A stretch of 64,000 nt of DNA from a virus. This document shows, piece after piece, positions 1-64,000 of this stretch (positions within the stretch are counted from its first letter, which is position 1; every line of letters begins with the position of its first letter). The notes under the pieces were generated by a model. That model was given only the letters and a program-made list of their open reading frames with translations, ran no database searches and was not told where the DNA came from. A program made the position numbers and the translations under genes. Location of the stretch: positions 1-64,000 of IMG/VR virus record IMGVR_UViG_3300007770_001284, one strand, 5' to 3'.

Positions 1-1
1 T

Positions 2-73
2 ATCATCGATTATCACGAATCTAAATACCTAGCCGTAATGCTTCTTGGTGTTGGTGATGATAATCCCGCTTGA
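2..73 (+). CDS. 3' end of an upstream gene (partial)
   Basis: One frame is open from the left edge to a TGA at 71-73 and gives a 23-residue tail ending VMLLGVGDDNPA. The gene begins outside the window, so its function cannot be read. Its stop overlaps the -35 box of the promoter at 70-98, as is common where a new transcription unit begins in compact phage DNA. It could be a chance open frame, since only 24 codons are visible. Confidence 0.4.
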   Translation: MIDYHESKYLAVMLLGVGDDNPA

Positions 74-98
74 CACACTTCTGAAATAATGTTATGAT
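70..98 (+). promoter_or_regulatory. sigma-70-like promoter
   Basis: TTGACA at 70-75, a 17-base spacer and TATGAT at 93-98 form a near-consensus housekeeping promoter. It precedes the tagged genes at 203 and 606. It differs from the GTGCAA-type promoters at 6.7-13.4 kb, so it may be read by unmodified host polymerase. Confidence 0.65.
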
Positions 99-104
99 CC
101 TTTA

Positions 105-206
105 ATGGGCGATCAGAAGCTGTGGGACGAAAATCGACACTCTACATATGAAGAGCTAGAGCGTAGACTAGAGCACTGGGCAGGACGAATGAGGCCAGTA
201 AGATGA
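105..206 (+). CDS. 33-residue small protein, unknown
   Basis: ATG at 105 opens a 33-codon frame (begins MGDQKLWDENRH) whose TGA overlaps the ATG of the next gene in an ATGA junction, the usual coupling in this window. It is charged, with a predicted helix (EELERRLEHW). The ATG lies only seven bases after the -10 box, so the message would be leaderless or nearly so, and no ribosome binding site is visible. That makes the call uncertain. No family recognised. Confidence 0.35.
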   Translation: MGDQKLWDENRHSTYEELERRLEHWAGRMRPVR

Positions 207-604
207 AAATTACAAAAAGACAATTGAGAAGAATTATTAAGGAAGAGTTAGAGTACGGGGAGTTCGCACGAACACCGGAAGTTCAGGCAATGCTCCAAGC
301 TGCTGGCTTCAATGCCGATGGTAGCTTCGGTATGGATGGCTATCCTGGTCCTGCCGATTGGCGATTATACGCTCCAGAAACTATAGAAGATGCAGAGCGT
401 TGGATCGATGCTGCCATCGCTATGAATGATGCGCTGAGGCAAGCAGAGACAGCGCTGGATCGAGGCACATACCAGTACGCAAGCGATGCATGGCAGAAGA
501 TCGTCTATCCAGTCCAAATTGAATATAGCGATACTGGCGCGGCAGACACCGAAGGTCGAGAAGTCGCCGGTAACTGGCTTGAAAAAGCAGGATTTGAGTG
601 GTAA
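203..604 (+). CDS. tagged putative virion-packaged protein (paralogue of 21792-22205)
   Basis: 133 residues. The first 15 are the tag MKITKRQLRRIIKEE, a basic amphipathic helix with Ile12 and Glu14 that matches the (I/L)-x-E pattern of T4-type prohead protease sites. The rest is paralogous over nearly its full length to the protein at 21792-22205; both share a YPGPADW motif, PET, a helical middle, YPVQI, GAADTEGR and a final W. Two copies 21 kb apart, both tagged, suggest a useful payload domain of about 110 residues. Function unknown. It is followed after one base by another tagged gene. Confidence 0.88.
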   Translation: MKITKRQLRRIIKEELEYGEFARTPEVQAMLQAAGFNADGSFGMDGYPGPADWRLYAPETIEDAERWIDAAIAMNDALRQAETALDRGTYQYASDAWQKIVYPVQIEYSDTGAADTEGREVAGNWLEKAGFEW

Positions 605-605
605 A

Positions 606-863
606 ATGAAAATTAGTAATCGTCGATTGCTACAGATCATCAAGGAAGAGTTAGAGACTCCTCCGTATGTGTTAGAGCGAAGTGGAGTGAGCTGGGATGA
701 ACGCTTCTTTGTTGAGATTGTCGGAGGAAGAACGATCGTATACGGTCCATTCGAGCTAGCAGAGCAGTTCTTGAGCATACAAGACGCAGAGCGAGCGCAG
801 CGCATTATTGATGATATCGACGGCTACTACACGTCTGTTCGTCCCACAAGCTTTTTCCAGTAA
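606..863 (+). CDS. tagged small protein
   Basis: 85 residues from ATG 606, which follows the preceding stop by one base in the recurrent GGTAAAATGA junction. An in-frame upstream start at 486 exists but would overlap the previous gene by about 120 bases and hide the tag. The N-terminus MKISNRRLLQIIKEE is a divergent tag that keeps Ile12 and Glu14. The remainder is a small mixed alpha/beta domain with no family I recognise. It shares the transcription unit of the gene at 203. Confidence 0.85.
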   Translation: MKISNRRLLQIIKEELETPPYVLERSGVSWDERFFVEIVGGRTIVYGPFELAEQFLSIQDAERAQRIIDDIDGYYTSVRPTSFFQ

Positions 864-894
864 AAAAACTCGACAGATCTATTAGAATAACGGT

Positions 895-1623
895 ATGATT
901 GTACCGATATGCATCGGCATGCCAAGATCGGCATCTCGGATGACATGGCAACTGGCTAAACAACTGTCACCGCCAGAACCAAGCTGGTGGCAGGATAGAA
1001 TGAATATTGATGCCCCGAGTGCTCGCGTAGAGAACCCACAGGATTCTCCTTGGCCACACAGGTCTCACAACTATGTTTCTGGTAGCGATCCTGTAATCTA
1101 TACATACCGGAACCCTGTGGAGGCATACCTTTCTTTTCTTTCAAGGGTGAGCCCGGCGGTGGTATGGTATCCTAATCGAACAGCAGTAAATGAGATCCTA
1201 CAACACGTTCGAACACAGAGAAAATTGCAGCTAGACAAAGGAAGGGCAAGAAATGTCTTGTGGCTACGATACGAAGACTATTTCGGTGATGACAGAAAAC
1301 GACTTAATGACATCATGGAATTTATGGGAGTAGTAAGATCGCCCGCTGAACAAGAGAATATTCTAAAATATGTGAGCCTTTCTGCAAATCGAGCAAGATC
1401 AAAAGACATTCCGACCAATATTGATGATGCTGTGGCTTTTCACAAGTGGGAGAATACAGTGACCGGAATCCAGGGTCATCATATCAATGAAGCCACGCAA
1501 GGCCGAGTTGGTGCTTATATAGATGCTTATCCTGATGAAGTATCTCAGATTAGGTCAGCTCGACCCAACGAGCCTCTTGGCGAGTTACGACTTTTTGCCG
1601 AGTCACTTGGATATACGGTGTAG
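895..1623 (+). CDS. sulfotransferase-like protein
   Basis: 242 residues. Near the N-terminus GMPRSASRMTW resembles the loop that binds the 5'-phosphosulfate of PAPS. IYTYRNPVEAYLSFLSR around residues 68-84 fits the 3'-phosphate site (Arg and Ser), and WLRYEDYF is the usual later strand. These are the hallmarks of P-loop sulfotransferases, which move sulfate from PAPS to sugars or other acceptors. It is distant from the other two sulfotransferases in the block (2679, 3515). It is followed after one base by a hydroxylase-like membrane gene. The acceptor is unknown. No clear Shine-Dalgarno sequence precedes ATG 895. Confidence 0.72.
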   Translation: MIVPICIGMPRSASRMTWQLAKQLSPPEPSWWQDRMNIDAPSARVENPQDSPWPHRSHNYVSGSDPVIYTYRNPVEAYLSFLSRVSPAVVWYPNRTAVNEILQHVRTQRKLQLDKGRARNVLWLRYEDYFGDDRKRLNDIMEFMGVVRSPAEQENILKYVSLSANRARSKDIPTNIDDAVAFHKWENTVTGIQGHHINEATQGRVGAYIDAYPDEVSQIRSARPNEPLGELRLFAESLGYTV

Positions 1624-1624
1624 C

Positions 1625-2086
1625 ATGCTTATTTTCATGTCTATTCTGGCTGGTGTCCTATATGCGAATCTAATTGAATATTGCATTCATCGTTATTTGT
1701 TCCACGGTTTTGGTCGATCGGGTTCAAGCGTCTTTGCATTCCACCTAAGAGTGCATCATTCGATAGCTAGAAGTAACGGGTTTCTTGATGACCGTGTGTC
1801 TCACAATGAGCTGATTGGACTACCGATCGTTGTCCTGCTTCATATTCCGTTCTTGTCGATACTTCCTGTGTTCTTCTACACCATCACGACATACGCATTC
1901 CTGTTCATCGTCGTCCATAACTTGATTCATCGTTATCCGCTTTTCGCACAACGATATTTTTGGTGGCACTGGAACCATCATATGCGGAACCAGAATAAGA
2001 GCTGGGGTGTTGTATTACCGATCACTGACGTCATAGTCGGAACGCTAGAAGACAACAGGATCAAGACTAAGAATCGGCGCGGCTAA
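1625..2086 (+). CDS. fatty acid hydroxylase / sterol desaturase superfamily membrane protein
   Basis: 153 residues from ATG 1625, placed directly after the previous stop; an in-frame start at 1523 would run over the upstream gene. Histidine clusters typical of the di-iron membrane hydroxylases are present: HRYLFH, HLRVHH, HNLIHRY and WHWNHH, spaced between hydrophobic segments. Such enzymes hydroxylate or desaturate lipid acyl chains in membranes. At 153 residues it is short even for the bacterial carotene-hydroxylase-like members. Its C-terminal NRRG is encoded by the 23-base repeat also found at 2641. Beside sulfotransferases it may modify a lipid or surface glycan. Confidence 0.75.
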   Translation: MLIFMSILAGVLYANLIEYCIHRYLFHGFGRSGSSVFAFHLRVHHSIARSNGFLDDRVSHNELIGLPIVVLLHIPFLSILPVFFYTITTYAFLFIVVHNLIHRYPLFAQRYFWWHWNHHMRNQNKSWGVVLPITDVIVGTLEDNRIKTKNRRG

Positions 2087-2094
2087 TAACAGAA
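2072..2094 (+). repeat. 23-base junction repeat, copy 1
   Basis: AATCGGCGCGGCTAATAACA plus GAA is identical to 2641-2663. Here it spans the end of a gene and supplies its stop codon; at 2641 it lies just after a stop. Shorter relatives containing GGCTAAtAACAGAA occur at 3481 and 4669. It behaves as a DNA module at gene junctions rather than as coding sequence. Confidence 0.85.
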
Positions 2095-2164
2095 AGAAAG
2101 TGTGTATTTATCGACCGCGAAGTCTAAAATAAGAAAGGTTCACAAATGAAAGGAGCAACCGATA

Positions 2165-2641
2165 ATGTCAATTTTTGAAACGCTGCGGGAAATGAATATG
2201 CCAGGAGACTCTGTTGTCAGTCTGTCTTTGAGCGAGGGCACCGATGTCTTCGTACATAACGAGTCAGAGGTCGAGACAGCGCTAACGGAGACAACTGTGG
2301 TATCAGAGTTTGCAGAGCTCGTCGCGACCAAGGGACTTGAAGTTACCACTGCATACGGAACGAACGTGCTTGACTCTCTCCGTGATGATGGTTTGCTGGA
2401 TGATTACGATCGAGAAGGGTGGTTCTCTGACTATCTTGCGGAGACGATGAACGATAACTTCTACGATCTAGATCTTATCGAGTATTCTACCGAGAAGTAC
2501 GATTACAAGCGCGGGTTCTGTACCTTGACCGCTGATGTCCGAGTCACTCTTGAGAATCTTCTTGATGTGTGTCCGCCTCTTACTGGGTGGGATGTTCAAG
2601 TGAAGACTCCAAACGGGACGCTCACTGTTACCAACGACTAA
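2165..2641 (+). CDS. hypothetical protein, 158 residues
   Basis: ATG 2165 follows AAAGGAG by nine bases. The product is acidic and soluble, without membrane segments or signal peptide. Two halves can be seen: an N-terminal part of short strands and helices, and a C-terminal part with GFCTLTADVRVTLENLL and GWDVQVKTPNGTLTV, suggesting a small beta domain. I do not recognise a family. It sits between two copies of the 23-base junction repeat, which suggests it was inserted as a cassette. Confidence 0.75.
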   Translation: MSIFETLREMNMPGDSVVSLSLSEGTDVFVHNESEVETALTETTVVSEFAELVATKGLEVTTAYGTNVLDSLRDDGLLDDYDREGWFSDYLAETMNDNFYDLDLIEYSTEKYDYKRGFCTLTADVRVTLENLLDVCPPLTGWDVQVKTPNGTLTVTND

Positions 2642-2663
2642 ATCGGCGCGGCTAATAACAGAA
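2641..2663 (+). repeat. 23-base junction repeat, copy 2
   Basis: Exact copy of 2072-2094, starting at the last base of the stop codon of the preceding gene and lying upstream of the sulfotransferase gene at 2679. Confidence 0.85.
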
Positions 2664-2678
2664 GTATTATAAGGTGCC

Positions 2679-3470
2679 ATGCATAAAAGAGAAATAATAC
2701 ACATACACATTCCAAAAACAGGCGGTACTTGGTTGAATGAGACCCTAGCAGCTGTTATTCCAGATTATTTTTCGTTTGGTGAGCGTGATCATGTAGCAGT
2801 TGGTGCGCAATTGGAAGGGATTAAGTCATGGAGACGTACGGCACAACAGGTTGTTGATGATATACCGTGTACGTTGGTTGTGGCGCCTACAGGACCAGCC
2901 AAATATCCGCAACGATATCTTTCGGCTACCAAAATCAGCGTGTGTCGAAATCCTTACGATCTTCTTGTCAGCTATTATTGCCATGACTGGGATTGTGCTG
3001 GTGCTCCAGCTAGTGCCGACCTTGGTGATCATCCTATGGGTTGGGACAATATCAATGCGATTCATGGGATTCGTGATTTTGATGGCTTCATAAAAAGATA
3101 TTGCGATCCGGATTTTAAGTGGCATCATGTGCACCGACAACGACACCTGTTTTACCAGATGTACGACGCATCGGGTAGCTGTGGTATCGATATTATCATG
3201 CGGAATGAACGATTGCACGAAGCAATAAGCACATTTTTAGTATCAATGGATTATTGCACTGTTGATGAGATGAAAGTACATGATAGGCGAGTAAATACAT
3301 CTCCGGGAAAGACCCGAGATTATCGTAGTTATTATACTGATGAATTGATGGATCTTGTGACAGAGAAGTGCGCAAAAGAATTGCGAGATTATGCTTACGA
3401 TTTCGACGGCCCTACCGATGCCGACGCATTTCTTGAGAACAGTCGTGAATTGTATTACGATTTTGCCTGA
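2679..3470 (+). CDS. sulfotransferase-family protein A
   Basis: 263 residues. IIHIHIPKTGGTWLNETL near residue 6 is the PAPS 5'-phosphosulfate loop (PKTGGTW), and SVCRNPYDLLVSYY near residue 90 is the 3'-phosphate site with Arg and Ser. Later blocks (FIKRYCDPDF, GSCGID, DYRSYYTDEL, YDFDGP) are shared with the next gene at 3515, so the two arose by duplication. The fold is that of P-loop sulfotransferases that sulfate carbohydrates. GGTGCC lies just before ATG 2679. Acceptor unknown; phage-surface or host-surface glycans are plausible. Confidence 0.85.
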   Translation: MHKREIIHIHIPKTGGTWLNETLAAVIPDYFSFGERDHVAVGAQLEGIKSWRRTAQQVVDDIPCTLVVAPTGPAKYPQRYLSATKISVCRNPYDLLVSYYCHDWDCAGAPASADLGDHPMGWDNINAIHGIRDFDGFIKRYCDPDFKWHHVHRQRHLFYQMYDASGSCGIDIIMRNERLHEAISTFLVSMDYCTVDEMKVHDRRVNTSPGKTRDYRSYYTDELMDLVTEKCAKELRDYAYDFDGPTDADAFLENSRELYYDFA

Positions 3471-3480
3471 TGTTGATGGT

Positions 3481-3526
3481 GGCTAATAACAGAAATCCCT
3501 AAAGGAAGAGAGCAATGCAGAAGAAG
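3481..3526 (+). repeat. 46-base junction/leader repeat, copy 1
   Basis: Nearly identical (one mismatch) to 4669-4714. It runs from GGCTAATAACAG through CCCTAAAGGAAGAGAGCAATG and into the first codons (MQKK) of the next gene, so it carries a stop codon, a spacer, a ribosome binding site (AAAGGAAGAG) and a start. Confidence 0.88.
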
Positions 3527-4690
3527 TCAACCCGCAAGAAAACCTCTGAAAAGATTATCCACATACACCAATCAAAGACCGGTGGCACTTGGTTGAACAC
3601 GATACTACCGAAGTATCTAAAAAACGATTATATTGCTATGCCAACCGCATACAATATAGCATCGCAGGTCTGGAAGTATGGAGACGCTGGAGCTCGTTTA
3701 AACCTCTCCCGGAAACATCTTAACGATATCTATCACAGCCCTGAATTTCATGATGTAACAAAAGTCAGTATTTGTAGGAATCCATTCGATTATCTTGTAA
3801 GTCGATATCATCAAGATGGCTTCCAGGGCACGTTTCACCCATTAGAAAAATATAGCATCCCCGGGGTACCAGCTGGAATGGATTGTGCTAACGTAGTTCA
3901 TAAAATAGGTTCTTTTGACGAGTATATCAAAAAATACTGCGACCCGGACTTTCCCTTTGTGGACCCGGATACTAGAACGTTTTTCTTTCATACGATGTTT
4001 CAAGTAGACGGATCGTGCGGTGTCGACATAATAATAAGAAATGAGATGCTTAATTCTGCTGTTGGAAAGATTGTGAGTCTACACTCTCGTTTTCGGGGTA
4101 AAGAGGAGGAGGTAAGACAGGAGATTTTACAAGAATCTATCATCAATGCTTCACCCGCGCGCGAGAAGAAAGATTACAGATCATATTACACTGATGAGTT
4201 ACGTGAATTGGTCGAAAAAAAATGTGATGCTGAACTGATGTTATTTGAATATGACTTCGATGGACCGATTAATGATTATGAGTTTATTAATCCAGACGGA
4301 TTATTCTATCATGTCATGACTTTAACAGCGATGAAAAATGTTAACCCTACAATGAAATCAGATATCCAAGAGGGTATCGTGCGCGCAATGGACATGATTT
4401 TCAACGGCCCTGACGGAATTGATCAGGAGGGATTAAAGATGCTAATGGCAGCTCATCACCATATCACACCAAATGTATTTCTTCCATACGATTCGAACAC
4501 TCTTGTATGGAATGTGGGAAATGATTGGAATGACAATCCAATCTGGAAGATGCTGCCCTCTCAAGTGAGAGTAAGCGGGGTTGGCCTTAAACGATGGGGA
4601 GTGACTGACGAAGAGATAGCACAAGCAAAGGCGAGTAACAACGGCGATGTGCTAGCCCTGCTCCGCGCGGCTAAAAACAGAAATCCCTAA
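3515..4690 (+). CDS. sulfotransferase-family protein B with C-terminal extension
   Basis: 391 residues. IIHIHQSKTGGTWLN near residue 15 and SICRNPFDYLVSRY near 87 are the PAPS-binding motifs, and the blocks shared with the protein at 2679 continue to FDGPINDYEF near 260. A further 130 residues have no counterpart there and may form an extra acceptor or partner domain. The last residues (AAKNRNP) come from reading into the junction repeat at 4669, where TAATAA of copy 1 is TAAAAA, so the end of the protein was lengthened by the repeat. Start ATG 3515 lies within the duplicated leader. Confidence 0.85.
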   Translation: MQKKSTRKKTSEKIIHIHQSKTGGTWLNTILPKYLKNDYIAMPTAYNIASQVWKYGDAGARLNLSRKHLNDIYHSPEFHDVTKVSICRNPFDYLVSRYHQDGFQGTFHPLEKYSIPGVPAGMDCANVVHKIGSFDEYIKKYCDPDFPFVDPDTRTFFFHTMFQVDGSCGVDIIIRNEMLNSAVGKIVSLHSRFRGKEEEVRQEILQESIINASPAREKKDYRSYYTDELRELVEKKCDAELMLFEYDFDGPINDYEFINPDGLFYHVMTLTAMKNVNPTMKSDIQEGIVRAMDMIFNGPDGIDQEGLKMLMAAHHHITPNVFLPYDSNTLVWNVGNDWNDNPIWKMLPSQVRVSGVGLKRWGVTDEEIAQAKASNNGDVLALLRAAKNRNP

Positions 4691-4714
4691 AGGAAGAGAG
4701 CAATGCAGAAGAAG
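4669..4714 (+). repeat. 46-base junction/leader repeat, copy 2
   Basis: Copy of 3481-3526 with one T-to-A change that removes an in-frame stop. It ends inside codon 4 of the small gene at 4703 and gives it the same MQKK start. A partial relative (CGCGGCTAAAAACA) marks the end of the gene at 11552-11728. Confidence 0.88.
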
Positions 4715-4918
4715 CCAGTAAAGAGGAAGAAGAGAGTCAAAGAAAGAGACATGCAGTGGGAAGTAAGAGAGGTAGGAGAGAGAGGCTACGGTGTCTTCCT
4801 CATGGACGAGTACTGCGCTACAGACGAGCCTGTGTGCTATGGTGTCAGTTACTCCAAAGACACTGCCGACAATCGATGTGACCGTCTCAACAACCCGCTG
4901 CACAGAGAAGATATATGA
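4703..4918 (+). CDS. small basic protein, unknown
   Basis: 71 residues; the first 20 are very Lys/Arg rich (MQKKPVKRKKRVKERD), followed by a small domain with three Cys. The start and ribosome binding site are those of the 46-base repeat. The stop overlaps the ATG of the next gene (ATGA). No family recognised; the basic N-terminus could bind nucleic acid. Confidence 0.7.
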   Translation: MQKKPVKRKKRVKERDMQWEVREVGERGYGVFLMDEYCATDEPVCYGVSYSKDTADNRCDRLNNPLHREDI

Positions 4919-5682
4919 GTCATTATTTAAAATACGCAAAGAATCGATTCTCCCAGAACGGTGAAGACGGTATCCTAGACCAGCTGTTCAAGGACTTGCA
5001 TATCGAGGCAGGTATCGTTGTTGAGTTCGGCGCCTGGGATGGTGTGTATCTTAGTAACACTTACCTGTTATGGAGGTACAAGGACTTCGACGCGGTACTG
5101 ATAGAAAGCGATCTGTGTAAAGCGACAGAACTAGTCTCCGTGACAAGAGGTTTCGATAACGTGGAGGCTGTATACGCTGCGGTGTCTCCTGTTAAAGACC
5201 ACAAGAATTCGCTCGACAATATGTTGGATCGTTCTGCCTTTGATGTTACGGAAGACTCGCTTGCGTTGGTCTCTAGTGATATCGACGGATCCGATTATGG
5301 CATATTCGAGTCTATGGAACGGCATCTTCCAAAAGTTGCTCTTATCGAGACATCCACCGGACCAGATCCACATTCTGGTAATTTGAGACAACTGACCGAT
5401 CTAGCGGAAGCAAAAGGATATACGCTAGTATGTCATACTGGTAATGCGGTCTACGTAAGGAACGATCTTATGCATCATCTAGACCATATAGACTTCGTAT
5501 ACGAAGATATGTGTTGTACTGAAGACGATGTAACTGCGCTACAAAATATCGGCTCTGAGGGTAAGAGTCGAATACCCACAATATACCGTCCTACCCGTGC
5601 GACGACGACTACGTACTTGAATTCTGTTACTAAAGAGATAGCGGCATGCAAGGCCCTCTCTGAGTCGGTGACAGGTGGCTAA
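4915..5682 (+). CDS. FkbM-like SAM-dependent methyltransferase
   Basis: 255 residues. The N-terminal SQNGEDGILDQLF, followed by VVEFGAWDGVYLSNT and the acidic AVLIESD, fits the opening of FkbM-type methyltransferases: a glycine-rich SAM loop and an acidic residue for the ribose. The central SSDIDGSDYGIFESM and VALIETS parallel the DVEG/E segments of the family. Such enzymes O-methylate sugars or small molecules. It is coupled to the preceding gene by ATGA and closes the sulfotransferase/hydroxylase block, in keeping with surface glycan modification. The C-terminal 50 residues are unassigned. Confidence 0.72.
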   Translation: MSHYLKYAKNRFSQNGEDGILDQLFKDLHIEAGIVVEFGAWDGVYLSNTYLLWRYKDFDAVLIESDLCKATELVSVTRGFDNVEAVYAAVSPVKDHKNSLDNMLDRSAFDVTEDSLALVSSDIDGSDYGIFESMERHLPKVALIETSTGPDPHSGNLRQLTDLAEAKGYTLVCHTGNAVYVRNDLMHHLDHIDFVYEDMCCTEDDVTALQNIGSEGKSRIPTIYRPTRATTTTYLNSVTKEIAACKALSESVTGG

Positions 5683-5797
5683 ACGACCATATGTCTTGGG
5701 TCGACAGGGGTAGTTTTTGCACTAGTGCCCTCGGTCGCTCTCCACGTGGAGTATAAAAAAAAGGGAGAATTGAAATCTCTCCTTAGCCCCCGTACGG

Positions 5798-5819
5798 GTG
5801 AGACATTTTTTTGTCTCAC
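5798..5819. repeat. inverted repeat GTGAGACA-T6-TGTCTCAC
   Basis: Perfect eight-base stem with a loop of six T, followed by TTTTG. It has the same design as the hairpin at 5864-5885. It could end transcription or be a protein site. Confidence 0.8.
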
Positions 5820-5863
5820 TTTTGTATCACATTCTGTAACATTTTTATGTATCATTTGTTACG

Positions 5864-5885
5864 GTGTTACATTTTTTTGTAACAC
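5864..5885. repeat. inverted repeat GTGTTACA-T6-TGTAACAC
   Basis: Perfect eight-base stem, T6 loop; sister of 5798-5819. It is followed at 5890-5904 by CCGTAACATTTATGT, which recurs at 12090-12104. Confidence 0.8.
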
Positions 5886-5889
5886 TATT

Positions 5890-5904
5890 CCGTAACATTT
5901 ATGT
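5890..5904. repeat. 15-mer CCGTAACATTTATGT, copy 1
   Basis: Exactly repeated at 12090-12104 and, with one change, at 12128-12142. The copies lie at both edges of the 6.1-12.1 kb gene block. Confidence 0.75.
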
Positions 5905-6138
5905 CTCACTTCGGTGGATCTCTCACGCTCAACTCCTCTCAAGTATATTATTGTAACATTACACGTCTCACTGTTCACGACTGTTTTCCACGAGAGCGTA
6001 CGCTGAGTCTACCCGGCGCGGGGGCGGAAGTGAAAAAAAAGTTTTAACATTATCATGAACAACATCGGCTAACCTCTTATTATTGGACCACGTTGGGGAT
6101 GGCTCCTCAACATTAACCATGAAGGATGGAAAAAATAA

Positions 6139-6363
6139 ATGCCGTATAGCAAGAATCAGTCCACCAAGCGCTTTAGTTTTGGTATCACACGTAACTCCAC
6201 CAGCAAGAAGGCTGGCGCGAATGTCGTAACAATCGCAACCAACGCGGACGACAGTATGTACTACTCGACCCCCACCACGCAGCTCTCAATGACTGTCAAG
6301 GAAGCCCGAGTACTTCAGAGTTTCCTCAACGAGACTCTCGAGAGTGATATCAGCGTAGGGTAA
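6139..6363 (+). CDS. hypothetical protein, 74 residues
   Basis: ATG 6139 follows GGATGGAAAAAATAA. The N-terminus is basic (MPYSKNQSTKRFSFG). The C-terminal half has a clear helix (VKEARVLQSFLNETLES). It stands alone between a hairpin-rich region and a strong terminator, so it is probably its own transcription unit. No family recognised. Confidence 0.75.
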   Translation: MPYSKNQSTKRFSFGITRNSTSKKAGANVVTIATNADDSMYYSTPTTQLSMTVKEARVLQSFLNETLESDISVG

Positions 6364-6382
6364 TTTTTTACCGACGTGATTT

Positions 6383-6413
6383 AAAGCCGGGGATTTTTCC
6401 CCGGCTTTTTTTT
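6383..6413 (+). terminator. rho-independent terminator
   Basis: AAAGCCGGGGA pairs perfectly with TCCCCGGCTTT around a T4 loop and runs into eight T residues. It ends the gene at 6139-6363. Confidence 0.9.
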
Positions 6414-6439
6414 GAACAAAAGGCCGAGCGCTCTTACTA

Positions 6440-6660
6440 TTGAATTGGATCAGGGAGAGGTAAGAAGATGCCGTAGAAACTCGGGGAATGTGGAAGCGGA
6501 AAAAGTCAGCGCGTTGGGGGGACGCAAGGGTGATGTCATCGCCGTGTTTGGGAATGGTGGAACGTCGGCGAAAGCGGTGACGCAAACGAACCGTCAGACC
6601 GCAACATCGCCCGGGTGGTCGGGTCCGAGTTCCGACCACCCACTCCCCCTTCCCTGGTCC
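6440..6660 (+). ncRNA. possible structured RNA region
   Basis: Between the terminator at 6413 and the promoter at 6692 there is no credible gene, but several stems can be drawn. GGTGAT-GTC-ATCGCC and a ten-base perfect stem GGGTGGTCGG (6613-6622) with CCGACCACCC (6632-6641) are the clearest; GCGT/ACGC and CGTC/GACG are weaker. No T-run follows the long stem, so it is not a plain terminator. A 113-codon open frame at 6412-6753 crosses it but is unconvincing. No known RNA family recognised. Confidence 0.3.
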
Positions 6661-6691
6661 GATTTACGGAGGAAAATATTTTGCACAGCGC

Positions 6692-6720
6692 GTGCAAAAC
6701 TAGTGGTAATGTGGTACAAT
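6692..6720 (+). promoter_or_regulatory. phage-type promoter P1 (GTGCAA-N17-TACAAT)
   Basis: GTGCAA at 6692-6697, exactly 17 bases, TACAAT at 6715-6720, preceded by GTGG and followed by ATAATTGAATGGAGGG. The same layout recurs at 8606, 10068 and 13323. It drives the gene at 6766 after a leader with a short GGGA/TCCC stem. Confidence 0.85.
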
Positions 6721-6765
6721 ATAATTGAATGGAGGGATTGGTTCCCCCACTAACTTAGGAAGTAT

Positions 6766-7581
6766 ATGAGACTCCGTGACTACAAAGCCCTCCTCGTATC
6801 AGACCGCAAAGCGGCGATGCTATTCGATCTAACTGAGCGCCACCCACGCGGACCAGAAGCTAAGCTCCGCGCACGTGACTACGAGCCACACGAGGGTTAT
6901 TACAATAACGTCGGTGCTGTGCTGGTGCTGAAAGAGTCTTCAATCCCGGCGACAGCTGAAGGATCACCCGCTACCGGGGGATGGGACCCTCGCGAGATTT
7001 ACGAAATCGAATCCGGCGAGTGGGAGCTTAAGCGACTCCTCGAGCGTATCGAAGTACCTGAGGATGTCGGTCGTGGGTCAACTTGGGGAGTCCAAGATGG
7101 CAATCGGAAGCTGTTCCCCGGGGGAGGATCGGCACTGACTCGTAGGTCCCGCCGCGCTAGCGGACGTATCTACCAAGCGAAGCGGTGGGTCAAGGAAAAT
7201 ATCAAGACTGCTATCTACAGCGTCTCCCTCGGCTACGGCACTGAGGTCCACGTCCACGGTGACAGTGACGAACAAGCGTTCATGCAGTACGAAATGTTCC
7301 TCAAGGGTGGAGTGGCCGGAATCCCGGACGCTCGTAAAGGGTACGACAATCAAGCTCGCTACGTTAAGCCGGCCGATAGTCCGACCGCGCTGATGACTCT
7401 CAACTCGAAGTTCGTCAATGACATGGACAGTCAGGTTGCTGCTAGCCTGGCTAACATTGAAAAGCTGAAGAAGGAAGTGGAAGCGATGAAGGCCGCTAGG
7501 GAGTTGGTGTACAGCTACTCGGTCAACATGGCAGCTACCTACGGTATCGATGATGATGAAGATGACGAGGCGGCAGCATAA
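6766..7581 (+). CDS. hypothetical protein with coiled coil and acidic tail
   Basis: 271 residues; TAGGAAG precedes ATG 6766. The N-terminal half is mixed with many charged residues. A middle segment is basic (RRSRRASGRIYQAKRWVKE). Residues about 215-250 form a coiled-coil-like helix (NIEKLKKEVEAMKAARELV), and the protein ends in an acidic DDDEDDEAAA tail. First gene behind P1 and overlapping the next by one base. Acidic tails and coiled coils are common in scaffolding, nucleic-acid mimic or partner-binding proteins, but I cannot name a family. Confidence 0.82.
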   Translation: MRLRDYKALLVSDRKAAMLFDLTERHPRGPEAKLRARDYEPHEGYYNNVGAVLVLKESSIPATAEGSPATGGWDPREIYEIESGEWELKRLLERIEVPEDVGRGSTWGVQDGNRKLFPGGGSALTRRSRRASGRIYQAKRWVKENIKTAIYSVSLGYGTEVHVHGDSDEQAFMQYEMFLKGGVAGIPDARKGYDNQARYVKPADSPTALMTLNSKFVNDMDSQVAASLANIEKLKKEVEAMKAARELVYSYSVNMAATYGIDDDEDDEAAA

Positions 7582-7844
7582 TGGAAGAAGAACGTACACT
7601 CGGTCCACCTCAGATCCACGTCGGACTGTTCGCTCAAGCACATGAATTCGTGGATGAGTTGTGCGCCGGTATTGTCTATGGCGCGGCAGTCCAAGAGCTG
7701 GCCACACAGCAAGTCAGGATAACCACTGCGCTGGCTGAGACGAAATCTTTGGACGATCCAGGCGTGCAAGAATTGGCGGAGATTGACATGGAGATGGAAT
7801 TGAAGTGGCAACTTGCGTCTGAATTGTTTGGTATCGAGGCTTAA
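7581..7844 (+). CDS. hypothetical protein, 87 residues
   Basis: It starts one base inside the stop of the previous gene (TAATG). Largely helical and acidic (MELKWQLASELFGIEA at the end), with no signal or membrane segment. Co-transcribed from P1. No family recognised. Confidence 0.75.
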   Translation: MEEERTLGPPQIHVGLFAQAHEFVDELCAGIVYGAAVQELATQQVRITTALAETKSLDDPGVQELAEIDMEMELKWQLASELFGIEA

Positions 7845-7882
7845 CTAACACCATATTTAATAAGGAATGGAGGTAATGTCGA

Positions 7883-8170
7883 ATGGCAGATAATCTCGCA
7901 GTCTTTCACACTCTCTCGAAAACGTTGGATAATACTGAACTACGTGCAGCAATCAATATTCTGATTCGTGAGCGTAAATCCCGTGATGAGAGAAAGTCCA
8001 ATGATAATAGGTACTTGCTTAAGGTCGGTGACCGCGTTGAGTGGAACGGTCGAGCTGGGAATGCTACCGGTACTGTAACGAAGGTCAAGCGTAAGAAGGC
8101 TCTCGTCACGGAAGATATAATGAAGAGTCGGTGGGATATCCCGCTTAGCATGCTTACAAAGGTTTCATAG
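7883..8170 (+). CDS. small protein with C-terminal KOW/SH3-like segment
   Basis: 95 residues from ATG 7883, after GGAGG. The first half is helical and charged. The second half, VGDRVEWNGRAGNATGTVTKV then KALVTED, has the VGDxV-turn-GtV pattern of small SH3-like (KOW) barrels. That resembles the tiny VGDxV proteins at 16-20 kb. Likely binds RNA, DNA or a protein partner; function unknown. Confidence 0.75.
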   Translation: MADNLAVFHTLSKTLDNTELRAAINILIRERKSRDERKSNDNRYLLKVGDRVEWNGRAGNATGTVTKVKRKKALVTEDIMKSRWDIPLSMLTKVS

Positions 8171-8178
8171 GAGTCATC

Positions 8179-8352
8179 ATGGTTTGGACAGTCATATACA
8201 GCGAGGCGACCGTCAGCTATTCGATCACAATCACGACATGTGGCAACGATTACAACGAAGCGTTGCTAGAAGCAGAACGCCGCAAGCCACTTCACAGTAG
8301 TGTCTTCGCCATCCTAAAGGGAAGTCACACAGATACAGTCCGGTTCTACTAA
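8179..8352 (+). CDS. small hypothetical protein, 57 residues
   Basis: ATG 8179 opens a 57-codon frame ending TAA 8350-8352, between genes ending at 8170 and starting at 8363. A GGAG (8170-8173) precedes the start by five bases. The sequence (begins MVWTVIYSEATVSYSI) alternates like a beta sheet and ends HTDTVRFY. Position and spacing fit the operon. No family recognised. Confidence 0.65.
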   Translation: MVWTVIYSEATVSYSITITTCGNDYNEALLEAERRKPLHSSVFAILKGSHTDTVRFY

Positions 8353-8362
8353 GGAGGATACC

Positions 8363-8578
8363 GTGTCAGTAGCAGCAGAGAAGACTAGTCAAGAAAGTAG
8401 ATCGTATAGGAATTACGATTACATCAGCACGTCGTATTGCGACATGTGCAGGGTTCGAACCAGTGTCGTCAACATCGTGGCAACTGGTAGGAAAGTATGT
8501 GGCCGCTGCGATGAGGAACACTATCTCATCGTCGGTGAGCTGGAGAAGAACAGGTGGATGAGGACGGGGAGGCGGTGA
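8363..8578 (+). CDS. small zinc-ribbon protein
   Basis: 71 residues, GTG start at 8363 after a strong AAGGAGG. CDMC (residues about 29-32) and CGRC (about 48-51) form a four-cysteine zinc ribbon as seen in many small phage transcription or nucleic-acid-binding proteins. Last gene of the P1 unit before promoter P2. Confidence 0.75.
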   Translation: MSVAAEKTSQESRSYRNYDYISTSYCDMCRVRTSVVNIVATGRKVCGRCDEEHYLIVGELEKNRWMRTGRR

Positions 8579-8605
8579 AATAAAGTGAATTTTATTTGCA
8601 GCTTC

Positions 8606-8634
8606 GTGCAATTCTTCCCATAATATGGTACAAT
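8606..8634 (+). promoter_or_regulatory. phage-type promoter P2 (CTTCGTGCAA-N17-TACAAT)
   Basis: GTGCAA 8606-8611, 17 bases, TACAAT 8629-8634, followed by ATAAATGAAGGTGGGG. It drives the AAA ATPase gene at 8701. Confidence 0.9.
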
Positions 8635-8646
8635 ATAAATGAAGGT

Positions 8647-8672
8647 GGGGAAAGGAAGAGGTCCTTCTCCCC
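8647..8672 (+). promoter_or_regulatory. 5' leader hairpin of the AAA ATPase message
   Basis: GGGGAAAGGA (8647-8656) pairs with TCCTT-C-TCCCC (8662-8672) leaving one bulged C, ten pairs with an AGAGG loop. It starts within a few bases of the expected transcript start and has no T-run after it. It is therefore more likely a message-stabilising or translation-control stem than a terminator. Confidence 0.55.
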
Positions 8673-8700
8673 CCAAATAGTCACCCACTAAGGACAAATC

Positions 8701-9789
8701 ATGGACGTCAAAACTCTCAAAACATGTATCGCAGCCCTTCCACCCAATATCGCTGCGCTAATGCGCGGTCCCACCGGTGTCGGTAAGTCACACGTAGCCA
8801 AGGATGTCGCAGATGTCCTCGGGCTCCCATTCCTCGATGTCCGCGGAAGCACCATGGACGAGGCTAAGGTCGGCGGAATCCCGGATTTCGAGACCTCAAA
8901 GGAACGTGGGGTGTCCACCTTCTGTCCTCCCTCTTGGTTCAAGCGCGCTTGCGATGAGCCAGTTCTCCTGATGCTCGATGAGCTCAACCGCTCGATGCCG
9001 CAGGTACAGCAGGCCTTCTTTCAGATTGTCCTGGACCGAGAGCTCGGTAACGACGCTGACGGTGTACCTCTGAGGCTCCACCCCGGAACGCGTATCATCG
9101 CGGCAGTTAACTGCGGTAACGAATACGATGTCAACGACATGGATCCCGCCCTCTTGCGGCGCTTCTGGGTCTGTGACCTCGAGCCTACCGTAGCCGACTG
9201 GATTGAGTGGGCAACCGAAGCCGGTCTCGATAAGGTCCTGGTGGAGTTCATCCAGCAGAACCCCGAGCACTGGAGAGTCGACCCCGCCGATGTGGAATCT
9301 GGAACGGTCGTTCCTACTCCCGCCTCCTGGCACCGTCTCAGCGACACTCTGGTCTCGGCCGGATTGGAGCCTGCAAAGATGGCTGGATTCGAGGTTAGCT
9401 CGACTACCTACCCTCTGACCATGGGCTTCGTAGGTACGGAAGCTGCGATCTCCTTCGTTGACTTCCTCAAGAACTACGAACGTAACATTACCGCAGAGGA
9501 TGTCCTGGCCGGTAAGGTCACGGCAGAAGATGTCAAGGAGCTCCCCGCTTCTCAGAAGACTGCCCTCATCGACAAGATCAGCACTCACGCTGCTGAGAAC
9601 AAGTGGAAGAAGGCAGAGGTCAAGAGGATCGCGGCGTTCGCAACCGAACTCGGTGGTGAGTTCCTGATTGCAACCTTCACGGCAGTGCAGAGAGCCAACA
9701 ACATGGCGAACCTGCTCCCCCTCAACAAGTTGATTGGAATGGAAGTAGTCTCCCTGGTCAACGATGCACGGGCAGTGTCGAAGGACTAA
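8701..9789 (+). CDS. MoxR-type AAA+ ATPase
   Basis: 362 residues. GPTGVGKS at 23-30 is Walker A, LMLDE at 90-94 Walker B, AAVN at 134-137 sensor 1 and LLRRF at 151-155 the arginine-finger region. The gap between Walker A and B carries the MoxR-type segment around DEAKVGGIPDFE. MoxR ATPases act as chaperones for VWA-domain partners, often in metal insertion or complex remodelling. The partner is very likely the DUF2201 VWA protein at 10119, behind the next copy of the same promoter. AAGGAC precedes ATG 8701. Codon use is rich in C-ending codons, unlike the genes after 15 kb. Confidence 0.9.
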   Translation: MDVKTLKTCIAALPPNIAALMRGPTGVGKSHVAKDVADVLGLPFLDVRGSTMDEAKVGGIPDFETSKERGVSTFCPPSWFKRACDEPVLLMLDELNRSMPQVQQAFFQIVLDRELGNDADGVPLRLHPGTRIIAAVNCGNEYDVNDMDPALLRRFWVCDLEPTVADWIEWATEAGLDKVLVEFIQQNPEHWRVDPADVESGTVVPTPASWHRLSDTLVSAGLEPAKMAGFEVSSTTYPLTMGFVGTEAAISFVDFLKNYERNITAEDVLAGKVTAEDVKELPASQKTALIDKISTHAAENKWKKAEVKRIAAFATELGGEFLIATFTAVQRANNMANLLPLNKLIGMEVVSLVNDARAVSKD

Positions 9790-9790
9790 A

Positions 9791-9838
9791 GGGGAATGAC
9801 GTCCCCGGTGTCGGGGGGTGGGTGACCCCCCGGCGCCA
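9791..9838 (+). terminator. tandem hairpins, probable terminator
   Basis: GGGGA/(G)TCCCC followed by CGGGGGGT (9812-9819) with ACCCCCCG (9825-9832), then CATCTTTTATC. Two GC-rich stems right after the ATPase stop codon; the T-run is short, so termination may be partial. Confidence 0.6.
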
Positions 9839-9860
9839 TCTTTTATCACCCAGGAAAGAT

Positions 9861-10055
9861 ATGACGAATCAACCCACAGATACTGAAGTCATACAAGCTG
9901 TCCAACGATGGCTTATAGAAGCACGAGACTTCAGGAATGATGGGTATGTCCAGCACGGGTATAAAGAGAAATTGCTAGCGGTGCATGCCACCACAACAGC
10001 AGCTCTACAAACGCTGGGATTGATCACTAATATTTCCTCAGAAAAGAGTAATTAA
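9861..10055 (+). CDS. small hypothetical protein, 64 residues
   Basis: ATG 9861 follows CAGGAAAG. The frame stays open upstream through the hairpins, but that part is not credible. Mostly helical (TEVIQAVQRWLIEARDF), with no membrane segment. It lies between the ATPase terminator and promoter P3. No family recognised. Confidence 0.65.
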   Translation: MTNQPTDTEVIQAVQRWLIEARDFRNDGYVQHGYKEKLLAVHATTTAALQTLGLITNISSEKSN

Positions 10056-10067
10056 ATCTAACACTTC

Positions 10068-10096
10068 GTGCAATTGTGCTCAACATGTGGTACAAT
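10068..10096 (+). promoter_or_regulatory. phage-type promoter P3 (CTTCGTGCAA-N17-TACAAT)
   Basis: GTGCAA 10068-10073, 17 bases, TACAAT 10091-10096, followed by ATAATTGAAGGTAGGA. The leader is only about 20 bases, and its GAAGGTAGGA doubles as the ribosome binding site of the gene at 10119. Confidence 0.9.
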
Positions 10097-10118
10097 ATAA
10101 TTGAAGGTAGGAATGGAT

Positions 10119-11537
10119 ATGGCCGCTAAATCAAATACCCCAGAAGCTGGACGCGACATCGGCACGGTAACCCACGCTGATAAGGCAACTGCCGCCGCAT
10201 TCACTCTTAAGCCACACATCGTAGCGATGATGCTCGAAGAGCCCTTCTACGGAAAGGTCCTTCGGAAGGTCTCGAAGATTCGCACCGAGCAGGTCTCAAC
10301 CGCCGGTGTTCTCTGCCAAGATGGTGATCTTAAGCTCTGGTGGAACCCACGGTTCATGGCTGGTCTCCGGGCCAAGCACGTACGTGGAGTCATGAAGCAC
10401 GAAATGCTCCACCTGGTCTTCGAGCACACCACAACTCGTAAGTTCACTCCTCACATCATCTGGAACTACGCTACCGACCTGGCTATCAACAGCCACCTGG
10501 CCGATGAGCTCCCCGAGTTCTGTCTCCTCCCAGGTCGCGGGTTCAAGGCCCTCACCGCGGAAGATAAGGAAAAAATGGGAGAGGAAGCCGTCCGTCGGTA
10601 TGAACTGGTCTCCGCTAAGATCGAATCCTTCCCGCTGCACATGGCAGGGGAATGGTACTTCGCACGGTTGATGGAAGACAAGGACGTCGCTGACTCCATC
10701 CAGGATCCTAACCCCGATAAGAACGATTGTGAAGGTGATGGTGGCGGCGAAGGTCAGCCTGGAGAGGGTCAGCCCGGTCAGGGTGGTGGTCCCGGAAACG
10801 GAACTCCTCAGATGCCCGGTACTCTCGATGACCACGGTGGGTGGGGAGAGATGACGGACGAAGAGCGTGAGTTCGTGAAGGCCAAGATCAAGCAGGCCGC
10901 CGGCGATGCTGCTCGGGAGTGTGATGCTAAGGGTGGCTGGGGTAACGTCCCCGCGGAACTTCGGAAGAAGATTCGGGAAGCCCTCATCAGTGAACTTCCC
11001 TGGCAGAAGGTGCTGGATCGGTTCCTCGGCTACAGCCGTCGGGCCAACCGGTCTACCAGCTGGTCGACCATCCACTCCGCTTACGGTCCCATCACTCCTG
11101 GCGCGAAGCGAGGGTACACTTCTTCGGTAGCCACCTACATCGATCAGAGTGGGTCGGTTGGAGATGAGGAGCTTACGCTGCTCTTCGGTGAGTTGTCCGG
11201 TCTGGCTAAGAAGACTGAGTTCACTTGCTTCCACTTTGACACTGAGATTGATGAGGCCTCCAAGACAGTCTGGAAGAAGGGTCGGACACAGCCGCCGCAC
11301 CGGACTCGGGGTGGAGGTACTTGCTTCATCGCTCCTTCCAAGCACGCAAACGATCGGCGGAAGGAGTTCGACGGTTACGTCATCCTGACGGATGGTTACG
11401 CTAGCGACCCCGGTCCCAGCAAGTTGCCCCGGGCATGGATCATCACCCCTGACGGTGCAGTCCAAGACTGGATGAACAAGTACAAGAAGGACACCATCAT
11501 CCACATGAAGTGGCCGGCCAGCAGGGTCGCCGCTTAA
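10119..11537 (+). CDS. DUF2201-like putative metallopeptidase with VWA domain
   Basis: 472 residues from ATG 10119, six bases after AAGGTAGGA; ATG 10113 or TTG 10101 are alternatives. HEMLHLVFEH at 94-103 is an HExxH zinc-site motif with a further His. A Gly/Pro-rich linker (about residues 200-240) leads to a helical middle and a VWA-like domain with a MIDAS motif, YIDQSGSVGD, Asp about 342. This two-domain build fits the DUF2201 family, typically paired with a MoxR ATPase. The ATPase at 8701 is the expected partner. Target unknown; the pair may insert a metal into, or remodel, a protein complex. Confidence 0.85.
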   Translation: MAAKSNTPEAGRDIGTVTHADKATAAAFTLKPHIVAMMLEEPFYGKVLRKVSKIRTEQVSTAGVLCQDGDLKLWWNPRFMAGLRAKHVRGVMKHEMLHLVFEHTTTRKFTPHIIWNYATDLAINSHLADELPEFCLLPGRGFKALTAEDKEKMGEEAVRRYELVSAKIESFPLHMAGEWYFARLMEDKDVADSIQDPNPDKNDCEGDGGGEGQPGEGQPGQGGGPGNGTPQMPGTLDDHGGWGEMTDEEREFVKAKIKQAAGDAARECDAKGGWGNVPAELRKKIREALISELPWQKVLDRFLGYSRRANRSTSWSTIHSAYGPITPGAKRGYTSSVATYIDQSGSVGDEELTLLFGELSGLAKKTEFTCFHFDTEIDEASKTVWKKGRTQPPHRTRGGGTCFIAPSKHANDRRKEFDGYVILTDGYASDPGPSKLPRAWIITPDGAVQDWMNKYKKDTIIHMKWPASRVAA

Positions 11538-11551
11538 AATCAGGAGACTAC

Positions 11552-11728
11552 ATGTCTACCACGGAAGTCGAGTTCATTATGCTACAGCTGGCGGCTTTTA
11601 GCTTCGTCTGCTTTTCAATCGCCTTTGGAATCATTGGTGTGATGCTCAAGCGTAAGGCCAATGGAGAGATCCGGCCGCGGGTCAAGCGTCATCCTAACGG
11701 TCGTGTCATTCGAAACGCACGCGGCTAA
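11552..11728 (+). CDS. small membrane protein, 58 residues
   Basis: ATG 11552 follows CAGGAGA; an earlier in-frame start at 11510 would overlap the previous gene. One hydrophobic segment (LQLAAFSFVCFSIAFGIIGVML, about residues 11-32) is followed by a basic tail, predicting a single-span inner-membrane protein with the tail in the cytoplasm. Its end carries a partial copy of the CGCGGCTAAAAACA junction element. Function unknown. Confidence 0.7.
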   Translation: MSTTEVEFIMLQLAAFSFVCFSIAFGIIGVMLKRKANGEIRPRVKRHPNGRVIRNARG

Positions 11729-11773
11729 AAACAAAAACATCTAAAGAGCTAATAACTCCAATAGGAGAAGTGA

Positions 11774-12067
11774 ATGCAACATCGTAAGAAGGTAGAGTGT
11801 GCAGACGGATTCACGGTCTCGGTACAGGGTCACGAGGGTGCGTACTGTTCTCCCAGGAACGATGTCGGTCCCTACGAGTCTGTCGAGTGCGGGTTCCCAA
11901 GTCACTACGATATCCACCTGCAACCCTACGCCGAGGACCCGAGCCGACCGACCGAGACGGTCTACGGTTGGGTCCCGGCCGTCGTGGTCCAGCTCTGTAT
12001 CGACTCCCACGGCGGCATGGTCGCCGGGGAGTTGCCACCCTTTGTCCAGGGATACAAATCCGTGTAA
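11774..12067 (+). CDS. hypothetical protein, 97 residues
   Basis: ATG 11774 follows TAGGAGAAGTGA. Four Cys and several His (HRKKVECADG, HEGAYCS, VECGFPSHYD, LCIDSHGG) hint at metal binding or disulfides. No signal peptide. Three other frames are also open here because of GC-rich codons; this one has the ribosome binding site and the genome's usual composition. No family recognised. Confidence 0.65.
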   Translation: MQHRKKVECADGFTVSVQGHEGAYCSPRNDVGPYESVECGFPSHYDIHLQPYAEDPSRPTETVYGWVPAVVVQLCIDSHGGMVAGELPPFVQGYKSV

Positions 12068-12089
12068 CAAATAACAGATACATGTAACA

Positions 12090-12107
12090 CCGTAACATTT
12101 ATGTTAC
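12090..12107. repeat. 15-mer CCGTAACATTTATGT copy 2, within a hairpin
   Basis: Identical to 5890-5904. Here it is part of the perfect inverted repeat GTAACAT-TT-ATGTTAC (12092-12107). A third copy with one change lies at 12128-12142. Confidence 0.75.
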
Positions 12108-12123
12108 ACATGGGGTGAACCAA

Positions 12124-12257
12124 GGGGCCGTAACATTAATGTTTCACCCCCCATACGAGGCCCCTATTTCAAGGCCCATAGGGGCCTACCTCAAGGGCCC
12201 CAAAATTGGCCCCATCTGAGCCCCAAATTTAGGCCCCTCTGTACTCACCCAGAGGCC
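12124..12257. repeat. cluster of GGCCCC/GGGGCC words
   Basis: About nine short GGCC-centred words in 130 bases in both orientations (AGGGGCC, GAGGCCCC, AAGGCCC, AGGGGCC, AAGGGCCCC, TTGGCCCC, GAGCCCC, AGGCCCC, GAGGCC) separated by AT-rich spacers. They could fold with each other or bind a protein. Confidence 0.55.
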
Positions 12258-12371
12258 ACTGGTAGGGGTTGCCTTAGGCGAGGGAAATTTTTTTTTCGAG
12301 CTAATTTGAAAACCAAAAGCTAATTTCACACAAAAAATTCTCGAAGCAAATTCTAAAACAGCACCGGTATC

Positions 12372-12548
12372 ATGAAACATCAACTACACCCAAGAGAAAT
12401 AAAAGCTCGCACTCTCATGATATTGATCTCCATAGGGCTAGCACTCATCGTGCATTACTTCGCCAATGAGGCGCATGATATCCCACCACAGTCAGATTGT
12501 GAGTGTATGTGCCCAGACCACCGTGAACACGACACCACCGACCGTTAA
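12372..12548 (+). CDS. small membrane protein with Cys-rich tail, 58 residues
   Basis: ATG 12372 opens a 58-codon frame ending TAA 12546-12548. A basic N-terminus is followed by one membrane segment (TLMILISIGLALIVHYF, about 14-30) and a tail with CECMC, HREH and acidic residues that could bind metal. Topology N-in, tail out is likely. No strong ribosome binding site. It is 13 bases upstream of the next gene. Could be a lysis or envelope-acting peptide, but this is only a guess. Confidence 0.5.
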   Translation: MKHQLHPREIKARTLMILISIGLALIVHYFANEAHDIPPQSDCECMCPDHREHDTTDR

Positions 12549-12561
12549 AATAAGGAATACC

Positions 12562-12996
12562 ATGAGCAAGTACAACATCCGCATCAAGCCAAGAGATCTC
12601 GCCATAGTGAAAGAGCACATCAAGGATGGGCGTAAGATCGCAGCCATCAAGCACGCGAGGTCGACCGGGAAGCAATACCCTCCCCGCGAGAGCTCCATGC
12701 CCGGGGAAGAGAACAAGCTGGATTACTCCCCTGCCTTGAAATGCGCGAAAGACGCCGTTGAGGTATTGATGGGATCGTGCCAACGACAAGCCGCCCATGC
12801 TCTGTTCACCCCTATGTTCAAGATCCTCAGCTTCAAAGTAGAGACCGAAGATGGTACAGTAGAGGTCGATGTCGACGAATTGCGCATAAGACTCCTGGAT
12901 GGCATGAGCGAAATGAGCCTGTCTGAGATGTCCCACATGACTGACCTCGCAGTATACGTTGCCAAGTGGCAAGGTGATGATGTCGATAATAGTTAA
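12562..12996 (+). CDS. hypothetical protein, 144 residues
   Basis: ATG 12562 after AATAAGGA is preferred to the in-frame start at 12466, which overlaps the small membrane gene. The N-terminal 45 residues are basic (IRIKPRDLAIVKEHIKDGRKIAAIKHAR); the C-terminal half is acidic and helical (EMSLSEMSHMTDLAVYVAKW). A helical middle with CAKDAVEVLM suggests a compact helical domain. No family recognised. Confidence 0.72.
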   Translation: MSKYNIRIKPRDLAIVKEHIKDGRKIAAIKHARSTGKQYPPRESSMPGEENKLDYSPALKCAKDAVEVLMGSCQRQAAHALFTPMFKILSFKVETEDGTVEVDVDELRIRLLDGMSEMSLSEMSHMTDLAVYVAKWQGDDVDNS

Positions 12997-13013
12997 ACGC
13001 CGGAAGGTGTATC

Positions 13014-13307
13014 ATTTCGAAGCGCGAAGATCCTATCCCGATCAATCACTTAGCTGGGCCGATACACCTAAGCGGCGATATCATCTATTTTTATCCTAAC
13101 AGTGATTGGGAAACTACTGGTGTCGTGTGTCATGATAGCGATGGAGCTGCTTACGATCAATCGGGTACTGCCTTATACACAGGTATCGTCGTGAGTAACG
13201 TCTACGTGTATACTGCTGACTGTCTGTATTTCTACGACGTGTTATGTGGTGATGGCAGGATCCGGCGCTTGAAATCTACGGAGATCTACGGTATCTCAAA
13301 GGGATAA
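13014..13307 (+). CDS. hypothetical protein, probably ATT-initiated
   Basis: The frame is open from 12993 to the TAA at 13305-13307, but the first ATG/GTG/TTG codon is GTG 13125. Upstream of that GTG the translation still looks like protein (HLSGDIIYFYPNSDWETTGVV), with the GDxv-x-GVV pattern of SH3-like small proteins. ATT 13014 lies six bases after GGAAGG, an ideal spacing, giving 97 residues. A GTG 13125 start would leave 60 residues and no ribosome binding site. Either way a gene is likely. Confidence 0.5.
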   Translation: MSKREDPIPINHLAGPIHLSGDIIYFYPNSDWETTGVVCHDSDGAAYDQSGTALYTGIVVSNVYVYTADCLYFYDVLCGDGRIRRLKSTEIYGISKG

Positions 13308-13322
13308 CTTTTGTTTTTCTTC

Positions 13323-13351
13323 GTGCAAACTGAGCCCACGTGTGGTATAAT
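13323..13351 (+). promoter_or_regulatory. phage-type promoter P4 (CTTCGTGCAA-N17-TATAAT)
   Basis: GTGCAA 13323-13328, 17 bases, TATAAT 13346-13351, followed by ATAAATGAAGGTCGGGG. The first credible gene downstream starts more than 430 bases away, so it transcribes a long leader or an RNA gene. Confidence 0.9.
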
Positions 13352-13379
13352 ATAAATGAAGGTCGGGGTAGATAGTCCT

Positions 13380-13735
13380 CTTCCCTCTGTTCTTTGAATC
13401 TCGTAAAGGAAGTAGCAAATGGCTTGGCTCCACGTGTCCGGCTCAATATTGAGCGGCAAAGCTTAGGATGACGATGGTATAAGACCCATCGAGCAAGTAG
13501 AGAGCGTCTGACCCGCAAGGGATGTCCGGTTCTCGATCACGCACCTGTGCCAATCACGTGGCCTTTACGCAATATTATGAGGAGCTGTTGGGGATACCCA
13601 GCAGAGTCGATGGGAGTCGGCAGTCGTCGTTGAAGTCGAAGCTCGCGAGCCAGTTAACTAATGTATCGCGTCTCTCTGAGGGCTGGTGAACAGTTAAATA
13701 ACCAATACCCGCATCGTACGGACGGGCTCCCATCT
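13380..13735 (+). ncRNA. possible structured RNA or long leader behind P4
   Basis: No credible gene over about 350 bases. Stems that can be drawn include GCTCAAT/ATTGAGC (about 13441), CGATGG-N8-CCATCG, CTGTTGGG-GATA-CCCAGCAG (one GU pair; about 13582-13601) and GCTCGCGAGC. Inside lies a 15-codon frame with a good ribosome binding site (AAAGGAAG then ATG about 13420; peptide MAWLHVSGSILSGKA), which might be a leader peptide. No known family (tmRNA, RNase P, 6S) recognised. Confidence 0.4.
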
Positions 13736-13740
13736 CTCCT

Positions 13741-13784
13741 CTACCCTTTTACCCATTACACTCTACCCTTTTACCCATTACACA
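13741..13784 (+). repeat. tandem 22-base repeat
   Basis: CTACCCTTTTACCCATTACA plus two bases occurs twice head to tail directly before ATG 13787. The sequence is pyrimidine-rich and has no Shine-Dalgarno. It could be a protein-binding site controlling translation or a recent slippage duplication. Confidence 0.85.
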
Positions 13785-13786
13785 TC

Positions 13787-14344
13787 ATGTCGAATTACGA
13801 TCCCACTGTACCAATGCTCCGTCAACTGCTGGCTCTCTCTATCCTTGGGAGGCTAGAGGAGGCCGGCTTTGAATTGGAGCCACCGAAGCGTAAGCTCGTC
13901 AAACCCGAGCGAGCGGAGAAGATCTTCTCACGAGTGGTCGGTGACCCGACGACCGGGCTCAAGGTGATGGTATACACGACTGTCATCGGGGATGGTGATA
14001 CAATGCCCTACGAGGTACGTCTCGCGGGGTCTGATGCTATCCGGGTGTCGGCGGTATATGTGACCAAGGACGGAGAGACGAGGGGCCTGACAAGCGATAA
14101 GAGGGTGAACCGTACGGGAGATATCGAGGACATTGTAGATCGCATGGTGACACGTATGCGTGACGCCTGGCGTAGCTGCAAGACGGGAGTTCGTTGTCAT
14201 AGCTGCAATGCTCCTAAGTTCGTTACGAAGAATGGGAAGCAAGTCTGCGCTGAAATCTGCTGGAAGACCGATGAAGAAAAGGATCGGGACTCTGTGGCTT
14301 GGAACTATAGAAAACGTCGCCGGCGCTGGGGTGTCCGGTACTAA
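13787..14344 (+). CDS. hypothetical protein with C-terminal zinc ribbon
   Basis: 185 residues from ATG 13787; an in-frame start at 13661 would translate the tandem repeat (LLYPFTHYTLPFYPLHI) and is unlikely. The middle is mixed alpha/beta (KVMVYTTVIGDGD, IRVSAVYVTKDGE). Near the C-terminus CHSC with CAEIC about 17 residues on forms a zinc ribbon, followed by a very basic end (YRKRRRRWGVRY). This suggests a nucleic-acid-binding protein. Behind P4 and the long leader. Confidence 0.78.
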   Translation: MSNYDPTVPMLRQLLALSILGRLEEAGFELEPPKRKLVKPERAEKIFSRVVGDPTTGLKVMVYTTVIGDGDTMPYEVRLAGSDAIRVSAVYVTKDGETRGLTSDKRVNRTGDIEDIVDRMVTRMRDAWRSCKTGVRCHSCNAPKFVTKNGKQVCAEICWKTDEEKDRDSVAWNYRKRRRRWGVRY

Positions 14345-14356
14345 TGAGGAGAGAAT

Positions 14357-14608
14357 ATGTCTGATGGAAATATTGTTTATCTAGATCGCGACCAATGTAT
14401 CGACTTTGGAGTCGAGTACTTTGGCGCGGGGTCGCTATGCGTCCCGGCTGATAGGCTGCTACGCTCAAAGGATTACGATCGTGTGCACCGAGATCTGCTC
14501 GAACCGCTGGGCCAGAATCTCGTGCACCTCGAGCGGCGTAGCCGCGATGCACCCGGGTGGTTCAATCTTTTCGAAACTCCAAGTCGCTCTCCCGCCCAAG
14601 GCGGGTAA
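14357..14608 (+). CDS. hypothetical protein, 83 residues
   Basis: GAGGAGAG precedes ATG 14357. Soluble, mixed charge (begins MSDGNIVYLDRDQCIDFG). The C-terminus is rich in Pro/Ser/Arg. It follows the zinc-ribbon gene by 12 bases, so is likely co-transcribed. No family recognised. Confidence 0.68.
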   Translation: MSDGNIVYLDRDQCIDFGVEYFGAGSLCVPADRLLRSKDYDRVHRDLLEPLGQNLVHLERRSRDAPGWFNLFETPSRSPAQGG

Positions 14609-14619
14609 GAGAAGAATTA

Positions 14620-14829
14620 ATGAAGAAGATCTTCGGTTGGTTTGGTTGGCTCTTTTGCGAATTCGCATTTCGCTTGTGGGATATATCGACTGACCATGCA
14701 TGGGAAACCCACTGGATCGCCACGGGGGAGGAGCTTCCTCGCCCCATCCGTCAGCGCCTCGGCGACTTCGTCGCTCGTATCTTTTACGCTATCGGACGCA
14801 AGTTCTATTATTTGGAAGACAGATCATGA
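14620..14829 (+). CDS. hypothetical protein, 69 residues, aromatic N-terminus
   Basis: ATG 14620 after AAGAGAAG; the upstream in-frame stretch from 14557 overlaps the previous gene. The N-terminus is hydrophobic and aromatic (KKIFGWFGWLFCEFAFRLWDI) and may sit on the membrane surface or span it poorly. The rest is helical and basic. Its stop overlaps the next start (ATGA). Confidence 0.68.
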   Translation: MKKIFGWFGWLFCEFAFRLWDISTDHAWETHWIATGEELPRPIRQRLGDFVARIFYAIGRKFYYLEDRS

Positions 14830-15227
14830 GTGCACATAAGCTGTATCCTGTCAGGGATGAAGACATCCCTCGATACATCAACCCACATGACTCCATGGTA
14901 AAATTCGCGGAGCGTGAGCGGTGGAAGATCATGCTGACGGGGAAGAAGATCGTTCCGTGGAAGACCGACATGATCGGTGCACTAGTCAGATACCTCCCAA
15001 CATTTCAGCACGACATCCGTAGAAATGAAGAGAGTCGACCCCTGCTCGGTGCTATGGGTACTGTCATCTCCGGTGAGTGGGTCAGTAACGCTTCTGTCGG
15101 TACTGATTTCTGTTTTTACAATATTCTCTGGCACGGAGTTGGATGTAGCGAAGACATGTCAGCTCGAGCAGATTTTCTCACCAAGACCGTACGTGTCGTT
15201 GACTTGGTGAGCAAGGAAGATAAGTGA
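14826..15227 (+). CDS. hypothetical protein, 133 residues
   Basis: ATG 14826 in an ATGA overlap; an in-frame start at 14700 would overlap the preceding gene by 130 bases. No signal peptide. The C-terminal half (GTVISGEWVSNASVGTDFCFYNILWHGVGC, then VRVVDLV) looks like a beta-rich domain. No family recognised. It is followed five bases later by an alpha/beta hydrolase. Confidence 0.72.
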   Translation: MSAHKLYPVRDEDIPRYINPHDSMVKFAERERWKIMLTGKKIVPWKTDMIGALVRYLPTFQHDIRRNEESRPLLGAMGTVISGEWVSNASVGTDFCFYNILWHGVGCSEDMSARADFLTKTVRVVDLVSKEDK

Positions 15228-15231
15228 TATT

Positions 15232-15699
15232 ATGACAAAGATTTTGTTCCTGCACGGAAAGGAATCGAAGCCCGGTGGCGAAAAGGTTAGTCGGCTCGAG
15301 CGAGACGGATACACTATTTTTAACCCCCTATTGACAAAGCACTCGTTCGAAGAGTCTGTTGCAACTGCTCAAGAGGTTGTTGATACCCAATCGCCCGATA
15401 TCATTGTGGGCTCGAGCCGCGGGGGTGCAATTGCCATGTGCCTCGAGACGCATGCGCGTCTCGTATTGATCGCTCCCGCCTGGTCTCACTATCGCCAGAC
15501 GGCGGGGAAGAAGCTAGCTAGCGACACTGTGGTCCTCCATTCTAGAGATGATACGATTATCAGGTTCGAAGACAGTAAGCGTCTTGTAGAAGTATACGAT
15601 GCCACCTTAGTTGAAACAGGTACCGACCATCGGATGAAAGATGAAGAAGCGCTAGAGTCTCTGGCAAGTACAGTAAGAAGGTGTGTTAATGAAAGTTAG
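15232..15699 (+). CDS. small alpha/beta hydrolase
   Basis: 155 residues. ILFLHGKESKPGG is the oxyanion-strand start. GSSRGG at 60-65 is the nucleophile elbow (Ser62), LHSRDDTII supplies the acid and TDHRM the His, so the triad is complete. The size and the LHG...G(S)SRGG pattern resemble the YqiA/DUF1749-type small esterases. Substrate unknown; esterases in phages may act on host lipids or surface polymers. AAGGAAG lies before ATG 15232. It overlaps the next gene by 11 bases. Confidence 0.82.
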   Translation: MTKILFLHGKESKPGGEKVSRLERDGYTIFNPLLTKHSFEESVATAQEVVDTQSPDIIVGSSRGGAIAMCLETHARLVLIAPAWSHYRQTAGKKLASDTVVLHSRDDTIIRFEDSKRLVEVYDATLVETGTDHRMKDEEALESLASTVRRCVNES

Positions 15700-15997
15700 C
15701 AATTTCCTGATTGGACTTTTTCTTGGAGCCGTATTCGCTTCTGTCTTTATGTCACATCGCCATGACTCAGAGATAGAGCAGCGCGATTTCCGATGTAACG
15801 AGAGAATATCGAAGATGAGTAGAGACCACCAGACGTATATTAACAATATTGAAGATGTCGATGAAGCATGCGCTGAGCTGCTTGAACGAAACACAGAGCT
15901 GGAGACAGCAGTGGTTGTTCTAAACCAGACAATCATACAAGACGAAGTGAATTGTTTGTGGAGGATTAACCAAGTTGAAAAGGAGTGCTGCCAATGA
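15689..15997 (+). CDS. membrane-anchored coiled-coil protein, spanin-like
   Basis: 102 residues from ATG 15689. One N-terminal membrane segment (FLIGLFLGAVFASVFM, about 5-20) is followed by a charged helical ectodomain with heptad character (EIEQRDFRCNERISKM, CAELLERNTELETAVVVL). It has four Cys. The N-in, coiled-coil-out layout is that of inner-membrane spanins (Rz-type), which link the membranes during lysis. No overlapping Rz1-type lipoprotein is nested in it, though lipoproteins are encoded at 17461 and 19962. The role is inferred from architecture only. Confidence 0.7.
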   Translation: MKVSNFLIGLFLGAVFASVFMSHRHDSEIEQRDFRCNERISKMSRDHQTYINNIEDVDEACAELLERNTELETAVVVLNQTIIQDEVNCLWRINQVEKECCQ

Positions 15998-16185
15998 ACA
16001 AGCTGGAAAAAGTAATCGTGTGGAGATTAATCTCTATCGTCATTACTCTCTTTGTGCTATTAGCTGCGACAGGAAATATGAAAGCCGCTACATGGGTTAC
16101 TGTACTTCTTCATGTAGTGTTGACCGCTGCACATCTTACATTCGAATCAGTTTGGGATGAATGGAGGGCTAATGATAGTGGGTGA
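15994..16185 (+). CDS. DUF2061-like membrane protein
   Basis: 63 residues, ATGA overlap. EKVIVWRLISIVITLFVLLAATG then a second hydrophobic stretch (AATWVTVLLHVVLTAAHLTF) and a final ESVWDEW match the two-span DUF2061 pattern (sWRi..t..ty..TG....a......e........heR.W). The biochemical role of the family is unknown to me. It directly follows the spanin-like gene, so it could belong to an envelope/lysis set. Confidence 0.75.
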   Translation: MNKLEKVIVWRLISIVITLFVLLAATGNMKAATWVTVLLHVVLTAAHLTFESVWDEWRANDSG

Positions 16186-16387
16186 TCTAGTACGGCCTAA
16201 GGAGTCCCATGCAGACATGTTCTCGTCACATGACGATATCGGTGTGGTTCTAGAGGTACACCATCCAAGAACAGCCCAACCCGATTATCGAACACCTACA
16301 TCATTGCTTGTTTTTTTTCCGCATGCTGGATTGAAGAAAAAGTGGTTTCACAAATATGAACTGGAGATGGTTAATGTACGCGGGTGA
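16172..16387 (+). CDS. VGDxV small protein 1
   Basis: 71 residues from ATG 16172, after GGAGGG. IVGDLVRPKE, IGVVLEVHHP, SLLVFFPHAG and ELEMVN give the five-strand pattern of a tiny SH3-like barrel. First of eight related genes (16172, 16374, 16537, 16695, 16927, 17114, 18985, 19761) joined by overlaps. Role unknown. Confidence 0.75.
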   Translation: MIVGDLVRPKESHADMFSSHDDIGVVLEVHHPRTAQPDYRTPTSLLVFFPHAGLKKKWFHKYELEMVNVRG

Positions 16388-16550
16388 TATTGTAAAAGCA
16401 GATTCATGGCTAGAGGAAATTGGTGGAAAGGTGGGGATTATCATCTTGGTACATGGCGGAGAGCATTGCAGATCAGCAAGAGTATTGTTCGACACAGGAA
16501 TTACTCTCATACGTCTAGACAACTTGAGGCTAGCAAATGAAGGTTGGTGA
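16374..16550 (+). CDS. VGDxV small protein 2
   Basis: 58 residues from ATG 16374 (after GGAGATGG; the TTG/ATG further up would overlap more). YAGDIVKADSW, VGIIILVHGG, ARVLFDTGI and LDNLRL follow the family layout. It overlaps its neighbours by 14 bases on each side. Confidence 0.72.
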   Translation: MYAGDIVKADSWLEEIGGKVGIIILVHGGEHCRSARVLFDTGITLIRLDNLRLANEGW

Positions 16551-16695
16551 CTCAGTGATGTTGACAAACGCGGTGGTGGAGCAGTGGATAAGAATTGGCC
16601 TCGTGCTGGGATACTCTCGTGGGATGGTGCTGGTATTTTGGGGGGAAGATTTCCCTTGTGAAGAAGAGTATCCAGAACAAATACGGGTGGTGTGA
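16537..16695 (+). CDS. VGDxV small protein 3
   Basis: 52 codons, ATG 16537 to TGA 16693-16695. MKVGDSVMLTNAVVEQWIRI, then GLVLGY, MVLVFWGEDF and QIRVV fit the family. It overlaps the upstream gene by 14 bases and the next start by one base (TGATG). Confidence 0.72.
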   Translation: MKVGDSVMLTNAVVEQWIRIGLVLGYSRGMVLVFWGEDFPCEEEYPEQIRVV

Positions 16696-16940
16696 TGAAA
16701 ATTGGCGATACAGTTAGACAAAACTTCAAGCTCATCGAGTTTAGAGGCAGTAAAGTACCGAAGCGTCCTGATCAAGTTGGCGTGGTTGTTGAGGTCTCTG
16801 ACCGCCGACACGAGTTCCCTGAAAAATATGCCAAGTGGGCAGAGTGGCTCGGACGCTCTGTTACTGTGCTGTGGTCGAATGGAAAGCTAATCGAGAATAT
16901 GGCAGAGAATTCTTTGGACGTAATCGATGAAAGTCGGTGA
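16695..16940 (+). CDS. VGDxV small protein 4
   Basis: 81 residues from ATG 16695. MKIGDTVRQNFKLI, VGVVVEVSDR, VTVLWSNGK and NSLDVIDE; a helical insert (PEKYAKWAEWL) makes it longer than its sisters. Overlaps the next gene by 14 bases. Confidence 0.75.
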   Translation: MKIGDTVRQNFKLIEFRGSKVPKRPDQVGVVVEVSDRRHEFPEKYAKWAEWLGRSVTVLWSNGKLIENMAENSLDVIDESR

Positions 16941-17127
16941 TATAGTGGTCGGTCTTGCTCAAGATCCGTGGGGTGAGGAGGCAACCTGGCACACAGACGT
17001 CACGGGGCTCATAATTCGTGTGATTAAAGATGTGGAGTACCCACCTCTTATCGAAGTTTTGTGGGATGACGGTTACGTTTCTAAAGTATGCCAAGATGAA
17101 TTGGGGGTGCTTAATGAAGGTAGGTGA
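16927..17127 (+). CDS. VGDxV small protein 5
   Basis: 66 residues. MKVGDIVVGLAQDP, TGLIIRVIKD, IEVLWDDGYVSKV and ELGVLNE match the family. The W-D/N-x-G turn (VLWDDG) is shared with member 4 (VLWSNG). Confidence 0.75.
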   Translation: MKVGDIVVGLAQDPWGEEATWHTDVTGLIIRVIKDVEYPPLIEVLWDDGYVSKVCQDELGVLNEGR

Positions 17128-17281
17128 CACGGTGCGCTGGAAAAACGTGCGAGTCCATGGGACAGTCATTGGTGTTGTAGTGAACGAGCTTCGTCACGGC
17201 ATGAATTCATCTTTCGTAGATGTACTTGTAAATGGAGAAGTGGTACCTGTCAACTGGCTAGCGTTAGAGGTGATTAAATGA
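17114..17281 (+). CDS. VGDxV small protein 6
   Basis: 55 residues from ATG 17114. MKVGDTVRWKNVRVHG, VIGVVVNE, FVDVLVNGEVVPV and LALEVIK. It ends in an ATGA overlap with the next gene, which is of another family. Confidence 0.75.
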   Translation: MKVGDTVRWKNVRVHGTVIGVVVNELRHGMNSSFVDVLVNGEVVPVNWLALEVIK

Positions 17282-17457
17282 GTGAATACGAAGCAGTTGG
17301 AATTGCAGAAGGATTTATTGAGTGTGACGATAACAAGAAGATTATCGAAGCGTGGCAATACTTAATTGATACTGGTCTATGCTGGCGACTGCAAGGCTGG
17401 TTTGGAAGAGCTGCTATGGAAATGATCGAAGAAGGCCTGTGTCACGAAAGCGGATAA
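17278..17457 (+). CDS. small conserved-type phage protein, 59 residues
   Basis: ATG 17278 in an ATGA overlap, stop 17455-17457. The AWQYLIDTGLCWRLQGWFG segment and the following IEEGLC are the pattern of a short protein I recall from many unrelated phages, of unknown function. Acidic, helical, no membrane segment. Confidence 0.78.
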   Translation: MSEYEAVGIAEGFIECDDNKKIIEAWQYLIDTGLCWRLQGWFGRAAMEMIEEGLCHESG

Positions 17458-17460
17458 GAA

Positions 17461-17811
17461 ATGATTAGATTCTCTTTACTAGTTTTATTGCTTAGCTGCG
17501 GCCCTAACAAGCTGTTCAAAACCAAGTATCTTTCTCTATCAGAGAGTCCTTGTGTCGACGGCACAGTACTCAACATCGAACAAGCAGGATGCGAGAGTTT
17601 CTACTGGGGTACAATGTCTAGCGGTGAAGTTCTAAAAATCAGGTGTACATACTCTCCTAACGAAAGCTGGTGGACTAGTACATCTTTTTATGCGGTGCCG
17701 TACGGCCATCCCCTCATAGAAAGTAGCTGGGGAATGTACTGTGAAGATAGACATGTCAAGATGTTCGCTCTTCCGCGTGATGTTCGTCTAGACAAAGAGA
17801 GTGTTAAATGA
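17461..17811 (+). CDS. putative small lipoprotein
   Basis: 116 residues. A very short signal (MIRFSLLVLLLSC) ends in LLSC-G, a lipobox with Cys13, after which the mature part has four more Cys in a beta-rich domain. It would be lipid-anchored in the envelope of a Gram-negative host. Phage lipoproteins may act in superinfection exclusion or lysis; nothing in the sequence decides. Ends in an ATGA overlap. Confidence 0.68.
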   Translation: MIRFSLLVLLLSCGPNKLFKTKYLSLSESPCVDGTVLNIEQAGCESFYWGTMSSGEVLKIRCTYSPNESWWTSTSFYAVPYGHPLIESSWGMYCEDRHVKMFALPRDVRLDKESVK

Positions 17812-17933
17812 CAGAGCGTGAATTTATCCATTGGCTACGAGGATACATCTCTCTTGATGAATCTCTAGATAAACCACGTGTAAATAGAATAAGAGAATAT
17901 TTAAAGCGGGTTCAAGTTGAAACAAAAAATTAA
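17808..17933 (+). CDS. very small protein, 41 residues
   Basis: ATG 17808 (ATGA overlap), TAA 17931-17933. TEREFIHWLRGYISLDESLD then RVNRIREYLKRV is the EF..WL.G....... I..HL pattern of a short phage protein type I recall, of unknown function. It overlaps the next gene by 17 bases. Confidence 0.7.
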   Translation: MTEREFIHWLRGYISLDESLDKPRVNRIREYLKRVQVETKN

Positions 17934-18162
17934 AGAATGGGCTGGTAGCTGCCAGCGGTGTGATAGAGAAAGTGACGTACATATTATGTCTATGTTTGAT
18001 ATATCTCTTATCTGTATGGAGTGCTTTGAAGAAGAGCAAGTCCACCCAAGGTATGAAGCAGCTCGAGATGCCGAGCTCAGAGAGTTAAAGAAGGGCAATA
18101 CGAATTTTGAGGGAATTGGGTATCCGGCAAATGACATTGCAAATGACCCTATCGATTGGTAA
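17917..18162 (+). CDS. small zinc-binding phage protein
   Basis: 81 residues, TTG start at 17917 preceded by AAAGCGGG. CQRC (about 12-15), then SMFDISLICMECFEEE with a CxxxC-like pair, and HPRYEAARDAELRELKKG are typical of a common phage family of unknown function (CQRC...TMS.FN....C..C...E..HP.Y..A). It probably forms a zinc ribbon. Confidence 0.8.
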   Translation: MKQKIKEWAGSCQRCDRESDVHIMSMFDISLICMECFEEEQVHPRYEAARDAELRELKKGNTNFEGIGYPANDIANDPIDW

Positions 18163-18178
18163 CCACATAAGAAATAAA

Positions 18179-18988
18179 ATGAAAGATAAAGCGACAGAGA
18201 CGCTTGAAAACATTTATCACAGAGGACAAGAAAAAATCTGGGACGGCCGAGTTGTGCTACGAGAACTTGTCGAAAAACACGGTGCCCCCCACGAGCTACC
18301 ACCAGGAAAGAAGCGCGCCTTGCAGAATATTTTTGCAGTCATTCTTGCCGGTGAGGCCGCGGCCTGGAAAATATCTCTTCAATTGGCAGATAGCGTAGAA
18401 GAAGTTGAAGCGAGAATGGCTGCGACCAGTCAAGCGCATGACGAGGCGCGCCACTTTTACGTGATGCGAGACTATTTGGAGTTGACTGACTACGTTCCCC
18501 GTCCCGTACCTCATCCCGTTCGCGAAGCATTGAGGATGGTAGTCTCTACTAAAAATTTATCGAAGAAGCTCCTCGGTATGCAATTAATGGTTGAACCGGT
18601 GGCTCTAACCATCTTTCAAGAGGTCCGACGTACTTCACCTGAACCAATATTGGCTGAGCTGCTTGAGTACTTTGAGAGGGACGAGGCTCGGCATGTTGCA
18701 TTGGGCGTCTACCATCTCCCGTCAGTCGTGAAAGATCTATCCACGCCGCAGCTTATCTCTCTTATCATGTGGCAGATGAGAGTGTTTATGCTCGAGCTTC
18801 ATGGATTAAAAGAACTGCGTGAAGATTTTGAAGCCATCGGTCTAGACCCAAAAGACTTATTCGAGCTAGCAGAGAAAAAACAATTAAGCGCTCTTCAGGA
18901 TTTTGTTGCCGAGCTGGGACTGAGCCCTAAGGTGTGGGAGCCAATACGTTATTTTATCCGTTGGCAGAAGGAAAGAATTCTGCAATGA
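18179..18988 (+). CDS. ferritin-like diiron protein
   Basis: 269 residues from ATG 18179; an in-frame start at 18107 overlaps the preceding gene. Four helices carry the iron ligands expected of a diiron carboxylate protein: Glu in LAGEAAAWK, HDEARH, Glu in MVEPVAL, and RDEARH. Two E-x-x-H pairs plus two single Glu define ferritin-like oxygenases/oxidases. Size fits the stand-alone family rather than ribonucleotide reductase R2, and no radical Tyr is obvious. Substrate unknown. Its neighbour at 19193 is another iron oxygenase. Confidence 0.82.
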   Translation: MKDKATETLENIYHRGQEKIWDGRVVLRELVEKHGAPHELPPGKKRALQNIFAVILAGEAAAWKISLQLADSVEEVEARMAATSQAHDEARHFYVMRDYLELTDYVPRPVPHPVREALRMVVSTKNLSKKLLGMQLMVEPVALTIFQEVRRTSPEPILAELLEYFERDEARHVALGVYHLPSVVKDLSTPQLISLIMWQMRVFMLELHGLKELREDFEAIGLDPKDLFELAEKKQLSALQDFVAELGLSPKVWEPIRYFIRWQKERILQ

Positions 18989-19212
18989 GGGTAGGAGATA
19001 TTGTCAAGGTAAGAGATCATGTTGATATTAATGTGCATCGGTTTTTCGGTTTAGATACGCTCCAAAAAAAGAAAGAAACGAGGGTCGGTCTTATCATTGA
19101 TTGCCAAGAGATGTATGATGGTTTCTGCGAATATGAAGTAATTTTTGAGGGGTGGTCTAGTTGGTTCCGTGATCTAGAGCTTGAGGTGCTTAATGAACAG
19201 GATATTCTCTAA
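18985..19212 (+). CDS. VGDxV small protein 7
   Basis: 75 residues, ATGA overlap with the diiron gene. MRVGDIVKVRDHVDIN, VGLIIDCQEM, YEVIFEGWSSWF and LELEVLNE fit the family. It overlaps the next gene by 20 bases. Confidence 0.75.
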   Translation: MRVGDIVKVRDHVDINVHRFFGLDTLQKKKETRVGLIIDCQEMYDGFCEYEVIFEGWSSWFRDLELEVLNEQDIL

Positions 19213-19774
19213 AGAAAATAATGACATTTATAAATTAGACTTTAGATTTGATCAAGAAAAAATGGTTGAAGCTTACCACATTGCGGAGGATCGAATCGGA
19301 TTTTCTAGCGGTGTGGTTAATTGTATAAGCATCACAAAACGAGTTGATGGCTCATCCAGTAATCCTCGTGGAATATTTTGGATGAACAATAAAGACTATA
19401 AAGAAGTGCAAGTCGAAAAGTACGTTGATGAAACGAAATATAGCAAATTCGAAGAGCTTTTAGAAGACACCTACTTCAGAAAAGTTTATGATGATATGTC
19501 TAGACGTTTTGTGATGGGACGTGTTCGAATATTGCGATTGGGCTCAAGAAAATGTTTAAGCTATCACCGCGATCCTGAACCGAGAATTCACATTCCGATT
19601 ATAACAAACCCAGGAAGCATGATGATCGTTAATAATTTCGCAACTCATATGAAGGCAGATGGGTCTGCATATTTTATGGACACAACGAAGTACCACACAG
19701 CCTTAAACGGCGGAGAAGAAGAACGTATACATCTCGTAGCAACTGTTCTCGAAAGGACAGATGAACGTCGGTGA
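19193..19774 (+). CDS. 2-oxoglutarate/Fe(II) oxygenase, aspartyl-hydroxylase-like
   Basis: 193 residues from ATG 19193. YHRDPEPRIHIPI contains the HxD iron ligands, and the distal His is in TTKYHTALNGG, followed by RIHLV for 2-oxoglutarate. The jelly-roll spacing and the HRD...R.H.P pattern resemble aspartyl/asparaginyl beta-hydroxylases. Such enzymes hydroxylate proteins or small molecules; 2OG oxygenases are frequent in marine phages. Target unknown. Confidence 0.8.
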   Translation: MNRIFSKENNDIYKLDFRFDQEKMVEAYHIAEDRIGFSSGVVNCISITKRVDGSSSNPRGIFWMNNKDYKEVQVEKYVDETKYSKFEELLEDTYFRKVYDDMSRRFVMGRVRILRLGSRKCLSYHRDPEPRIHIPIITNPGSMMIVNNFATHMKADGSAYFMDTTKYHTALNGGEEERIHLVATVLERTDERR

Positions 19775-19952
19775 TTTAGTCAACATAAGGGATCCCATCG
19801 ACGACACAATAAAATGTGCTGTGCTGCTTTCCGTACCAACAAAAAATCCCTATGTCGGATACACTGCAGTTGTGCTACTCAACGGTAGAACATTTGAAAT
19901 ACTCTGGGAGACGCTCTTTGAGCTCAACAAAAAAGTGTGGGATGATACTTAA
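19761..19952 (+). CDS. VGDxV small protein 8
   Basis: 63 residues, overlaps the oxygenase by 14 bases. MNVGDLVNIRDPIDD, AVLLSVPTK, YTAVVLLNGRTFEI and LFELNKK. Last member of the array. Confidence 0.72.
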   Translation: MNVGDLVNIRDPIDDTIKCAVLLSVPTKNPYVGYTAVVLLNGRTFEILWETLFELNKKVWDDT

Positions 19953-19961
19953 TACATTGGA

Positions 19962-20258
19962 ATGAATAAGGTTGGCGGGCTCCTTTTTTTATTAACCTTG
20001 TGCGCATGCGCGCACACAGGCCCGAGTAGACGCACCGCTGAAAGGTGCACCCCACTGCTCGAAGAAATTCTTATCATCCAAGATTTTAGAGAAGAATTAA
20101 ATCAAGAGATCGCAGTCGCTATCCATAGTCGTAAAGCGGGGGAGCTCACAAAAGAGCAGTACCACGAAATATTTGAGCTGTGGTTAAGCCGTGAAAACGG
20201 ATTACGTTCTTACGTGACAGAATTATATGACAGAGCTTACAAGACAGGATGCTTATAG
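19962..20258 (+). CDS. putative small lipoprotein, 98 residues
   Basis: ATG 19962. The signal peptide MNKVGGLLFLLTLCAC ends in a lipobox (LTLC or LCAC); the mature part is helical and charged (EEILIIQDFREELNQEIAVAI). It ends directly before the promoter at 20260. Helical lipoproteins can be outer-membrane spanins or exclusion proteins; undecided. Confidence 0.68.
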   Translation: MNKVGGLLFLLTLCACAHTGPSRRTAERCTPLLEEILIIQDFREELNQEIAVAIHSRKAGELTKEQYHEIFELWLSRENGLRSYVTELYDRAYKTGCL

Positions 20259-20259
20259 T

Positions 20260-20288
20260 GTGTAAACGTAACAGTCTATTATTACAAT
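20260..20288 (+). promoter_or_regulatory. variant phage-type promoter (GTGTAA-N17-TACAAT)
   Basis: GTGTAA 20260-20265, exactly 17 bases, TACAAT 20283-20288 followed by ATGTTAAGTGAGG. One base differs from the -35 core of P1-P4 and the -10 is identical; the CTTC extension is missing. It drives the HD gene at 20309. Confidence 0.6.
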
Positions 20289-20308
20289 ATGTTAAGTGAG
20301 GGGTTAGT

Positions 20309-20803
20309 TTGAGTAACATAGTAGAACGAGCTAAACAATTTGCATTGGAACACCACAAGGGTCAAGTTCATGGTCCGAGACCTTTTTGGCACCACCTTAG
20401 AGATGTTGTGAATGTTTTGAAAGAATTCGGCGTGAAGGACGCAGATCTTCTTGCTGCTGCATGGCTTCACGACGTAGTTGAAGATACATCAGTTACTATA
20501 ACTAAGGTTAAGACAGAATTTGGTGATCGGGTCGGTGTACTAGTTGATGCATTGACCGACGGTCCGGGAAAGACGAGAGCAGAAAAGAAAGCGAAGCCGT
20601 ACCGCATGCTCCCTACAATTCCTGGTGCAACAACAGTGAAGGTAGCTGATCGAATCGCAAACGTCCGTTTTTCCCATAAGCAGCACGCGCAACGTTATCT
20701 GACATGCTACAAGACAGAGCATCCAGGTTTTTTGAAAGCCCTGCGAGTGCAGGATGAGCTAAAAGAAATGTGGCATCATTTAGACTCATTGCTGACCGAT
20801 TAA
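20309..20803 (+). CDS. HD-domain protein, small alarmone hydrolase-like
   Basis: 164 residues, TTG start after GTGAGGGG. His at 28-29 (PFWHHL), HDVVED around 54-59, ALTDG, and VKVADRIANV with Asp114 follow the metal-dependent HD layout of SpoT/Mesh1-type (p)ppGpp hydrolases, and the length fits a stand-alone hydrolase without a synthetase domain. It would lower (p)ppGpp or a related nucleotide, which could block the host stringent response during infection. Other nucleotide substrates are possible. It has its own promoter and terminator. Confidence 0.82.
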   Translation: MSNIVERAKQFALEHHKGQVHGPRPFWHHLRDVVNVLKEFGVKDADLLAAAWLHDVVEDTSVTITKVKTEFGDRVGVLVDALTDGPGKTRAEKKAKPYRMLPTIPGATTVKVADRIANVRFSHKQHAQRYLTCYKTEHPGFLKALRVQDELKEMWHHLDSLLTD

Positions 20804-20806
20804 TAT

Positions 20807-20830
20807 AAAGGGCAGTTAGCTCTTTTTTTA
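20807..20830 (+). terminator. rho-independent terminator
   Basis: AAAGGGC-AGTTA-GCTCTTT (one GU pair) followed by four more T. It ends the HD gene and isolates the tagged cluster that follows. Confidence 0.7.
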
Positions 20831-21018
20831 GGTTTACAGCAATAATATTAATATGCTGGGGTGACTATTTAGTTGCAAAGATAGAGCTTTGTGAGAGAGT
20901 CGACATTTTGAAGGCTGTAATTGAGGACAGTTCCAGCCAGAAGCAATATTTAGTAACCAGATCACCTGCTTCAGGTTGTGGTGTGTGTACACGCTTAAGT
21001 CCTCGAGGGAATGCTAGA

Positions 21019-21354
21019 ATGAAAATAACAAAAAGACACCTTAGAAAGATTATTAAAGAAGCCATTAATGAGGCCCGTGAACCGATGACTCCGGATTATG
21101 TTTTTAATGCATTGACGAAGGGAAAAAGCGCTCGCACAGGGACGCCGTTCATCGATACAGCTATGGACGGACTCGCGACCGGTGATGGTCGCATAGTCGC
21201 CAATGCTATTATGGACGCGCTATGGGTTGATGATCCTCCCGTGGGTGCAGATAAAGAATTAGAAGGTCTCGTGCTTGACCTACCTCCCGACGCTGACGAA
21301 TACGATCTAGCTGCCGTCGCAGCAGAGTGGGGAACCCGGCACTTCAGAGGCTAA
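21019..21354 (+). CDS. tagged small protein
   Basis: 111 residues. ATG 21019 gives the tag MKITKRHLRKIIKEA (Ile12, Glu14) and follows GAGGG; a TTG at 20908 is in frame but would bury the tag. The payload is acidic and mostly helical (LDLPPDADEYDLAAVAAEW). First gene of the tagged cluster at 21.0-29.3 kb. No family recognised. Confidence 0.82.
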   Translation: MKITKRHLRKIIKEAINEAREPMTPDYVFNALTKGKSARTGTPFIDTAMDGLATGDGRIVANAIMDALWVDDPPVGADKELEGLVLDLPPDADEYDLAAVAAEWGTRHFRG

Positions 21355-21379
21355 AGACTTTATTTAGGAGAATAATGTT

Positions 21380-21790
21380 ATGTTAGAACTATTACAAGCG
21401 TGCTGGAATTTAGTAGCAGGACTTGTTGCGTCTCTTTGGGGACTAGTGGTTACGGTATCGGTTTTAGTTGGTGATGTTTTGCTACATCTTCATACCGACG
21501 CTCCTCGTCTTGAGGGGTTGGTGGTTGGTGTCACGCTAGCGTGGTTGCTTCTTCGCCGAGATCGTCATCCGGTATTACGCGTCTTAAGTGCACCTTTGAA
21601 ATTGGTGCTCGATGTTTTAGACCTCGCCTGGGATCAGGTTGTAGAAGTAGCAAGTGATGGTTGGAATATCATTAACGGTTCCATTCGAGGAGCGGTAGGT
21701 TGGTGTTGGGGTAAGATTTCCAGCACTGGCTCATGGGTAATGAATAGATTACGTGCGCTCAAAGCACGATTAGAAAAAGCTGGAGAATAA
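21380..21790 (+). CDS. membrane-associated protein, 136 residues
   Basis: ATG 21380 after TTAGGAGAATAATG. Two or three hydrophobic segments (LVAGLVASLWGLVVTVSVLVGDVLL; LVVGVTLAWLLL; LVLDVLDLAW) are followed by an amphipathic, basic C-terminus. Many Trp. No tag, although it sits inside the tagged cluster. It may be a membrane-active or virion protein; unknown. Confidence 0.72.
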   Translation: MLELLQACWNLVAGLVASLWGLVVTVSVLVGDVLLHLHTDAPRLEGLVVGVTLAWLLLRRDRHPVLRVLSAPLKLVLDVLDLAWDQVVEVASDGWNIINGSIRGAVGWCWGKISSTGSWVMNRLRALKARLEKAGE

Positions 21791-21791
21791 A

Positions 21792-22205
21792 ATGAAGATG
21801 TCCAAAAGACAATTAAGAAAAATTATTAGAGAAGTAGCTGCAGAGTCTGAACACGGTGACTTTTCAAAGAATTCCATAATCCGAGCCGCCCGGCCGGAGA
21901 TCAGCGGTTTCAGTCCTGACGGCAGCTCTGGCAGTTCTGGTTATCCTGGCCCTGCCGATTGGAAGTTGTATCCACCAGAAACCATGGACGAAGCTGAAGG
22001 CTGGATCGCCGCTGCTATAGAGATGAACGATGGGTTGATGAAGGCTGAAGAAGCCCTTGAGAAAGGAGAGTTCTACGAGGCGCGAGATGCTTTTGTTAAA
22101 TATGTCTATCCTGTGCAGATAAAATTTGAAGAGCACGGTGCCGCAGATACCGAAGGTAGAAGGGTAGCTGCTTCGTGGCTGGAAGATAAAGGATTTAGAT
22201 GGTAA
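21792..22205 (+). CDS. tagged protein (paralogue of 203-604)
   Basis: 137 residues. Tag MKMSKRQLRKIIREV (Ile12, Glu14). The rest pairs with the protein at 203: GYPGPADW, PPET, the helix with IEMNDG, YPVQIKFEEHGAADTEGR and the final W. About 110 residues of shared domain make this the clearest duplicated payload of the tag family. Confidence 0.9.
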   Translation: MKMSKRQLRKIIREVAAESEHGDFSKNSIIRAARPEISGFSPDGSSGSSGYPGPADWKLYPPETMDEAEGWIAAAIEMNDGLMKAEEALEKGEFYEARDAFVKYVYPVQIKFEEHGAADTEGRRVAASWLEDKGFRW

Positions 22206-22206
22206 A

Positions 22207-22665
22207 ATGAAAATTACAAAGAGACAGCTCAAAAGAATTATTAGAGAAGAAAAACGAAAAATGATGGATGAGTGTCCTGGTGATATGGACATGGGTCACT
22301 CCGCTGACGTCGTTGAAATTAGTCCAGAACCCGTTGAGTCTGATTCTGGGTTGATGGCAGAGACAACCTCTGCTGACGGTGAGCTAGTTGTTGAAATGGA
22401 ACTAGCAAGTAGGGCCCTCGAACAAGTTGTTGAGTCAGTCCAGAATGCTGCTCATCTATGCCCGGATTGTACCGGTCCAGTAGCTGCTCAAGCTCAGATA
22501 ATGGAAGCAATGGTCGCACAGGCCGAAGCCCTCCAGGAGATGCTGGAGGCACAAGCTGGTCTTGTTGCAGAATCTGTTGAACTTGACTTTACAGGCGATG
22601 TCGGTGAGCTTCCTGGTGAAGATGCCTTCGCTATAGGTTACACAGCCGGCTCTCAAGGGTTATAA
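22207..22665 (+). CDS. tagged acidic helical protein
   Basis: 152 residues, one base after the previous stop (GGTAAAATGA). Tag MKITKRQLKRIIREE. The payload is acidic and Ala/Met-rich with long helices (EMELASRALEQVVESVQ, QAQIMEAMVAQAEALQEMLEAQAGL) and two Cys (CPDC). It ends ELPGEDAFAIGYTAG. The strong charge contrast between basic tag and acidic body fits a detachable sorting peptide. Confidence 0.82.
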   Translation: MKITKRQLKRIIREEKRKMMDECPGDMDMGHSADVVEISPEPVESDSGLMAETTSADGELVVEMELASRALEQVVESVQNAAHLCPDCTGPVAAQAQIMEAMVAQAEALQEMLEAQAGLVAESVELDFTGDVGELPGEDAFAIGYTAGSQGL

Positions 22666-22670
22666 TACAA

Positions 22671-23204
22671 ATGAAGGTTACACGACAGCGCCTCAGACAG
22701 ATCATCAAGGAAGAGCTTGGTTCAATCGTAACGGGTAGGGAAAAAGGGATGCAAGTTTCAGAGCACCCACCTGCAGGGACAACAGGTCTGGAGATTGGAG
22801 ATGTCGTGTATCTTACACCTGAGGCATACGGTGATGCTGACCTACATAAGTTTGGTAGCGATTGGCCACCGATAACAGTCACAGAACTTGGCAACGTCGA
22901 AGATCTCCACGGTACAACTGTACCTGCGAAAACAGACCCACCGTCTGACTGGGATTGGGTCGCTGGTGCAACCGGGCCTGGATTTGTTGGAGAGTATGAA
23001 GCTGCTCCAGGTCTTGGGAACCACGAAGATCTTGTTTTTCCGATGCATGCTATCGATTGGGAATACACAAAACGAGGACCCAAAGAACCGTGGAAGATGC
23101 CTCCGGGACCAGGAATGTACGTCGGCGGATCCGAGCAATGGGATAACGTTACAGAGTCATATTCATTGTTAGACGCGCTAGGGTTAAGGAAGACACCAAA
23201 ATGA
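22671..23204 (+). CDS. tagged protein, 177 residues
   Basis: Tag MKVTRQRLRQIIKEE. The payload (LEIGDVVYLTPEAYGDADL, GSDWPPITVTELGNVEDL, then a Gly/Pro-rich C-terminal half with DWDWVAGATGPGF and KMPPGPGMYVGG) begins like a small beta-barrel (IGDVVYL). It overlaps the large gene at 23201 by four bases. No family recognised. Confidence 0.82.
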   Translation: MKVTRQRLRQIIKEELGSIVTGREKGMQVSEHPPAGTTGLEIGDVVYLTPEAYGDADLHKFGSDWPPITVTELGNVEDLHGTTVPAKTDPPSDWDWVAGATGPGFVGEYEAAPGLGNHEDLVFPMHAIDWEYTKRGPKEPWKMPPGPGMYVGGSEQWDNVTESYSLLDALGLRKTPK

Positions 23205-26032
23205 AAACGCAATTTTACGGTGCGGCGCTTACGCGGCGTCTGCAGGAAGAGCGGGAAACAATATTATTTGAATTAGCTAAGGAGAAGAAAAGCTTACGTC
23301 TTTTGTTCGAAGCTTCAGGTAATCCCCAGTTCGATGCGTTAGCTCTTCAATTAGAGCTGATCCAATTAAATGAGTTCATTCTACCTGAAAGTCGCCTTCT
23401 GGTTTCCTGTGGTCTGGATCTAAAGAGTAGAATTGTTGAGGGGACCGTCAGGGAAATTCAAGAATATTATGAGTTAACTGACGAAGAAGCCGAGGTACTA
23501 CGCGAGGGATTTTGGGATGCTGTCCAGTCTGGAATTGGAAACTTTGCGGGTGGCGTTGATAAAGTTTTAAAGAAAGTTAAACTAAAGAAAGAGCCCGCGG
23601 GGTGGGACCAGGCACAAAAGATATTTCAAAAAGTTGCAGAAAAAGAAGGAAACCAAGTAGTCAAAGACCTTGTGAAAGCAATTGACGAGGAAGCCAGAGA
23701 GCTTGAATCAGGTCTCGGTTCTGGAAAGAACGACCTTACTTTTCCGTACAACAAGCATTCAAATGTGTTCCAGTCTGGTGTTAATACAATCGCTTCCGTT
23801 TACGACACCGTTGTCGACGCGACAGACAAAGATGCAGGTGCTGAGGGGTATCTCCCTGTTGAAGTAGCCAACGAGATAATCGAGCAATTGCGGATTATTG
23901 TCAACAAATATATCGCTGATGTTGAACGAGAAAAAGGTGGGATGTACGTTTCTTTCGGAGGAACAGGCGAGGCTATAGCAGACGAAAAAGCATTGCCAGC
24001 TCGAGAAGCCTACACCCGTTACGAAAGATTACTTCAAGAAGCAGAAGAGGGTGAAGCGCAGTTAGACCCAGAAGAGGAATACGAAAAGATTATGCGGGGT
24101 CAAGATTCCCCCACATTTAAGCGTATGTCTTCTATGAAGGCGCCTGTGATTATTGCTGGACTTGGTGTTTCGCTTGCCGCGCTGGGGTGGATGTCACAAA
24201 TGCCCTGGTTCCAGGATCTTATTTTACGGATTCTAGGTCTAGAGAAACCTACAGGCCCAAAGATTGTAGATGAAATCAAGGCCGCACCTCCCTTTCAGTT
24301 TTCGGGTGACTTAAAAAGCGGAGAAGGACTGACACAGTTTTTCGAAAGAGCCGTTGAAGGTGCTCCCGATCTCGGTCCGAATGCATCATCAGATAATTTT
24401 CTTAAAGTTGCTGAAAAGCTCGGCGGGGGTGATCTTGACAAGGGCCTAAAAAATATAGCATCTTTTACAGAGGGTGCAGGTGATCCTGGTGCTGCATACA
24501 CCGCGCTAAAGGGTTTAGCAGATAGTGGCAAGTCAATGCCCATCGGAGAATTCTTCAAACAGGCAACAGAAATGTCTGGCACAGGTGGTACAATTTTTGC
24601 AGTCCACCCTGGTGAGAAGATAGCACAGGGTGTTGCAAAGAAAGTTGTTAAAGAGGTTGTTAAGGGTGGTGTAAAGTCTGCCGGCGGCGGTGGCGCCGCG
24701 GCGGCAGTAGCCACAATGACAGCTGCAGGACCTATTTTAGCCGGTATTGGTCTTGGTGCTGTTGTCGCCGGTGCATCGTTAGCTGCGATCCGACAGCGGG
24801 CCAAGAAAAAATCTCGAATGGGAGTATTGAACGATTTGTTAGCTACGCTGAATTTGGTCGAACCAAAACCGGTGGACCTACCTCCCCAGGAAGATGTAAC
24901 GGTCCAGGTTGTGCTTACCAACCCCGAAGAGGGTGAGGTAGTCGAAGGTCGCAGATACAACAAGTATAGCCTCGTAAATGCCCTGTATGACCCCATGGAC
25001 GAAGCGACGGTGGTGGCCATGGCTGGTCTTGAGGGTGACCCTGACTTAGAGAAGACAGGCGGAAAATTGAGTTTTATGTTACCAAGCGTTGCTTTAACTG
25101 ATCCCGCGCCGAAAGTAGCGGACATCGACGAAATTCCAGATGTCATTAAAGGAATTAATGCTAAGTTACCTGATTTAGATCTGGACGATCCGACGGTAAA
25201 TGTAAAAGTTGTTGACAACAGAAAAGCAAAAAAGACGAAACCAGTTAAGCCTCCCGTTCCAGTTGTTCCTGACAATATTGCAAAGGGAGAGCATGCAGTC
25301 TGCGTATTCACTGTAAAGGATGGTGCAGAGGTATGGAGAATCTTAAAGAAGGTAACGTATAGGAAATATGCTTCTGATGCGAAGAAATCCGGTGATAAGG
25401 ATGCACCAAAGTTTGCTGATCGCTACAAGCGATATGACGATATTCTAGCCAGCCTAAGAGCCGACGGCGTGTTCGTTGATACTCCCGAGCTAGAGAAAGA
25501 GTTAACGCAAATTTCCAGTGGACCTCAGGGAGATCAGTACAAAGCAACCTACACCAGGACCCGAAAGAACAAGAAGACAGGTGAAACCACTCGCAAAAAG
25601 TCAGTGACAGGTGGGTACACAACAGCTGGAGAAGTTGCCTCAATCGGTGATATCAGGAAGAACATTAAGGGTGCAGGAAACAAGCGCCCCCGCGGGGTAG
25701 ACAAGTACACAGTGATTTACCTTGTAGGAAATGATGTACTAAGTGCTGTTGAAAAAGCTGGAATGAGCAAGGACGAGGCAAAGAATATCATCATGGCAGC
25801 CCTGTCAAAATGGTCAAACGACGAAAAGCGTCCTAAGATGAAAGACCTCGGTGTAACAGACGACGCAGTAGCTGGCGTTTTACGGTCGGCTAGCCTTGCA
25901 GAAACCTATCAAATATCTACCGGCCGACAGAGAGTTATGGTGGTAGGTGTGAAACAATTCTCAAAGATCCTAAGAGAAAACCATGCCGCAAATGAATTGG
26001 GAAGGTGGCAAAAGTTAGCAGGGATCAGATGA
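23201..26032 (+). CDS. large putative virion protein, 943 residues
   Basis: No tag at the N-terminus, which is charged and helical (TRRLQEERETILFELAKEKKSLRLL). About residues 312-345 and 475-530 hold hydrophobic or Ala/Gly-rich segments (VIIAGLGVSLAALGW; AAAAVATMTAAGPILAGIGLGAVVAGASLAAI) that could cross a membrane. The end carries a tag-like FSKILREN and NELGRWQKLAGIR. Flanked on both sides by tagged genes and overlapping each by four bases. Size, helical N-terminus and mid-chain hydrophobic parts would suit an ejected or inner-virion protein, but no family is recognised. Confidence 0.85.
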   Translation: MKTQFYGAALTRRLQEERETILFELAKEKKSLRLLFEASGNPQFDALALQLELIQLNEFILPESRLLVSCGLDLKSRIVEGTVREIQEYYELTDEEAEVLREGFWDAVQSGIGNFAGGVDKVLKKVKLKKEPAGWDQAQKIFQKVAEKEGNQVVKDLVKAIDEEARELESGLGSGKNDLTFPYNKHSNVFQSGVNTIASVYDTVVDATDKDAGAEGYLPVEVANEIIEQLRIIVNKYIADVEREKGGMYVSFGGTGEAIADEKALPAREAYTRYERLLQEAEEGEAQLDPEEEYEKIMRGQDSPTFKRMSSMKAPVIIAGLGVSLAALGWMSQMPWFQDLILRILGLEKPTGPKIVDEIKAAPPFQFSGDLKSGEGLTQFFERAVEGAPDLGPNASSDNFLKVAEKLGGGDLDKGLKNIASFTEGAGDPGAAYTALKGLADSGKSMPIGEFFKQATEMSGTGGTIFAVHPGEKIAQGVAKKVVKEVVKGGVKSAGGGGAAAAVATMTAAGPILAGIGLGAVVAGASLAAIRQRAKKKSRMGVLNDLLATLNLVEPKPVDLPPQEDVTVQVVLTNPEEGEVVEGRRYNKYSLVNALYDPMDEATVVAMAGLEGDPDLEKTGGKLSFMLPSVALTDPAPKVADIDEIPDVIKGINAKLPDLDLDDPTVNVKVVDNRKAKKTKPVKPPVPVVPDNIAKGEHAVCVFTVKDGAEVWRILKKVTYRKYASDAKKSGDKDAPKFADRYKRYDDILASLRADGVFVDTPELEKELTQISSGPQGDQYKATYTRTRKNKKTGETTRKKSVTGGYTTAGEVASIGDIRKNIKGAGNKRPRGVDKYTVIYLVGNDVLSAVEKAGMSKDEAKNIIMAALSKWSNDEKRPKMKDLGVTDDAVAGVLRSASLAETYQISTGRQRVMVVGVKQFSKILRENHAANELGRWQKLAGIR

Positions 26033-26361
26033 AAATCACAAGGCGACAGCTAAGAAGAATAATCAAAGAGCAGATGTCAAACCCACAGGTTGGGTTTAAG
26101 CCGCTGGAGTCTTTCCAGATCCCATATCGCAATTATGGGTATGAGGGTCGTAGGATCATTGATCGAGATCGAGCGTGGCTTGAATTTGTTCCAAAGGGTT
26201 CACCACCAAAGACTCAAGAAGACATGTTTAGAACAGTAACACTTTTAGATAGCGATGATCCAGAAATAGGGCTCGCTATGGCAACTGTGCACGCTCCGAA
26301 GTCTGCCGGTCCGGTGGAAAGCTATGACGTTTACAGCGTATACGCTACCACTACAGGATAA
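26029..26361 (+). CDS. tagged small protein
   Basis: 110 residues from ATG 26029 (ATGA overlap); an upstream in-frame ATG at 26005 hides the tag. Tag MKITRRQLRRIIKEQ. The payload looks like a single alpha/beta domain (RIIDRDRAWLEFVPKG, LAMATVHAPKSAG, SYDVYSVYATT). No family recognised. Confidence 0.82.
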   Translation: MKITRRQLRRIIKEQMSNPQVGFKPLESFQIPYRNYGYEGRRIIDRDRAWLEFVPKGSPPKTQEDMFRTVTLLDSDDPEIGLAMATVHAPKSAGPVESYDVYSVYATTTG

Positions 26362-26364
26362 ATA

Positions 26365-26664
26365 ATGAAAATTACTCGCCGCCAGCTTAGAAGAATTATT
26401 AGGGAAGCGATCCACGATCCTGGTGATGATGCGCTTATCGATACCCTTATATTTGGGTGGGAACAGTCGGGCATCGCCGATCCAGATCTCCCCCCCCAGC
26501 GGAAAGGAGACGCAGCTCTGGCATGGGTTTCTAAGAATGAGCCAGATATTGCACGTCAAATTAACGCACTTTCTACTCATAAGCTAAAAGCCTTGTACAG
26601 CGCGGCATTTGACGAAGATGCAGACCGCGGTCATAAAACAAGCGCGATGGACTGGAATAGATAA
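26365..26664 (+). CDS. tagged small protein
   Basis: 99 residues. Tag MKITRRQLRRIIREA. The first 27 bases are identical to those of the next tagged gene at 26664, showing recent copying of the tag itself. Payload helical (IARQINALSTHKLKALYSAAF). Its stop overlaps the next ATG by one base (TAATG). Confidence 0.82.
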   Translation: MKITRRQLRRIIREAIHDPGDDALIDTLIFGWEQSGIADPDLPPQRKGDAALAWVSKNEPDIARQINALSTHKLKALYSAAFDEDADRGHKTSAMDWNR

Positions 26665-27041
26665 TGAAAATTACTCGCCGCCAGCTTAGACAGATAATTC
26701 GAGAGTCTATCTTGGAAGAGAGGAAAGGCGCATCAGCATCTGATATCGCTCGTTTCAAACCACAGCTTATTGAGTGGACAGAGATTCTAATCGATGAATT
26801 GGCTGAGGCGGTACCTACTATGAAAGAGATGAGTGAGAAGGCTCGGACAAATATGGTGCGAAGCCTTGCTGACAAAGTTTCTGTTGAGCTAACTGGCTTG
26901 ACAAGCGGCATGAGTTATTCTTCGCAGAAGCGAATTGAAAAAAGAGCTGAGGATAAAGCTCATCAGAAATGGGACAGAGACCGAAGAGCTCGAGCGTCAA
27001 ATGTACGTTATTATGGTGAGTGGGAAGGATTTTCAGGGTAA
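26664..27041 (+). CDS. tagged small protein
   Basis: 125 residues. Tag MKITRRQLRQIIRES. Payload helical and charged (LIEWTEILIDELAEAVPTMKEMSEKARTNM split by short loops; basic C-terminus DKAHQKWDRDRRARAS). No family recognised. Followed by the GGTAAAATGA junction. Confidence 0.82.
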   Translation: MKITRRQLRQIIRESILEERKGASASDIARFKPQLIEWTEILIDELAEAVPTMKEMSEKARTNMVRSLADKVSVELTGLTSGMSYSSQKRIEKRAEDKAHQKWDRDRRARASNVRYYGEWEGFSG

Positions 27042-27042
27042 A

Positions 27043-27321
27043 ATGAAGATTACAAAAAATCAGATTAGAAGAATTCTCAAAGAAACCATGTACAATTTGT
27101 GGGCAAATTACAGTCCTGAATCGATCAAGGCAGCCGAGGCGGCCTTAAATATTTTAGGCCATGACCCGAACGTTCGCGGTGCAGAAGTTGAAAATGAAAT
27201 TCACAATTATCTAGAGAATACCCTTGGCATGAGCTCATCAAGCGATGAAATTTTTGCTATCGGTGATGAAGCAATGGAAGCAGCAGAAGTGATGCTTGGT
27301 CTTCCGAAGGATACGCTCTAA
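27043..27321 (+). CDS. tagged small protein
   Basis: 92 residues from ATG 27043; the frame is open from 26935 but that part overlaps the previous gene. Tag MKITKNQIRRILKET, the only copy with Leu at 12, still fitting (I/L)-x-E. Payload acidic and helical (SIKAAEAALNIL, EVENEIHNYLENTLGM). One-base overlap with the next gene. Confidence 0.82.
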   Translation: MKITKNQIRRILKETMYNLWANYSPESIKAAEAALNILGHDPNVRGAEVENEIHNYLENTLGMSSSSDEIFAIGDEAMEAAEVMLGLPKDTL

Positions 27322-27617
27322 TGAAAATTACCACTAGACAGCTTAGAAGTCTCATCCGCGAAGTTCTTATTAAAGAACAAGTTGTCGGCTATACAGCTCC
27401 AGAAGAAAAAGGGGATGATGACGATGGTGGTGGATACTTAGATGTGGGTGATATGGGAGTTGACATCTCTCAATCGTCTGAGGAAGGAACGCAAGCATCA
27501 GGACAAGCAGTGAAGAGTCTAACGCAGCAGCGACAACAAGATCTAGATACTGGTGATGTCGAGGCAGCCGAATCAGATGAACAACAACTGTCAGCAGCTC
27601 AAAAGATGAGAGGATAA
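27321..27617 (+). CDS. tagged small acidic protein
   Basis: 98 residues. Tag MKITTRQLRSLIREV. Payload low-complexity, Asp/Gly and Gln/Ser rich (EKGDDDDGGGYLDVGDMG; LTQQRQQDLDTGDVEAAES), probably disordered. No family recognised. Confidence 0.8.
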   Translation: MKITTRQLRSLIREVLIKEQVVGYTAPEEKGDDDDGGGYLDVGDMGVDISQSSEEGTQASGQAVKSLTQQRQQDLDTGDVEAAESDEQQLSAAQKMRG

Positions 27618-27618
27618 A

Positions 27619-28242
27619 ATGAAAGTTACAAAAAGACAACTATTAAAGATTATACGCGAAGAGGCCGAAGCGTCAGACGAAGCCGGCTCGGTAACTGTCA
27701 CCACTGAAACTGATGAAGTTGATGAAAATGACGAACAAATGAAGCACGATGATGATGGGGATGTCACGGAATCTTTTCGTAGAGAGCTGCGACGTATCGT
27801 AAGAAAAGAATATCGACGAGGAATCCGTGAGGGCCGGACCGGGCACGCTGTGGGGACTGGCTTTGCAGGATGGAGACCGTCGAGTCGTCCCAATTTTGCA
27901 ACATCATATTCCAGCGAAGCAAAATACGCGGATTCGAGATATCAGACTCATCCCAAGTATAAAACAGGTGAGCTGGATACGCTGGCTGAGGTACAGGGGT
28001 GGACTTCCGAATATACGTTGGAGAGTAACGAGAGTGGTGCTTTGAGAACAAAGGCTCGTATCGATCACGGCTCTGTTGTTGTAGAGTTCGGACATTCAAT
28101 GACTTTAAGACTAGACGCTGACGATACTTTTGCGCTATCTAAATTACTACAGGACGCCGCGAGCAGACTCGCCATCGACGAACGAGAATACATCACATTA
28201 CGTGATCCGCAAGCAGGCGGTCTCACAGAGGAAGACTACTAG
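27619..28242 (+). CDS. tagged protein with internal tag-like segment
   Basis: 207 residues. Tag MKVTKRQLLKIIREE, an acidic spacer (TDEVDENDEQMKHDDDGD), then at 54-64 RRELRRIVRKE, which resembles the tag again, followed by the body. The C-terminal 110 residues form a beta-rich domain (SGALRTKARIDHGSVVVEFGHSMTLRLD) ending in a helix (LSKLLQDAASRLAIDE). If the internal segment is also cut, an N-terminal propeptide of about 64 residues would be removed. Confidence 0.83.
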   Translation: MKVTKRQLLKIIREEAEASDEAGSVTVTTETDEVDENDEQMKHDDDGDVTESFRRELRRIVRKEYRRGIREGRTGHAVGTGFAGWRPSSRPNFATSYSSEAKYADSRYQTHPKYKTGELDTLAEVQGWTSEYTLESNESGALRTKARIDHGSVVVEFGHSMTLRLDADDTFALSKLLQDAASRLAIDEREYITLRDPQAGGLTEEDY

Positions 28243-28245
28243 AGC

Positions 28246-28386
28246 ATGGCGAACCCACTTAAAAAAATCCGTGACTGGATGGAATGGAGGGGTCTTACAC
28301 CCAAAGATGCCCTTGGTGCCTTAGTTCCAATGGCTTTCCTGGTTGGAATAACGCTATTGTTTTTATGGGGAGCGTGGCAGGCATGA
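28246..28386 (+). CDS. small single-span membrane protein, 46 residues
   Basis: ATG 28246 to TGA 28384-28386. Basic, amphipathic N-terminus (NPLKKIRDWMEWRGLTPKDA) then one membrane segment (LVPMAFLVGITLLFLWGAW). It overlaps the following lipoprotein-like gene by four bases. Such a pair could be lysis-related or a virion membrane component; not decidable here. Confidence 0.65.
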   Translation: MANPLKKIRDWMEWRGLTPKDALGALVPMAFLVGITLLFLWGAWQA

Positions 28387-28580
28387 ACCATACGGCACCA
28401 TTGGTGGGAATTCTTTTGATGGCTGGTTGCCCAAAGAAAATCGAAGAAGAAAAACCGGTGCATATTTGGCCTACTGACCCGATTAGACTAGAGCTGCCAG
28501 AAGAAGATTATGATCTAGAAGATTTACCAGAAGCTGGAGAAGATACCGGCGCTAAGGAAGAAAGCAATGAAATTCACTAA
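28383..28580 (+). CDS. putative small acidic lipoprotein
   Basis: 65 residues from ATG 28383 (ATGA overlap). The N-terminus MNHTAPLVGILLMAGCPKK has a lipobox (LMAGC, Cys16) but the signal lacks the usual basic start. The mature part is acidic (EEDYDLEDLPEAGEDTG). It overlaps the next tagged gene by 14 bases. An outer-membrane spanin-like role is possible from size alone. Confidence 0.55.
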   Translation: MNHTAPLVGILLMAGCPKKIEEEKPVHIWPTDPIRLELPEEDYDLEDLPEAGEDTGAKEESNEIH

Positions 28581-29262
28581 GCGACAAATTTTAAGAATTA
28601 TACATGAAGAAGTTAAAGGTCTCGAAGATCTTGAAGGCGTTGATAGCATTGAGGGTATCGAATCACCAGTTGACGTCGAAGCAGTTGAAGATGCCTGGGC
28701 TGGTGGCGAGAACATAGTCGAGCCCATGGACCATTCAGAAGCGGGTGGTGGTGAAAAAGAACCAACCACAGGAGTTGAGGTCCAAGAAATAGTCGAACGT
28801 GTTGCTCGTAAACTACGAATCAAGCGGCTTATTAAAGAAATTGATTGGGTTGATCCTATGGCATTCTTACCAGACGCAGAAGCAACAGAACAAGCTTGGG
28901 CTGCAGGAGATAGACTTTCACTCATGATCGATCAGCCGGGTCTAGTTGGCGAAGAAGAACCAGCAGAGGAGAGCGAAGAAGAAATTTCTGAACGGATTCT
29001 TCGAAAGGTACGACTTAAGAAATTAGTGCGGGAAGCAGAAGAAGAAGCTGCTCCAGCTAATCCTGAAGCGAAGACAACAGCAGGGAAAAAAGCTGGTAAA
29101 GCCCTCGATAAAAGTGGCGTTCAACCTTTACTAATCGCGATTGATGAAGCAGGATCAGAGGCAGCAGTGGAAGAAATATTGACTCAACTAATCGGTCAGC
29201 TTTCAGATGATGGGAAAAAGTATCTTAAGAAAGCAATGTCAGATATTATTCGAGCACAATAA
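28567..29262 (+). CDS. tagged protein with two internal tag-like repeats
   Basis: 231 residues. Tag MKFTKRQILRIIHEE. Two similar acidic modules follow, each with an AWAgG(E/D) motif (43-47 and 110-114) and closing in a basic tag-like helix: VARKLRIKRLIKEI (79-92) and ILRKVRLKKLVREA (144-157). A Lys/Ala linker then leads to a helical C-terminal domain (VEEILTQLIGQLSDDGKKYLKKAM). The layout, payload units separated by tag-like basic helices with I/L/V-x-E, looks like a processed polyprotein. Function unknown. Confidence 0.83.
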   Translation: MKFTKRQILRIIHEEVKGLEDLEGVDSIEGIESPVDVEAVEDAWAGGENIVEPMDHSEAGGGEKEPTTGVEVQEIVERVARKLRIKRLIKEIDWVDPMAFLPDAEATEQAWAAGDRLSLMIDQPGLVGEEEPAEESEEEISERILRKVRLKKLVREAEEEAAPANPEAKTTAGKKAGKALDKSGVQPLLIAIDEAGSEAAVEEILTQLIGQLSDDGKKYLKKAMSDIIRAQ

Positions 29263-29270
29263 GAGTACAC

Positions 29271-29549
29271 TCACGCTACTTCTTTTAATATTTTTATAGC
29301 TCTTAATTTTAAGGACTTTGGACAAGCCTTAATAAAAGCTTCTGTCTTACGAGCAGTAGATTGAGATAACCCTGCTATGGAATCAAGCAGCAGGACCGGT
29401 CTTCTTGTTCGAGTGTACTTGGCACCTTTTGTTGAATTATTATGCTCCCATAACCTGCGCTCCAAACCCGTTGTGATGCCGCAGTATAAAGAACCGTCTT
29501 TGCATTCGACCAGATAGACAGACCACAAAATTTCTTTTTTGTATGACAT
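29271..29549 (-). CDS. GIY-YIG nuclease domain protein
   Basis: 92 residues on the minus strand. VYLVECKDGSLYCGIT is the GIY-YIG core (here VYL...YCG), with the catalytic Arg in LERRLWEHN and Glu in KTEAFIKACP. Length and the spacing KGAKYTRTRRPV match the stand-alone UPF0213/YhbQ-type group. A role in DNA repair or as a nuclease is likely. Its start overlaps the start of the gene on the other strand by seven bases. Confidence 0.88.
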   Translation of the reverse strand: MSYKKEILWSVYLVECKDGSLYCGITTGLERRLWEHNNSTKGAKYTRTRRPVLLLDSIAGLSQSTARKTEAFIKACPKSLKLRAIKILKEVA

Positions 29550-29866
29550 CTAAAGATAATAAAAGAAAATTCAAACCAGGACAACTGGTCCTTACAGATT
29601 CCCATGCTGGTGTACAGGTGAAGGTAAAGCTTACAAAGCGTGACAGCCAGGATCTGGGGTGGTTCGGGGTCCTCACAGATAAAGAAGATGCCAAGGCGTT
29701 AAAGGAGGCCGGGGTACCTTGGATCGAGCCAGAAAAAGATGAGACCTTTACGTACGACTACCAAATACTTAAACTTGTCTACAGGAGTAGAAAAAAACTA
29801 GAGGTTCGTGAAACTAATGGAAAACGTACTATCCGGAAGCGCAGGTCAAAACGATCAGAAAGATAA
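29543..29866 (+). CDS. hypothetical basic protein, 107 residues
   Basis: ATG 29543, no visible ribosome binding site, overlapping head to head with the GIY-YIG gene. FKPGQLVLTDSHAGVQVKV starts like an SH3/KOW-type barrel; a helical middle with AKALKEAGVPWIEPEKDE and a very basic C-terminus (GKRTIRKRRSKRSER) follow. Probably nucleic-acid-binding. Confidence 0.65.
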   Translation: MTSKDNKRKFKPGQLVLTDSHAGVQVKVKLTKRDSQDLGWFGVLTDKEDAKALKEAGVPWIEPEKDETFTYDYQILKLVYRSRKKLEVRETNGKRTIRKRRSKRSER

Positions 29867-29867
29867 A

Positions 29868-30116
29868 ATGATCGGACCATTCGACGCTGCTCGTGAGGAT
29901 GCTTTAAAGTTTATTTGTGGGATGCAAACGTTTTCAACATTTCAAGCTATTGCCGACCGGCTTGCGTTGTTAGATGCGTTGACAAACATGTCACTTATAA
30001 AATCTGGAACGCTTGTAGAATATGAAACCGTTTTAAATCAGCACAACGCCGAGATTAAAGAAATAGAGAGCGTCATTGCAGTATTTTGCTCTCTCCCCGA
30101 TGCACCTCAAGCTTGA
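29868..30116 (+). CDS. hypothetical helical protein, 82 residues
   Basis: ATG 29868 sits in the AGATAAAATGA junction used repeatedly in this window, right after the previous stop; GTG 29808 and ATG 29817 are in-frame alternatives. Helical (IADRLALLDALTNM; YETVLNQHNAEIKEIESVIAVF). Its end overlaps the convergent VWA lipoprotein gene by ten bases. No family recognised. Confidence 0.65.
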   Translation: MIGPFDAAREDALKFICGMQTFSTFQAIADRLALLDALTNMSLIKSGTLVEYETVLNQHNAEIKEIESVIAVFCSLPDAPQA

Positions 30117-31018
30117 GAGTCGATACCGTAGGTAACCTCTACTAAGGCACCCGGATCAGGTGCAGTTGTAAAGAAAACAGTGTTTATCTGCTGATCGTAG
30201 TCCCACGCACTTTCAGCGATCTGGGCCTCGTCTATGAATACTGTGATTGTCTCTATAACAGGAGTGAATGTTAATTCGATTTCTTCAATCGGTTCGTAAG
30301 CCTTACTAGCTTCCTCTACGCCGGGAGTCCAGTCATCATCGCATATATCAACTTCGACTCCATTAAAATCTCTTGCTAATTCAAGGTAAGCTTCCCCCAC
30401 TTGGTCAGCGCAAGAACTTTCATCTAACCCAACGATTGATGCGACATATACCCTAGATCGGATGCTAGTTATCCAATCAGCAAATGTTGCTGCTGTCCAG
30501 CTAAATGACTGTTCATCTTCGTCTGAAACAAACACAACTAGTAAAGCAGCTGTATTACGCATCCAGGTAGATGAGTACGCACCTAGCTCCATGTAAGAAT
30601 GAACTGCTTCGAAACCGGCTTCGCCCCAAGAGCTATAACCAGTGCCAAGTGCGTTTAATGCGTCGGTTGCGTCGACGATATCATCACCAGGCACGAGTGG
30701 AAACGTTGAATTAGAAAGCGCTTCATCAGGATCTGCGCTGATTATTCCCAATCGCCAAGATGTTGTTATTGGCAAACTTGTTAACATTTCTTCCAGTCCC
30801 AACAAAAGCTGCGTGTCATGATTATTCATACTTCCAGATCGATCAATAACCCATAGGATATCGTACCCGTCTGTTTCATCTGGCTGAATAAATGAGTCGA
30901 CCCACAGCTGTGGATACGTCTCAACGGGTACCTCATATGTTAGTATATTATCAGATGTGCACCCAAGCCCACTAAGCAAAGTTGTGGCTAAGAGAAGTAA
31001 AAATGTAAAGCCCCTCAT
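30107..31018 (-). CDS. VWA-domain lipoprotein
   Basis: 303 residues, minus strand. Signal peptide with lipobox LSGLGC (Cys20). DILWVIDRSGSM (Asp59) is a complete MIDAS DxSxS, later with VVFVSDEDEQSF for the domain core; two Cys (SSCADQ, VDICDD) may pair. The C-terminal 60 residues look like a separate beta domain (IELTFTPVIETITVF). It would be anchored outside the inner membrane or on the outer membrane and bind a partner through metal. Surface VWA lipoproteins are usual in bacteria, unusual in phages; adhesion, receptor masking or exclusion are possible roles. Confidence 0.82.
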   Translation of the reverse strand: MRGFTFLLLLATTLLSGLGCTSDNILTYEVPVETYPQLWVDSFIQPDETDGYDILWVIDRSGSMNNHDTQLLLGLEEMLTSLPITTSWRLGIISADPDEALSNSTFPLVPGDDIVDATDALNALGTGYSSWGEAGFEAVHSYMELGAYSSTWMRNTAALLVVFVSDEDEQSFSWTAATFADWITSIRSRVYVASIVGLDESSCADQVGEAYLELARDFNGVEVDICDDDWTPGVEEASKAYEPIEEIELTFTPVIETITVFIDEAQIAESAWDYDQQINTVFFTTAPDPGALVEVTYGIDSQA

Positions 31019-31154
31019 CTCTTCCTCCTATTTTAACTATAGGAAAAAAAAATCAATTTCCGTGTGTACTTTTACCTTGTGGTGATTATCTTTTATATGT
31101 TCCCCCGGATTGGGGAATTATAAAGATAAAAGTTAATCTGGAGGTAATTTAACA

Positions 31155-31625
31155 ATGAATCTTTTTCCTGTTACTCGTATGAGTATTCTTAATCCCGTCT
31201 CTGAGTTTGATCGTGTTTTTGATGCACTTTTGAATGCAACCACAGCCACCCGTGCTAGCACGGCGGCGGGATCTCCCAGCGCATATGATGATATGCGTAC
31301 GCCTACTATCCCTCGCGCAAATATTCTAGAAAGTAAGGGAGGGTACTCAATCGAGATGGCCGTGCCCGGGTTTTCTCGAGGTGATTTCAACATTTCTGTT
31401 GATGATAATGTACTGACTGTATCCGTCAGCTCTGAAGATACGCCAGAATATACGGACGCTCTAAAGCGACAAGAGTTTAACTACGCCTCATTTGAGCGTA
31501 GCTGGACGTTGCCTGATGGAGTGAGTGCTGGTGGAATTGACGCTGAATATAATTCGGGTATTCTTTCTCTAAGCATTCCTGTTGAGTCTAAGTCTGCGCG
31601 GAAGCTTCAGATTGAAGTTAAGTAA
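31155..31625 (+). CDS. small heat-shock protein (Hsp20 family)
   Basis: 156 residues; GGAGG precedes ATG 31155. The alpha-crystallin domain is clear: ESKGGYSIEMAVPGFSRGDFNISVDDNVLTVSV, RSWTLPDGVSAGGIDAEYNSGILSLSIPV, split by an insertion containing the partner loop, with the usual A-x-x-x-G-x-L motif as YNSGILSL. It acts as an ATP-independent holdase; phage Hsp20 genes are known from T4-like cyanophages. Stand-alone unit with a strong terminator. Confidence 0.93.
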   Translation: MNLFPVTRMSILNPVSEFDRVFDALLNATTATRASTAAGSPSAYDDMRTPTIPRANILESKGGYSIEMAVPGFSRGDFNISVDDNVLTVSVSSEDTPEYTDALKRQEFNYASFERSWTLPDGVSAGGIDAEYNSGILSLSIPVESKSARKLQIEVK

Positions 31626-31645
31626 AAGAACGAATATGTTCTTTC

Positions 31646-31677
31646 AAGCGGCCCGGAATTCCGGGCCGCTTTTGTTT
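31646..31677 (+). terminator. rho-independent terminator after hsp20
   Basis: AAGCGGCCCGGAA and its exact complement TTCCGGGCCGCTT form a 26-base perfect palindrome, followed by TTGTTTG. A smaller AGAAC/GTTCT stem lies just upstream. Confidence 0.9.
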
Positions 31678-31777
31678 GTGCTGCTATATTTAAGCGTGCT
31701 GGATCCTCTTATGTAGACGATTACATTTATTACGAATGCTAAGTTGTGAGTACTAATTTGAAGAAGGAAATTCTGTT

Positions 31778-31948
31778 ATGCAAAACCCAAGGCATTCACA
31801 AACATTATACCACCTGCGAAAGTCGTTATTATCGCTCACAAGAGCAAGAAGCAATGCGTTAGCTGCAGGAAATTTTGAGACTGCGCATGCACTAAAGAAG
31901 TGCATCGAGATTATCACGACTCAGATTAAACTGCAGAATTTAAAATGA
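31778..31948 (+). CDS. small helical protein, 56 residues
   Basis: ATG 31778 after AAGAAGGAA, TGA 31946-31948 overlapping the next ATG (ATGA). Basic and helical (YHLRKSLLSLTRARSNAL; TAHALKKCIEII). It resembles short helical-hairpin phage proteins; no family recognised. Confidence 0.68.
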   Translation: MQNPRHSQTLYHLRKSLLSLTRARSNALAAGNFETAHALKKCIEIITTQIKLQNLK

Positions 31949-32247
31949 AAAAGATCAAAGAAGAAATCGGTAGAAATTATAAAACAATCGACCCAACGCC
32001 TATTGACTTTTTCCACGATTCTCGAGTGAGCGTTGAAATATCTCCAACAGGTCTTGGGGACTTCGCTGTGTCGATTACAGCTCCTGAGTTAAAATATAAG
32101 TCTGGTATGAGAAAGTTCGGATCAGAGGAAGAAGCAACAGCGTTTGCAAGAAACGAGTATACTCGTCTGATCACGCAGATTAATAACGCAAATACGCTGG
32201 AAGAACGACTGTTTATTCGAGTTCTTCAACGTCTACAAAGAAAGTGA
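31945..32247 (+). CDS. hypothetical protein, 100 residues
   Basis: Coupled to the preceding small gene by ATGA. Alpha/beta (RVSVEISPTGLGDFAVSIT; EEEATAFARNEYTRLI). Its end overlaps the convergent protease gene by 15 bases. No family recognised. Confidence 0.72.
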   Translation: MKKIKEEIGRNYKTIDPTPIDFFHDSRVSVEISPTGLGDFAVSITAPELKYKSGMRKFGSEEEATAFARNEYTRLITQINNANTLEERLFIRVLQRLQRK

Positions 32248-33030
32248 AGCTTTTCCAGCCAACACAAAATTTCTTAATGCTGGTGTTACGCATCCAATAG
32301 TGAATTCATCAAACGATATTGCTGCGCCGCTTATTATAGATATGATTTCGCCGTCTTCATTTAGTATTGGAGACCCGCTACTACCAGGCGCAGCTGGTAC
32401 AGAGAATATGTATATGTCTGAGACTTGTCCCACAAAGTATCCATCAAAGACTGGAACTGCTAATGGAACAGCCAAGTTGTGTGGCGATGACATGGTATAA
32501 ATTTTTTCGTGCAAGATAACATCATCATCTGCAACCTGTAGCTCTGGACCCAGGTTTGCATCTGCTATCAACATGCACAAATCGTTGTTTGAGTCAACGG
32601 CTATGATTGTGCCATATCCCTCTCTACCAAAGCCAGACTGAAGATGCATTTTATATTGTATGCTTAGATCTTTCGTTACTGGAGTTGAGTTTCCAGGCGC
32701 GCTACAAACATGTCCAGCTGTCAGGACCAGCGAACGACCATCATGCTCACCGATGATCACACCAGAACCGGTTGCAGATATTCCTGCAACTGGTTCTCCA
32801 GCAGGAGCGCAGTTTATTTTGTTATCATCGCAAGCAAGGTTGTAAAGATCAATGTCCTGTGTTACCATTATAAACGATTCAATAGGAAACTTATCAGATG
32901 CTGTCTGCACCGTTGGACTTCGAAGCACCGCCCCGAGCTTCATAGCATACATCAAGTTAGCAGCACCCAGCACTGTTGCTACAAAGCAAAGTGACAAAAA
33001 AACAGTACGGCTAGTCAAGAAATTTCGCAT
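32233..33030 (-). CDS. membrane-anchored or secreted trypsin-like serine protease
   Basis: 265 residues, minus strand. An uncleaved or cleavable hydrophobic N-terminus (TVFLSLCFVATVLGAANLMYAM, about 9-30) exports the protein. LTAGHVC (His107), NNDLCML (Asp150) and PGSSGSP (Ser218) make a full chymotrypsin-fold triad; Cys pairs suit an oxidising compartment. Periplasmic or surface activity is expected: quality control (Deg-like, but without PDZ), cleavage of host envelope proteins or of incoming competitors. Confidence 0.86.
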   Translation of the reverse strand: MRNFLTSRTVFLSLCFVATVLGAANLMYAMKLGAVLRSPTVQTASDKFPIESFIMVTQDIDLYNLACDDNKINCAPAGEPVAGISATGSGVIIGEHDGRSLVLTAGHVCSAPGNSTPVTKDLSIQYKMHLQSGFGREGYGTIIAVDSNNDLCMLIADANLGPELQVADDDVILHEKIYTMSSPHNLAVPLAVPVFDGYFVGQVSDIYIFSVPAAPGSSGSPILNEDGEIISIISGAAISFDEFTIGCVTPALRNFVLAGKASLSL

Positions 33031-33138
33031 GTGCCCCTATTAATATCTATTGGTCGGTTTCTTTTTAGTTCCGTACATAGCTAAATGGTTCTCCTGATAT
33101 TTGCGCAAGATTGTAAATTACTAGAAAAGTCCTTACGA

Positions 33139-33144
33139 TATAAT
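33139..33144 (+). promoter_or_regulatory. -10 box of a probable promoter
   Basis: GATATAATATGG with consensus TATAAT at 33139-33144 ends only 11 bases before ATG 33156, which has no ribosome binding site, so the message would be nearly leaderless. No good -35 at 17 bases. The identical word GATATAATATGG recurs at 35284. Confidence 0.45.
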
Positions 33145-33155
33145 ATGGATAACAT

Positions 33156-34784
33156 ATGAGCTTTACGTATAACGGGTACTTTCCGTATCCATCAATTAGA
33201 GACCAGCAGTCAGAAGCTGTCGACTTTATCTTAGATTCTTTCATTAATAAACAAAAGCGTTTTGTTATTTTGGAAGCAGGGACTGGTGTGGGGAAAAGTG
33301 CTGTAGGTCTCACGGTTGCTCGTTATATGACCGCGAATTTCTCGCCGAAGGGGGAGAGTGTTGCTGGTGGATATTTCCTCACAACTCAAAAAATCCTACA
33401 GCAACAATACATCAATGATTTTGGTGGAACAGCTGGAGCGATGAAGTCGATTATGTCTTCAACAAACTACAAGTGCAGCTATAACAAGAAGGCCACTTGT
33501 GCTGAAAGTTTACGAGCATTAAGGACGGCAGAAAAAGGATCACCGTTTTGGAGAGCATGCACGTTTAGTTGCAAGTATAGAAAAACAAAAGATGAATTTA
33601 TTCAGTCTTCCGAAGGCGTCACCAATTTTCCATACTTTCTGGCAGAAACGCAGTACGCGGGAAAGCTAAAACAGCGACAAGTTCTTGTGATTGATGAAGC
33701 TCACAACGCATGTGGAGAGCTCAGCAAATTTATTGAAATAACAATATCAGATAAATTTTGCAAGGACTTTCTAAAATTTCCGTTACCAACTGGGGGCACC
33801 CCCGCTCAATACATCAAGTGGATAAAAGACACGTACGTTCCAGCCATCGCTTCGAGGCTTAAGCATCTTGAGCAAATGATGGAAAAATATGTTGGTCTAA
33901 AAGACAAGATGCGTAGCGGAGAATTTGCTAACGTTGCAAAGAAATTCGAGATGTTAGATAAGCATGTATGTAAAATGCGGAGATTTCTAAAGCTATACTC
34001 TACTGATAACTGGGTGTTAAATGAAATTCCCGCAGATGGAAGGTCAGGAAGAAAAATAGAATTTAAGCCTATTGATGTTGCTCCCTTTTCAAGCGAAATG
34101 CTTCTAAATTATGGCGACCACGTTTTGCTTATGTCTGCCACGATATTAGACGCGGAAGCGTTTGTGGAAATGTTGGGTATACCCAAAGACCAGTACACCT
34201 TTATTTCTATGCCCACACCATTCCCGCCCGAGAATCGTCCTGTTTTTTATTCTGGTATGGGGAAAATGAGCTCTAAAACGATCGAAGAAACGTTACCCAA
34301 GATGGCACAGGCAGTAAAAGCGATTCTTGAGCAGCACAAGGGTGAGAAGGGTATCATTCACTGCCATTCTTACAGGATCGTGAATTATCTTAAAAAGAAC
34401 ATCCGCAGCAAGAGATTGCTTTCCCATAATTCTGATAATCGCGATGCGATATTAGAAAAGCATCGAAAATCAAAATCTGCAACGGTTTTGTTATCACCCT
34501 CTATGACAGAGGGTGTTGATTTGCACGGTGATTTAAGCCGGTTTCAAATCATATGTAAGATACCATACCCATATTTGGGCGATAAACTTATAAGAAAAAA
34601 AATGAATAAGTGGAAGTGGTGGTATCCACTGCAGACGGCCAAAACTATTGTACAAGGAACAGGCAGGTCTGTTAGATCGCTAGATGACACTGCTGTAACG
34701 TACATCTTAGATTCTGACTGGGAGCTTTTTTACAATCGAAATCGAAATATATTTCCAGATTCTTTTAGGGAGTCATTAAAATGA
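33156..34784 (+). CDS. DinG/XPD-like superfamily 2 DNA helicase
   Basis: 542 residues. GTGVGKS at 42-48 (motif I), VIDEAH 178-183 (motif II, DEAH), LLMSATILD (motif III), GVDLHGDLSRFQ (motif V) and QGTGRSVRS (motif VI). Four cysteines at 107, 115, 135 and 139 between motifs Ia and II are placed as in the iron-sulfur cluster domain of XPD/DinG. It should be a 5'-3' helicase acting in replication or repair. Coupled to the nucleotidyltransferase gene by ATGA. Confidence 0.9.
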   Translation: MSFTYNGYFPYPSIRDQQSEAVDFILDSFINKQKRFVILEAGTGVGKSAVGLTVARYMTANFSPKGESVAGGYFLTTQKILQQQYINDFGGTAGAMKSIMSSTNYKCSYNKKATCAESLRALRTAEKGSPFWRACTFSCKYRKTKDEFIQSSEGVTNFPYFLAETQYAGKLKQRQVLVIDEAHNACGELSKFIEITISDKFCKDFLKFPLPTGGTPAQYIKWIKDTYVPAIASRLKHLEQMMEKYVGLKDKMRSGEFANVAKKFEMLDKHVCKMRRFLKLYSTDNWVLNEIPADGRSGRKIEFKPIDVAPFSSEMLLNYGDHVLLMSATILDAEAFVEMLGIPKDQYTFISMPTPFPPENRPVFYSGMGKMSSKTIEETLPKMAQAVKAILEQHKGEKGIIHCHSYRIVNYLKKNIRSKRLLSHNSDNRDAILEKHRKSKSATVLLSPSMTEGVDLHGDLSRFQIICKIPYPYLGDKLIRKKMNKWKWWYPLQTAKTIVQGTGRSVRSLDDTAVTYILDSDWELFYNRNRNIFPDSFRESLK

Positions 34785-35272
34785 AAGTTTATCAAAACGT
34801 TGAAGACCTACGAGCGTATATCGACGCCACTGGGTGGGGCGCAGATATCCCGGTCTATATTACCAGTGGTGGATTTGACCCACTTCACATTGGACACTTG
34901 CGGTGTATCTTGGAAACAGCTGATAAGGCAGATCTAGACGGTGGTGTTGTTGTGGTGGTTGTTAACGGCGACGGATTCTTACAGCGAAAAAAGGGAGCGG
35001 TGTTTATGCCAGAAGATGAGCGTTGCGAAATAATTGCAGGGATTCGGGGAGTCGACGCAGTCGTAAAATGGGACGATGGTAGCCAAACAGTCATCGGTGC
35101 GATTGAAGTGCTTAAGCCGAATTACTTCACGAAGGGTGGAGACAGGGCATCACCAGAAGATATTCCAGAATGGGATATATGTCAAGAAGTTGGGTGCAAA
35201 GTACTTTTTAACGTTGGTGGGAAGAAAATACAAAGCTCTTCATGGTTGGTTGGTAGCGATAGCACAAGGTGA
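34781..35272 (+). CDS. cytidylyltransferase-like nucleotidyltransferase
   Basis: 163 residues. GGFDPLHIGHL is the HxGH motif of the nucleotidyltransferase fold; KKGAVFMPEDERCEII contains the usual second block, and a TKGGDR near residue 118 replaces the ISSSxxR-type third motif. It resembles RfaE2/TagD-like sugar- or glycerol-phosphate cytidylyltransferases that make nucleotide-activated precursors. Substrate not readable. It may feed the glycosyltransferases at 58.8-64 kb. Confidence 0.82.
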   Translation: MKVYQNVEDLRAYIDATGWGADIPVYITSGGFDPLHIGHLRCILETADKADLDGGVVVVVVNGDGFLQRKKGAVFMPEDERCEIIAGIRGVDAVVKWDDGSQTVIGAIEVLKPNYFTKGGDRASPEDIPEWDICQEVGCKVLFNVGGKKIQSSSWLVGSDSTR

Positions 35273-35285
35273 AATATTTAAGTGA

Positions 35286-35291
35286 TATAAT
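35286..35291 (+). promoter_or_regulatory. -10 box of a probable promoter
   Basis: TATAAT within GATATAATATGG, same word as at 33137. GCACAA at 35262-35267 with an 18-base spacer is a weak -35 candidate related to GTGCAA. It precedes the Nudix gene, which has GGAGCTGGAG as ribosome binding site. Confidence 0.45.
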
Positions 35292-35314
35292 ATGGTTGGA
35301 GCTGGAGAACAATT

Positions 35315-35743
35315 ATGAAAAAAAAAGAGTTTCACGGTGCTGGATTTTTCTTAATAGATCCTGCAACGAATCTTATGTTGGCGCTCGTTAACAATCATGG
35401 GCTTTATGATTTTCCGAAGGGTGTTAAAGAGCCTGGGGAGCTACCATTAGAAACAGCAACAAGAGAATGCTTCGAAGAATGCTCTATATTAATAGAAGAA
35501 GAAGAGTTGATGAGCTGCGGTCCTTTTAGAGAAGGTGGACTAATAATGTTTTGCGCAGAAACGTCAAAGAAGCCAGTAATTTTCCCAAATGAAAAAACTG
35601 GTATCTTAGAGCATACGTCATATGAGTGGGTAAAACCAGAAGTGTTTAAAGAAAGTTGTGTTGGATATCTAAAGCCGATGCTTCAGAAAATTGTGTCATC
35701 GCTGGCAGACCAATCACACCCTCTAGTCTCGGACCATACTTAA
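35315..35743 (+). CDS. Nudix hydrolase
   Basis: 142 residues. Residues 36-58 fit the Nudix box: G-x5-E, x7, RECFEE, with Ser instead of the last Gly. The order of strands before and after the box fits the small (di)nucleoside-polyphosphate or nucleotide-sugar hydrolases. Role unknown; phage Nudix enzymes act on modified nucleotides, ADP-ribose or capped RNA. First gene of the unit leading into DUF444-SpoVR-PrkA. Confidence 0.86.
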   Translation: MKKKEFHGAGFFLIDPATNLMLALVNNHGLYDFPKGVKEPGELPLETATRECFEECSILIEEEELMSCGPFREGGLIMFCAETSKKPVIFPNEKTGILEHTSYEWVKPEVFKESCVGYLKPMLQKIVSSLADQSHPLVSDHT

Positions 35744-35756
35744 GCACAGGGATAGC

Positions 35757-36923
35757 ATGTCAATTTTTCAAAGACACAAGACAATCGCTGATCGATCTGC
35801 TGGAGATCGATCCCGACATCGCAAAAAAATTGAGCGCGCTATTAAAGAGGGTATCTATAATATCGTTGCAGAAGAATCCATAATAGGAAAAGAGGGAAAG
35901 AAGAAATTTCGGATTCCTGTCCGCGGTATTAAGGAGTATCGTTTTGTCTATGGTGACAACGGATCAAAAAGAGTGGGCTCTGCGCAGGGTAAAGATGTCA
36001 AGCGTGGACAAGTGATCGGTAAAAAAGAGCAAGCAGAAGCTCCCGGAGAAGGCGAGGCTGGAAACCAGAAAGGAGAAGAGTATTACGAAGTAGAGCTTAC
36101 GCTAGACCAATTATCAGAATATCTTTTCAAAGATTTAGAGCTTCCAAACTTTGAAAAAAAGAAAAACATGAATGTGATATCGAAAAAGATCAAACGTCAT
36201 GGCTACAGAAGCAAAGGTATCCGACCACGATTAGACAAAAAAAAGACTGTAGTTGAAAAACTTAAGCGAAAAAATAAAAGCAAATTTATTTCAAGTGCAG
36301 AAAAGCAAGAAGAAGAAAGTTTCCCGTTCCACGATAATGACCTAAAGTATAGACACTACAAGGTTCACGAGAAAAAAAGCTCTAATGCAGTCATATTCTT
36401 CTTAATGGATATTTCAGGATCGATGTCAAAGCCAAAAAAATATCTAGCGCGAAGCTTCTTTTTTCTGTTATATCATTTTATTAGAGCGAGATATGATACA
36501 GTTGATTTAGTTTTTGTGGCTCATGATGTAGAGGCCTACGAAGTGACAGAAGAACAATTTTTTGGACGAGGATCTTCAGGGGGAACACTGGTATCCAGCG
36601 CGCTGAGCATGACAGATAACGTTATATCATCTAGATATCACCCTAATAGTTGGAATGTATATATTTTTCAGTGCTCTGATGGTGATAACTGGCCTACTGA
36701 TAACCAGAAGACGACTGAGCTAGCAAATCGGTTGCTTGAAAAAGTTCAATTTTTTGGATATTGTCAAATAGAGCCGAACGCAGAAAGAGCCGCTCACCCC
36801 AACCATGGCAGCTTACAAGAAGTGTATCAGCCTCTTATAGGACAAAAGTTTAAAACTGCTGAGGTCAGCTCAAAAGAGCATATCTGGCCAGCATTTAGAA
36901 CGTTTTTTGGAAATGATTTATGA
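35757..36923 (+). CDS. DUF444 (YeaH/YhbH) VWA protein
   Basis: 388 residues. The start FQRHKTIADRSAGDRSRHRKKIERAI, split here across the family's signature, and a second signature later, mark DUF444. A basic, Gly/Glu-rich linker follows; FFLMDISGSM with Asp218 is the MIDAS of a C-terminal VWA domain, and QCSDGDNWPTDN is a conserved family stretch. In bacteria this gene accompanies prkA and spoVR (yeaG-yeaH-ycgB in E. coli). The same trio follows here in the order DUF444, SpoVR, PrkA. Overlaps spoVR by four bases. Confidence 0.93.
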   Translation: MSIFQRHKTIADRSAGDRSRHRKKIERAIKEGIYNIVAEESIIGKEGKKKFRIPVRGIKEYRFVYGDNGSKRVGSAQGKDVKRGQVIGKKEQAEAPGEGEAGNQKGEEYYEVELTLDQLSEYLFKDLELPNFEKKKNMNVISKKIKRHGYRSKGIRPRLDKKKTVVEKLKRKNKSKFISSAEKQEEESFPFHDNDLKYRHYKVHEKKSSNAVIFFLMDISGSMSKPKKYLARSFFFLLYHFIRARYDTVDLVFVAHDVEAYEVTEEQFFGRGSSGGTLVSSALSMTDNVISSRYHPNSWNVYIFQCSDGDNWPTDNQKTTELANRLLEKVQFFGYCQIEPNAERAAHPNHGSLQEVYQPLIGQKFKTAEVSSKEHIWPAFRTFFGNDL

Positions 36924-38230
36924 GCGCTAATTTCTTAAAATCTCTTGAAGCGTGGGATGAAAAGATAGTCAAGCTAGCTAGCGAATACGGGTTAGATTGG
37001 TTTCCTATCATTTATGAAACCTGTGACTATTATGAGATGATTGGTAACATGGCATATCACGGCATGCCCACGCATTATAGGCATTGGAGCTTCGGGAAAT
37101 CATTCGAGCGTACCCATGCAATGTATGATGCTGGACTAGAGGGTCTTCCATACGAACTAATAATAAACAGCGATCCTTCGTTAGCCTACTTGATGGAAGA
37201 AAACCCATTGTACTTACAAGTTTTGATTATGTGCCACTGCGTTGGTCACTCAGATTTTTTTAAGAACAATATTACTTTTGCAAATACAGGGCCAGACCAT
37301 ATTCTATTACGCATGCGCAATGCAAAGAGATTTGTCGACGGTCTAATAGAAGATCCTTCAATCGGTGTACAAAGGGTAGAAGAAATTCTAGATGCTGCTC
37401 ATGCCCTTTCTCTTCAAGTGCCAAGACGTTATAAAAAATATGTGACGCAGAAAGAACAAAAAATGCACTTAATTCATGATATCAAAAACGGTAAATATGA
37501 GAATGCTGACATAACACCCAGCCCTAAAGCAATACCGGTTAGTCCAGAGCAAAATATTTTGGCATTCCTCGCCGAGTGCAGTCCTCATCTCGAAGACTGG
37601 GAGCGGGAGCTATTACACTTCGCGCGCGAGGATGCTGAATATTTCATGCCACAAATTAGGACAAAGATCATGAATGAAGGGTGGGCGTCATTTTGGCATT
37701 ACAGATTGATGCACGACCTTCAGCTCCCAACCTCGATGCATATTCCTTTTCTCAAAATGCACAATGAAGTTACAAAACCTCACCTGGGGAGCATTAACCC
37801 TTACCATTTGGGATTTTATCTTTTTAGAAAAATAGAAGAGCGCCACGGGCTAAAAGAATGTTTCATCGCAAGAGAAGCATTAAATGATGAATCGTTTATA
37901 AGACAATATTTAACAGAGGAAGATTGTGTTAATTTAAACTTGTTTACGTTTGGACTGGACAAAAAAAGCTATGTAATAGAGGATGTATCGGATGAACCTG
38001 GATGGAAATCAGTGAAAGAAAACCTAATCAAACAGGTTTCTGCGAATAATATTCCTTCAATTATAGTTGACAGAGTGGACAGCGCAAACATACTGTGCTT
38101 GAAACACGATCATGACGGCCGCGATTTGGAGCTAGAGTATGCAGAATCAGTTATTGAACACATCACAACGTTATGGGGGGATGTAGTTAAACTTGATACG
38201 TTCATTGAAGATGAGCCATTTGAGATTTAA
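36920..38230 (+). CDS. SpoVR family protein
   Basis: 436 residues. GLDWFPIIYETCDYYEMIG, MPTHYRHWSFGKSFER, YELIINSDPSLAYLMEEN and MCHCVGHSDFFKNN are near-diagnostic for SpoVR/YcgB, as are EGWASFWHY and NPYHLGFYLFRKIEERHG further on. Slightly shorter than the bacterial proteins (about 470-510). The biochemical role is unknown; in bacteria it is linked to stationary phase or spore cortex together with PrkA. Confidence 0.95.
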   Translation: MSANFLKSLEAWDEKIVKLASEYGLDWFPIIYETCDYYEMIGNMAYHGMPTHYRHWSFGKSFERTHAMYDAGLEGLPYELIINSDPSLAYLMEENPLYLQVLIMCHCVGHSDFFKNNITFANTGPDHILLRMRNAKRFVDGLIEDPSIGVQRVEEILDAAHALSLQVPRRYKKYVTQKEQKMHLIHDIKNGKYENADITPSPKAIPVSPEQNILAFLAECSPHLEDWERELLHFAREDAEYFMPQIRTKIMNEGWASFWHYRLMHDLQLPTSMHIPFLKMHNEVTKPHLGSINPYHLGFYLFRKIEERHGLKECFIAREALNDESFIRQYLTEEDCVNLNLFTFGLDKKSYVIEDVSDEPGWKSVKENLIKQVSANNIPSIIVDRVDSANILCLKHDHDGRDLELEYAESVIEHITTLWGDVVKLDTFIEDEPFEI

Positions 38231-38244
38231 TACGGAGCAAAAAT

Positions 38245-40179
38245 ATGTCAAAGAATAAGAGCAAATATCTTGATATCATTACTAGTCAAAGAAAAAAGAA
38301 GTCTTCTGAAAAGTTTGAGGGAAGTTTGCTTGACTATTTTGCACTCTTAGAAAAGAATCCATCGTTAGCTGACCGCGCGCATAAGAGGCTTTACGATGTT
38401 ATAACGTCACACGGGGTCTCAGTACTTGAAGACGAAGACCCACGAAAGTACAAGCTTTTTGATGGTGACAATGTTAAGATTTATGATTATTTCGCTGATG
38501 AATTTTTTGGAATGGAAAATGTTATTTCAAAAATCTTAAGATACCTGAGGTCTGCTGCGCATAATGGTGAAGAGTCCAGACAGGTGTTATTATTAATGGG
38601 TCCAGTTGGTGCCGGGAAATCTGCTTTAACAGAGCATATCAAAGCTTCGCTTGAAAGTGTAAAATATTATCACCTAAAAGACGATCCGCAGAGAGGCGAT
38701 CCACTACAGCTAGTTCCGCGATCGCTACGGAAACGTTTCAGCAAGATGCTTAACGTTTCAATTGAGGGAGATATTTCTCCTGTTGCCAGGTTCTTATTGT
38801 TCGAAAAGTACGAGGGGTCTTACGAAGAATTTGAAGTTGTTGAAACAACATTCTCTCAACGTGCTCGTCGGGGGATCGCAACAGTACCGCCAATGGATGC
38901 AAACAGCCAAGATGTTTCAGTGTTAATTGGGTCAGAAGACATTTCGAAGCTAGACAAATATTCTGAAGATGACCCCCGGGCGCTATCCCTAAATGGTGCG
39001 TTTAACGTCGGTAACAGAGGGCTGGTCGAACTTGTGGAGGTCTTTAAGAACGAAATTGAGTTTCTCCATACTATCATTACTGCAACACAGGAGAAGAGGA
39101 TTCCTTCCCCCGGAAAGCATGACATGCTACACTTCGACGGTGTTATTCTTGCTCATTGTAATGAAGCCGAATGGAACCGGTTTCAAAGCGAACATACAAA
39201 CGAGGCAATATTAGATAGAATTGTTAAAGTTGAAGTACCGTATGTTCTAGAGCTAGCGCAAGAAATGAAGATATATCAAAAAATTCTTGATCGTTCCCAT
39301 TTTTCTTCTCATATCGCGCCTCATACACTTCGTGTGGCGTCAATGTTTTCTATTCTTAGTCGGCTCCATGCTAGCCAAAAGTGCGATCTTCTTACGAAGC
39401 TTAAGATTTATAACGGCGAAGATGTTGTTGAAAAGGGTCGTGTCAAAAAAATTGATATTAAAGACCTAAGAGACGAAGCTCCGCATGAGGGAATGCAGGG
39501 TATTTCAACGCGCTTTATAATGAAGGCTATCGATAATGCTTTGAGCGATTCTGATAAAGATTTTATTACTCCTGTTTCTATTCTTGACTCATTAGTGAAG
39601 CAGGTCAAAGAGCAACTTACTGATTTTGATTTTCAAAACCACTGTCTAGATCTGCTCAGAAATACCGTACGTGACGAGTATCTTCGTATGCTGGAAAACG
39701 AAATTGCAAAAGCGTTTATAACAGCATACGAAGAACAAGCACAGGCTATTTTCGAAAATTACCTCGACAATGCCGAAGCCTTCACAACTCACTCTAAAAT
39801 GAAAGACAAAGTAACAAAGGAAGAGCGCACCCCTGACGAAGAATTTATGAAAGCAATTGAGGGAGCGATCGGGGTGAGCAATTCTGGAAGAGAGGGCTTC
39901 AGGGCTGACGTTACCGCATATATGTTTTCAAAAATGAGACGTGGCGAAGTTGTAGACTATACATCTTATGAACCGTTAAAAGACGCAATCGAAACATATC
40001 TCATCACATCTGTGAAAGATCTGGCACGAATTGTTACAAAATCAAAAACAAGAGATGACGACCAAAAACAAAAGTACTCAAGCATGGTACAAACGCTGAT
40101 CGACGAATATGGTTATACAGCTGCGTCCGCGGAAGAGATCTTGGTGTTCGCCAGCAATAACTTATGGAGAGATAGCTAA
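38245..40179 (+). CDS. prkA: PrkA-family AAA/serine protein kinase
   Basis: 644 residues, the same length as E. coli YeaG. An N-terminal helical part leads to LLMGPVGAGKSAL with Walker A 119-126 and the AAA core typical of PrkA; RRGIATVPPMDANSQDVSVLIGSED and NRGLVELVEVFKNEIEFLHTI, shown here in pieces, are family signatures; the C-terminal part should be the kinase-like domain. PrkA proteins are linked to nutrient limitation and stationary-phase control, and some are AAA-type proteases rather than kinases. Presence on a phage suggests manipulation of host starvation physiology. One-base overlap with the next gene. Confidence 0.95.
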   Translation: MSKNKSKYLDIITSQRKKKSSEKFEGSLLDYFALLEKNPSLADRAHKRLYDVITSHGVSVLEDEDPRKYKLFDGDNVKIYDYFADEFFGMENVISKILRYLRSAAHNGEESRQVLLLMGPVGAGKSALTEHIKASLESVKYYHLKDDPQRGDPLQLVPRSLRKRFSKMLNVSIEGDISPVARFLLFEKYEGSYEEFEVVETTFSQRARRGIATVPPMDANSQDVSVLIGSEDISKLDKYSEDDPRALSLNGAFNVGNRGLVELVEVFKNEIEFLHTIITATQEKRIPSPGKHDMLHFDGVILAHCNEAEWNRFQSEHTNEAILDRIVKVEVPYVLELAQEMKIYQKILDRSHFSSHIAPHTLRVASMFSILSRLHASQKCDLLTKLKIYNGEDVVEKGRVKKIDIKDLRDEAPHEGMQGISTRFIMKAIDNALSDSDKDFITPVSILDSLVKQVKEQLTDFDFQNHCLDLLRNTVRDEYLRMLENEIAKAFITAYEEQAQAIFENYLDNAEAFTTHSKMKDKVTKEERTPDEEFMKAIEGAIGVSNSGREGFRADVTAYMFSKMRRGEVVDYTSYEPLKDAIETYLITSVKDLARIVTKSKTRDDDQKQKYSSMVQTLIDEYGYTAASAEEILVFASNNLWRDS

Positions 40180-40433
40180 TGTCAAAAATTGGGTTTAGCG
40201 AGGGGCTATTAGTGTTTGCAATAGCTGCATTATGGCACAATCAGATACTGGCCATTATTGCGATGAGTTTGGCAATTTTCGGTGCAGTCGTTCGTGTATC
40301 AATAGAGCAAAATCAAAAAGCTAAAGAAAACGAAGCAAAGGCGGAGGCGGCAAAATTATTGAATGAACAAGTTCAAGAAGTCGGCGATGCCATTGGCAGC
40401 GTTTTTAGGAAAAAAAAGAATAATTTTCACTGA
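40179..40433 (+). CDS. small membrane protein with coiled-coil tail
   Basis: 84 residues. One or two hydrophobic stretches (GLLVFAIAALW; ILAIIAMSLAIFGAVVRV) are followed by a charged helix (EQNQKAKENEAKAEAAKLLNEQ) and a Lys-rich end. It overlaps prkA by one base, so is translated with it; it could tether that complex to the membrane. Confidence 0.75.
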   Translation: MSKIGFSEGLLVFAIAALWHNQILAIIAMSLAIFGAVVRVSIEQNQKAKENEAKAEAAKLLNEQVQEVGDAIGSVFRKKKNNFH

Positions 40434-40441
40434 GGCTTCTT

Positions 40442-41779
40442 ATGGACCTGTACGCCTCAGTTGTTGCCGGCGAAGAAGCTGATAAAGTTACTCGTGCAGC
40501 TGTAAATTCTATCGATCACCTTATAAATGATTTGCGTGACAATCGAAATTCAATAATTCTTGGTCATAGATTGCATACACTTGGGTGGTCTGATTCTTTT
40601 CGTCTTCTCATTGACGGCTTAGATGCATGTCCACTAGTATACCGAAATTTAATATTAAATTCAGCTCACACTATATATCGTCAGTGCTCACTGGCTGTTC
40701 CGCTTTACCTTGTTACACTACAAGAATTATTAAAAAATCACAAAAGAGAAGAGCTAACAAAAAAGCTTAGAGCTACTATTGATAAGCAAGTTCTTCATAA
40801 AAAAAGAGTTTCTTCTATAGCTGCGAAAGATGTATGGAAAAAAACAGTCCATGATGAATTAACAAACCAGATTTTGTGTGTTTTATCAGATGCAATTGAT
40901 TCAGCGGGGGCACTGGGCGCTATAGAGCTAAAAAGAGACAAGTCACTTCGTGTAGAGGTTGACGAGGGTGTTGTTGTGTCTGCATCTATCCACCCTCAAT
41001 TTGCCGCTAGGGTTTCTAGTTTTCTTAGATTAGAAGACTGCAAGGTTGTTGTCATTGACGGAGCTGTTACAAGCGTCGGTGAATTGAACAGGCTGTTAGT
41101 ACGTGCAAATGAGAGCAAGCTAAAAATTGCAATATTTGCCAGCCAGTTCTCTGATGAAGTGCTGAATACGCTGGTAGTGAATTGGCAGCAGGGAAAGCTA
41201 ATAGTCGTTCCTGCAATTTTCAATGAAGATCTTGATGATATTAACCAGGTTAGAGATCTTGCTTCTACTGCTGGTGTTATACCAATTTCAACAGACGTAG
41301 GTAATTCATTGTCATCACTTGATATCGATGAAGTTAAAGAGATGAAAGGAGTGATATTTGATAACATACGAAAGCAGTGTGAAATTATTTTAGACACCGA
41401 TAGTCTGGGAAGAGTTCTTACATTGAGAGCGGAATTACAGACAAAGAGAAGTAAAGAAGAAGTTGAAGACATTAAAGACGTTTTGGCTAGTCGCTTAACC
41501 AAGCTAACAAGCAGAAAAACAACAATCTATATTCCCTGCGAATCTGATGAGTTCGGGCTAGTTAAAGATAGAGCTGCTAGCTTATTTACATTTGTGAAGT
41601 GTTGCGCAAATGAAGGTGTTATCCACACTCACGAAATCTATAAAGATGTGGGTGCCAGTACGCTCCCACAGCTGCCTATTTTTTTACCAGCTTACTCTGC
41701 ACACCTTTCTATTCTTAAAGCAATTACAGACTGTGAACAGATACATAAAATTGGTGCATTAATTTTAGTGGATCGGTGA
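40442..41779 (+). CDS. GroEL-like protein lacking ATPase motifs
   Basis: 445 residues. From about 145 to 393 it follows the GroEL order: intermediate segment (SAGALGAIEL), apical domain (VVVIDGAVTSVGELNRLLV, FSDEVLNTLVVN, DLASTAGVIPIS), and the return helices (RLTKLTSRKTTIYI, AASLFTFVKCCANEGVI). The N-terminal 140 residues are helical but have no GPKG or GDGTTT motif, the residue aligned with GroEL Asp398 appears to be Ser, and only about 50 residues follow EGVI instead of about 140. It therefore probably cannot hydrolyse ATP. It may modify the host chaperonin or bind substrates as an isolated apical unit. Confidence 0.78.
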   Translation: MDLYASVVAGEEADKVTRAAVNSIDHLINDLRDNRNSIILGHRLHTLGWSDSFRLLIDGLDACPLVYRNLILNSAHTIYRQCSLAVPLYLVTLQELLKNHKREELTKKLRATIDKQVLHKKRVSSIAAKDVWKKTVHDELTNQILCVLSDAIDSAGALGAIELKRDKSLRVEVDEGVVVSASIHPQFAARVSSFLRLEDCKVVVIDGAVTSVGELNRLLVRANESKLKIAIFASQFSDEVLNTLVVNWQQGKLIVVPAIFNEDLDDINQVRDLASTAGVIPISTDVGNSLSSLDIDEVKEMKGVIFDNIRKQCEIILDTDSLGRVLTLRAELQTKRSKEEVEDIKDVLASRLTKLTSRKTTIYIPCESDEFGLVKDRAASLFTFVKCCANEGVIHTHEIYKDVGASTLPQLPIFLPAYSAHLSILKAITDCEQIHKIGALILVDR

Positions 41780-42252
41780 TGCCGAAAGAGCTAGAAGAAA
41801 AACATTGGTTCAATGGAAGCTCTTCGCCAGTGAGTTTTTGTGATATAATTGAAAGCATTAAAGAGCACGCTGAATTCGAATTGTTTGTCGGGTGTGATTC
41901 TCATAAGATCAGTGAAAAATATATTTTTGCTACAGTGATTGCGTTGCACAAACCCGGTAAGGGGGGACATTTTTTCTTTTATAGGAGAAAAGTAAAAGAT
42001 AAGCGCTTTGACAATATTAAGATAAGACTGCTGGAAGAGACAGAGTTGGCCATCAGCGTGGCAAGATTAGTAAGAGAGTATTTCCCAACAAAGGCTGTTG
42101 CCGTGCATCTCGACATTAACGCTGATCCGTGTTACCGATCAGCAGCAGTATTACGACCAGCTACATCATACGTAATTTCTTCAGGGTTTCAGGTAGCGAT
42201 TAAGCCTCTATCTTGGGCTTCTTCAAGCCTGGCGGATGCTTTTGCAAAATAA
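41779..42252 (+). CDS. YkuK/DUF458-like RNase H-fold protein
   Basis: 157 residues from ATG 41779 in a TGATG overlap. FELFVGCDSHKISEKYIFATVIAL gives the first strands with the catalytic-type Asp of an RNase H fold; AVHLDINADPCYRS and the final WASSSLADAFAK carry further acidic residues. This order is that of the YkuK family, predicted RNase H-like nucleases. Nucleic-acid processing is likely; the true substrate is unknown. Confidence 0.82.
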   Translation: MPKELEEKHWFNGSSSPVSFCDIIESIKEHAEFELFVGCDSHKISEKYIFATVIALHKPGKGGHFFFYRRKVKDKRFDNIKIRLLEETELAISVARLVREYFPTKAVAVHLDINADPCYRSAAVLRPATSYVISSGFQVAIKPLSWASSSLADAFAK

Positions 42253-42308
42253 TTTGTTTACTTGCTAAGCATCAGCCTTAAATTTGTTGAAGGATTATGG
42301 AGGGAAAT

Positions 42309-42518
42309 ATGAACCCACAAGAAGTGCGAGACTTAGTTCATAATATTATTAATTTTACAGGTGATGAAGTTGGCAGGAAGCTTGTTGAAACCACAACTGT
42401 ATCGTGGAGTGAAAATAATAATGTTGATGTGTTGACCAACGAACAAGCGCAAGCAATATTGGCGGCATTAACAGAGACTATAAGACAGTCAGCATTCACA
42501 ATTTTGTCAAAGTATTAA
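42309..42518 (+). CDS. small hypothetical protein, 69 residues
   Basis: ATG 42309, four bases after GGAGGGA; the ATG at 42297 overlaps that ribosome binding site, so the inner start is preferred. Acidic and helical (PQEVRDLVHNIINFTGDEV; EQAQAILAALTETIRQSA). No family recognised. Confidence 0.72.
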   Translation: MNPQEVRDLVHNIINFTGDEVGRKLVETTTVSWSENNNVDVLTNEQAQAILAALTETIRQSAFTILSKY

Positions 42519-42526
42519 TTGCTAAA

Positions 42527-42991
42527 ATGCGTGGTATAAAGCACATCATAGAGTGTAGATGTATTTTGCCTACGTTAAAAAATAAGAAAGACCCACCATT
42601 ACATCAGTTTGTAGTTTTTTCTGTTATAGATGATAATGACAAGGTATGCGAAAAATATGCTCAATGTAATAATTGCGGCGTAGTACACAAAGTATACGAT
42701 TTATGCAAATCAGAAATTTTAGCATCAAGAGAAGAATTAAAGAGCGCGCTTACAATTGAAGATATTAAATTTACACTTCCAGAATCTGTCGCTGGCATTT
42801 TAGAAAATTATGAATGTGACTTACCAACATACGAGCATGTAAAATTTATGTACGATTTTAATGTAAAGGGCGAATTTACAATTTTGACAAAGGAACAAGA
42901 AGGCTCCAAAATAGAAGGAAAGATCCTTAGGTACAAAGAGGGAAAAACATTTTCCATAGAACCCTTTGTCTCCACCACTGAAATAAAATGA
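42527..42991 (+). CDS. hypothetical zinc-binding protein, 154 residues
   Basis: CRC near residue 10 and CNNC near 48 with further Cys (VCEKY, DLCKSE) suggest a zinc site in the N-terminal half (HQFVVFSVIDDNDKVCEKYAQ then NCGVVHKVY, a ribbon-like layout). The C-terminal half is beta-rich (YDFNVKGEFTILTKEQE). Conserved-looking but no family recognised. Overlaps the next gene by four bases. Confidence 0.75.
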   Translation: MRGIKHIIECRCILPTLKNKKDPPLHQFVVFSVIDDNDKVCEKYAQCNNCGVVHKVYDLCKSEILASREELKSALTIEDIKFTLPESVAGILENYECDLPTYEHVKFMYDFNVKGEFTILTKEQEGSKIEGKILRYKEGKTFSIEPFVSTTEIK

Positions 42992-43248
42992 AGACTATTA
43001 CCGAAAAAATCAAAGCAAAAAAAGATGCGGAATGGCTAAACGAAACCAAAGAATCTCGTGAAATTACAAAAGAAATTTTAAAATACGGTGTGTCTCAATC
43101 ACAGATAAAAACCATCATTAAGTTATTGGCGCTCGAACTTGAAGATGTTCCAACAATGAAAGCAATTTCAGAAATTTTATCTGAAAATGTTAACGAGCCG
43201 TTAGATACAGTTAATATACTTCAACCGGGAGGGAAAACAAATGAGTGA
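42988..43248 (+). CDS. hypothetical helical protein, 86 residues
   Basis: ATGA overlap. Charged helices (EKIKAKKDAEWLNETKES; SQIKTIIKLLALELED; TMKAISEILSENVN). Overlaps the H1-like gene by eight bases. No family recognised. Confidence 0.72.
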   Translation: MKTITEKIKAKKDAEWLNETKESREITKEILKYGVSQSQIKTIIKLLALELEDVPTMKAISEILSENVNEPLDTVNILQPGGKTNE

Positions 43249-43435
43249 TTCTAACAATATTCTTGAGAATTGGGAAAGCATTAAAGAGCTTGTAAATGCT
43301 TTGGAGCTTGACATTCATAAGAATGCGAATGGAAACAAGTCTGCTGGAGTCCGCGCAAGAAGAGGTCTTCGTCAACTTAAGAATGATGCTGGCTCTCTTG
43401 TTAAGTTGACGCTAAGCGTAGAAAAAGCAGATTAA
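43241..43435 (+). CDS. histone H1-like (Hc1-type) protein
   Basis: 64 residues after GGGAGGG. ENWESIKELVNALELDI, then GNKSAGVRARRGLRQLKNDA, follow the pattern of the short Hc1/H1-like bacterial proteins (KF..LK.LI..LE.D..KF..KGNKAAGTRVRKGLQ.LK..A), which bind and compact DNA. This form is common in Bacteroidota, a weak hint about the host range. The Lys-rich tail of the longer proteins is missing. Strong terminator behind it. Confidence 0.75.
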   Translation: MSDSNNILENWESIKELVNALELDIHKNANGNKSAGVRARRGLRQLKNDAGSLVKLTLSVEKAD

Positions 43436-43464
43436 TCAAATTCTACCGTAGTATATCCTTTTAA

Positions 43465-43490
43465 GAGGGAGGGCTTTGCCCTCCTTTTTT
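43465..43490. terminator. bidirectional terminator
   Basis: GGAGGGC-TTT-GCCCTCC, a perfect seven-base stem extended by A/T pairs, followed by eight T on the plus strand and preceded by A-rich DNA. It serves the H1-like gene on the plus strand and perhaps the convergent sigma-like gene. Confidence 0.88.
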
Positions 43491-43512
43491 TTGTTTTTTT
43501 GAAACGCAATAC

Positions 43513-43839
43513 TTAATGTTTGTGATGGGGGCCCTTAAATTCTTTGAGTGTTTTTGGGCCCGAGGTTTTCAAAAATTGCTTCGCTGCTTTCTCGATTTGA
43601 CAAATACGCATCCTGGTAACATTAAACATGTCTCCCACCTCTTGCAACGTAAACGGTCCGGTTCGCGCAGCCAGAATGATACAGTTATGATGCTTTTCAT
43701 TTTCCATGGCATGCCAATAACGACATGAAGTTTTTTCGCACATCTGACCCGCTTCTTTATGCGCCGCAAAGCAAGTCATACCCTCGATTATCTCAGGCTC
43801 ATCGATGTTATCATTTTTTAGTGAATCATTATTATCCAT
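43513..43839 (-). CDS. sigma-70 region 4-like regulator
   Basis: 108 residues, minus strand. FTLQEVGDMFNVTRMRICQIEKAAKQFLK in two parts is the helix-turn-helix of sigma-70 region 4 (TLEEVG..F.VTRERIRQIE..A...L). Before it, three Cys and two His (MTCFAA, CEKTSCRYWH) may bind zinc. No region 2, so it cannot be a full sigma factor. It may direct polymerase to the phage promoters or act as an anti-sigma/appropriator. Divergent from phoH. Confidence 0.82.
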   Translation of the reverse strand: MDNNDSLKNDNIDEPEIIEGMTCFAAHKEAGQMCEKTSCRYWHAMENEKHHNCIILAARTGPFTLQEVGDMFNVTRMRICQIEKAAKQFLKTSGPKTLKEFKGPHHKH

Positions 43840-43909
43840 ATAGCTTCCTCTTAGTTCGATCTAACGTTATTCTAAAAGGAAACAATTGCATTTTTCAAGG
43901 AGAATAAAT

Positions 43910-45217
43910 TTGAAAGATAAAAGAAAGAGGTTTGTCTTAGACACGAGTGTATTGCTGTACGATAAAAAAGCCATCCATTCGTTCCCTGGAAATGATGTTA
44001 TCTTACCTCTACAAGTGATGGATGAGCTTGATAGATTTAAAGAAAAATCTGGAATTGTAGGAGAAGCAGCAAGATATATCAATCGATTTCTCGATGACTT
44101 GCGTGACATTGGGCGACTAGACGAAGGAGTGGAAGTACCTGATGAGTATTCAGAAAAACAAACAATTCGTATTACACTTAATGATAACAAGAGCATGTTA
44201 CCCCCCGGGTTAGCTCATGATAGCGGCGATAATATGATACTAGCCACATGTATGAATGAGAAGGCCAAGGGGGATGCAGATGCCATCGTGGTCATCACCA
44301 AGGACATCAACCTAAGGGTAAAGTGCGATGCACTTGGAATACGATCTGAGGACTATTACAAGGACCATATAGAAGTAGGTCAGGTGGAATATTCTGGATG
44401 GCGAAAGATTACGATCGTTAAAGAAGAGATTGATAATTTTTTCAAAAATGGTGTGATCGATATTGACGGAGATTTTTTCCCAAATGAGTTTGTTGTTTTA
44501 AGCGATGGTGGAAACTCATCAGCTTTGTCAATGCATCGTAAGGGACGTCTACACTCATTAGAATGTAAGCCGGCACCTATGATGTCAAATTTTGAAGCAA
44601 AAAATAAAGAGCAGGCTTTCGCGGCTGAGGCCTTGTTACGAAGTGATATTCCGTTAGTGAGCTTAACAGGTCTAGCAGGTTCCGGTAAAACCTACGTTGC
44701 GCTAATGGCTGGACTCGATGGAATTCAGCGCGGGAACTACGATCGTATTGTAATAAGTCGTTCTATCCAGCCCGTTGGTCGAGAACTCGGCTTTTTACCA
44801 GGAGATGTTGATGATAAAATGCAGCCCTGGCTGGCACCGATTTTAGATAATTTTCGAACTATGTTATCAGACAAAGATTACACATACTTCCAGTTGATGA
44901 AAGATCGTGGTGAGCTCGAGGTTGCGCCGCTGGCGTACATCCGCGGGCGAACATTCAACAACTCATTTATTATCGTTGATGAAGCACAGAATGCAACAAT
45001 CCACGAATTGAAAACCCTCATCACCAGGGTGGGGAAAAATTCAAAGATTGTTTTGCTAGGTGATACTGACCAGATAGATACACCGTATATAAATAAATTG
45101 AGCAATGGGTTGTCTATCGTAGTACATAAATTCAAAAATGAACCGGACGCTGCACACATCAAATTGGTAAGAGGTCAAAGATCAAATATAGCTTCTAGGG
45201 CTTCTGCTATTCTTTAA
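43910..45217 (+). CDS. phoH: PIN-PhoH protein
   Basis: 435 residues from TTG 43910, seven bases after AAGGAG; a TTG at 43886 lies before that site and is less likely. N-terminal PIN domain (RFVLDTSVLLYD with Asp11, DSGDN about 104-108, VVITKDINLR about 128-136), then the PhoH ATPase with GLAGSGKT 254-261 and FIIVDEAQNAT. This is the PhoH2-type fusion, an RNA helicase/RNase. PhoH is a frequent marine phage gene. Divergent from the sigma-like gene. Confidence 0.93.
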   Translation: MKDKRKRFVLDTSVLLYDKKAIHSFPGNDVILPLQVMDELDRFKEKSGIVGEAARYINRFLDDLRDIGRLDEGVEVPDEYSEKQTIRITLNDNKSMLPPGLAHDSGDNMILATCMNEKAKGDADAIVVITKDINLRVKCDALGIRSEDYYKDHIEVGQVEYSGWRKITIVKEEIDNFFKNGVIDIDGDFFPNEFVVLSDGGNSSALSMHRKGRLHSLECKPAPMMSNFEAKNKEQAFAAEALLRSDIPLVSLTGLAGSGKTYVALMAGLDGIQRGNYDRIVISRSIQPVGRELGFLPGDVDDKMQPWLAPILDNFRTMLSDKDYTYFQLMKDRGELEVAPLAYIRGRTFNNSFIIVDEAQNATIHELKTLITRVGKNSKIVLLGDTDQIDTPYINKLSNGLSIVVHKFKNEPDAAHIKLVRGQRSNIASRASAIL

Positions 45218-45251
45218 CTTCTCGTTCACATATTTAGTTCAGAGGTGGTTT

Positions 45252-45611
45252 ATGTCTAGCGCACGCACTAAGAAATATAATAGGAATAGATACAGGAAAA
45301 CCTACCAACCCGTGCGTGCATTGCCCGTTTGGGGGATTCATTCTGATAAGGAAATCGTATTAGAGACGTTGCGCGTTTCGTTTAAGGGCTTAGACGAAAT
45401 TACCTTTACTCTTAACGGAAGATACAGCAGTCTACCAGGTATTGTGGTAACACCCATCGGTTCGACAGCTGATCTTGGAGACGTCAACATCTTCATCTCT
45501 TCGTTAACACTTGGTAGCGTACCATCGGGCGGAGGAAAATCCGTGTCGGTAGTACTGGGCGCGAGCACTCATTTCGAGGGTGACGTTTTCGTACAGGCAT
45601 TAATGATATGA
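45252..45611 (+). CDS. small putative structural protein, 119 residues
   Basis: AGAGGTGG precedes ATG 45252. After a basic start (ARTKKYNRNRYRKTYQP) it is beta-rich: KGLDEITFTLNGRYSSLPGIVVTPIGS, shown in part, then a Gly/Ser loop. PGIVVTPIGSTADLGDVNIFI matches SLVLTPIGTNANVNVFV in the next gene, so both share a small beta domain. Head of the fibre cluster; ATGA overlap with the next gene. Confidence 0.75.
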   Translation: MSSARTKKYNRNRYRKTYQPVRALPVWGIHSDKEIVLETLRVSFKGLDEITFTLNGRYSSLPGIVVTPIGSTADLGDVNIFISSLTLGSVPSGGGKSVSVVLGASTHFEGDVFVQALMI

Positions 45612-46723
45612 TATTTAATCAAACAGACCACATCATTGCCCACGGCTCCTTTGAGATTCTAGATGAATACGATAGCGTGAGTTTTTATGTACCGGGTTAT
45701 AAAAATTCAATGCCGTCGCTAGTGCTGACGCCCATTGGGACGAATGCTAATGTGAACGTCTTTGTTGATGAGTCGGCAACAGCTTACACGACATCGACAT
45801 ACGATCTCACAAAACCCTTTTTCAGCAAAGATGGTGAGCCCTTCAACCTGTACGATCCCAATACTGCCGCCTGGGCCGATGATGACTACCCGCACAAGGG
45901 TACGCTGGTGGCCTGGTGGCGGCTAAATGAAGATATAACAGGTGACGGTATAGCCAAGGACAGCGGAGCGAATGGCGCATATGATGGATCACAACCTACA
46001 TCCGCCGATCGACCAACATTTTCTCAGACATTGTTTCCATCTCGTTATGTCCAGAGTGGTAGTTGTACATTTGACGGTACAACAGACCATATCGAACTTG
46101 GTGGTTTCTGGGATAGTATTATAGGAAACGGCACCAATGGAACGTCGCAAATGACGTTTTCAGCTTGGGTCTATCGCGACATCACCGCTAGTGGTACTCA
46201 GACCATCATCTCGTTCGGTGGGACAGACGTGCTGCTCTATCTGAGCGGCGAAGACGTCAAATTCTACACCCTCTGGGGATCAGGTCCCTCCGCGGTTACG
46301 TGGGAAGCGACTTCATATGTGGTGCCTATCAATACATGGACTCATGTGGTCGTGACATATGACGCCACCGACGCAACCAATAATCCACGCATTTATATCG
46401 ATGGAAATCTCAGCAACGCTACCGAAACTGGGACTACCCCAGTTGCCCCTTGGTACGGTATCGTTGGGGATTCCTATATTGGCGCGTACTCCGCAACCCC
46501 AGCCGGACCGTGGAACGGCCAGATAGCTGACGTTGCCGTATGGAACTCAATCTTGACGGGAACACAAATAAAGGCAATCTACAACGCTAGCATAGCGGGT
46601 ATCGAGCCCAGCGAGGGATGGTCATTTACAGTGAGACGCTCTTCCGATGTCGGTAACCAAACTATTCATTGGCAATCAATTGCCCCGGACGGCATAAGAG
46701 CCCCCAACATTAGGTCAATATAA
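45608..46723 (+). CDS. virion adhesin-like protein with LamG/concanavalin domain
   Basis: 371 residues. N-terminal beta domain shared with the gene at 45252, then from about 96 a LamG/jelly-roll lectin fold: VAWWRLNEDITGDGIAKDSG, CTFDGTTDHIELGG, FSAWVYRDITASG, WTHVVVTYDATD, PRIYIDGNLSN and GQIADVAVWNSILTGTQI. Such domains bind sugars; in a phage tail they suit host recognition. The C-terminal 30 residues return to the first domain's style (FTVRRSSDVGNQTIHW). Confidence 0.85.
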   Translation: MIFNQTDHIIAHGSFEILDEYDSVSFYVPGYKNSMPSLVLTPIGTNANVNVFVDESATAYTTSTYDLTKPFFSKDGEPFNLYDPNTAAWADDDYPHKGTLVAWWRLNEDITGDGIAKDSGANGAYDGSQPTSADRPTFSQTLFPSRYVQSGSCTFDGTTDHIELGGFWDSIIGNGTNGTSQMTFSAWVYRDITASGTQTIISFGGTDVLLYLSGEDVKFYTLWGSGPSAVTWEATSYVVPINTWTHVVVTYDATDATNNPRIYIDGNLSNATETGTTPVAPWYGIVGDSYIGAYSATPAGPWNGQIADVAVWNSILTGTQIKAIYNASIAGIEPSEGWSFTVRRSSDVGNQTIHWQSIAPDGIRAPNIRSI

Positions 46724-46724
46724 G

Positions 46725-49700
46725 ATGGCAAAAGACTTTCGCACAAATCAGATTAGAACCTCAACGATCATCGGTTCCGGATCGCTCAGCACAGCAACAC
46801 CATCAGGTCATCAGGTTGGGTTAGTAATATGTAGCGGCTCGGGCGCATCGGATTTCGATGGAGGATATGTAGACCCCAATATACTCAAGTTCGTAGGCGA
46901 TGATGTCTGGATGGTCGTTAGTGGTACAGCTGACCATACTTCGTATATGGCAGAACAAAAACCTGCTGGTGGGTCTGTCTTGTTCCTGGGTGACGTCGTA
47001 GTTAGCGGAACGCTGTGGGCTGAAAGAAGCGTCATCGAAGTTGACAACCAAGTTATCGGTGACATGATGGTACCGAACGCGTTGGTGGCCGGCACCGAAC
47101 CTGAGGATCTAGCGGGTGGGGTAGCAGCCAAACTTCTTGTCGATCCGTTCACAACGAACGCAGGAGGAACTGGAACGCAGGATGGTACAGTATCGTTCAA
47201 TATCGTTACAGCGCCCGGCGCTGGTGTCGCTTGGAGATACGACGGCACATTAAAGACAGACGTTTTCTTCCACGTTTCAGGTAGCCGTGACGTAAGGAAT
47301 ACTAACAATAGGGGTCTTGCACTGTTCGACGGTGACGTGCACGTCTCAGGTAACTTCAGTGTCGATGAAGGCGGTACCTTCACCACAGACATTATTCTCG
47401 ATAACGATACGACCGCCCCTCCTGTCATAAAGCATGCTAAGGATTACGGCGGCAGTGGTGAGGTGGTCTATAGCGAGTACGCGATTAGAAACGTGGACTC
47501 CGGTCCGAGCTGGTGGCATCTCGACATTGTACACTCTGGAGCGAATGCTTCTCCCAGCGGCATAGACTCTGGCATAAGACTGAAGGTAAACGACGGTGCT
47601 ACAGATCTTGCAGATCGATCGGCATTCGTTGTATCAGCATCAGGTGATATTGCCATTGACCCAGGGAAAGAGATAAGGTTCGCTGGCAGAAGCGGCGGGT
47701 ATGGACCACATATCGAATATAATGTGCCAGATAGTTCCTCACCGACCAATTACGCCAATGGGCAACTTGCCTTTAAGCATTATTATTCATCACTTGACAC
47801 CCCAACATCATTCAACTTTACGGGTGGTGTAGTAACAGCGTCGAATGGAATTTACTTACCTGATGCGGATACATTTGGAGGTGATTATATCGCCTCGGCC
47901 CGAGGGCAAACTCGGGGAATTATGTTCGCGGGTAGCTCTGGAGACGACGGTGATGGAGTCGGCCCAGGCGATGCAGGGATATATTACAACGAAGATAACC
48001 TAGTAAATGAAGTCTTGGGCGGAACTTATAACACTCTGTGCATGGTCGCGTCGAATACCGGCTCCAACATCCATATCGAAGCTGGAAATTATTTAACCTT
48101 ACGTGCCGGAACGCGCGCTGAGCCGGGTGATATCGAGATCAGTGGTTCGAATGACATGTGGCTCAGGGCCCTCGGGTCACTTAGGGCAGATGTTGAAACA
48201 AATATACTCATGGTTCCGCAAGGTTACACAACTTTTGCGGGGGATCTTGCCGCTGTTCCTACCCCACAAGGTGACGTCAAGTTCTTTGTTTCAGGTGCGG
48301 TTGGTGGAAAACATGGGGGATCAAGAAGCATAGCGCTATTCGGTGGGGACCTTGTCACGAGTGGAGTCCTTTATGTTGATGGTACCACAGGCGACGGCGG
48401 CGCTCCTGTTTACGGTGGTTCTGCTCTGGTCCTGCGTGGGGGTATTACATGGGATATGAGCGGATCGACGGATCCCGATGGAGATTCCTGGATATGGGAA
48501 AATAGTGACGATCTCTTTGTGAAGGGGAGAGACCACCTCTATCTTCATGCTTCAGGTACTGCTGGTTCTGGTACCGTAACAGTGTCTGGATCGGTTGCTG
48601 ATGTCTATGCCGCGGCGGGTAGTGCTACGGTAAGCGGTTCTAATCAAGTTATCCTCCTCGCTGGTAATGATGTACTCTCTACAGCGGCCGATGACCATGT
48701 GTTCATAAGCGGTGAAACGGCATTCTTTGCAGGTGACGACAAGTCGGTTCCTGTCGCTGCTAGCGATGTTCACTTCTTAGTCTCTGGCTCGCTAAATACA
48801 AGACATACCTCAACGAGGGGTACAGCATTATTCACCGGTGATCTTGTCACGAGTGGAGTCCTTTATGCTGACGGTGCTATCACTGATGGTGGCGCACCTG
48901 GATATGGTGGATCCAGTTTGGTCCTCCGTAACGGAATCGCATGGGATGTATCGGGTTCTGCTGGAGACAATGGTCAAGCCTGGTTGTGGGAATTTGGCGA
49001 TGTTCTTTACTTGAAGGGCAAAGATGGTGTAACTCTCCACGCATCTGGTACAGACGGTTCTGGAACAGCAAATATAAGCGGATCAATTGTCAATGTTTAT
49101 GCAGGCGCAGGGAGTGCTACTTTAAGCTCATCTCTAGATACCTTCATCAAGTCTGGCGATGATATTGTACTGTCGGCATCTGACAAGATCTTCATGTATC
49201 CCGAAGGCGGAAAGATCTACGCGGCAGAGAATACAGCTGTTGGCTACAATCAGTGCACAATTGATTTAACAGTTCCTGCCTTCCAACTGAGAGCCTCAGA
49301 CTCAGATTATTTCCAGATTGATGTGGGCGCTGATGGTAGCACCATATTCACTACGGTGGATGGAGACGCCAATGCGGCGAACTTGACCATGAACGTCGAT
49401 GGTGCCGTTGACATAAACGCAGTGAGTAATGTGACACTTGACGTTTCGGCCGGCCCTATCTCAATCGGAACTACTGCAGTTGCGCAACAAATAACAATCG
49501 GTGGAGACACCAGCACCCGGACCGAGATTGAGCTGAACGCGATAGCTATAGACGTTAATGCCGGAAGCGGCGGTGTAGACATCGGAGCGGGTGGTGACAT
49601 AACGTTAAGCGGCTCCGGCGATCTGGAGCTAATCGGAACCACCGGCGTTACGATTCGGGGTGATGTATCACTAACAGACAACCTAACTGTATTTGGTGAT

Positions 49701-52700
49701 TTCATTAAGGGTCACGTCATATCAGCATCGATCCAGGATCCAGTTCTTCTATTGAACTCTGGATCACTCACCAGTAATTCTGGTGGTGGTATCGCCATTG
49801 CATCTGGATCAAACATCGCCAATGTAGCATTAGTGTTTGGACGTGATGTAAGCAATAACAATTCCTTTCTGGCTGGTCGATTAGATGTCCAAGACGGTGA
49901 TGAGATAGATTTCACCGGAGCAGTTCCGGTGGATCTCAGAGCGGCGGGTCTACGAATAAGAAACATGCTATTCGTAACTTCGAGTCATGGTAGCGGTGGT
50001 GGTAACTTCGATATTGATGTTAATAACCCTACCGATGGGAAGCTTACAGTCTATACAGGCGATGGCAGCTTACTTCTTTCATCGTCGGGTGGTAACGCTG
50101 CTCTTGAATCTAGCGGTGGAACAGCTAGTCTAAGCGCTTCTGCAGACACGAACGTCGTCGCGGGGCAAGACGTTAAGATTAAGTCGACAAGAGCCGTAAG
50201 AGTTATGGGTAACGAGGCCGGGAACAGCCACCCGTCGCTTAAGCCTGACATCGCATTCTACGTTTCTGGAGCAATCGGCTCTCAAGGTGGGGCAACAAGA
50301 GGCACCTCGGTTTTCGGTGGGGATCTTGTCATCAGTGGAAACACTCACACAGAAAACATCTACGCTGGGGAGTACATCTACCACAGAGATGATGACGATA
50401 CGTTTATAAGACTCCAGGGCGACGACGTCATGGTTAACGTAGGCGGAACTACTTTCATAAAGATGTCCGAGCTTGCGGCTGCACAAGACAAGGTCGTTAT
50501 AAACGGTGGTCAGAGTGATATAGACTTTAGAGTCGCTTCGGTAAATCGGTCTGGGGCATTGCTCGTCGACGCAGCCGCGGATCAGGTCCTTATATTATCT
50601 GGCGGTGGAGACTCTTCTGCTAACGAGGCGAATTATTCTGACACCGCGTTCTTTGTCTCTGGTAGTGTGGGCTCTAAGGACGGCGGTAGCAAAGGCGCGG
50701 CGCTGTTCGGCGGAGATCTCGCTACCAGCGGTGCGCTCTATATCATGGGTAGCGTATCCGACGGGGCTGGTGATGCAAGCTTAGTGCTTTCAAATGGAAT
50801 CACTTGGAACCTCGACTCAAGTGGTGTCGGTGACGCGTGGATATACGAAGATTCCAACGATCTTTTTGTGAAGGGTCGCGACGATCTATACCTCCACGCA
50901 TCAGGTGCTGCTGGCTCTCTTGGGACAATGCAACTCTCTGGCTCTGTGGTGAATATATTTGCTGGCGCTGGCGACGTTGCAGTCAGCGGATCTGACGATA
51001 TTTCATTGCAGGCTGGCGATTATATGTTCACAACAGTCGCTCAGGCGGCGCTCTTTAACGGAGGCGGCAGAACAGGTTTTGACGCGGTGGGCTCAGATAC
51101 GGTCTTCTTTGTTTCGGGCGCGATTGGTTCGAAAGATGGGACGACAAGAGGGACGACAGTCGTCGGTGGAGACCTGGTCGTTTCGGGCGCAATATCTCTC
51201 CTGACAGATATCTCGCTAGGCGACGGTGTGGACCTTGCCCTAGACGCTGGTGATAAATTTTACTTCAACGGTCTTAGCGGTGATCAATTTATTACTGGAG
51301 ACGGCACCACTCTTACGATCGATGGTGATGACACCGTCACAGTGGACTACGATGTCGACACTAATTTCCAGCGCGGTGGTGTCGCACAGCTCACCATGGG
51401 CAGCTCAGGCTTTGTATGGAACGAAGATGGACTGGCGGGGACCGCTGTAGACTTTAGGGTAGAGTCGAACACAAGAGAAGGTGCAATATTCATTGACGCT
51501 TCTGAAGATCAAGTGCTTATTTTGTCTGGTGGGGGTGACTCATCAGATAATGAAGCCTCCTATACTGATACTGCGTTCTTTGTCTCCGGTAGTGTTGGGT
51601 CGAAGGGCGGTGGAAGCAAGGGCGCGGCCCTCTTCGGAGGAGATCTTGTTCTTAGTGGAAATCTCCACGCGGCCGAATACATCTATCATGATGGAGACGA
51701 TGACACTTTCCTAAGACTCCAGGCTGACAATATCATTGCGAATGTGGGTGGCTTGCAATTCTTGAAGATGAAGGAAGCAAGTCAGGATGAATTCGTCATT
51801 AACGAGGGCGCAAATGATATAGATTTCCGAGTTCAATCATCCAACCTCCAGGGAATGTTACTGTTAGATGCTGCCGAGGACCAGCTTCTGCTTGGTACAA
51901 ATTCCACCGATGCAAGTGGTGAAAGTCTTGGCACTGATACGAATATATTCATATCAGGATCGATCGATTCTATGGATTCCACGACAAAGGGAACCGCGGT
52001 ATTCGGTGGAGACCTCTATGTATCAGGTACAGCCAACCTACAAGCAGTGCAGCTTGGTAACCTTACTCTCACAAACACAAACGCATATCTCAGATTCTAT
52101 GACACGGATCATTACGTAAGAAAGAATGGCACGAATGTAGAATTTAGAGACTCGGCTGGAGGAACCACTTACACACTCACTCAGCTTGCAGCACTTTCCG
52201 TCACGGACAACACAGATGTATTCTCCATCACTCATGGTGTGCCGTCATACGTCGTTACGACTGGGTCGTTCTCCTTCGACACAGATGGGAGGCCCACCAA
52301 CTACACACCCGGTGCGGGGGGGCCAGGAGCCGACACATATTTCTTCATAAGCGGCTCGAAGGGTGTGAAAGATACCGCCACTCGGGGGGCTGCTGTCTTT
52401 GGTGGCGATACACTTACATCTGGAACGATATATCTCGGTAAGCAATCCGCTGATGATGCGCCTTCGACAGTCACAGCTAACGCAATCGCACTCTACGCTT
52501 CTGCTAGCGCAGGTGTTACTCAACTCTACTTTAGAAACTCAGTGACCGAAACAAAGATCGGTTCAGGCGGCAGCCTTGACGACGCGTATGACACCCCCGC
52601 GGGCGGAGGGTCGCCAAGTACGGGTGCCGGCGCAGTTATAACAGTCGATGGACAACCAGTTCAGTTTGTTAATACCGGAACAAATATAGCAGTTGCAATA

Positions 52701-53171
52701 ACAGGATCATTAGCTTTCCAAGATACCTCCAGTAACTCAACACCCCCAATGGTTAAGAGCCTCACTGAGGGTTCTGATCTGAAATTCGGTAACTACATAT
52801 CAGGCGGAGGATCAGTTAGTGAAGTATTCAAGCTCACCGGTGGGGCTGGAAACATTATGTTGGCGTCTAATAAAAAAGTTGCTTTCTCACCATCGGAGAC
52901 GAATGCATTCTTGGCGCACAAGACGATCTCTTCTCATGGTGGTACGACCAGCGCAGTGGCTACCCGTAACTTCGTTCCGGATGTCGACAATACTTACACA
53001 TTGGGAACGGCAGCGTATCGCTGGTCCGATATATATACGGGCGACTTACATCTTAAGAATGATCGCGGGGACTGGACAATACTCGAGGAAGCTGATATGT
53101 TGGTTGTAGTTAATAACCTAACAGGAAAAAGATACAAAATGAATCTCACACCCCTCGAGGAGAACGAATAA
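46725..53171 (+). CDS. giant repetitive tail-fibre-like protein, 2148 residues
   Basis: At least seven to eight copies of a module with the core VSGSxGSKDGgsRGtALFGGDLvtSG are spread along the chain (first about residue 185, last about 1885), joined by longer repeats that contain GITWDxSGS, SDDLFVKGRDxLYLHASG and GSATVSGS. Almost all beta/turn, Gly/Ser/Asp rich, few Lys/Cys. The C-terminal NTYTLGTAAYRWSDIYTG and NLTGKRYKMNL are tail-fibre-type endings seen in marine phages. Long trimeric fibre likely. No intramolecular chaperone end with an obvious protease motif. Followed by another fibre gene with a one-base overlap. Confidence 0.88.
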   Translation: MAKDFRTNQIRTSTIIGSGSLSTATPSGHQVGLVICSGSGASDFDGGYVDPNILKFVGDDVWMVVSGTADHTSYMAEQKPAGGSVLFLGDVVVSGTLWAERSVIEVDNQVIGDMMVPNALVAGTEPEDLAGGVAAKLLVDPFTTNAGGTGTQDGTVSFNIVTAPGAGVAWRYDGTLKTDVFFHVSGSRDVRNTNNRGLALFDGDVHVSGNFSVDEGGTFTTDIILDNDTTAPPVIKHAKDYGGSGEVVYSEYAIRNVDSGPSWWHLDIVHSGANASPSGIDSGIRLKVNDGATDLADRSAFVVSASGDIAIDPGKEIRFAGRSGGYGPHIEYNVPDSSSPTNYANGQLAFKHYYSSLDTPTSFNFTGGVVTASNGIYLPDADTFGGDYIASARGQTRGIMFAGSSGDDGDGVGPGDAGIYYNEDNLVNEVLGGTYNTLCMVASNTGSNIHIEAGNYLTLRAGTRAEPGDIEISGSNDMWLRALGSLRADVETNILMVPQGYTTFAGDLAAVPTPQGDVKFFVSGAVGGKHGGSRSIALFGGDLVTSGVLYVDGTTGDGGAPVYGGSALVLRGGITWDMSGSTDPDGDSWIWENSDDLFVKGRDHLYLHASGTAGSGTVTVSGSVADVYAAAGSATVSGSNQVILLAGNDVLSTAADDHVFISGETAFFAGDDKSVPVAASDVHFLVSGSLNTRHTSTRGTALFTGDLVTSGVLYADGAITDGGAPGYGGSSLVLRNGIAWDVSGSAGDNGQAWLWEFGDVLYLKGKDGVTLHASGTDGSGTANISGSIVNVYAGAGSATLSSSLDTFIKSGDDIVLSASDKIFMYPEGGKIYAAENTAVGYNQCTIDLTVPAFQLRASDSDYFQIDVGADGSTIFTTVDGDANAANLTMNVDGAVDINAVSNVTLDVSAGPISIGTTAVAQQITIGGDTSTRTEIELNAIAIDVNAGSGGVDIGAGGDITLSGSGDLELIGTTGVTIRGDVSLTDNLTVFGDFIKGHVISASIQDPVLLLNSGSLTSNSGGGIAIASGSNIANVALVFGRDVSNNNSFLAGRLDVQDGDEIDFTGAVPVDLRAAGLRIRNMLFVTSSHGSGGGNFDIDVNNPTDGKLTVYTGDGSLLLSSSGGNAALESSGGTASLSASADTNVVAGQDVKIKSTRAVRVMGNEAGNSHPSLKPDIAFYVSGAIGSQGGATRGTSVFGGDLVISGNTHTENIYAGEYIYHRDDDDTFIRLQGDDVMVNVGGTTFIKMSELAAAQDKVVINGGQSDIDFRVASVNRSGALLVDAAADQVLILSGGGDSSANEANYSDTAFFVSGSVGSKDGGSKGAALFGGDLATSGALYIMGSVSDGAGDASLVLSNGITWNLDSSGVGDAWIYEDSNDLFVKGRDDLYLHASGAAGSLGTMQLSGSVVNIFAGAGDVAVSGSDDISLQAGDYMFTTVAQAALFNGGGRTGFDAVGSDTVFFVSGAIGSKDGTTRGTTVVGGDLVVSGAISLLTDISLGDGVDLALDAGDKFYFNGLSGDQFITGDGTTLTIDGDDTVTVDYDVDTNFQRGGVAQLTMGSSGFVWNEDGLAGTAVDFRVESNTREGAIFIDASEDQVLILSGGGDSSDNEASYTDTAFFVSGSVGSKGGGSKGAALFGGDLVLSGNLHAAEYIYHDGDDDTFLRLQADNIIANVGGLQFLKMKEASQDEFVINEGANDIDFRVQSSNLQGMLLLDAAEDQLLLGTNSTDASGESLGTDTNIFISGSIDSMDSTTKGTAVFGGDLYVSGTANLQAVQLGNLTLTNTNAYLRFYDTDHYVRKNGTNVEFRDSAGGTTYTLTQLAALSVTDNTDVFSITHGVPSYVVTTGSFSFDTDGRPTNYTPGAGGPGADTYFFISGSKGVKDTATRGAAVFGGDTLTSGTIYLGKQSADDAPSTVTANAIALYASASAGVTQLYFRNSVTETKIGSGGSLDDAYDTPAGGGSPSTGAGAVITVDGQPVQFVNTGTNIAVAITGSLAFQDTSSNSTPPMVKSLTEGSDLKFGNYISGGGSVSEVFKLTGGAGNIMLASNKKVAFSPSETNAFLAHKTISSHGGTTSAVATRNFVPDVDNTYTLGTAAYRWSDIYTGDLHLKNDRGDWTILEEADMLVVVNNLTGKRYKMNLTPLEENE

Positions 53172-56100
53172 TGCCTGTTGTTACTTCTGTTATAAGCGGT
53201 TCTAATGATAGTTTAATTCTATCAGGTGGGGTGAACGAGGGAGTTCACCTTACTGGGTCTGTTTTCTTTAAGAATGCCGCTAAGTTTGGTGGTGGTTACG
53301 GTGACTCTGGGGTAACCATCACATCAGCCGGCGCAGTTTCTGCAGATGGGAATGTAGTAGCCGGCGGAAATATAACAATTGGCGGAAATATCTCTGGAGA
53401 CGGAGACGAAAGCAAAACTATTTTCGCAGAAACGGCTACTTCTTCAAACACGATTACAATCGGTGGTGGTGGTAAGGTCGTCGCGTCTGGAGACTTGCAG
53501 ATTACCCACACGGGTTCATTTGGTGCGCTGCAGGTCGGAACAGATTACGATGGTAACAATGTTCCTGATGCTGGATATCCGTTCAGAGTGTCAAATGATG
53601 CTGATGACGTAGGAATAGTCATTGATGCTGGAAACAACAAGGTCGCTTCGCTTCTTTTTTCTGAGCGAAGTCTAGAAACCGCGGCACCTGGATGGTTTGT
53701 AGACCACAATGCAGACGTTAAAAATAGATCATCATGGCGCACACAGGGCGAAGAGCAAGGCCAGGGTGCGATAGTAATTCATAATGACCTAAAATCTGTA
53801 AGAATCGGTGGGGGTGATATTGCAGGCGATGGGTATGACGCGGAGAGTCTTGTCATCACAAGCTCTGACTATCGTGATCCGTCAATGATTCGTATTCGTA
53901 CCAAGCACGGTTCCCGAAGCAAAGAAGCGTATCCTGCAATTTCGTGGATGATGGAAGCAGCCACAAGCACCAACACTGGTCATTGGGTTATGGGAATTGA
54001 TCCCTACTCTGACGGTGATGGTGATAGCGCTGGCGAGTATCTCAAGATAAACGCATCAAGTCCCGGCAGCTCAACTGGTATGTCAAATACTACTGCAATG
54101 ACATTTAGAAAGGGTGGCGATGACGCAGCTGTAGGCGTTGGAGGCTCCACTAACAGCAGATCCTTAATTCCTACGGGCACGCTCCACGTGGAAAATGCGA
54201 AAGCCATCGCGTACTCGATGACCAAAGATCTGACAAGCGCGCAGCTCTTCATTGGAAACTCATATAACTCAACAAACGCTGCATCGGCCGGAATATATCT
54301 TGACGTGTCATCTGACTCAGATGATACAAAGCACTCTGCTCACTTGATAGCTGTTAGCAACGGCGTTGCAGCAGAACATACTGCGTATTTCTCACTTGGC
54401 CTGTATGACGGTTCTGGAAACGCAAACTCAACAAGAAGTCGATTTAGGGTGGACGACCAAGGTGGCGCTCTTTTTATAAGCGGTACTAACCCATCCGCTG
54501 GAGCTGGTTGGCCGAAACCAGAAGTCTCGAATAATGAGGTAAACGTTGAGGTACCGTCTGGGTCGCTGACGCTGTTATCTAATGTGAATTTTGCCAGCCA
54601 GCCAACGCTCAACTTTGTGGCTTGGCCCGCCAACGCATACGCTGCCCGATCAGTCACCTCTGGTCAAGAAATGGGCAGAATTTCTTGGTGGAGTTCCGAT
54701 ACGGATCTTTCTGAAGGGGAGCGAGTTGGTGCATTTATAGAAGCGGTTGCAGACGCTAACCATACAGCCGTTGCCAAGTCTCCAATGAAGCTAGATTTCT
54801 ACACTAGGGGAAATGCCGCGGCAAGCCCAGACGTAAGACTGTCAATCAGCTCGAGCGGCAGGGTGACCATAGCTGGTGACGCGGATGTTGGTGGCGATCT
54901 TACTGTTGAGGGTAACGATATCAAGGACTCCGGTGGGAACGCAGCTGTCACATTTGACGGTTCACAAAATACGACGTTGGGTGGCAATTTGACGGGGTCC
55001 AATGCTCTCCTGTCAGGTGACCTCAACCTGGGTACGGGTATTGCCTTCCAGCAAGCCAGCTCTAATCTCACTGTTGAAGTAACAAATAGTATCGTACTAG
55101 ACTCAGACAGCGGATTTGTCCACATCAAAGATGGCGGTGCTAGCCACTTTAAGTTTGATTGCAACAATACAGCATTCACGATCTACGATGACACGTTCGC
55201 AGCAGATTATCTTTCATTCCAAGTTGCGGCAGATGGCGCGTCGACGATCTCGACAGGTGATAACGGATCGGGTGAGTCAGGTCACTTAACGCTGGCCCCG
55301 GATGGAGAAATATATCTGGAAACTAAGGGAGCTGTGCACGGTCCTATAGACTTACCCTTATCTATGTCTTCCGATAAGAGCATGATCCTTCAAACTGATG
55401 CGGATGGTGATGACACGGGTGACGTCAGTACGATGCATTGGGATTTCCTACGCTATACAACACTCGTCGCCCAGATGAATGGTTACGGTGATCTTTGGCT
55501 CAATGGTGATCTTACTATTGAGGGTAACGATCTTAGGGACTCTGGTGATAACGCTGTCATTACCTTTGATGGTTCCGGTAACGTTCACAACAACGTTAAG
55601 TTCAATAACGGCTTGACAGTCGGAAGTACGAAATATCTTTACGACGATACGGGTGGTGCCCTATATTTCGCCGGAAGCACACACCTCCAGACAGCTGGTG
55701 ATTTCACAGTTGGTGGCAATCTTAAGAAGGGCACACTGACAATCACTGCCAATGAAATCGATGCGTCTTCCGGCGATCTCACATTAGACGTTGCAGGGGA
55801 CATCGCGTTGGACGCCGCAGGCGATCAGATAGCGTTTAAAGATAGCGGTGTCACACGTCTGACCGTTGATATGACAGAGAGTCTTCCAGTACTAAGTGGT
55901 AGCGGTGACTTTTACATTAAGTCAAGCGAGTCTCTTATCTTCCAAATTGACACAGATAACAACGGATCGGAGAAATATTCATTCCTGGATGGTGCTGGGA
56001 CTGAAGTCTTTAGTATCGCTGAAACTGGAACGCTCTTTGTATCCGGGAATGTGATCCAAGATAGCGGTGGAAACAACAACATCTTATTCGATGGTGATGG

Positions 56101-58606
56101 TCACACTACAATAAATACCACCACCACGTTAACAGCTACTGGCGGGGGACAGTTGACAATCCAGGGTACAGCAACCACGAACAACAACGCCACTGCTTCC
56201 TCTAACAACACTGCCACTGTTTTAATCGAACCAGCCTCAATAACTGCCGCTGCTCATGTAAGCAGAATTTCATCCCTTCAGATCGATGAACCAAATATTA
56301 GCACAGGCGGTAATTCTATAGCTGAGGCGGCCGCTCTATGGATTGATGCACCCCCAACGGAAGCTGTCGGTAAATATTTGACTTCCAACGCGTCAGGACA
56401 ACAGATAGATAATTTAGCGGCATATTTTTCTGGGTCTATCAGGTCTAACACTAGCTGGGTCGGAGAAAATGTCCTTGCAGAGGCGGACAATATCTATAAA
56501 AATGACAGCTCCTTGCCCGGTTCATACCTCTCTACCGCCCGTGATACTTCCACTGCGGCCGCGGCCGATGTCCCGACAGTAAGAAATCTCTTGGCGACAC
56601 ATGACGGAAAGACCACTGGTAATTATGCCATCAGCATCGGCGGCGCTAGCGGCGATAATTACAATTGGCCGGCCGATGTTGTACCGAGGTGGGGATTGAA
56701 TCCTTCATCTACAACCAATGATGGTACAACTGCAATTGACGTCTGGACAGGATACCTTCCAGGAACTCTAACTACTGGCGCCACGACCTCTTGGTCGGCA
56801 AGCGCAAATGCTCATAATTTGCATGGCGGCAGTGCCGCATCTTCGCTAGGGGACTCTTCATCTGATACGACACCAGATCATGATGCCGCTAAACACACAT
56901 TAGATCCGATCGGCGGAGACGTCGTCGACGCACATATAGAAGTTCATAACGGCTATTCTTCGGGAAACAACGGTATTCGTTTCGCCCTTGGTAATTTTAT
57001 AAACCAAGGTACATATTCTGCTACTCCTAATGCTAATTCTGATAATTTCGTCTTTCATTTTACATGCTGGACTGATAATGCCAGTTGGGAGAGCAGTGAT
57101 GACTTCATTGTATATTTTACTAAATCCGATGGCACCCAGCTAAGTGCTACTAATATTACAGTCCTCGCCCGGAAAGTTTCGAATTCGGCTACTTGGGAAA
57201 ATTCTGATGCCACCACCGACACCGGCAGTGCTACAGCAAATGTTGAGTTTCGTCCTCAAGATACTTCCGGGTGTGTTCTTGCCAGTTCGGCCTTAGGGGA
57301 GGGGTTCGCGAATAGGGCTCAAGTAAAAATCACCGTCCAGGCATCGAACATGGGTTCTCTCAGTCATGTGTTTATAGCAAACTCCGCGACTGGGAACGTC
57401 GAAAAACTTCATATTTCCAATGTGTTTGCTTTTGCTTACGACACAGGAGCTAACCCTCCGTACGAAGACGTCGCAGCGAAAACTTATCTTGATAATGATA
57501 CCCCAGGAACTGCTGGGAATATTGCAACCGCTCTAGAATTTAATAATGCAGTTTATACTGGCGCTGAAGGCGCTTCGTGGACCACCCTAAGGTTTCTGAT
57601 GTCGACTGGTGGCGCAGCAATTGACCAACCAGATAGTGACGGAGCCATGAGCGCCATGAGCAATAACGAACACGCCGTCTTTATGGTTTCGTACGACGGC
57701 GGTACAAATTACAGCACAGCGGATTGGAAGTGGAGAAAGTATACCGCCACAGGCGCGCCGCCAGCAGTACCTTCCCACGGCCTTGGCCAAGATTACTGGA
57801 TCGATCTGGCCAATAACGGTGTTATTGACGGTTCGGAAATGGGCTATGAATGGCAATGGTTTGAAATAGATCTTCCGCTGGACTCTGAACATGATCTTTC
57901 ATCGTTTAGAGGTAGGTTTGGCTGCGATGCAACGTCTGAAGACAGGGGGTTTGCTGTACATCAACATTCTATTAACCAGTATCACCAACAGGGTGTCAAA
58001 ACTTATCGTGATGCAAACTCAATTGTTCATGAAACGTTTTCAGGAAAACAGGATATAGAGTGGAAAGCCAGAAGTTATGCTAACGAAGGGACTACCAACA
58101 CTTGGCTCAAGTATGATGCTACCGCAGAAACTGTCTCACTTGGAACCATGGCGCCGGCGCTGTCTGGAAGTCATAACATTTATGCACCGGCTTATATTTC
58201 TGTCACTAGTGGGGAAACGTCATCTACTCTCACAAACGTACAAAATGTTTGGGACGAAGCCAATTATCCCGGGGGCAACATAACCTATGACCAGCATGTA
58301 CAACAAGGGATTACATACACTGCCTCTAACGGAAGATTTACCGTCGATGCAGCTGGAGTATACGACGTCACTTTCGTTGGTATCCTAGAAGCGCAGTCCA
58401 CAGACTGCAGTCTTCTCCTATATGTCAACACCACTGCAGAAATAACGGCGACAACCCAAGTCCACACATCAGTCGATCCAGTGGAGAGAACCCTCACAGG
58501 AATATTTCACCTGAATGCTAATGACTACATCCAGATTTATATAGATGACACTTCTGGCGGTACTGTCAATACCGGGTCGACAATTAGTATTAGAAAAATT
58601 GGTTAA
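53171..58606 (+). CDS. giant fibre/adhesin protein with C1q-like end, 1811 residues
   Basis: It opens with short beta repeats (SGGVNEGVHLTGSVFFKNAAKFGG) like its neighbour, and contains repeated DLTVEGNDIKDSGGNA / DLTIEGNDLRDSGDNA modules near 575 and 780, then less repetitive domains. The last 110 residues (GRFTVDAAGVYDVTFVG, LLLYVNTTAEI, TLTGIFHLNANDYIQIYIDD, TISIRKIG) match a C1q/TNF-like jelly roll, a typical receptor-binding tip. Expected to be a virion fibre; the two giant genes may form proximal and distal parts of one fibre. Confidence 0.86.
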   Translation: MPVVTSVISGSNDSLILSGGVNEGVHLTGSVFFKNAAKFGGGYGDSGVTITSAGAVSADGNVVAGGNITIGGNISGDGDESKTIFAETATSSNTITIGGGGKVVASGDLQITHTGSFGALQVGTDYDGNNVPDAGYPFRVSNDADDVGIVIDAGNNKVASLLFSERSLETAAPGWFVDHNADVKNRSSWRTQGEEQGQGAIVIHNDLKSVRIGGGDIAGDGYDAESLVITSSDYRDPSMIRIRTKHGSRSKEAYPAISWMMEAATSTNTGHWVMGIDPYSDGDGDSAGEYLKINASSPGSSTGMSNTTAMTFRKGGDDAAVGVGGSTNSRSLIPTGTLHVENAKAIAYSMTKDLTSAQLFIGNSYNSTNAASAGIYLDVSSDSDDTKHSAHLIAVSNGVAAEHTAYFSLGLYDGSGNANSTRSRFRVDDQGGALFISGTNPSAGAGWPKPEVSNNEVNVEVPSGSLTLLSNVNFASQPTLNFVAWPANAYAARSVTSGQEMGRISWWSSDTDLSEGERVGAFIEAVADANHTAVAKSPMKLDFYTRGNAAASPDVRLSISSSGRVTIAGDADVGGDLTVEGNDIKDSGGNAAVTFDGSQNTTLGGNLTGSNALLSGDLNLGTGIAFQQASSNLTVEVTNSIVLDSDSGFVHIKDGGASHFKFDCNNTAFTIYDDTFAADYLSFQVAADGASTISTGDNGSGESGHLTLAPDGEIYLETKGAVHGPIDLPLSMSSDKSMILQTDADGDDTGDVSTMHWDFLRYTTLVAQMNGYGDLWLNGDLTIEGNDLRDSGDNAVITFDGSGNVHNNVKFNNGLTVGSTKYLYDDTGGALYFAGSTHLQTAGDFTVGGNLKKGTLTITANEIDASSGDLTLDVAGDIALDAAGDQIAFKDSGVTRLTVDMTESLPVLSGSGDFYIKSSESLIFQIDTDNNGSEKYSFLDGAGTEVFSIAETGTLFVSGNVIQDSGGNNNILFDGDGHTTINTTTTLTATGGGQLTIQGTATTNNNATASSNNTATVLIEPASITAAAHVSRISSLQIDEPNISTGGNSIAEAAALWIDAPPTEAVGKYLTSNASGQQIDNLAAYFSGSIRSNTSWVGENVLAEADNIYKNDSSLPGSYLSTARDTSTAAAADVPTVRNLLATHDGKTTGNYAISIGGASGDNYNWPADVVPRWGLNPSSTTNDGTTAIDVWTGYLPGTLTTGATTSWSASANAHNLHGGSAASSLGDSSSDTTPDHDAAKHTLDPIGGDVVDAHIEVHNGYSSGNNGIRFALGNFINQGTYSATPNANSDNFVFHFTCWTDNASWESSDDFIVYFTKSDGTQLSATNITVLARKVSNSATWENSDATTDTGSATANVEFRPQDTSGCVLASSALGEGFANRAQVKITVQASNMGSLSHVFIANSATGNVEKLHISNVFAFAYDTGANPPYEDVAAKTYLDNDTPGTAGNIATALEFNNAVYTGAEGASWTTLRFLMSTGGAAIDQPDSDGAMSAMSNNEHAVFMVSYDGGTNYSTADWKWRKYTATGAPPAVPSHGLGQDYWIDLANNGVIDGSEMGYEWQWFEIDLPLDSEHDLSSFRGRFGCDATSEDRGFAVHQHSINQYHQQGVKTYRDANSIVHETFSGKQDIEWKARSYANEGTTNTWLKYDATAETVSLGTMAPALSGSHNIYAPAYISVTSGETSSTLTNVQNVWDEANYPGGNITYDQHVQQGITYTASNGRFTVDAAGVYDVTFVGILEAQSTDCSLLLYVNTTAEITATTQVHTSVDPVERTLTGIFHLNANDYIQIYIDDTSGGTVNTGSTISIRKIG

Positions 58607-58618
58607 TTGATCAATTAA
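58603..58618. repeat. 16-base palindrome at the end of the fibre gene
   Basis: TTAATTGATCAATTAA is a perfect inverted repeat overlapping the stop codon of the fibre gene. Too AT-rich for a strong terminator; it may be a weak one or a protein site. Confidence 0.7.
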
Positions 58619-58786
58619 ATTATTAAATTAGAAAAATTTACTAAAGAAAACAGATATACTGGATTACTGAGGAGCTGAATTCAGAATTAGAATAATAGCT
58701 CTGTAAAATTTGTACAGGAAAATAATTCAATTTCTTTTCTTTATACAGTGGCCCGCCAGGGGTTATTATTCTGGTGAGGTACCTGA
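58607..58786. other. 180-base AT-rich intergenic region
   Basis: No gene. After the palindrome it is AT-rich; TTTATACAG near 58740 and GGTGAGG before ATG 58787 are the only signals, so a promoter for the glycosyltransferase unit may lie here but no convincing -35/-10 pair is visible. Confidence 0.4.
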
Positions 58787-60709
58787 ATGTTTAGTAGTCC
58801 GTTTGAAACCAACACAGTAACAATTGATCAATCTGCTGATGTTGTATTCGTTGCAGACATGTTTGTTGAAGATTACGTAGGTGGAGCTGAATTAACCACA
58901 GAAGCGTTAGCATCTTCCTCAGGCTTGAATGTACAGAAATTACATGCAGCACATGTCACAATGGAACTGTTGGCCGCTGGAGTGGAAAAATATTGGATAT
59001 TTGGAAATTTCAGTTCGCTTAATCCAGAACTAATTCCTAGTATAGTGGGGAATATGAAATATTCTATTCTAGAATATGACTATAAGTTCTGTGCATATCG
59101 TTCAATAGAAAAACACAAGTTTGAAACAGGAAATGAATGTAACTGTCATGATCAAATTCATGGTAAAATTATATCATCTTTCTTCCACGGTGCCCAGTCT
59201 ATCTGGTGGATGAGCGAAGAACAAGAACAAAGATATTTAGAGAGATTTCCTTTCTTGTCAGAAAATACAAGGGTTGTTCTTAGCAGCGTATTTGATGAAA
59301 GTTTCTTTGCTGCTATCAAGGTATTGACTGAGCAAAATAAAGACACAGAAAAGAAAGGATGGATTGTCCTCGGTTCTGATTCTTGGATTAAGGGTGCCGG
59401 CGCTGCAGAAGCCTATTGTCAGGAAAACAATTTAGAGTATGAGGTTGTTTGGAATATTCCGTATCAAGATATTCTTCAGAAGCTAGCTGTTGCACAAGGA
59501 TTCGTTTACCTTCCAGAGGGTGGTGATACATGTCCGCGAATGGTAATTGAGGCAAAGCTTTTGGGATGTGAGCTAGTATTGAATGACCACGTTCAACATA
59601 AGGACGAAGAATGGTTTACTTCTTCTTCGATTATAGACACATTGTCGTATTTGTACGCAGCTCGTAATCGATTCTGGAGCACGATTAAAAATACAATGAA
59701 CTATGTTCCAACGCTTAGTGGATATGTGACTGTTAGAAATGCAAATGATATGGGATATCCATGGAAGGCTTGTATAGAGTCAATGCTCGGATTTTGTAAT
59801 GAGGTTGTTGTTGTAGACGGTGGTTCAACCGACAACACTTGGGAGGAGCTGGAAGCGTATTCAAGAGATGAATCGCGATTAGTCGTTAAGCGTTTCGCAA
59901 TTGATCCGACACACCCAAGCTTTGCATATGAATCTGATGGTAAATTAAAGGCTCGCGCAAGAGAGCTATGCACTAGCGACTATTGTTGGCAAATGGACGC
60001 TGATGAAATTGTGCATGAAACAGACTATGCAAAAATTCATCAAATCTTAATGTCATTTCCGAAGCTTATCGATGTTATTGCGTTACCTATTATTGAGTAT
60101 TGGGGGTCGATTGAGAAAGTTAGGGTTGATGTGAATCCTTGGAAATGGCGTTTGAGCAGGAACCTGCCACACATCACACAAGGTATACCAGCAGATTTGC
60201 GTCGGTTTGATGATGATGGTAATGAGTACGCTGCATTTGGCACTGACACGTGCGATTACATCCATGCCGAATCACGGGAGAGACTACAGTTTTGGTCATT
60301 TTACTCTCAGGATGTACATGAAATGAGGGCTGCGTCGCTGTCAGGGAACGCAGATGCTTTAGAAGCATACGAAGAGTGGTTTAACGCCGTTGTCGATCAT
60401 CTCCCCGGCGTACACCATTATTCATGGTTTGACATTGGTAATAAGATAAAGCAATATAAGAAGCACTGGGGGGCGTTTTGGAAAAGCCAATATCGTCATG
60501 ATGCTGAGGACACCGCCGAGAACAACGTCATGTTTGATAAGCCGTGGGAGGAAGTGACGGATAACGATATTGATAATTTGGCAGTTCGATTGGCTGATCA
60601 ACTTGGTGGGTGGATATTTCACAGAAAGATTGATTTTTCTGAACCGACACCACACATAACGATTAATAGAGAACATCCCGTTGCATTTCTTAAGAAGCAC
60701 TCAGATTAG
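58787..60709 (+). CDS. two-domain glycosyltransferase (GT4-like plus GT2-like)
   Basis: 640 residues. The first 300 look like a GT-B enzyme: VVFVADMFVEDYVGGAELTTE at the start, WIVLGSDSWIKGAGAA, and LPEGGDTCPRMVIEAKLLG, the E-x7-E-type donor-binding end. From about 315 a GT-A (GT2) domain begins: VVVVDGGSTDNTWEEL, then KARARELC and WQMDADEIV with a DxD for the metal. Two transferases in one chain suggest sequential sugar additions. Gene order right after the fibres suggests glycosylation of virion or host surface. Confidence 0.85.
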   Translation: MFSSPFETNTVTIDQSADVVFVADMFVEDYVGGAELTTEALASSSGLNVQKLHAAHVTMELLAAGVEKYWIFGNFSSLNPELIPSIVGNMKYSILEYDYKFCAYRSIEKHKFETGNECNCHDQIHGKIISSFFHGAQSIWWMSEEQEQRYLERFPFLSENTRVVLSSVFDESFFAAIKVLTEQNKDTEKKGWIVLGSDSWIKGAGAAEAYCQENNLEYEVVWNIPYQDILQKLAVAQGFVYLPEGGDTCPRMVIEAKLLGCELVLNDHVQHKDEEWFTSSSIIDTLSYLYAARNRFWSTIKNTMNYVPTLSGYVTVRNANDMGYPWKACIESMLGFCNEVVVVDGGSTDNTWEELEAYSRDESRLVVKRFAIDPTHPSFAYESDGKLKARARELCTSDYCWQMDADEIVHETDYAKIHQILMSFPKLIDVIALPIIEYWGSIEKVRVDVNPWKWRLSRNLPHITQGIPADLRRFDDDGNEYAAFGTDTCDYIHAESRERLQFWSFYSQDVHEMRAASLSGNADALEAYEEWFNAVVDHLPGVHHYSWFDIGNKIKQYKKHWGAFWKSQYRHDAEDTAENNVMFDKPWEEVTDNDIDNLAVRLADQLGGWIFHRKIDFSEPTPHITINREHPVAFLKKHSD

Positions 60710-60723
60710 CCAGGAAGGATTCA

Positions 60724-61506
60724 ATGGCTAAGGTCAGTATTGTACTAGCAGTTCACAATGGCGGAAAAACGATCGGTCGAGCACTTAAGTCCGTTGCTGA
60801 GCAGACGTATCGGGATTTTGAAACAATTTTAGTGGACAACAATTGTACTGATAATACACTTGAGATAGCAAAAGAATATTCTGAGACTGCGAACATACGA
60901 GTTGTTAAGTGCAAGACTCCTGGCCATCCAGCAGCTTTAAACACTGGGATATACAACAGCGATTCTCCTTATATCGCTCGACAAGACGATGATGACTATT
61001 GGTATCCAAGTAAGCTAGAGAAGCAGGTCGCATTTTTAGATTCAAATCCAGAAGTAGGTGTTCTGGGAACTCGAATACGATTAGTGAATGCGGCCGGCGA
61101 AGAAGAAGAGCTTGGATCAATGGGGCGCCCAGTTGTGTACCCGCCTGATGATCACAATATCAAGTATTTTTTGATCCAAGGGCAGAACGCTTTTTGTCAT
61201 TCTTCTGTTGTCATGAGACGAGAGGTGCCGCTAATAGCTGGTGGTTATAGTGAGCATTTTCCACTAGCGCAAGATATGCATTTATGGTTAAAGGCTATAC
61301 CATATTTCGCCTTTGCAAATTTACCAGAAGTATTAGTTGATTACACTCAGGCACCGACCGACTGGGACAATCAAAAATATGATCCGAGAGTTGTCAGAGT
61401 TTTGTCGACGATGTATTACCAACTATACAAACTTCAGGGTGTAATTTCTGGTGATAGGCAGGAAGTGATTTACGATTGGGAGATTGAAAGGAAATATGAG
61501 CGATAG
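60724..61506 (+). CDS. family 2 glycosyltransferase
   Basis: 260 residues. KVSIVLAVHNGGKTIGRALKS, VDNNCTDNTLEIAKEY, ARQDDDDYW (DxD) and HPAALNTGI form the GT-A fold of GT2; LAQDMHLWLKAI gives the acidic catalytic segment. CAGGAAGG precedes ATG 60724. It overlaps the next gene by 11 bases. Confidence 0.92.
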   Translation: MAKVSIVLAVHNGGKTIGRALKSVAEQTYRDFETILVDNNCTDNTLEIAKEYSETANIRVVKCKTPGHPAALNTGIYNSDSPYIARQDDDDYWYPSKLEKQVAFLDSNPEVGVLGTRIRLVNAAGEEEELGSMGRPVVYPPDDHNIKYFLIQGQNAFCHSSVVMRREVPLIAGGYSEHFPLAQDMHLWLKAIPYFAFANLPEVLVDYTQAPTDWDNQKYDPRVVRVLSTMYYQLYKLQGVISGDRQEVIYDWEIERKYER

Positions 61507-62638
61507 TCAATGGGCACCCAAAGCGCTAAAAGATATGATCAATTTCGATGGTACTGCTCCTGAAATCGATTGGCGACTCTTAGGACAGGGTCGGTTGCTG
61601 GATAGGTGCACACGTTCCAATCCAGAGCTCACTTTTATGATACCTTTCGCTGCAGATTCTTTATCACGGGTAATCAATTTATGTCTTGTTGTATCGCACT
61701 TATTGATGAACACCAGTTCAAAGATTCTTCTTACAATAGCAGACGTAAATTACACACTGGATGAATTACAAAATAACCCGAGACTTGGTAACAACGGTAG
61801 AAACTGGAATTACGAGGGTTATTTTTTTGCTACGCTTGCTCAATGGTGGGGTGGCGACACCTTTGAAAAGGTAGCGCTTGGTCGGCTCACTGTAATATTA
61901 CGACCCCGGAAACCTGGAGAACCATTTCATCGAACACTTTATCTTAATGATATGCTTGAGCAAGTTACAACTCGATATGTCGCAAATTTAGACGCCGACG
62001 TCTTAATCGACGCATCGACGATCAGGCTGGCACAGACTATGTTAAGCACCACACTGGATGGAGATGGCGTTGCTGATTTTATTTATCCATACGGTCATGG
62101 CCAGTATTCTTTAAGGGTATGGGCAAAGCACCAGCTTGAGACCTCAAGCGCCCCCGACGGCCACCGCGAAGCTGAAGAAGCAGCTTCAGCGGAGTTGGCA
62201 TATGCAATCATTGAATTGATTGCAAAAGACAATATTGATTTGTTATATTATCAAAATACAATATTAGACGTAGTGAGTGTTCCCTGGTCATCGGCCTTTG
62301 GTCACATATTTTTTGCGAAGACAGAAGCTTATTTGAGGGCGTACGGAGAGAATGAGAATTTTGTTTCGTGGGGTGCTGAAGATATAGAGAGGTTTACTAG
62401 GTTTTCGAAGCTTGGGTTTAAAGTTATGAGATTTCCTTATCCTGTTGTACATCTCGAGCATCCTCGAGGTCTTGATTCTGGAAAGTCTAATCCGCATTTT
62501 CAATCGAATGAAGACTTGTGGGTTTCGCTACAAGACAAAGATGTTGATTGGATCAAGAATTATTATGAAAATTGTGAATATTACAAAGCTCGAAAATGGA
62601 AGAGCCTGGACATGGGTGAATTATTTAAATGGCAATAG
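61496..62638 (+). CDS. glycosyltransferase, galactosyltransferase-like C-terminus
   Basis: 380 residues from ATG 61496 after GAAAGGAAAT. YVANLDADVLID is the DxD strand of a GT-A fold; FVSWGAEDIERFTRFSKLGFKV corresponds to the G.G.ED.....R....G segment of beta-galactosyltransferase-type C-termini. A second gene of the same kind begins at 63459 (LSDHTFIIPYATDS / LTFMIPFAADS; FHRTLYLNDML / FHRTRYLNEML; ANLDADVLI / VNFDADILL), so the enzyme is duplicated. Confidence 0.85.
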   Translation: MSDSQWAPKALKDMINFDGTAPEIDWRLLGQGRLLDRCTRSNPELTFMIPFAADSLSRVINLCLVVSHLLMNTSSKILLTIADVNYTLDELQNNPRLGNNGRNWNYEGYFFATLAQWWGGDTFEKVALGRLTVILRPRKPGEPFHRTLYLNDMLEQVTTRYVANLDADVLIDASTIRLAQTMLSTTLDGDGVADFIYPYGHGQYSLRVWAKHQLETSSAPDGHREAEEAASAELAYAIIELIAKDNIDLLYYQNTILDVVSVPWSSAFGHIFFAKTEAYLRAYGENENFVSWGAEDIERFTRFSKLGFKVMRFPYPVVHLEHPRGLDSGKSNPHFQSNEDLWVSLQDKDVDWIKNYYENCEYYKARKWKSLDMGELFKWQ

Positions 62639-62649
62639 GTGAAAATTAG

Positions 62650-63450
62650 ATGTTTTTTTATTCTGAATTAGGAAAAAATGGAAGGATTGGAAATCAAATG
62701 TTCCAATATGCCACGCTTTTTGCGTTGGGCAAAAATAGACAAATTGACATTGGTATACCTGCCGCTGCAGTTGAGGTGTTTAAGAATACTACAAAGCCGC
62801 TTAGTATTGTTGAGGCCTTCCCCAATTTGTCCGCGAAAAAAATAGACGACATTGAGGCTAAAGGGCAATATCAAGAAGAGAGCTTTTTATTTTCACCAAA
62901 CCTGTTTTTGTTAATGGACAATTGTGATATTCATGGTTACTTCCAGTCTCCCCTTTACTTCTCTAAATTCCAGGAGGAGTTGAGAGAAGAGTTTCAATTT
63001 AGCAGAGATATAGATTCTGTTGCTCAAGGAAAAATAGATGATATTCGATCTTCTGATTCTCTTGTATGTGCCGTACATTTCAGGCGCTCCGATTATCTAG
63101 AGTTCCCAAATTTTCACACTAATCTAGAAGCAGAATACTACAACACGGCAATCTCGATTATGCTAAATAAATTTCCTGACATTAAATTTGTAGCGTTTTC
63201 AGATGATGCTGAGTGGCTTCAAGAGACTTTGCCCCCAGAGATTTTGGCTTCCCCAGGTGAAAACCAATTCGAAGATATGTGTATGATGACTAAATGTGAC
63301 GCTCACGTAATCGCTAATTCTTCGTTTAGCTGGTGGGGGGCTTGGTTATCAACAAGTACTAATCTTGTTATCGCGCCCCAGCGCTGGTTTGGTCCTGAGG
63401 GGCCGAAAGACTGGAGTACAATTTACCCACCGGGATGGGGCTTGCTGTAG
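62650..63450 (+). CDS. GT11 alpha-1,2-fucosyltransferase-like protein
   Basis: 266 residues. NGRIGNQMFQYATLFALGK at the N-terminus, CAVHFRRSDYLEF (HxRRxD motif that binds GDP-fucose), FSDDAEWLQE, and CDAHVIANSSFSWWGAWL are the four hallmark motifs of family GT11. It should add L-fucose in alpha-1,2 linkage. It lies between the two galactosyltransferase-like genes, consistent with building a Gal-Fuc type glycan. Confidence 0.93.
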   Translation: MFFYSELGKNGRIGNQMFQYATLFALGKNRQIDIGIPAAAVEVFKNTTKPLSIVEAFPNLSAKKIDDIEAKGQYQEESFLFSPNLFLLMDNCDIHGYFQSPLYFSKFQEELREEFQFSRDIDSVAQGKIDDIRSSDSLVCAVHFRRSDYLEFPNFHTNLEAEYYNTAISIMLNKFPDIKFVAFSDDAEWLQETLPPEILASPGENQFEDMCMMTKCDAHVIANSSFSWWGAWLSTSTNLVIAPQRWFGPEGPKDWSTIYPPGWGLL

Positions 63451-63458
63451 GAGAAATA

Positions 63459-64000
63459 ATGTCTTGGTTTCCAGATGATATGAAAAATGCTGAGTGGGGT
63501 AACGTAGAGCTCGATACAGAGAGTACGTTATACAAATTGCTGTACCGTCCTGATGAGAAAAAACTCGACTTGAGCGATCACACATTTATTATTCCATATG
63601 CAACAGATTCTTATGTAAGATTATGGAATCTTGTAACCAGCGTTTTATACCTGCGAATTCATACATCTGCCAATATACTGATTTTCGCAGCAGAAGACCC
63701 AACTCTCAATATAGAACAAAATTTAGTTGCTGGGTTACAAGGCTTGTACACACCGAATATTACAAATGAATTTCTCCAAAAATTTATTGAAAGAGTAAAA
63801 ATAATAAGTGCTACTCGTTCGACTGATCAACCGTTCCATCGTACACGCTATTTGAATGAAATGTTGGCAGTCGTAGATACACCGTATGTCGTAAATTTCG
63901 ATGCAGACATATTGCTTCCATTGGGAACAATGGCAGTTTCTGCATTGGCACTTAGAGATGAAAATGCTGACTTTGTTTATCCGTATGGTCATGGTAAGAA
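63459..64000 (+). CDS. glycosyltransferase, cut by the window end
   Basis: ATG 63459 after GTAGGAGAAATA; 180 codons visible. It repeats the features of the gene at 61496: an IIPYATDSYVRLWNLV start, FHRTRYLNEML and VVNFDADILLP (DxD), then YPYGHGK as in YPYGHGQ. Paralogue of 61496-62638. The catalytic C-terminal part lies beyond the window. Confidence 0.88.
   Translation, partial: MSWFPDDMKNAEWGNVELDTESTLYKLLYRPDEKKLDLSDHTFIIPYATDSYVRLWNLVTSVLYLRIHTSANILIFAAEDPTLNIEQNLVAGLQGLYTPNITNEFLQKFIERVKIISATRSTDQPFHRTRYLNEMLAVVDTPYVVNFDADILLPLGTMAVSALALRDENADFVYPYGHGK

Follow-up and report, generated by a model that had tools for sequence, protein, structure and literature searches.

The locus described here raises the question of why a series of viral genes encoding otherwise unrelated small proteins should all begin with the same short stretch of amino acids. 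These genes lie in a window of 64,000 nucleotides (positions 1 to 64,000 of the IMG/VR record IMGVR_UViG_3300007770_001284) that comes from a large marine bacterial virus, the full record comprising 254,743 bases. The 13 genes with this N-terminal tag, together with one untagged gene within their array, are as follows.

203 to 604, plus strand: tagged gene (MKITKRQLRRIIKEE), tag at 203 to 247, body paralogous to that of the gene at 21792
606 to 863, plus strand: tagged gene (MKISNRRLLQIIKEE), start within a longer mechanically called ORF, 486 to 863
21019 to 21354, plus strand: tagged gene (MKITKRHLRKIIKEA), homologues in L015, L288 and L068
21792 to 22205, plus strand: tagged gene (MKMSKRQLRKIIREV), paralogue of the gene at 203
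22207 to 22665, plus strand: tagged gene (MKITKRQLKRIIREE), tag pattern
22671 to 23204, plus strand: tagged gene (MKVTRQRLRQIIKEE), tag pattern
23201 to 26032, plus strand: untagged 943-aa protein with a scaffold-type C-terminus, RWQKLAGIR
26029 to 26361, plus strand: tagged gene (MKITRRQLRRIIKEQ), tag pattern
26365 to 26664, plus strand: tagged gene (MKITRRQLRRIIREA), tag pattern
26664 to 27041, plus strand: tagged gene (MKITRRQLRQIIRES), several (L/I)-x-E near the start of the body
27043 to 27321, plus strand: tagged gene (MKITKNQIRRILKET), start within a longer mechanically called ORF, 26935 to 27321
27321 to 27617, plus strand: tagged gene (MKITTRQLRSLIREV), homologue in L130 with the degenerate tag MRVTEYRLRNVIREI
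27619 to 28242, plus strand: tagged gene (MKVTKRQLLKIIREE), second tag-like helix, RRELRRIVRKE, about 50 residues downstream
28567 to 29262, plus strand: tagged gene (MKFTKRQILRIIHEE), acidic body with EDAWAGG-type repeat modules and internal tag-like helices

The 13 genes had been singled out in a preliminary description of this DNA, and when the window is searched for the tag as a loose codon-level pattern, exactly these starts and no others are recovered, against a chance expectation of 0.01 matches (mean of 100 dinucleotide shuffles). The residues that were described as characteristic, namely, Lys2, Leu/Ile8, Ile/Leu12 and Glu14, hold in 13 of 13 tags, all of which contain the protease motif, (L/I)12-x-E14, near their end. 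The tag starts at 606, 21019 and 27043 sit within longer mechanically called ORFs; for 606 and 27043, the ATG of the tag comes immediately after the stop codon of the preceding tagged gene and is favoured as the start for this reason. The mean pairwise amino acid identity among the 13 proteins is 61.5% over residues 2 to 15 and is at background beyond the tag (6.8% for residues 16 to 30 and 6.9% for residues 31 to 45). The bodies are indeed mostly unrelated, as had been claimed, with the exception of the paralogues at 203 and 21792, which are 57% identical. Among the codon pairs that specify the same residue in the window tags, 339 of 672 use different codons, and the DNA flanking the tags is near background similarity, so the likeness is maintained at the protein level and does not result from recent DNA duplication. 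The tag is basic, with a mean net charge of +4.6 over residues 2 to 13. AF2 assigns low confidence to the tag helix of the 203 protein, and a PDB search with the model of this protein gave no match; in the literature, we found no paper that prints the tag sequence.

The closest precedent is phage T4, in which the internal proteins IPI to IPIII carry the capsid-targeting sequence MKTYQEFIAE and the protease is gp21 (PMC9026906, PMC12373910). A gp21-type prohead protease, which the preliminary description proposed to seek in the rest of the genome, is present at 145,039 (Peptidase_S77, E 2.3e-25). The adjoining prohead-core gene, at 146,122, starts with the tag helix, followed by tandem L-x-E sites that are invariant or nearly so, and in a ranking by a profile from other phages, the tag-like N-termini of the genes beside S77 take places 15 and 17 of 245. 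A gene beside S77 has a tag-like N-terminus in 54 of 54 relatives, and in other lineages, fully tagged genes directly adjoin S77. The scaffold is encoded at 148,008. The capsid protein conserves L-(R/K)-E at the position of the T4 gp23 cleavage site. Beyond the window, the record contains one more strong tag, the 14th, at 229,888, as well as weaker examples at 191,710, 208,735 and 226,811 (minus strand).

The absence of (L/I)-x-E from cargo bodies is expected if these bodies meet the S77 protease. The bodies are selectively depleted of this motif (z -6.1), and the depletion replicates with a different, unrelated tag (z -4.1); scaffold and core proteins are enriched in it, and the mature capsid protein is not depleted. 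Cysteine and membrane segments are depleted in the cargo bodies as well, and the T4 proteins IPII, IPIII and gp61.1 have zero (L/I)-x-E sites and zero Cys. The depletion is not total, with 5 of the 13 window bodies holding the motif beyond residue 24. The body of the 203 protein contains neither (L/I)-x-E nor Cys; that of 28567 keeps several of the motifs. The untagged 943-aa protein is rich in (L/I)-x-E (16 seen vs 10 expected) and is possibly a large core protein. Separately, a second, MNLLREYIRELLTE-like N-terminal family of about 8 genes occupies 229 to 239 kb; it displays no motif depletion (O/E 1.09, 12 genes of the region) and, for this reason, we do not claim it as cargo.

The tag also occurs in other records. 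When the tagged proteins from IMG/VR are grouped by body, 254 unrelated clusters result; a single large relative can have as many as about 26 tags, and (L/I)-x-E ends at residue 14 in 367 of 386 tagged proteins. More than 90% of the bodies are without a Pfam match; those with one include unrelated domains, such as kinase, HNH, exonuclease and EF-hand, and some bodies resemble nucleic-acid enzymes. The modularity originally proposed for the delivery system is borne out by the diversity and shuffling of the bodies, with modules re-fused behind single tags: in L068, the body of 22207 and the module of 27619 are fused behind a single tag, and the body of 26029 recurs behind other N-terminal regions in L049, L041 and L077. 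The homologues of 21019 in L015, L288 and L068 retain the tag or a degenerate form of it. S77 is encoded in 12 of 12 tagged records of at least 120 kb. Such co-occurrence is weak as proof, given that S77 is also frequent in random large contigs (14/15 tagged vs 4/7 random among those of at least 100 kb, p 0.077); the S77:S78 contrast, 22:0 in tagged vs 5:4 in random records (p 0.004), is better but small. The expected clustering of tags near head genes holds for the relatives of 120 to 213 kb, where, in nine records, 34 of 49 tags lie within 20 kb of the protease vs about 12 expected, but not for this genome or other giant records; in two further records, G107 and G108, with three tags, none is near the protease. 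Among bacterial genomes of 84,980 species, only four MAGs contain the tag. Two of these have large matching contigs, and as S77 is present in their assemblies too, the matches there are probably phage DNA. The strict tag was not found in cultured phages; the related tag MENFDLKKFLVENKLT is carried by cultured Flavobacterium immuto phages. In immuto itself, whose host is Flavobacterium sp. LMO8, the genes at 1803, 103762, 117587 and 118588, along with 125197 next to the protease, are predicted to encode virion proteins.

Considering these observations together, we find it highly likely that the tag belongs to a T4-like capsid-targeting system that loads diverse, cysteine-poor cargo into proheads, where the cargo would be trimmed by S77, and that probably leads to injection. 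As we infer it, from the docking partner and the exact cut to presence in the virion, injection and action on the host, the mechanism would run as follows. The tag would be a prohead-targeting sequence acting like that of the T4 internal proteins: a basic amphipathic helix (approximately residues 5 to 22), probably mimicking the helix with which the conserved core protein from the gene next to the protease begins, would dock new cargo into the scaffold core as the head assembles. During maturation, the gp21-type S77 protease would cleave behind the (L/I)-x-E that closes the helix, at Glu14, at Glu20-22 or at both. The scaffold and core would be digested, and the cargo bodies, having lost the motif, would survive, remain with the DNA inside the head and probably be injected. 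Compatible with injection, the tagged proteins are small, Cys-poor and lack membrane segments. The original reading of these proteins as prohead payload is partly supported, namely, by the presence of S77, the helix of the core gene and the motif-depleted, modular bodies; the exact cut after Glu14 that it proposed is doubtful.

The site of the cut bears on the principal alternative, namely, that the tag is an unremoved docking helix, with the tagged proteins serving permanently as internal or minor core parts that are neither cleaved at the tag nor injected. This would fit the presence of the same helix on a bona fide core-position protein, as well as the nature of residue 15, which is Glu in 74% of tags, a poor fit to the capsid site with its Ala, Gln, Ser or Val there. 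The cleavage-motif sites of the core gene itself align with tag positions 18 and 22, and in its product, Val directly precedes the first Glu; together with Glu15, this makes cleavage at Glu14 doubtful. Nevertheless, Glu14, which lies two residues beyond Ile12, shows 98% conservation, and additional (L/I)-x-E motifs peak at residues 20 to 22 of the tagged proteins, a second site being common. Furthermore, the motif depletion of the bodies indicates exposure to the protease, which an intact tag motif would be unlikely to survive, and enzyme-like bodies would be odd as structural parts, so we regard a retained helix as improbable.

Still less plausible is binding of the tag to a non-virion host or phage partner, such as nucleic acid, RNA polymerase or the degradosome, in a role unrelated to the head. 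The basic, helical character of the tag and the resemblance of some bodies to nucleic-acid enzymes are in line with such binding, which leaves unexplained, however, the recurrence of the helix beside S77 in all 54 loci, the selective loss of (L/I)-x-E along with Cys, and the lack of tags in S78 phages. That the 13 genes form one fast-diverging family, with the N-terminus merely its best-conserved part, is least credible of all: despite the tandem arrays of similar-sized genes and the true paralogy of 203 and 21792, the identity of 61% in the tag gives way to 7% from residue 16 onwards, the body domains are unrelated, modules are re-fused behind single tags and half of the same-residue codon pairs differ.

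Under the prohead-targeting interpretation, the kind of system, T4-like capsid targeting, would be a known one, with tag families that, as far as sequence comparison goes, are unrelated to that of T4. The two share a short N-terminal peptide common to otherwise unrelated small proteins and containing (L/I)-x-E, an S77 protease in the genome, and bodies in which both (L/I)-x-E and Cys are depleted. The tag described here differs from that of T4 in being unrelated in sequence, longer (about 15 to 22 residues) and strongly basic, in its copy number, which is 14 to about 26 in each genome vs three in T4, in the occurrence of the helix also on the core protein beside the protease, and in the coexistence of at least one other tag class in the same genomes. 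The window tags do not match the MKTYQEFIAE pattern, to which three genes of T4 conform but no gene of G001 (a tagged record), Mel-JY01, immuto or P-HM1. In the giant phages phiKZ and SPN3US (protease gp175/gp245), N-terminal propeptides are likewise removed from internal head proteins by cleavage behind a short x-x-E motif, in many cases at more than one site (PMC10052503), but the motif is S/A-x-E, the propeptides are mostly long, with two short ones (20 to 24 residues) known, and a shared short tag is not reported in the literature covered. P1 DarA/Hdf and the polyvalent injected proteins are also virion-borne (PMC12810830, PMC5512222) and protect phage DNA or act in host conflict; these, however, are few capsid-bound proteins or large multidomain fusions, without a short tag common to dozens of small proteins. 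Head maturation of the HK97 type (Peptidase_S78) differs as well, S78 being found in 0 of 42 tagged records and, over the cut-off, in 4 of 28 random records.

More broadly, we lean slightly towards the possibility that phages with gp21-type proteases share a general cargo-addressing code, in which several unrelated N-terminal helices load many fast-evolving effectors per virion. The helices that we count here are MKITKRQLRRIIKEEL, MK(L/I)(L/I)xENWRK(F/Y)LxE, MENFDLKKFLVENKLT of the immuto phages and MKTYQEFIAE of T4, each of which contains (L/I)-x-E. The idea is directly testable in the cultured Flavobacterium phages with the related tag, and the disappearance of the protease motif from cargo would provide an evolutionary readout of prohead exposure that requires no isolate. 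If such a code exists, a sizeable share of the ORFan genes of marine phages would encode injected proteins, and cargo would be recognisable from a tag combined with the absence of (L/I)-x-E and Cys. Should the prohead-targeting interpretation be correct, the sequence rule would place hundreds of unrelated, unannotated marine-phage proteins inside the virion head, with the first moments of infection as their likely time of action, and would extend the mechanism of three T4 proteins, now known as restriction-enzyme blockers, to between 14 and about 26 proteins per phage.

A loose codon pattern (Met-Lys-hydrophobic-Ser/Thr, hydrophobic residues at positions 8, 11 and 12, and Glu14) matches the window at 13 places, exactly the gene starts at which the preliminary description had placed a common N-terminal tag (203, 606, 21019, 21792, 22207, 22671, 26029, 26365, 26664, 27043, 27321, 27619 and 28567), with a mean of 0.01 matches in 100 dinucleotide shuffles of the window. 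The bodies behind the tag are mostly unrelated, as had been claimed, identity among the 13 proteins falling from 61.5% over residues 2-15 to 6.8% over residues 16-30. Where tag residues are identical, half of the pairs use different codons, so that the likeness is conserved at the protein level. The window is the first 64 kb of an IMG/VR virus record of 254,743 bases; a 14th strong copy is found at 229,888 of this record, outside the window, and weaker copies are located at 191,710, 208,735 and 226,811(-).

With a strict DNA pattern, the tag is found in at least 119 stretches of the viral collection. The matches listed include 386 distinct complete tagged proteins which, once the tag is removed, form 254 clusters, 200 of them singletons. 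In 412 proteins among these matches, a set that takes in incomplete proteins, conservation is high up to residue 15 (Ile12 96%, Glu14 98%), although the search pattern itself accounts for part of it at residues 2-14, and then drops, with residual conservation of Leu19/20 and Glu22. The copy number is about 17-25 in each of the lineage's giant records and 26 in a contig that was binned with a bacterial MAG; none was found in 13 random large contigs, and the reversed pattern gave 2 matches in 40 records. Among 84,980 prokaryotic species genomes, only four MAGs match. The two of these that have large matching contigs also encode the T4 gp21-type prohead protease (S77), in one case on the same 305,838-base contig as the tag.

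The search for a gp21-like protease in the rest of the genome, suggested in the preliminary description, yielded Peptidase_S77 at 145,039 (E 2.3e-25), which also matches the phrog_207 head maturation protease (E 1.3e-48). Its surroundings include the following head genes.

Upstream of the protease: terminase-like and portal-like ORFs, named from likeness and gene order
148,008, downstream of the protease: scaffold-like ORF
Downstream of the protease: gp23-like capsid protein

Among the matches listed, S77 is present in 22 of the 42 tagged records of at least 30 kb and in all 12 of at least 120 kb, and the HK97-type protease S78 in none of the 42; random records contain S77 in 5/28 and S78 in 4/28. 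The S77/S78 contrast between tagged and random records has p 0.004, but the excess of S77 alone in tagged records of at least 100 kb is not significant (p 0.077). The T4 protease cleaves after (L/I)-x-E (PMC9026906). At the T4 capsid cleavage position, between FLTE and A, the capsid homologues keep L-(R/K)-E before A, Q, S or V and, because of this conservation, the protease of this lineage very probably has the T4 specificity.

In relatives, a small gene that closely follows the protease starts with MAK(V/M/L)(S/T)RxxLKxLVKECLxEILxE(G/A/S), the pattern of the tag, and in some phages with MK(I/V)TKQTLKxLVKECLMEIL. A profile built exclusively from other phages' tagged proteins ranks this gene (146,122) 15th, and its neighbor at 146,602 (KLTPALLKKLVLQE) 17th, among 245 genes of the record. 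A profile-positive gene is among the next three after the protease in 54/54 testable loci, compared with 16 of 242 genes in the record, most of these being true tags; the 54 loci are related to each other and do not represent 54 independent events. In this 54-sequence family, conservation is highest at the N-terminus, where L-x-E occurs in tandem (17-19 and 21-23), and in an NWAxLAF motif close to the C-terminal end; AlphaFold2 predicts one confident helix at residues 6-24 and, after it, a linker of low confidence. Fully tagged genes directly adjoin S77 in other lineages (loci L132-L137; records G037 at 192175 and G099 at 70504). Because their position is that of gp67, gp68 and gp22 in T4, we infer that the protease-adjacent tag-like genes encode core proteins. 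In several phages, a ribosomal protein S21 homolog (PF01165) lies right after the protease, inside the head-assembly cluster.

L139:2428-2670, S21 homolog
L146:729-953(-), S21 homolog
Mel-JY01 L369:9104-9331, S21 homolog

Tagged proteins that enter the prohead would meet the protease, so that their bodies are expected to lose (L/I)-x-E. In 248 non-redundant tagged proteins (residues beyond 30), this motif occurs at 0.94 of expectation vs 1.29-1.54 for (L/I)-x-D, Q, N or K; in untagged genes of the same loci, the values are 1.18 and 0.97-1.23 (interaction -0.46, z -6.1, bootstrap over proteins). There is no depletion of V-x-E or E-x-(L/I) in the tagged bodies, nor is any other L/I-to-E forward spacing conspicuous. 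Since the other polar residues were picked for comparison after the first table had been seen, the test was repeated on an independent set of 83 proteins with the tag MK(L/I)(L/I)xENWRK(F/Y)LxE, giving 0.80 vs 1.26 (z -4.1), against 1.19 vs 1.14 in untagged genes. The motif is enriched in scaffolds (1.64) and in the remainder of the core protein (3.07), both sets of orthologs whose sites are not independent; the T4 counterparts of these proteins are digested. The bodies of T4 IPII, IPIII and gp61.1, picked out by the T4 capsid-targeting pattern, contain zero (L/I)-x-E and zero cysteine. No such depletion is seen in the mature capsid protein, a result that we attribute to protection through folding. 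Tagged bodies are also poor in cysteine (0.29% vs 1.27%, p 1e-29), and hardly any has a membrane-like segment (0.4% vs 7%).

Homologs of the window bodies are nearly always tagged, sometimes with a strongly diverged tag, and bodies undergo recombination: modules of 27619 and 22207 are joined behind a single tag in locus L068 (9572(-)), and the 26029 body reappears behind other N-terminal regions. More than 90% of 148 tagged representatives have no Pfam match, and the matched bodies include AAA_33/zeta-toxin-like or polynucleotide-kinase-like, HNH nucleases, an RNase_T-type exonuclease, EF-hands and a tRNA-ligase phosphodiesterase-like domain. One of the weaker tags, at 226,811(-), belongs to a zeta-toxin-like kinase, and tagged AAA_33/zeta-toxin-like kinases directly adjoin the prohead protease in L135:2039-2755(-), L136 and L137. 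Separately, this phage genome has in the window a pair made up of a MoxR-like AAA ATPase (AAA_5, 8701-9789) and a neighboring DUF2201 metallopeptidase/VWA-like protein (10101-11537), as well as several sulfotransferase-like genes, with one weak Pfam match, between the first two tagged groups (895-4690).

At least 120 stretches contain the ENWRK(F/Y)L tag; of the 11 records with it that are 120 kb or longer, 10 encode S77, and all 9 tested for the first tag carry that one as well. In the immuto group of cultured Flavobacterium phages, four genes begin with a MENFDLKKFLVENKLT-like stretch, and the gene directly after the protease begins with the related MENNFDIHKWQAKFLKES, so that here again cargo and a protease-adjacent gene have one tag family in common. 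Another N-terminus, MNLLREYIRELLTE-like, is common to about eight genes at 229322-238443 (L010, L011); it is uncommon in IMG/VR, with 20 stretches, and was seen in contigs from the same lineage, and the bodies behind it show no (L/I)-x-E depletion. Several proteins of the record share the C-terminal motif W-x-x-L-A-(G/F), mostly in the form RWxxLAG(I/V/L).

148008-149774 (L002:18008-19774), scaffold-like protein
23201-26032, 943-aa protein in the tag array
204326-205693 and 208735-209919, two other large proteins
146122-146553, core protein, as NWATLAF

Scaffolds elsewhere have it too (immuto RWQKLAGIIK, Mel-JY01 RMKKLAGIVK), and immuto gene 111631 (MW353176.1; start MKKQILSEQFRRMQKLAGIITES) has the scaffold-type KLAGI at its N-terminus beside (L/I)-x-E. 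The C-terminal motif is a candidate for a second signal in head assembly.

In T4, internal proteins bear leaders of 10-19 residues that direct them to the core and are cut off after (L/I)-x-E. Once mature, these proteins, which are not homologous to each other outside the leader, are injected and inhibit restriction enzymes (PMC9026906, PMC12373910, PMC9391042, PMC3012670). The tag described here differs in that it is not homologous in sequence to the T4 capsid-targeting sequence, but would resemble it in function. The central idea of the preliminary description, that the tag targets cargo to the capsid, is well supported, and better so because of the core-protein evidence and the motif depletion. 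By analogy with T4, the basic tag helix would attach cargo to the scaffold core, which is acidic (net charge of the scaffold -44), beside or in place of the helix of the core protein. The cut may fall at Glu14, Glu20-22 or both; giant phages are known to have propeptides with several cleavage sites (PMC10052503). On maturation, the tag would be cut off and the core digested, and the cargo would stay with the DNA in the virion and would probably be injected.

Follow-up and report, generated by a model that had tools for sequence, protein, structure and literature searches.

A GTGYAA promoter class in uncultured large phages and a detached sigma region 4.2 protein as its putative reader

Sigma factors determine which genes are read in bacteria and in their viruses. 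The stretch of viral DNA analyzed here (the window) comprises 64,000 nucleotides, i.e., positions 1 to 64,000 of IMG/VR record IMGVR_UViG_3300007770_001284, and contains four promoter-like sites between positions 6692 and 13351 whose -35 element differs from that of sigma-70. Which factor reads such an element, and do other phages carry it? An earlier note on this DNA had assigned the sites to a phage-specific promoter family whose -35 is not that of sigma-70 and had named the region-4-like protein encoded at 43513 as a possible factor for it; at the level of sequence, this proposal is supported by the results described below.

Results

Architecture of the four promoter sites

The four sites are located on the plus strand at 6692 to 6720 (GTGCAA at 6692 to 6697, 17 bases, TACAAT at 6715 to 6720), 8606 to 8634 and 10068 to 10096 (both GTGCAA-N17-TACAAT), and 13323 to 13351 (GTGCAA-N17-TATAAT), each being an exact match. 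In all four, the -10 hexamer is TATAAT-like and directly preceded by TGG, and ATAAWTGAA followed by a G-rich stretch lies 3′ of it; judged by its bases, the -10 belongs to the extended sigma-70 type, TRTGG-TAYAAT. The -35 is GTGCAA (family GTGYAA) and does not match the TTGACA of sigma-70 promoters. The four bases upstream of it are GCGC in promoter 1 and CTTC in the other three. Scored with a 43-position matrix derived from 72 sites of nine other phages, promoters 1 to 4 reached 32.0, 35.1, 32.6, and 42.4, respectively, whereas the 124 kb scanned, Markov-shuffled ten times, gave no score above 11.7. The architecture given in the earlier note, including the exact spacing, was thus confirmed in the sequence.

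Downstream of promoter 1 lies a 271-residue open reading frame (ORF) at 6766, and downstream of promoter 2 a gene for a MoxR-type AAA ATPase (8701 to 9789; Pfam AAA_5). Promoter 3 precedes a DUF2201 metallopeptidase/VWA-like gene (Pfam; start at 10113 or 10119, end at 11537) with a leader of only about 10 to 16 nucleotides, and promoter 4 is followed by a 15-codon ORF at 13420 and a 227-residue ORF at 13661. The 5′ end of the promoter 2 transcript leader is predicted to form a hairpin (8644 to 8674, plus strand; minimum free energy of -17.0 kcal/mol for the first 45 nucleotides, z of -2.3 against mononucleotide shuffles); leader hairpins occur at a subset of sites only. No DNA similarity of the region from 6300 to 13700 to GenBank phages was found.

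The whole-record scan for GTGCAA-N17-TAYAAT that had been suggested earlier returned five exact sites in 254,743 bases, all on the plus strand, and none for the reversed pattern. The fifth is located beyond the window at record position 225675. Related sites were a GTGTAA-N17-TATAAT with TGG at record position 243817 (matrix score 25.5) and a GTGCAA/TATAAT pair with 18-base spacing at 220400, upstream of a phage sigma gene. Site 6692 falls within a TTG-started 113-residue ORF (6412 to 6753), which we take to be spurious; on this judgment, all pattern sites are intergenic. A weaker fifth promoter had been suggested at 20260 to 20288 (plus strand, GTGTAA-N17-TACAAT); the string exists, but its matrix score is below 9 and the site is unsupported. 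Allowing two mismatches, the window contains 16 sites against 11.1 expected, which is not significant, so the evidence lies in the exact sites and their context. A search for a late-promoter motif in 124 kb gave nothing convincing.

Recurrence of the box in other phages

In 50 records (4.27 Mb) chosen only for encoding a region 4.2 protein, GTGYAA-N17-TATAAT was found at 83 sites, compared with a single site in 27 control phage records (4.66 Mb, the sum of the listed lengths); a reversed GTGTAA control, scanned among the records selected by the 4.2 protein, likewise gave one site. The box is common in many uncultured large phages, often with 5 to 20 copies per record. De novo, all 10 promoter-selected phages had GTGCAA at 17 bases, or an overlapping register of it, as the hexamer most enriched at a set spacing from TAYAAT; in G082 and G085, which had been selected by the 4.2 protein only, this hexamer was GTGTAA, likewise at 17 bases. 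TTGACA promoters stayed near the null level in the phages in which GTGYAA was enriched, in agreement with the claim that the -35 is not of the sigma-70 type. The TGG is looser across the family and is frequently missing in G020, G082, and G085. Box-bearing phage stretches range from 28% to 49% G+C, which suggests several hosts. The description of the class as phage specific holds for the collections searched.

Of 17 records selected by the 4.2 protein in which the expected flank extends for 25 kb or more, 6 have the exact 17-base box there, or 8 if G040 (18 bases) and G049 (a shifted TGTAAA box) are added; the searches made gave no box in the remaining 9. No promoter-like hexamer pair emerged from 40- to 80-kb samples of G056, G057, G059, G075, G087, G088, G101, G105, and G106, all of which encode a 4.2 protein. 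Such records count against the 4.2 protein as reader of GTGYAA.

With respect to the 4.2 gene, 76 of the 83 sites are on its 3′ side. The gene lies on the strand opposite the promoters in 13 of 13 records of one set; as a general rule, this arrangement is refuted by the same-strand records G061, G064, G080, and G082. A group with 18-base spacing proved to be mixed, and most of its rows, which represent a single coding sequence conserved among marine contigs (with GGTGCT or GGTGCA downstream), were dropped; rows with spacings of 19 to 21 bases appear to be chance or coding matches.

A phage sigma factor ending after region 4.1

The same record encodes, outside the window, a 251-residue sigma factor that ends after region 4.1, 25 residues past the motif RLRFG. 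Regions 1.2, 2, and 3 match Pfam with 46.5, 75.4, and 37.3 bits, respectively, all above the cut-off, whereas region 4 is incomplete, only positions 1 to 18 of the 50 in the Pfam profile being covered. Relatives were collected from 80 loci, three of which were unreadable, and 73 of the 77 readable ones also end after region 4.1; alignment A2 excludes two divergent region 2 matches (G031, 191 residues, and the second copy in G056, 237 residues). Of the truncated sigma genes of 64 distinct phages chosen by the sigma alone, 15 have an exact GTGYAA-N17/18-TATAAT upstream, compared with a mean of 0.12 for permuted hexamers (n = 179) and 0 for TTGACA.

Inspected by eye, the residues of the 251-residue protein at the positions that we take to read the -12 base and the extended -10 differ from those of sigma-70, and the host sigma may therefore be the partner on the -10 side. 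The predicted structure (pLDDT of 74.5) played no part in our conclusions.

Directly 3′ of the sigma gene lies a gene for a small helix-turn-helix (HTH)-like protein. It matched no Pfam family above the cut-off, no PHROG or NCBIfam entry at the thresholds used, and nothing in a GenBank phage search; that it might be a second region 4 was unsupported (hhalign probability of 0.5%).

A stand-alone region 4.2 protein

The protein at 43513 to 43839 (minus strand), termed P0001, has 108 residues and corresponds to a stand-alone sigma-70 region 4.2 (Pfam Sigma70_r4, E value of 1.3e-8); its score of 34.6 bits exceeds the curated PF04545 cut-off of 24.1. Proteins of this kind are encoded by 254 viral contigs, and P0001 had no relative at E ≤ 1e-3 in 50,697 GenBank phage records. 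In an alignment of 65 sequences, four cysteines (C23, C34, C39, and C53) are invariant and probably constitute a zinc module. The recognition-helix residues R76, M77, R78, C80, Q81, E83, and K84 are also invariant in all 65. Specifically, R76, M77, C80, and Q81 align with R409, E410, R413, and Q414 of Taq sigmaA, which we take to be the -35-contacting residues of a primary sigma; those aligned with R409 and Q414 are kept and the other two are changed, in 65 of 65 sequences. Whether the box reads GTGCAA or GTGTAA, the helix of the P0001 family is not altered to match, which counts against P0001 as the reader.

The AlphaFold model of P0001 has a pLDDT of 83, and its residues 61 to 95 superimpose on residues 394 to 428 of Taq sigmaA (1ku3) with an rmsd of 0.9 Å over 35 residues. 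The top Foldseek match was 1ku7, region 4 on -35 DNA (probability of 0.95, E value of 1.0), and VIA Z in the structural comparison was at most 3.0. The recurrence of the box in records chosen by this protein, the profile match, the altered helix, and a phage sigma lacking region 4.2 make P0001 a likely reader of GTGYAA, as had been suggested in the earlier note; the box-less records described above weigh on the other side.

Upstream of the P0001 gene, at 43869 to 43898 on the minus strand, lies a weak promoter candidate of the sigma-70 type, TTGAAA-N18-TAGAAT (10 of 12 matches). TTGAAA-N18-TANAAT is similarly placed in five close loci only, namely, that of P0001 and those of four close relatives, and across 52 loci neither a GTGYAA nor a sigma-70 signal upstream of the 4.2 gene rose clearly above control hexamers.

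Two pieces covering one sigma factor

Aligned to the RpoD profile TIGR02393 (RpoD_Cterm, 238 positions), the two proteins complement each other, the truncated sigma covering positions 1 to 195 and the 4.2 protein positions 194 to 236; in the Pfam region 4 profile of 50 positions, the sigma covers 1 to 18 and the 4.2 protein 7 to 46. Two separately encoded pieces thus account for one sigma, their genes lying about 78 kb apart if the genome is circular. Seven records of 250 kb or more are known to encode one of the pieces, and all seven encode both. Several observations count against a split sigma: the 4.2 gene is on the same contig in only 3 of 45 truncated-sigma records, it is missing from the truncated-sigma records G092 (201.6 kb) and G095 (235.7 kb), and G085 (235.7 kb) has a 4.2 gene and 22 boxes without a sigma match. 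Records with one piece only may be fragments. As far as can be read from the genomes, the sigma factor of this phage, like that of many uncultured relatives, seems to be encoded in two separate pieces.

Discussion

The explanation that we consider best, and on balance probable, is that sigma is split in this system and that GTGYAA is read by the region 4.2 protein. The sequences themselves show the promoter class and its recurrence, the truncation of sigma, the detached 4.2 protein, and the box at sigma genes; from these we infer the binding of GTGYAA by the 4.2 protein, its sigma partner, the zinc, and the order of events. The four sites would then be phage promoters for a redirected host RNA polymerase, with an ordinary sigma-70 extended -10 on one side and a GTGYAA -35 read by P0001 on the other. 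P0001 would represent region 4.2 cut loose from its sigma, with a four-cysteine module added and the recognition helix changed, and the remaining sigma (regions 1.2 to 4.1) would be the separate 251-residue protein without region 4.2. Produced early from a host-type promoter, the 4.2 protein would join RNA polymerase, replacing host region 4.2, and the GTGYAA promoters, including the one before the phage sigma gene, would then be fired; afterwards, the phage sigma might work with the 4.2 protein, with the HTH-like protein whose gene directly follows the sigma gene, or with both.

Possible, if rather doubtful, is a two-subunit phage sigma, in which the truncated sigma (regions 1.2 to 4.1) and the 4.2 protein act jointly at GTGYAA and the host sigma is displaced. 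The complementary RpoD coverage and the joint presence of both pieces in the seven records of 250 kb or more agree with this, and GTGYAA before the sigma gene fits positive feedback; yet a sigma gene behind such a promoter needs another sigma for the first round, and the boxes keep a sigma-70 -10 despite the differing residues of the phage sigma. It seems improbable that the host primary sigma itself has a GTGYAA -35 and that the sites are plain host-type promoters. In its favor, both the -10 and its extension are of the standard kind, and box-bearing phages show no enrichment of TTGACA-type promoters; however, the strict pattern occurs in only 25 stretches of the genome collection, and in G149 (4.9 Mb), the one MAG with such a phage contig, 13 of 15 sites are on contigs C16 and C25, the latter being the phage contig, while the other 13 genomes have 1 to 4 sites each, selection site included. 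The spread in G+C content of the box-bearing stretches argues in the same direction. Still less probable is that another phage protein, a MotA-like activator, binds GTGYAA and the 4.2 protein is an anti-sigma or has another role, since, for all that T4 middle promoters are described as using an activator and a region 4 remodeller (PMC6755090), an extra protein would be required, the box lies where region 4.2 reads, 17 bases from the -10, and P0001 keeps the residues aligned with R409 and Q414.

Returning to the split sigma, a further-reaching version can be offered only tentatively: this lineage may have cut sigma-70 at the 4.1/4.2 boundary, and region 4.2 may have re-evolved on a zinc module into an exchangeable GTGYAA reader, giving a sigma body with swappable heads (the 4.2 protein for GTGYAA genes, the HTH-like protein for late genes) and a cascade via its own GTGYAA promoter.

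To our knowledge, few split sigma factors exist, and they are built in different ways. In SPO1, two phage proteins, gp33 and gp34, provide one sigma activity, their annotations being "sigma factor accessory" and "sigma factor." SPO1 gp33 has a Pfam family to itself (PF25742) and shows no match to the 4.2 profile, and P0001 is not supported as its homologue (hhalign probability of 0.1%). In T4, gp55 is the phage sigma of the late factors, late promoters are not known to contain a -35 element, nor gp33 to read one, whereas the phage studied here has a conserved -35 box and a separate piece keeping the region 4.2 helix. The likeness, by description, is that of a phage sigma with a separate HTH protein, gp33 binding the polymerase beta subunit where sigma does, according to passages of PMC7824862. 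The same passages (Iyer et al. 2021) describe minimal single-HTH sigma factors beside RpoD-like ones in group 2 jumbo phages, i.e., stand-alone HTH sigma-like proteins, and contain no 4.2-less sigma, complementary pieces, or promoter element. T4 middle promoters combine host sigma-70 with phage factors acting at its region 4, as stated in the abstract of PMC6755090; AsiA and MotA are other proteins, however, and here one sigma-4-derived protein would do both jobs, 17 bases from the -10. By its description in the domain table of PMC10141391, the SigO-RsoA pair of Bacillus subtilis, listed with sigma 2 and 3 parts and a sigma 4 part, likewise places a sigma-70-type factor on two polypeptides. 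That system is bacterial, whereas the phage system is cut at the 4.1/4.2 boundary, a Cys4 module forms part of its 4.2 piece, the genes are far apart, and a phage promoter class is attached. Literature listings, together with some abstracts and passages, yielded no description of a sigma split at 4.1/4.2 or of GTGCAA/GTGTAA phage promoters.

A widespread group of uncultured phages thus appears to carry a matched set, namely, a box at promoters, a DNA reader detached from its sigma, and a sigma body from which just that part is absent. This set makes the altered -35 specificity directly testable, and the box offers promoter prediction in giant phages that cannot be cultured. The matched set further suggests an orthogonal transcription system.

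Promoter sites of the phage

The four candidate promoters GTGCAA-N17-TAYAAT at 6692, 8606, 10068, and 13323 (plus strand) were recovered by pattern search precisely as the earlier note gave them. The whole-genome scan that it had asked for, run over the 254,743-base record of this uncultured phage (the window being bases 1 to 64000), returned five sites, all on the plus strand, and none for the reversed pattern. With two mismatches allowed, the window was uninformative (16 sites seen versus 11.1 expected), and the whole record gave 42 forward and 24 reverse matches versus 13 and 20 for the control. A scoring matrix was built from 72 sites of nine other phages, with none from this phage, and was used to scan 124 kb of the record. 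Eight matches scored at least 9, namely, those at 13323 (+, 42.4), 8606 (+, 35.1), 10068 (+, 32.6), and 6692 (+, 32.0) and those at record positions 225675 (+, 40.8), 243817 (25.5), 223318 (14.2), and 216458 (13.8); shuffled sequence (n = 10) yielded 0.4 such matches per run, the highest scoring 11.7. The weaker fifth site proposed at 20260 is missing from these eight. Since the spacing of the matrix is fixed at 17 bases, an 18-base site at the sigma gene is invisible to it.

A 15-codon ORF (13420 to 13467), possibly a leader peptide, lies between the promoter at 13323 and the next long gene. Many transcripts are predicted to carry a G-rich hairpin of the GGGGAAUGG..CCCC type at their 5′ end (8644 to 8674; leaders in the stretches L244 to L262), and other leaders of that set lack it and run directly into the ribosome site.

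Identity of the −35 element

The most conserved parts of the element in the 72-site matrix are CGTGCAAA and TRTGGTATAATATA, the 12 letters of GTGCAA and TATAAT being fixed by selection, as the training sites were picked by exact match to both. The right-hand sequence is the extended −10 familiar from sigma-70 promoters; the left-hand one differs from TTGACA, in line with what had been noted before. When the question was posed openly, as the hexamer enriched 15 to 19 bases above TAYAAT, all 10 phages that bear the promoters had as their leading class GTGCAA at 17 or this box read in an overlapping register; in the records G082 and G085 the top hexamer was GTGTAA at 17, and in G049 the enriched box was shifted (TGTAAA). 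Six records selected by the region 4 protein (G056, G057, G059, G075, G087, and G088) showed no hexamer enrichment above TAYAAT. GTGYAA exceeded the null in 12 of 12 phages, by approximately 2-fold to more than 30-fold, and TTGACA promoters stayed near the null in the same 12.

Distribution among phages

In IMG/VR, CGTGCAA-N14-18-TGGTAYAAT occurs in at least 117 stretches; among the matches listed, the 17-base class comprises 65 rows (53 distinct) and the 18-base class 19 distinct rows once one conserved coding sequence had been excluded. An 18-base subclass carries GAYAAT directly above CGTGCAA (stretches L019, L024, L040, L073, and L116). Among the matches listed, the 17-base pattern was present in 32 of 38 distinct records (116 sites, up to 18 per record), a set biased because its records were picked for the motif; sites in the 38 records lie almost all on one strand, and the reversed pattern occurred once. 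An unbiased set of 50 records was picked by the stand-alone 4.2 protein alone from 80 loci, the rest being duplicate, short, or already used. It contained 83 GTGYAA-N17-TATAAT sites in 4.27 Mb, distributed over 14 records, with G082 and G085 contributing 52; reversed GTGTAA gave one site in 51 records. Control phages (11 from GenBank plus 16 viral contigs; absence of the 4.2 protein checked in the former and in four of the contigs, G133 to G136) gave a single site, in T4, in 27 records and 4.66 Mb of unmatched base composition. For 17 records, the sequence 3′ of the 4.2 gene extends for 25 kb or more; the box lies on that side, 14 to 50 kb away, in 6 of them, or in 8 if spacing variants of G040 and G049 are counted, and it was not found there in the remaining nine.

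The strict GTGCAA promoter pattern was also seen once each in 11 streptococcal genomes, mostly S. parasanguinis (L129, L130, L132, L134, L137, L138, L140, L142, L144, L145, and L149; genomes, not distinct loci, were counted).

A sigma factor ending after region 4.1 and a separate region 4.2 protein

A family search located a 251-residue sigma factor gene at record positions 220496 to 221251. Its product has regions 1.2, 2, and 3 and matches region 4 for the first 18 of 50 positions only. On RpoD_Cterm (238 positions) it covers 1 to 195 and P0001, the 108-residue protein encoded at 43513 to 43839 (minus strand), covers 194 to 236; on RpoD PRK05658 (631 positions) the two cover 391 to 587 and 590 to 628. 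This complementary coverage places the split at the 4.1/4.2 boundary. Similarity searches of viral contigs with eight proteins of this kind brought in 80 relatives of the sigma factor; of 77 readable ones (L385 counted by eye), 73 end after 4.1 and 4 have region 4.2. Region 2 matches were present in 9 of 22 records searched. Seven records of 250 kb or more are known to have either piece, and all of them (G000, G006, G026, G049, G057, G101, and G106) contain both; shorter records mostly contain one, with the 4.2 protein in 3 of 45 truncated-sigma records. The four full-length-sigma records have one 4.2-profile match each, at their own sigma gene.

P0001 scores 34.6 bits against Pfam Sigma70_r4 (cut-off, 24.1). 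Relatives occur in 13 of 39 motif-selected records, the window's own included, and in 254 viral contigs (80 retained for analysis); none was found at an E value of ≤1e-3 among 50,697 GenBank phage records, and a relative used as query gave short matches only, in 11 records. Invariant in 65 aligned sequences are C23, C34, C39, C53, R76, M77, R78, C80, Q81, E83, and K84, partly through selection, as relatives were found by scanning with the peptide patterns MR[IV]CQIE and TLQ[EQ][IV]GD[IML]. In the AlphaFold model (pLDDT, 83), residues 61 to 95 superpose on residues 394 to 428 of Taq sigmaA (1ku3; rmsd, 0.9 Å; Z, 2.4), so that R76, M77, C80, and Q81 stand at Taq R409, E410, R413, and Q414, the residues that read the −35; P0001 keeps two of the four and changes two.

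There are precedents for split sigma factors and for sigma-like HTH proteins that stand alone; the open-access literature searched yielded no description of the 4.1/4.2 cut, of the altered −35 box, or of the two occurring together.

Surrounding genes

Around the sigma gene (stretch L124 of the same record), a chaperonin (Cpn60) phage gene lies just above (L124:3833 to 5416) and a peptide deformylase gene below (L124:7615 to 8262). The start of a 92-residue HTH-like protein, GYREIAEIMTEHGDSMKHSAARN (L124:6508 to 6786; record 221251 to 221529), overlaps the sigma stop codon. It is kept behind many sigma relatives and possibly acts as a second reader for late promoters; its candidacy as a region 4 homologue was not supported, and it matched no Pfam, PHROGs, or NCBIfam family at the thresholds used. 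Elsewhere, DUF444 (of the YeaH/YhbH type), SpoVR, and PrkA serine kinase genes cluster at 35757 to 40179; outside phages, such genes are familiar from spore-forming bacteria and from stress, and relatives of PrkA are also encoded by phages of Thermus and by huge phages from metagenomes.

Candidate promoters of the two genes and a possible mechanism

In this phage, the start codon of the sigma gene is preceded, at a distance of 96 bases, by GTGCAA-N18-TATAAT. TATAAT is present in the upstream stretch examined for 33 of 64 distinct truncated-sigma genes, and in 15 of the 64 GTGYAA lies 17 or 18 bases above it; 179 permuted control hexamers averaged 0.12 (highest, 7, for G[CT]GTAA, itself containing GTGTAA; TTGACA, 0). 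When one mismatch was tolerated, the box was present at 31 of the 68 distinct sigma genes, a set that includes the four full-length genes (none of them positive), versus 6 for the reversed box. Above the 4.2 gene, no exact GTGYAA promoter was found in 52 loci (best score, 10/12); TTGAAA-N18-TANAAT is common to the P0001 locus and its four close relatives.

The chief alternative to a phage-encoded reader is a host sigma factor with GTGYAA specificity; the box is rare in the bacterial genomes searched, which would tend to count against such a factor. The simplest reading of the sequences is that P0001 would supply region 4.2 in trans. Its partner may be either the host sigma or the phage sigma, or first one and then the other, and the position of the sigma gene behind a GTGYAA promoter argues that the host sigma would serve first.

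Follow-up and report, generated by a model that had tools for sequence, protein, structure and literature searches.

A conserved DUF444-SpoVR-PrkA gene set in a T4-like jumbo-phage lineage, a candidate cassette for setting the starvation state of the host

The window analysed here, a stretch of 64,000 nucleotides, corresponds to positions 1-64000 of a 254,743-bp IMG/VR record, and the analysis covered this window together with database searches. Three full-length contiguous ORFs, encoding DUF444, SpoVR and PrkA proteins (hereafter the trio), follow one another on the + strand. They and the genes around them are as follows, in window coordinates:

20309-20803, + strand: SpoT-like HD-domain protein, putative small alarmone hydrolase (TIGR00691, E 5e-14; PF13328, E 2e-12)
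31155-31625: Hsp20 gene
33156-34784, + strand: DinG-type helicase (phrog_2488, E 2e-110)
35315-35743, + strand: Nudix hydrolase gene (PF00293), left border of the trio
35757-36923, + strand: DUF444 (YeaH/YhbH), 388 aa (PF04285, 374 bits, E 1e-111)
36920-38230, + strand: SpoVR (YcgB), 436 aa (PF04293, 391 bits, E 5e-117; SpoVR_C, 32 bits)
38245-40179, + strand: PrkA (YeaG), 644 aa (PF08298, 441 bits, E 3e-132; PF06798, 251 bits, E 2e-74)
40179-40433, + strand: 84-aa ORF following PrkA, N-terminal half hydrophobic, present in 11 of 80 related loci
40442-41779, + strand: GroEL-like protein, 445 aa (phrog_5725 and NCBIfam GroEL), right border
43886-45217, + strand: PIN-PhoH protein (PF02562, PF13638), far end of the conserved block

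The initial annotation had described the trio as complete and intact, and the full-length frames and strong Pfam matches to all three families bear this out. The family scores lie far above the Pfam cut-offs (25 bits for both PrkA domains; both SpoVR domains also exceed theirs), so that chance matches are excluded. The genes were further said to overlap, which is true of DUF444 and SpoVR, sharing 4 nt (ATGA), but not of SpoVR and PrkA, which are separated by a gap of 14 nt. Likewise, the Nudix and GroEL-like genes flank the trio as claimed, except that the 84-aa ORF, which matched nothing in family profile searches, intervenes between PrkA and the GroEL-like gene. The diagnostic residues of all three proteins, whose conservation had been left to be checked by alignment, are invariant across the aligned phages and bacteria.

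The DUF444 protein has a complete MIDAS motif (D218xS220xS222, T277 and D308) that is kept in the phages and bacteria aligned. Its model adopts a VWA fold (Z 18.0 over 163 residues, rmsd 2.6), and Foldseek matches of the model include NorD of NorQD and Rea1-MIDAS; a profile search against PDB sequences returned nothing convincing. The presence of a VWA domain in DUF444 is thus predicted with strong support from the model. NorQ-NorD (PDB 9qhe) and Rea1-MIDAS each join an AAA+ ATPase to a VWA/MIDAS partner, as PrkA and DUF444 may do. Unlike these systems, the trio has SpoVR as a putative third subunit, and PrkA carries a C-terminal domain of its own.

PrkA displays the expected AAA+ motifs, consisting of the Walker A (G119-S126), E262/E265 in the Walker-B region, N306/E307 and D324-R325, with the Walker A, E262/E265 and D324-R325 conserved in 110 sequences. 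In the C-terminal domain, K427 corresponds to K426 of E. coli YeaG and is invariant in 81 phage-clade copies; both K427 and T422 are common to the window clade (defined below) and the proteobacterial rows of the alignment. The protein is homologous to a chain with a solved structure (9xip_A, E 3e-91). The biochemical output of PrkA is uncertain, because neither kinase nor protease activity was detectable for the Bacillus anthracis protein, which is nevertheless required for sporulation to proceed normally and for survival of osmotic stress (PMC13001217). Nor is the family specific to spore formers, since 133 of 144 Bdellovibrionota genomes have PrkA at E<1e-60.

In SpoVR, two histidines arranged as H106xxxH110 and a glutamate, E253, are invariant in the groups tallied from a 105-sequence alignment. 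The glutamate of a classical HExxH motif is absent, as position 107 is Cys, Val or Ala in every group tallied. Foldseek of the AF2 model (pLDDT 85.5) gave no PDB match at E<=0.001 and one divergent viral model, and a profile search against PDB sequences found nothing convincing. The top rows of a VIA-align comparison are zincin peptidases of several families, with Z from 10.4 to 6.1. The best row is 3cmn (Z 10.4, 192 aligned residues, rmsd 4.0), which we take to be zincin-like, followed by Pz peptidase (Z 9.4, 179 aligned, rmsd 4.7), aminopeptidase N (Z 7.7), M32 carboxypeptidase (Z 6.7), ACE (Z 6.6) and DPP III (Z 6.3). A zincin-like fold is a candidate for SpoVR with moderate support, as the likeness comes from one model and, at Z ~10, models rich in helices can be aligned through their arrangement alone. 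Together, the model and the invariant His/His/Glu suggest that SpoVR probably binds a metal, and the missing glutamate leads us to read it as a metal-site protein lacking classical peptidase chemistry. This reading, with its two invariant histidines and glutamate, makes metal binding directly testable.

A chromosomal origin of the contig can be rejected. In addition to being an IMG/VR record, it carries a T4-type large terminase at 140.6-141.6 kb of the full record, beyond the window, and the block of genes around the trio recurs on many viral contigs, confirming the phage-like character assigned to it at the outset. Among named phages, the terminase is closest to that of Microcystis phage Mel-JY01 (39%) and those of the Flavobacterium immuto phages. 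The window phage belongs to a T4-like jumbo-phage lineage.

Scanning viral contigs with the window PrkA yielded 151 relatives, of which 80, at 63-100% identity, were kept; these related viral loci are referred to as the window clade. Nearly all of the 80 have DUF444, SpoVR and PrkA in this order on one strand. An independent scan with SpoVR found the contiguous set, again in this order, in 76 of 80 loci, the remaining four having DUF444 and SpoVR only (three) or SpoVR and PrkA only (one), as far as the contigs show. The terminase family of the window is common to 10 of the 11 trio contigs longer than 200 kb, at 55-76% identity. The clade is likely to be marine, going by the sample series and a South Pacific-style MAG name. 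The trio is missing from 12 of 15 terminase-bearing contigs, which are not counter-examples, as by the listed coordinates the trio position, ~77-102 kb upstream, falls outside them. A second set of 20 loci has other neighbourhoods, and here too the trio remains together, often as a + strand island among - strand genes. Those loci with other neighbourhoods that entered the tree (L039, L053 and L057) are nested within the window clade.

For the trio genes, dN/dS is 0.013-0.039, counting only pairs with measurable dS and with synonymous sites near saturation. The flanking genes give 0.07-0.2 (Nudix) and 0.13-0.22 (GroEL-like), so that the trio lies at or below its neighbours. These ratios indicate that the trio is under strong purifying selection in the window clade. 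One pair of loci, L014 and L015, stands apart in that the dS of PrkA is 0.25 against 1.4-2.5 for the neighbouring genes, which suggests a recent recombination of PrkA alone.

The DinG-type helicase served as marker gene for an empty-site comparison. The trio is present in 14 of 14 loci with a helicase identity of >=56%. Loci at 42-48% are trio-less and keep the order helicase-(Nudix)-(GroEL-like)-D154-D86-D64-(sigma-like)-PhoH, where the Nudix gene is retained in L440, L443 and L445. In L440 the GroEL-like gene directly follows Nudix, and the distance from helicase to PhoH is 4.5 kb compared with 10.7 kb in the window. No PrkA was found elsewhere on the trio-less sister contigs, which are fragments. 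Meanwhile, the PhoH end of the block is conserved in loci with and without the trio. Such a clean empty site in sister phages indicates that an older phage block accommodates the trio as a single unit, and the GroEL-like gene, which adjoins Nudix in the trio-less L440, predates the trio. This GroEL-like protein covers only about residues 150-385 of GroEL, corresponding to the apical/intermediate part.

The block has further genes. A small sigma-70 region 4 protein (43513-43839, - strand; PF04545, E 1e-8) occupies the same place whether or not the trio is present. In the window-clade contig L175 (PBIO01000025.1, 101 kb), a Tubulin/FtsZ-like gene (12863-14074; PF00091, 30.8 bits, just below cut-off) lies between D64 and the sigma-like gene.

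Given these neighbours, the AAA+/VWA machine could instead serve proteostasis or morphogenesis, its targets for folding or assembly being proteins of the phage itself, with no action on host dormancy. The GroEL-like gene lies directly downstream of the trio in most loci, with Hsp20 and PhoH in the neighbourhood, and a canonical GroEL is found upstream in 8 of the loci in the second context. AAA+/VWA pairs are, as a general matter, often target-specific chaperones. However, sister phages keep the GroEL-like/PhoH block without the trio, other phages keep the trio away from that block, and the bacterial relatives work in starved, non-infected cells. We regard such a role as unlikely.

The initial annotation had suggested that phylogeny could tell whether the three genes were acquired together and from which host group. 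In unrooted trees of 45-49 sequences per gene, the window clade forms one clade for all three genes (support 100/100, 99/99 and 99/95) on a long stem. Its position is the same each time, between Proteobacteria together with three megaphages and a group made up of Bdellovibrionota, Firmicutes, Chloroflexi and the Thermus phages. This common placement argues for joint inheritance. The donor is not among the sequences sampled, which come from a limited set of phyla. No bacterial copy exceeds ~37% identity among the sampled bacteria, which speaks against a recent gain from any of them; the only higher match, at 71%, is L175, itself a window-clade contig. L175 was binned in a Halobacteriovorax MAG, which is either a lead to the host or a binning error, and the MAG has a PrkA trio of its own on another contig, ~37% identical.

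The bacterial prkA-DUF444-spoVR operon, represented by yeaG-yeaH and ycgB of E. coli and by prkA, yhbH and spoVR of Bacillus, resembles the window trio in its families, adjacency, single strand and conserved residues, at ~32-37% identity. The gene order differs. In all sampled bacterial loci with a complete trio, namely those of Thermomicrobium, rhizobia, Legionella, Cupriavidus, Pontibacillus, Methylobacterium and 11 Bdellovibrionota, the genes run PrkA-DUF444-SpoVR, of which the DUF444-SpoVR-PrkA order of the window is a cyclic permutation.

A search of other large phages for the same genes, also proposed at the outset, found them in Thermus phages, megaphages and proteobacterial-type loci. 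The Thermus phages TMA/phiYS40, phiLo, MN1 and Lalka8 have a complete trio in the same order as the window; in TMA an additional gene separates SpoVR from PrkA. The shared order might point to a common phage origin, but a single clade of Thermus and window phages is rejected by the AU test for PrkA (p 0.001) and DUF444 (p 9e-5) and is borderline for SpoVR (p 0.057). The two are thus separate gains, the order having arisen twice or come from unsampled donors. A scan of viral contigs with the Thermus-phage PrkA found no relatives.

Four 600-kb megaphages (LR745206, LR756502, LR756504 and LR756511) also possess trio genes, in the bacterial order where the genes are together; in LR756502 SpoVR lies apart from the rest. 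LR756511 groups with Bdellovibrionota in the trees and the other three with Proteobacteria. Scanning with a proteobacterial PrkA gave 196 further viral loci, some of which, on short contigs, may be host DNA. PrkA-DUF444-SpoVR is the order both in these proteobacterial-type loci and in SpoVR loci of the megaphage type. In Ralstonia phage RsoM2USA, SpoVR is ORF28 and PrkA is ORF30 (PMC8504454), from which we infer that ORF29 is the DUF444 gene. Taken together, the trees and the AU test indicate that phages captured the trio at least four separate times, more if RsoM2USA is counted.

Large phages carry many host genes, so the trio might be a host operon acquired by chance that has no role in the phage, or even an assembly artefact. 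More than 150 viral PrkA loci, long-term retention in the same order, the repeated independent gains and the low dN/dS all oppose this, making passive carriage highly improbable; for the window clade, selection and recurrence refute it.

In bacteria, the set had been linked to starvation, and this is supported by studies of E. coli, where YeaG and YeaH together quiet metabolism in nitrogen-starved cells as a ‘metabolic brake’ (PMC4664914, PMC10954441). The initial annotation had read the set on a phage as a sign of control over host dormancy or of infection of slow-growing cells, a suggestion that the intact, selected trio and the starvation link support in part. Within the window clade the whole set was taken and never scattered pieces, and its repeated capture argues for a single machine made up of the three proteins. 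The following mechanism can be envisioned. The ancestor of the T4-like jumbo-phage lineage would have gained the trio once, deep in the past, and selection would have kept it. PrkA would act as the AAA+ ATPase, presumably assembled as a ring, with DUF444 as its VWA/MIDAS partner or adaptor, much as NorD serves NorQ. SpoVR would be the effector or client, zincin-like and probably metal-bound, lacking the peptidase glutamate, and the three may form one complex. During infection, this ATP-driven machine would remodel host targets and set the starvation or stress state of the host, allowing the long jumbo-phage cycle to finish in a nutrient-limited cell. That the trio is a functional AAA+/VWA/SpoVR cassette setting the host starvation state is the reading we lean towards, with modest confidence, its host effect being drawn from E. 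coli yeaG-yeaH.

The SpoT-like HD protein of the window fits an interest in the starvation state of the host, as does a SpoT-like HD gene that precedes the trio by ~5 kb or less in the related loci L024, L028, L062, L077 and L175. In which direction the effect would run is ambiguous, as a SpoT-like hydrolase would favour growth, opposing the quiescence promoted by YeaG/YeaH. The same protein would also blunt starvation signalling, in keeping with another possibility, namely that the phage proteins poison or replace the host PrkA system, as a dominant negative or decoy, and so block quiescence or a stress programme. The long divergence from the sampled bacterial copies (<~37% identity) is likewise compatible with interference. 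On the other hand, a decoy would need one subunit only and should lose residues, whereas catalytic and metal-site residues are kept in all three proteins. Interference accordingly seems to us somewhat less probable even than a role in morphogenesis.

Returning to the cassette reading, the repeated capture by giant phages suggests that control of a starving host pays during infection. More tentatively, and with the doubts outweighing our confidence, the trio may be a recurrently captured and selected ‘metabolic brake’ of giant phages, an AAA+/VWA/pseudo-zincin machine gained at least four times and fixed in one large lineage, that together with phage alarmone hydrolases takes over starved hosts.

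The occurrence of trio genes on phages is not new. They are already annotated in Thermus phages, PHROGs has families for all three, RsoM2USA is a further precedent, and a study of the ETNP oxygen minimum zone reported spoVR as the viral ‘sporulation’ gene of highest abundance (PMC8940887). In the literature searched, mostly outside subscription journals, no description of a recurrent, conserved phage cassette of this kind was found. Many of the genes listed for ocean viromes as viral ‘spoVR sporulation AMGs’ may encode a single subunit of such a cassette, for which spores are not needed. Although the trio is common in bacteria and linked there to surviving starvation, its mechanism is unsettled, and the phage copies offer a compact, divergent set for biochemistry.

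Elsewhere in the window, a MoxR-like AAA+ ATPase (8701-9789) adjoins a DUF2201 protein (10101-11537) that has a putative metallopeptidase domain with an intact HEMLH (HExxH) motif and a C-terminal VWA domain. Neither DUF444 nor SpoVR gave a signal in sequence comparison with this DUF2201 protein. The pair represents a second AAA+/VWA/zincin-type module, partly parallel to the trio, with no detectable sequence kinship.

Two adjacent sulfotransferase-like genes lie at 2679-4690, and two giant proteins (46725-53171, 2148 aa; 53171-58606, 1811 aa) have no PHROGs match. Finally, a common N-terminal tag resembling MKITKRQLRRIIREE precedes otherwise unrelated sequence in nine ORFs of the window (203-604, 21792-22205, 22207-22665, 26005-26361, 26365-26664, 26664-27041, 27321-27617, 27619-28242 and 28567-29262) and is possibly a sorting or capsid-targeting signal.
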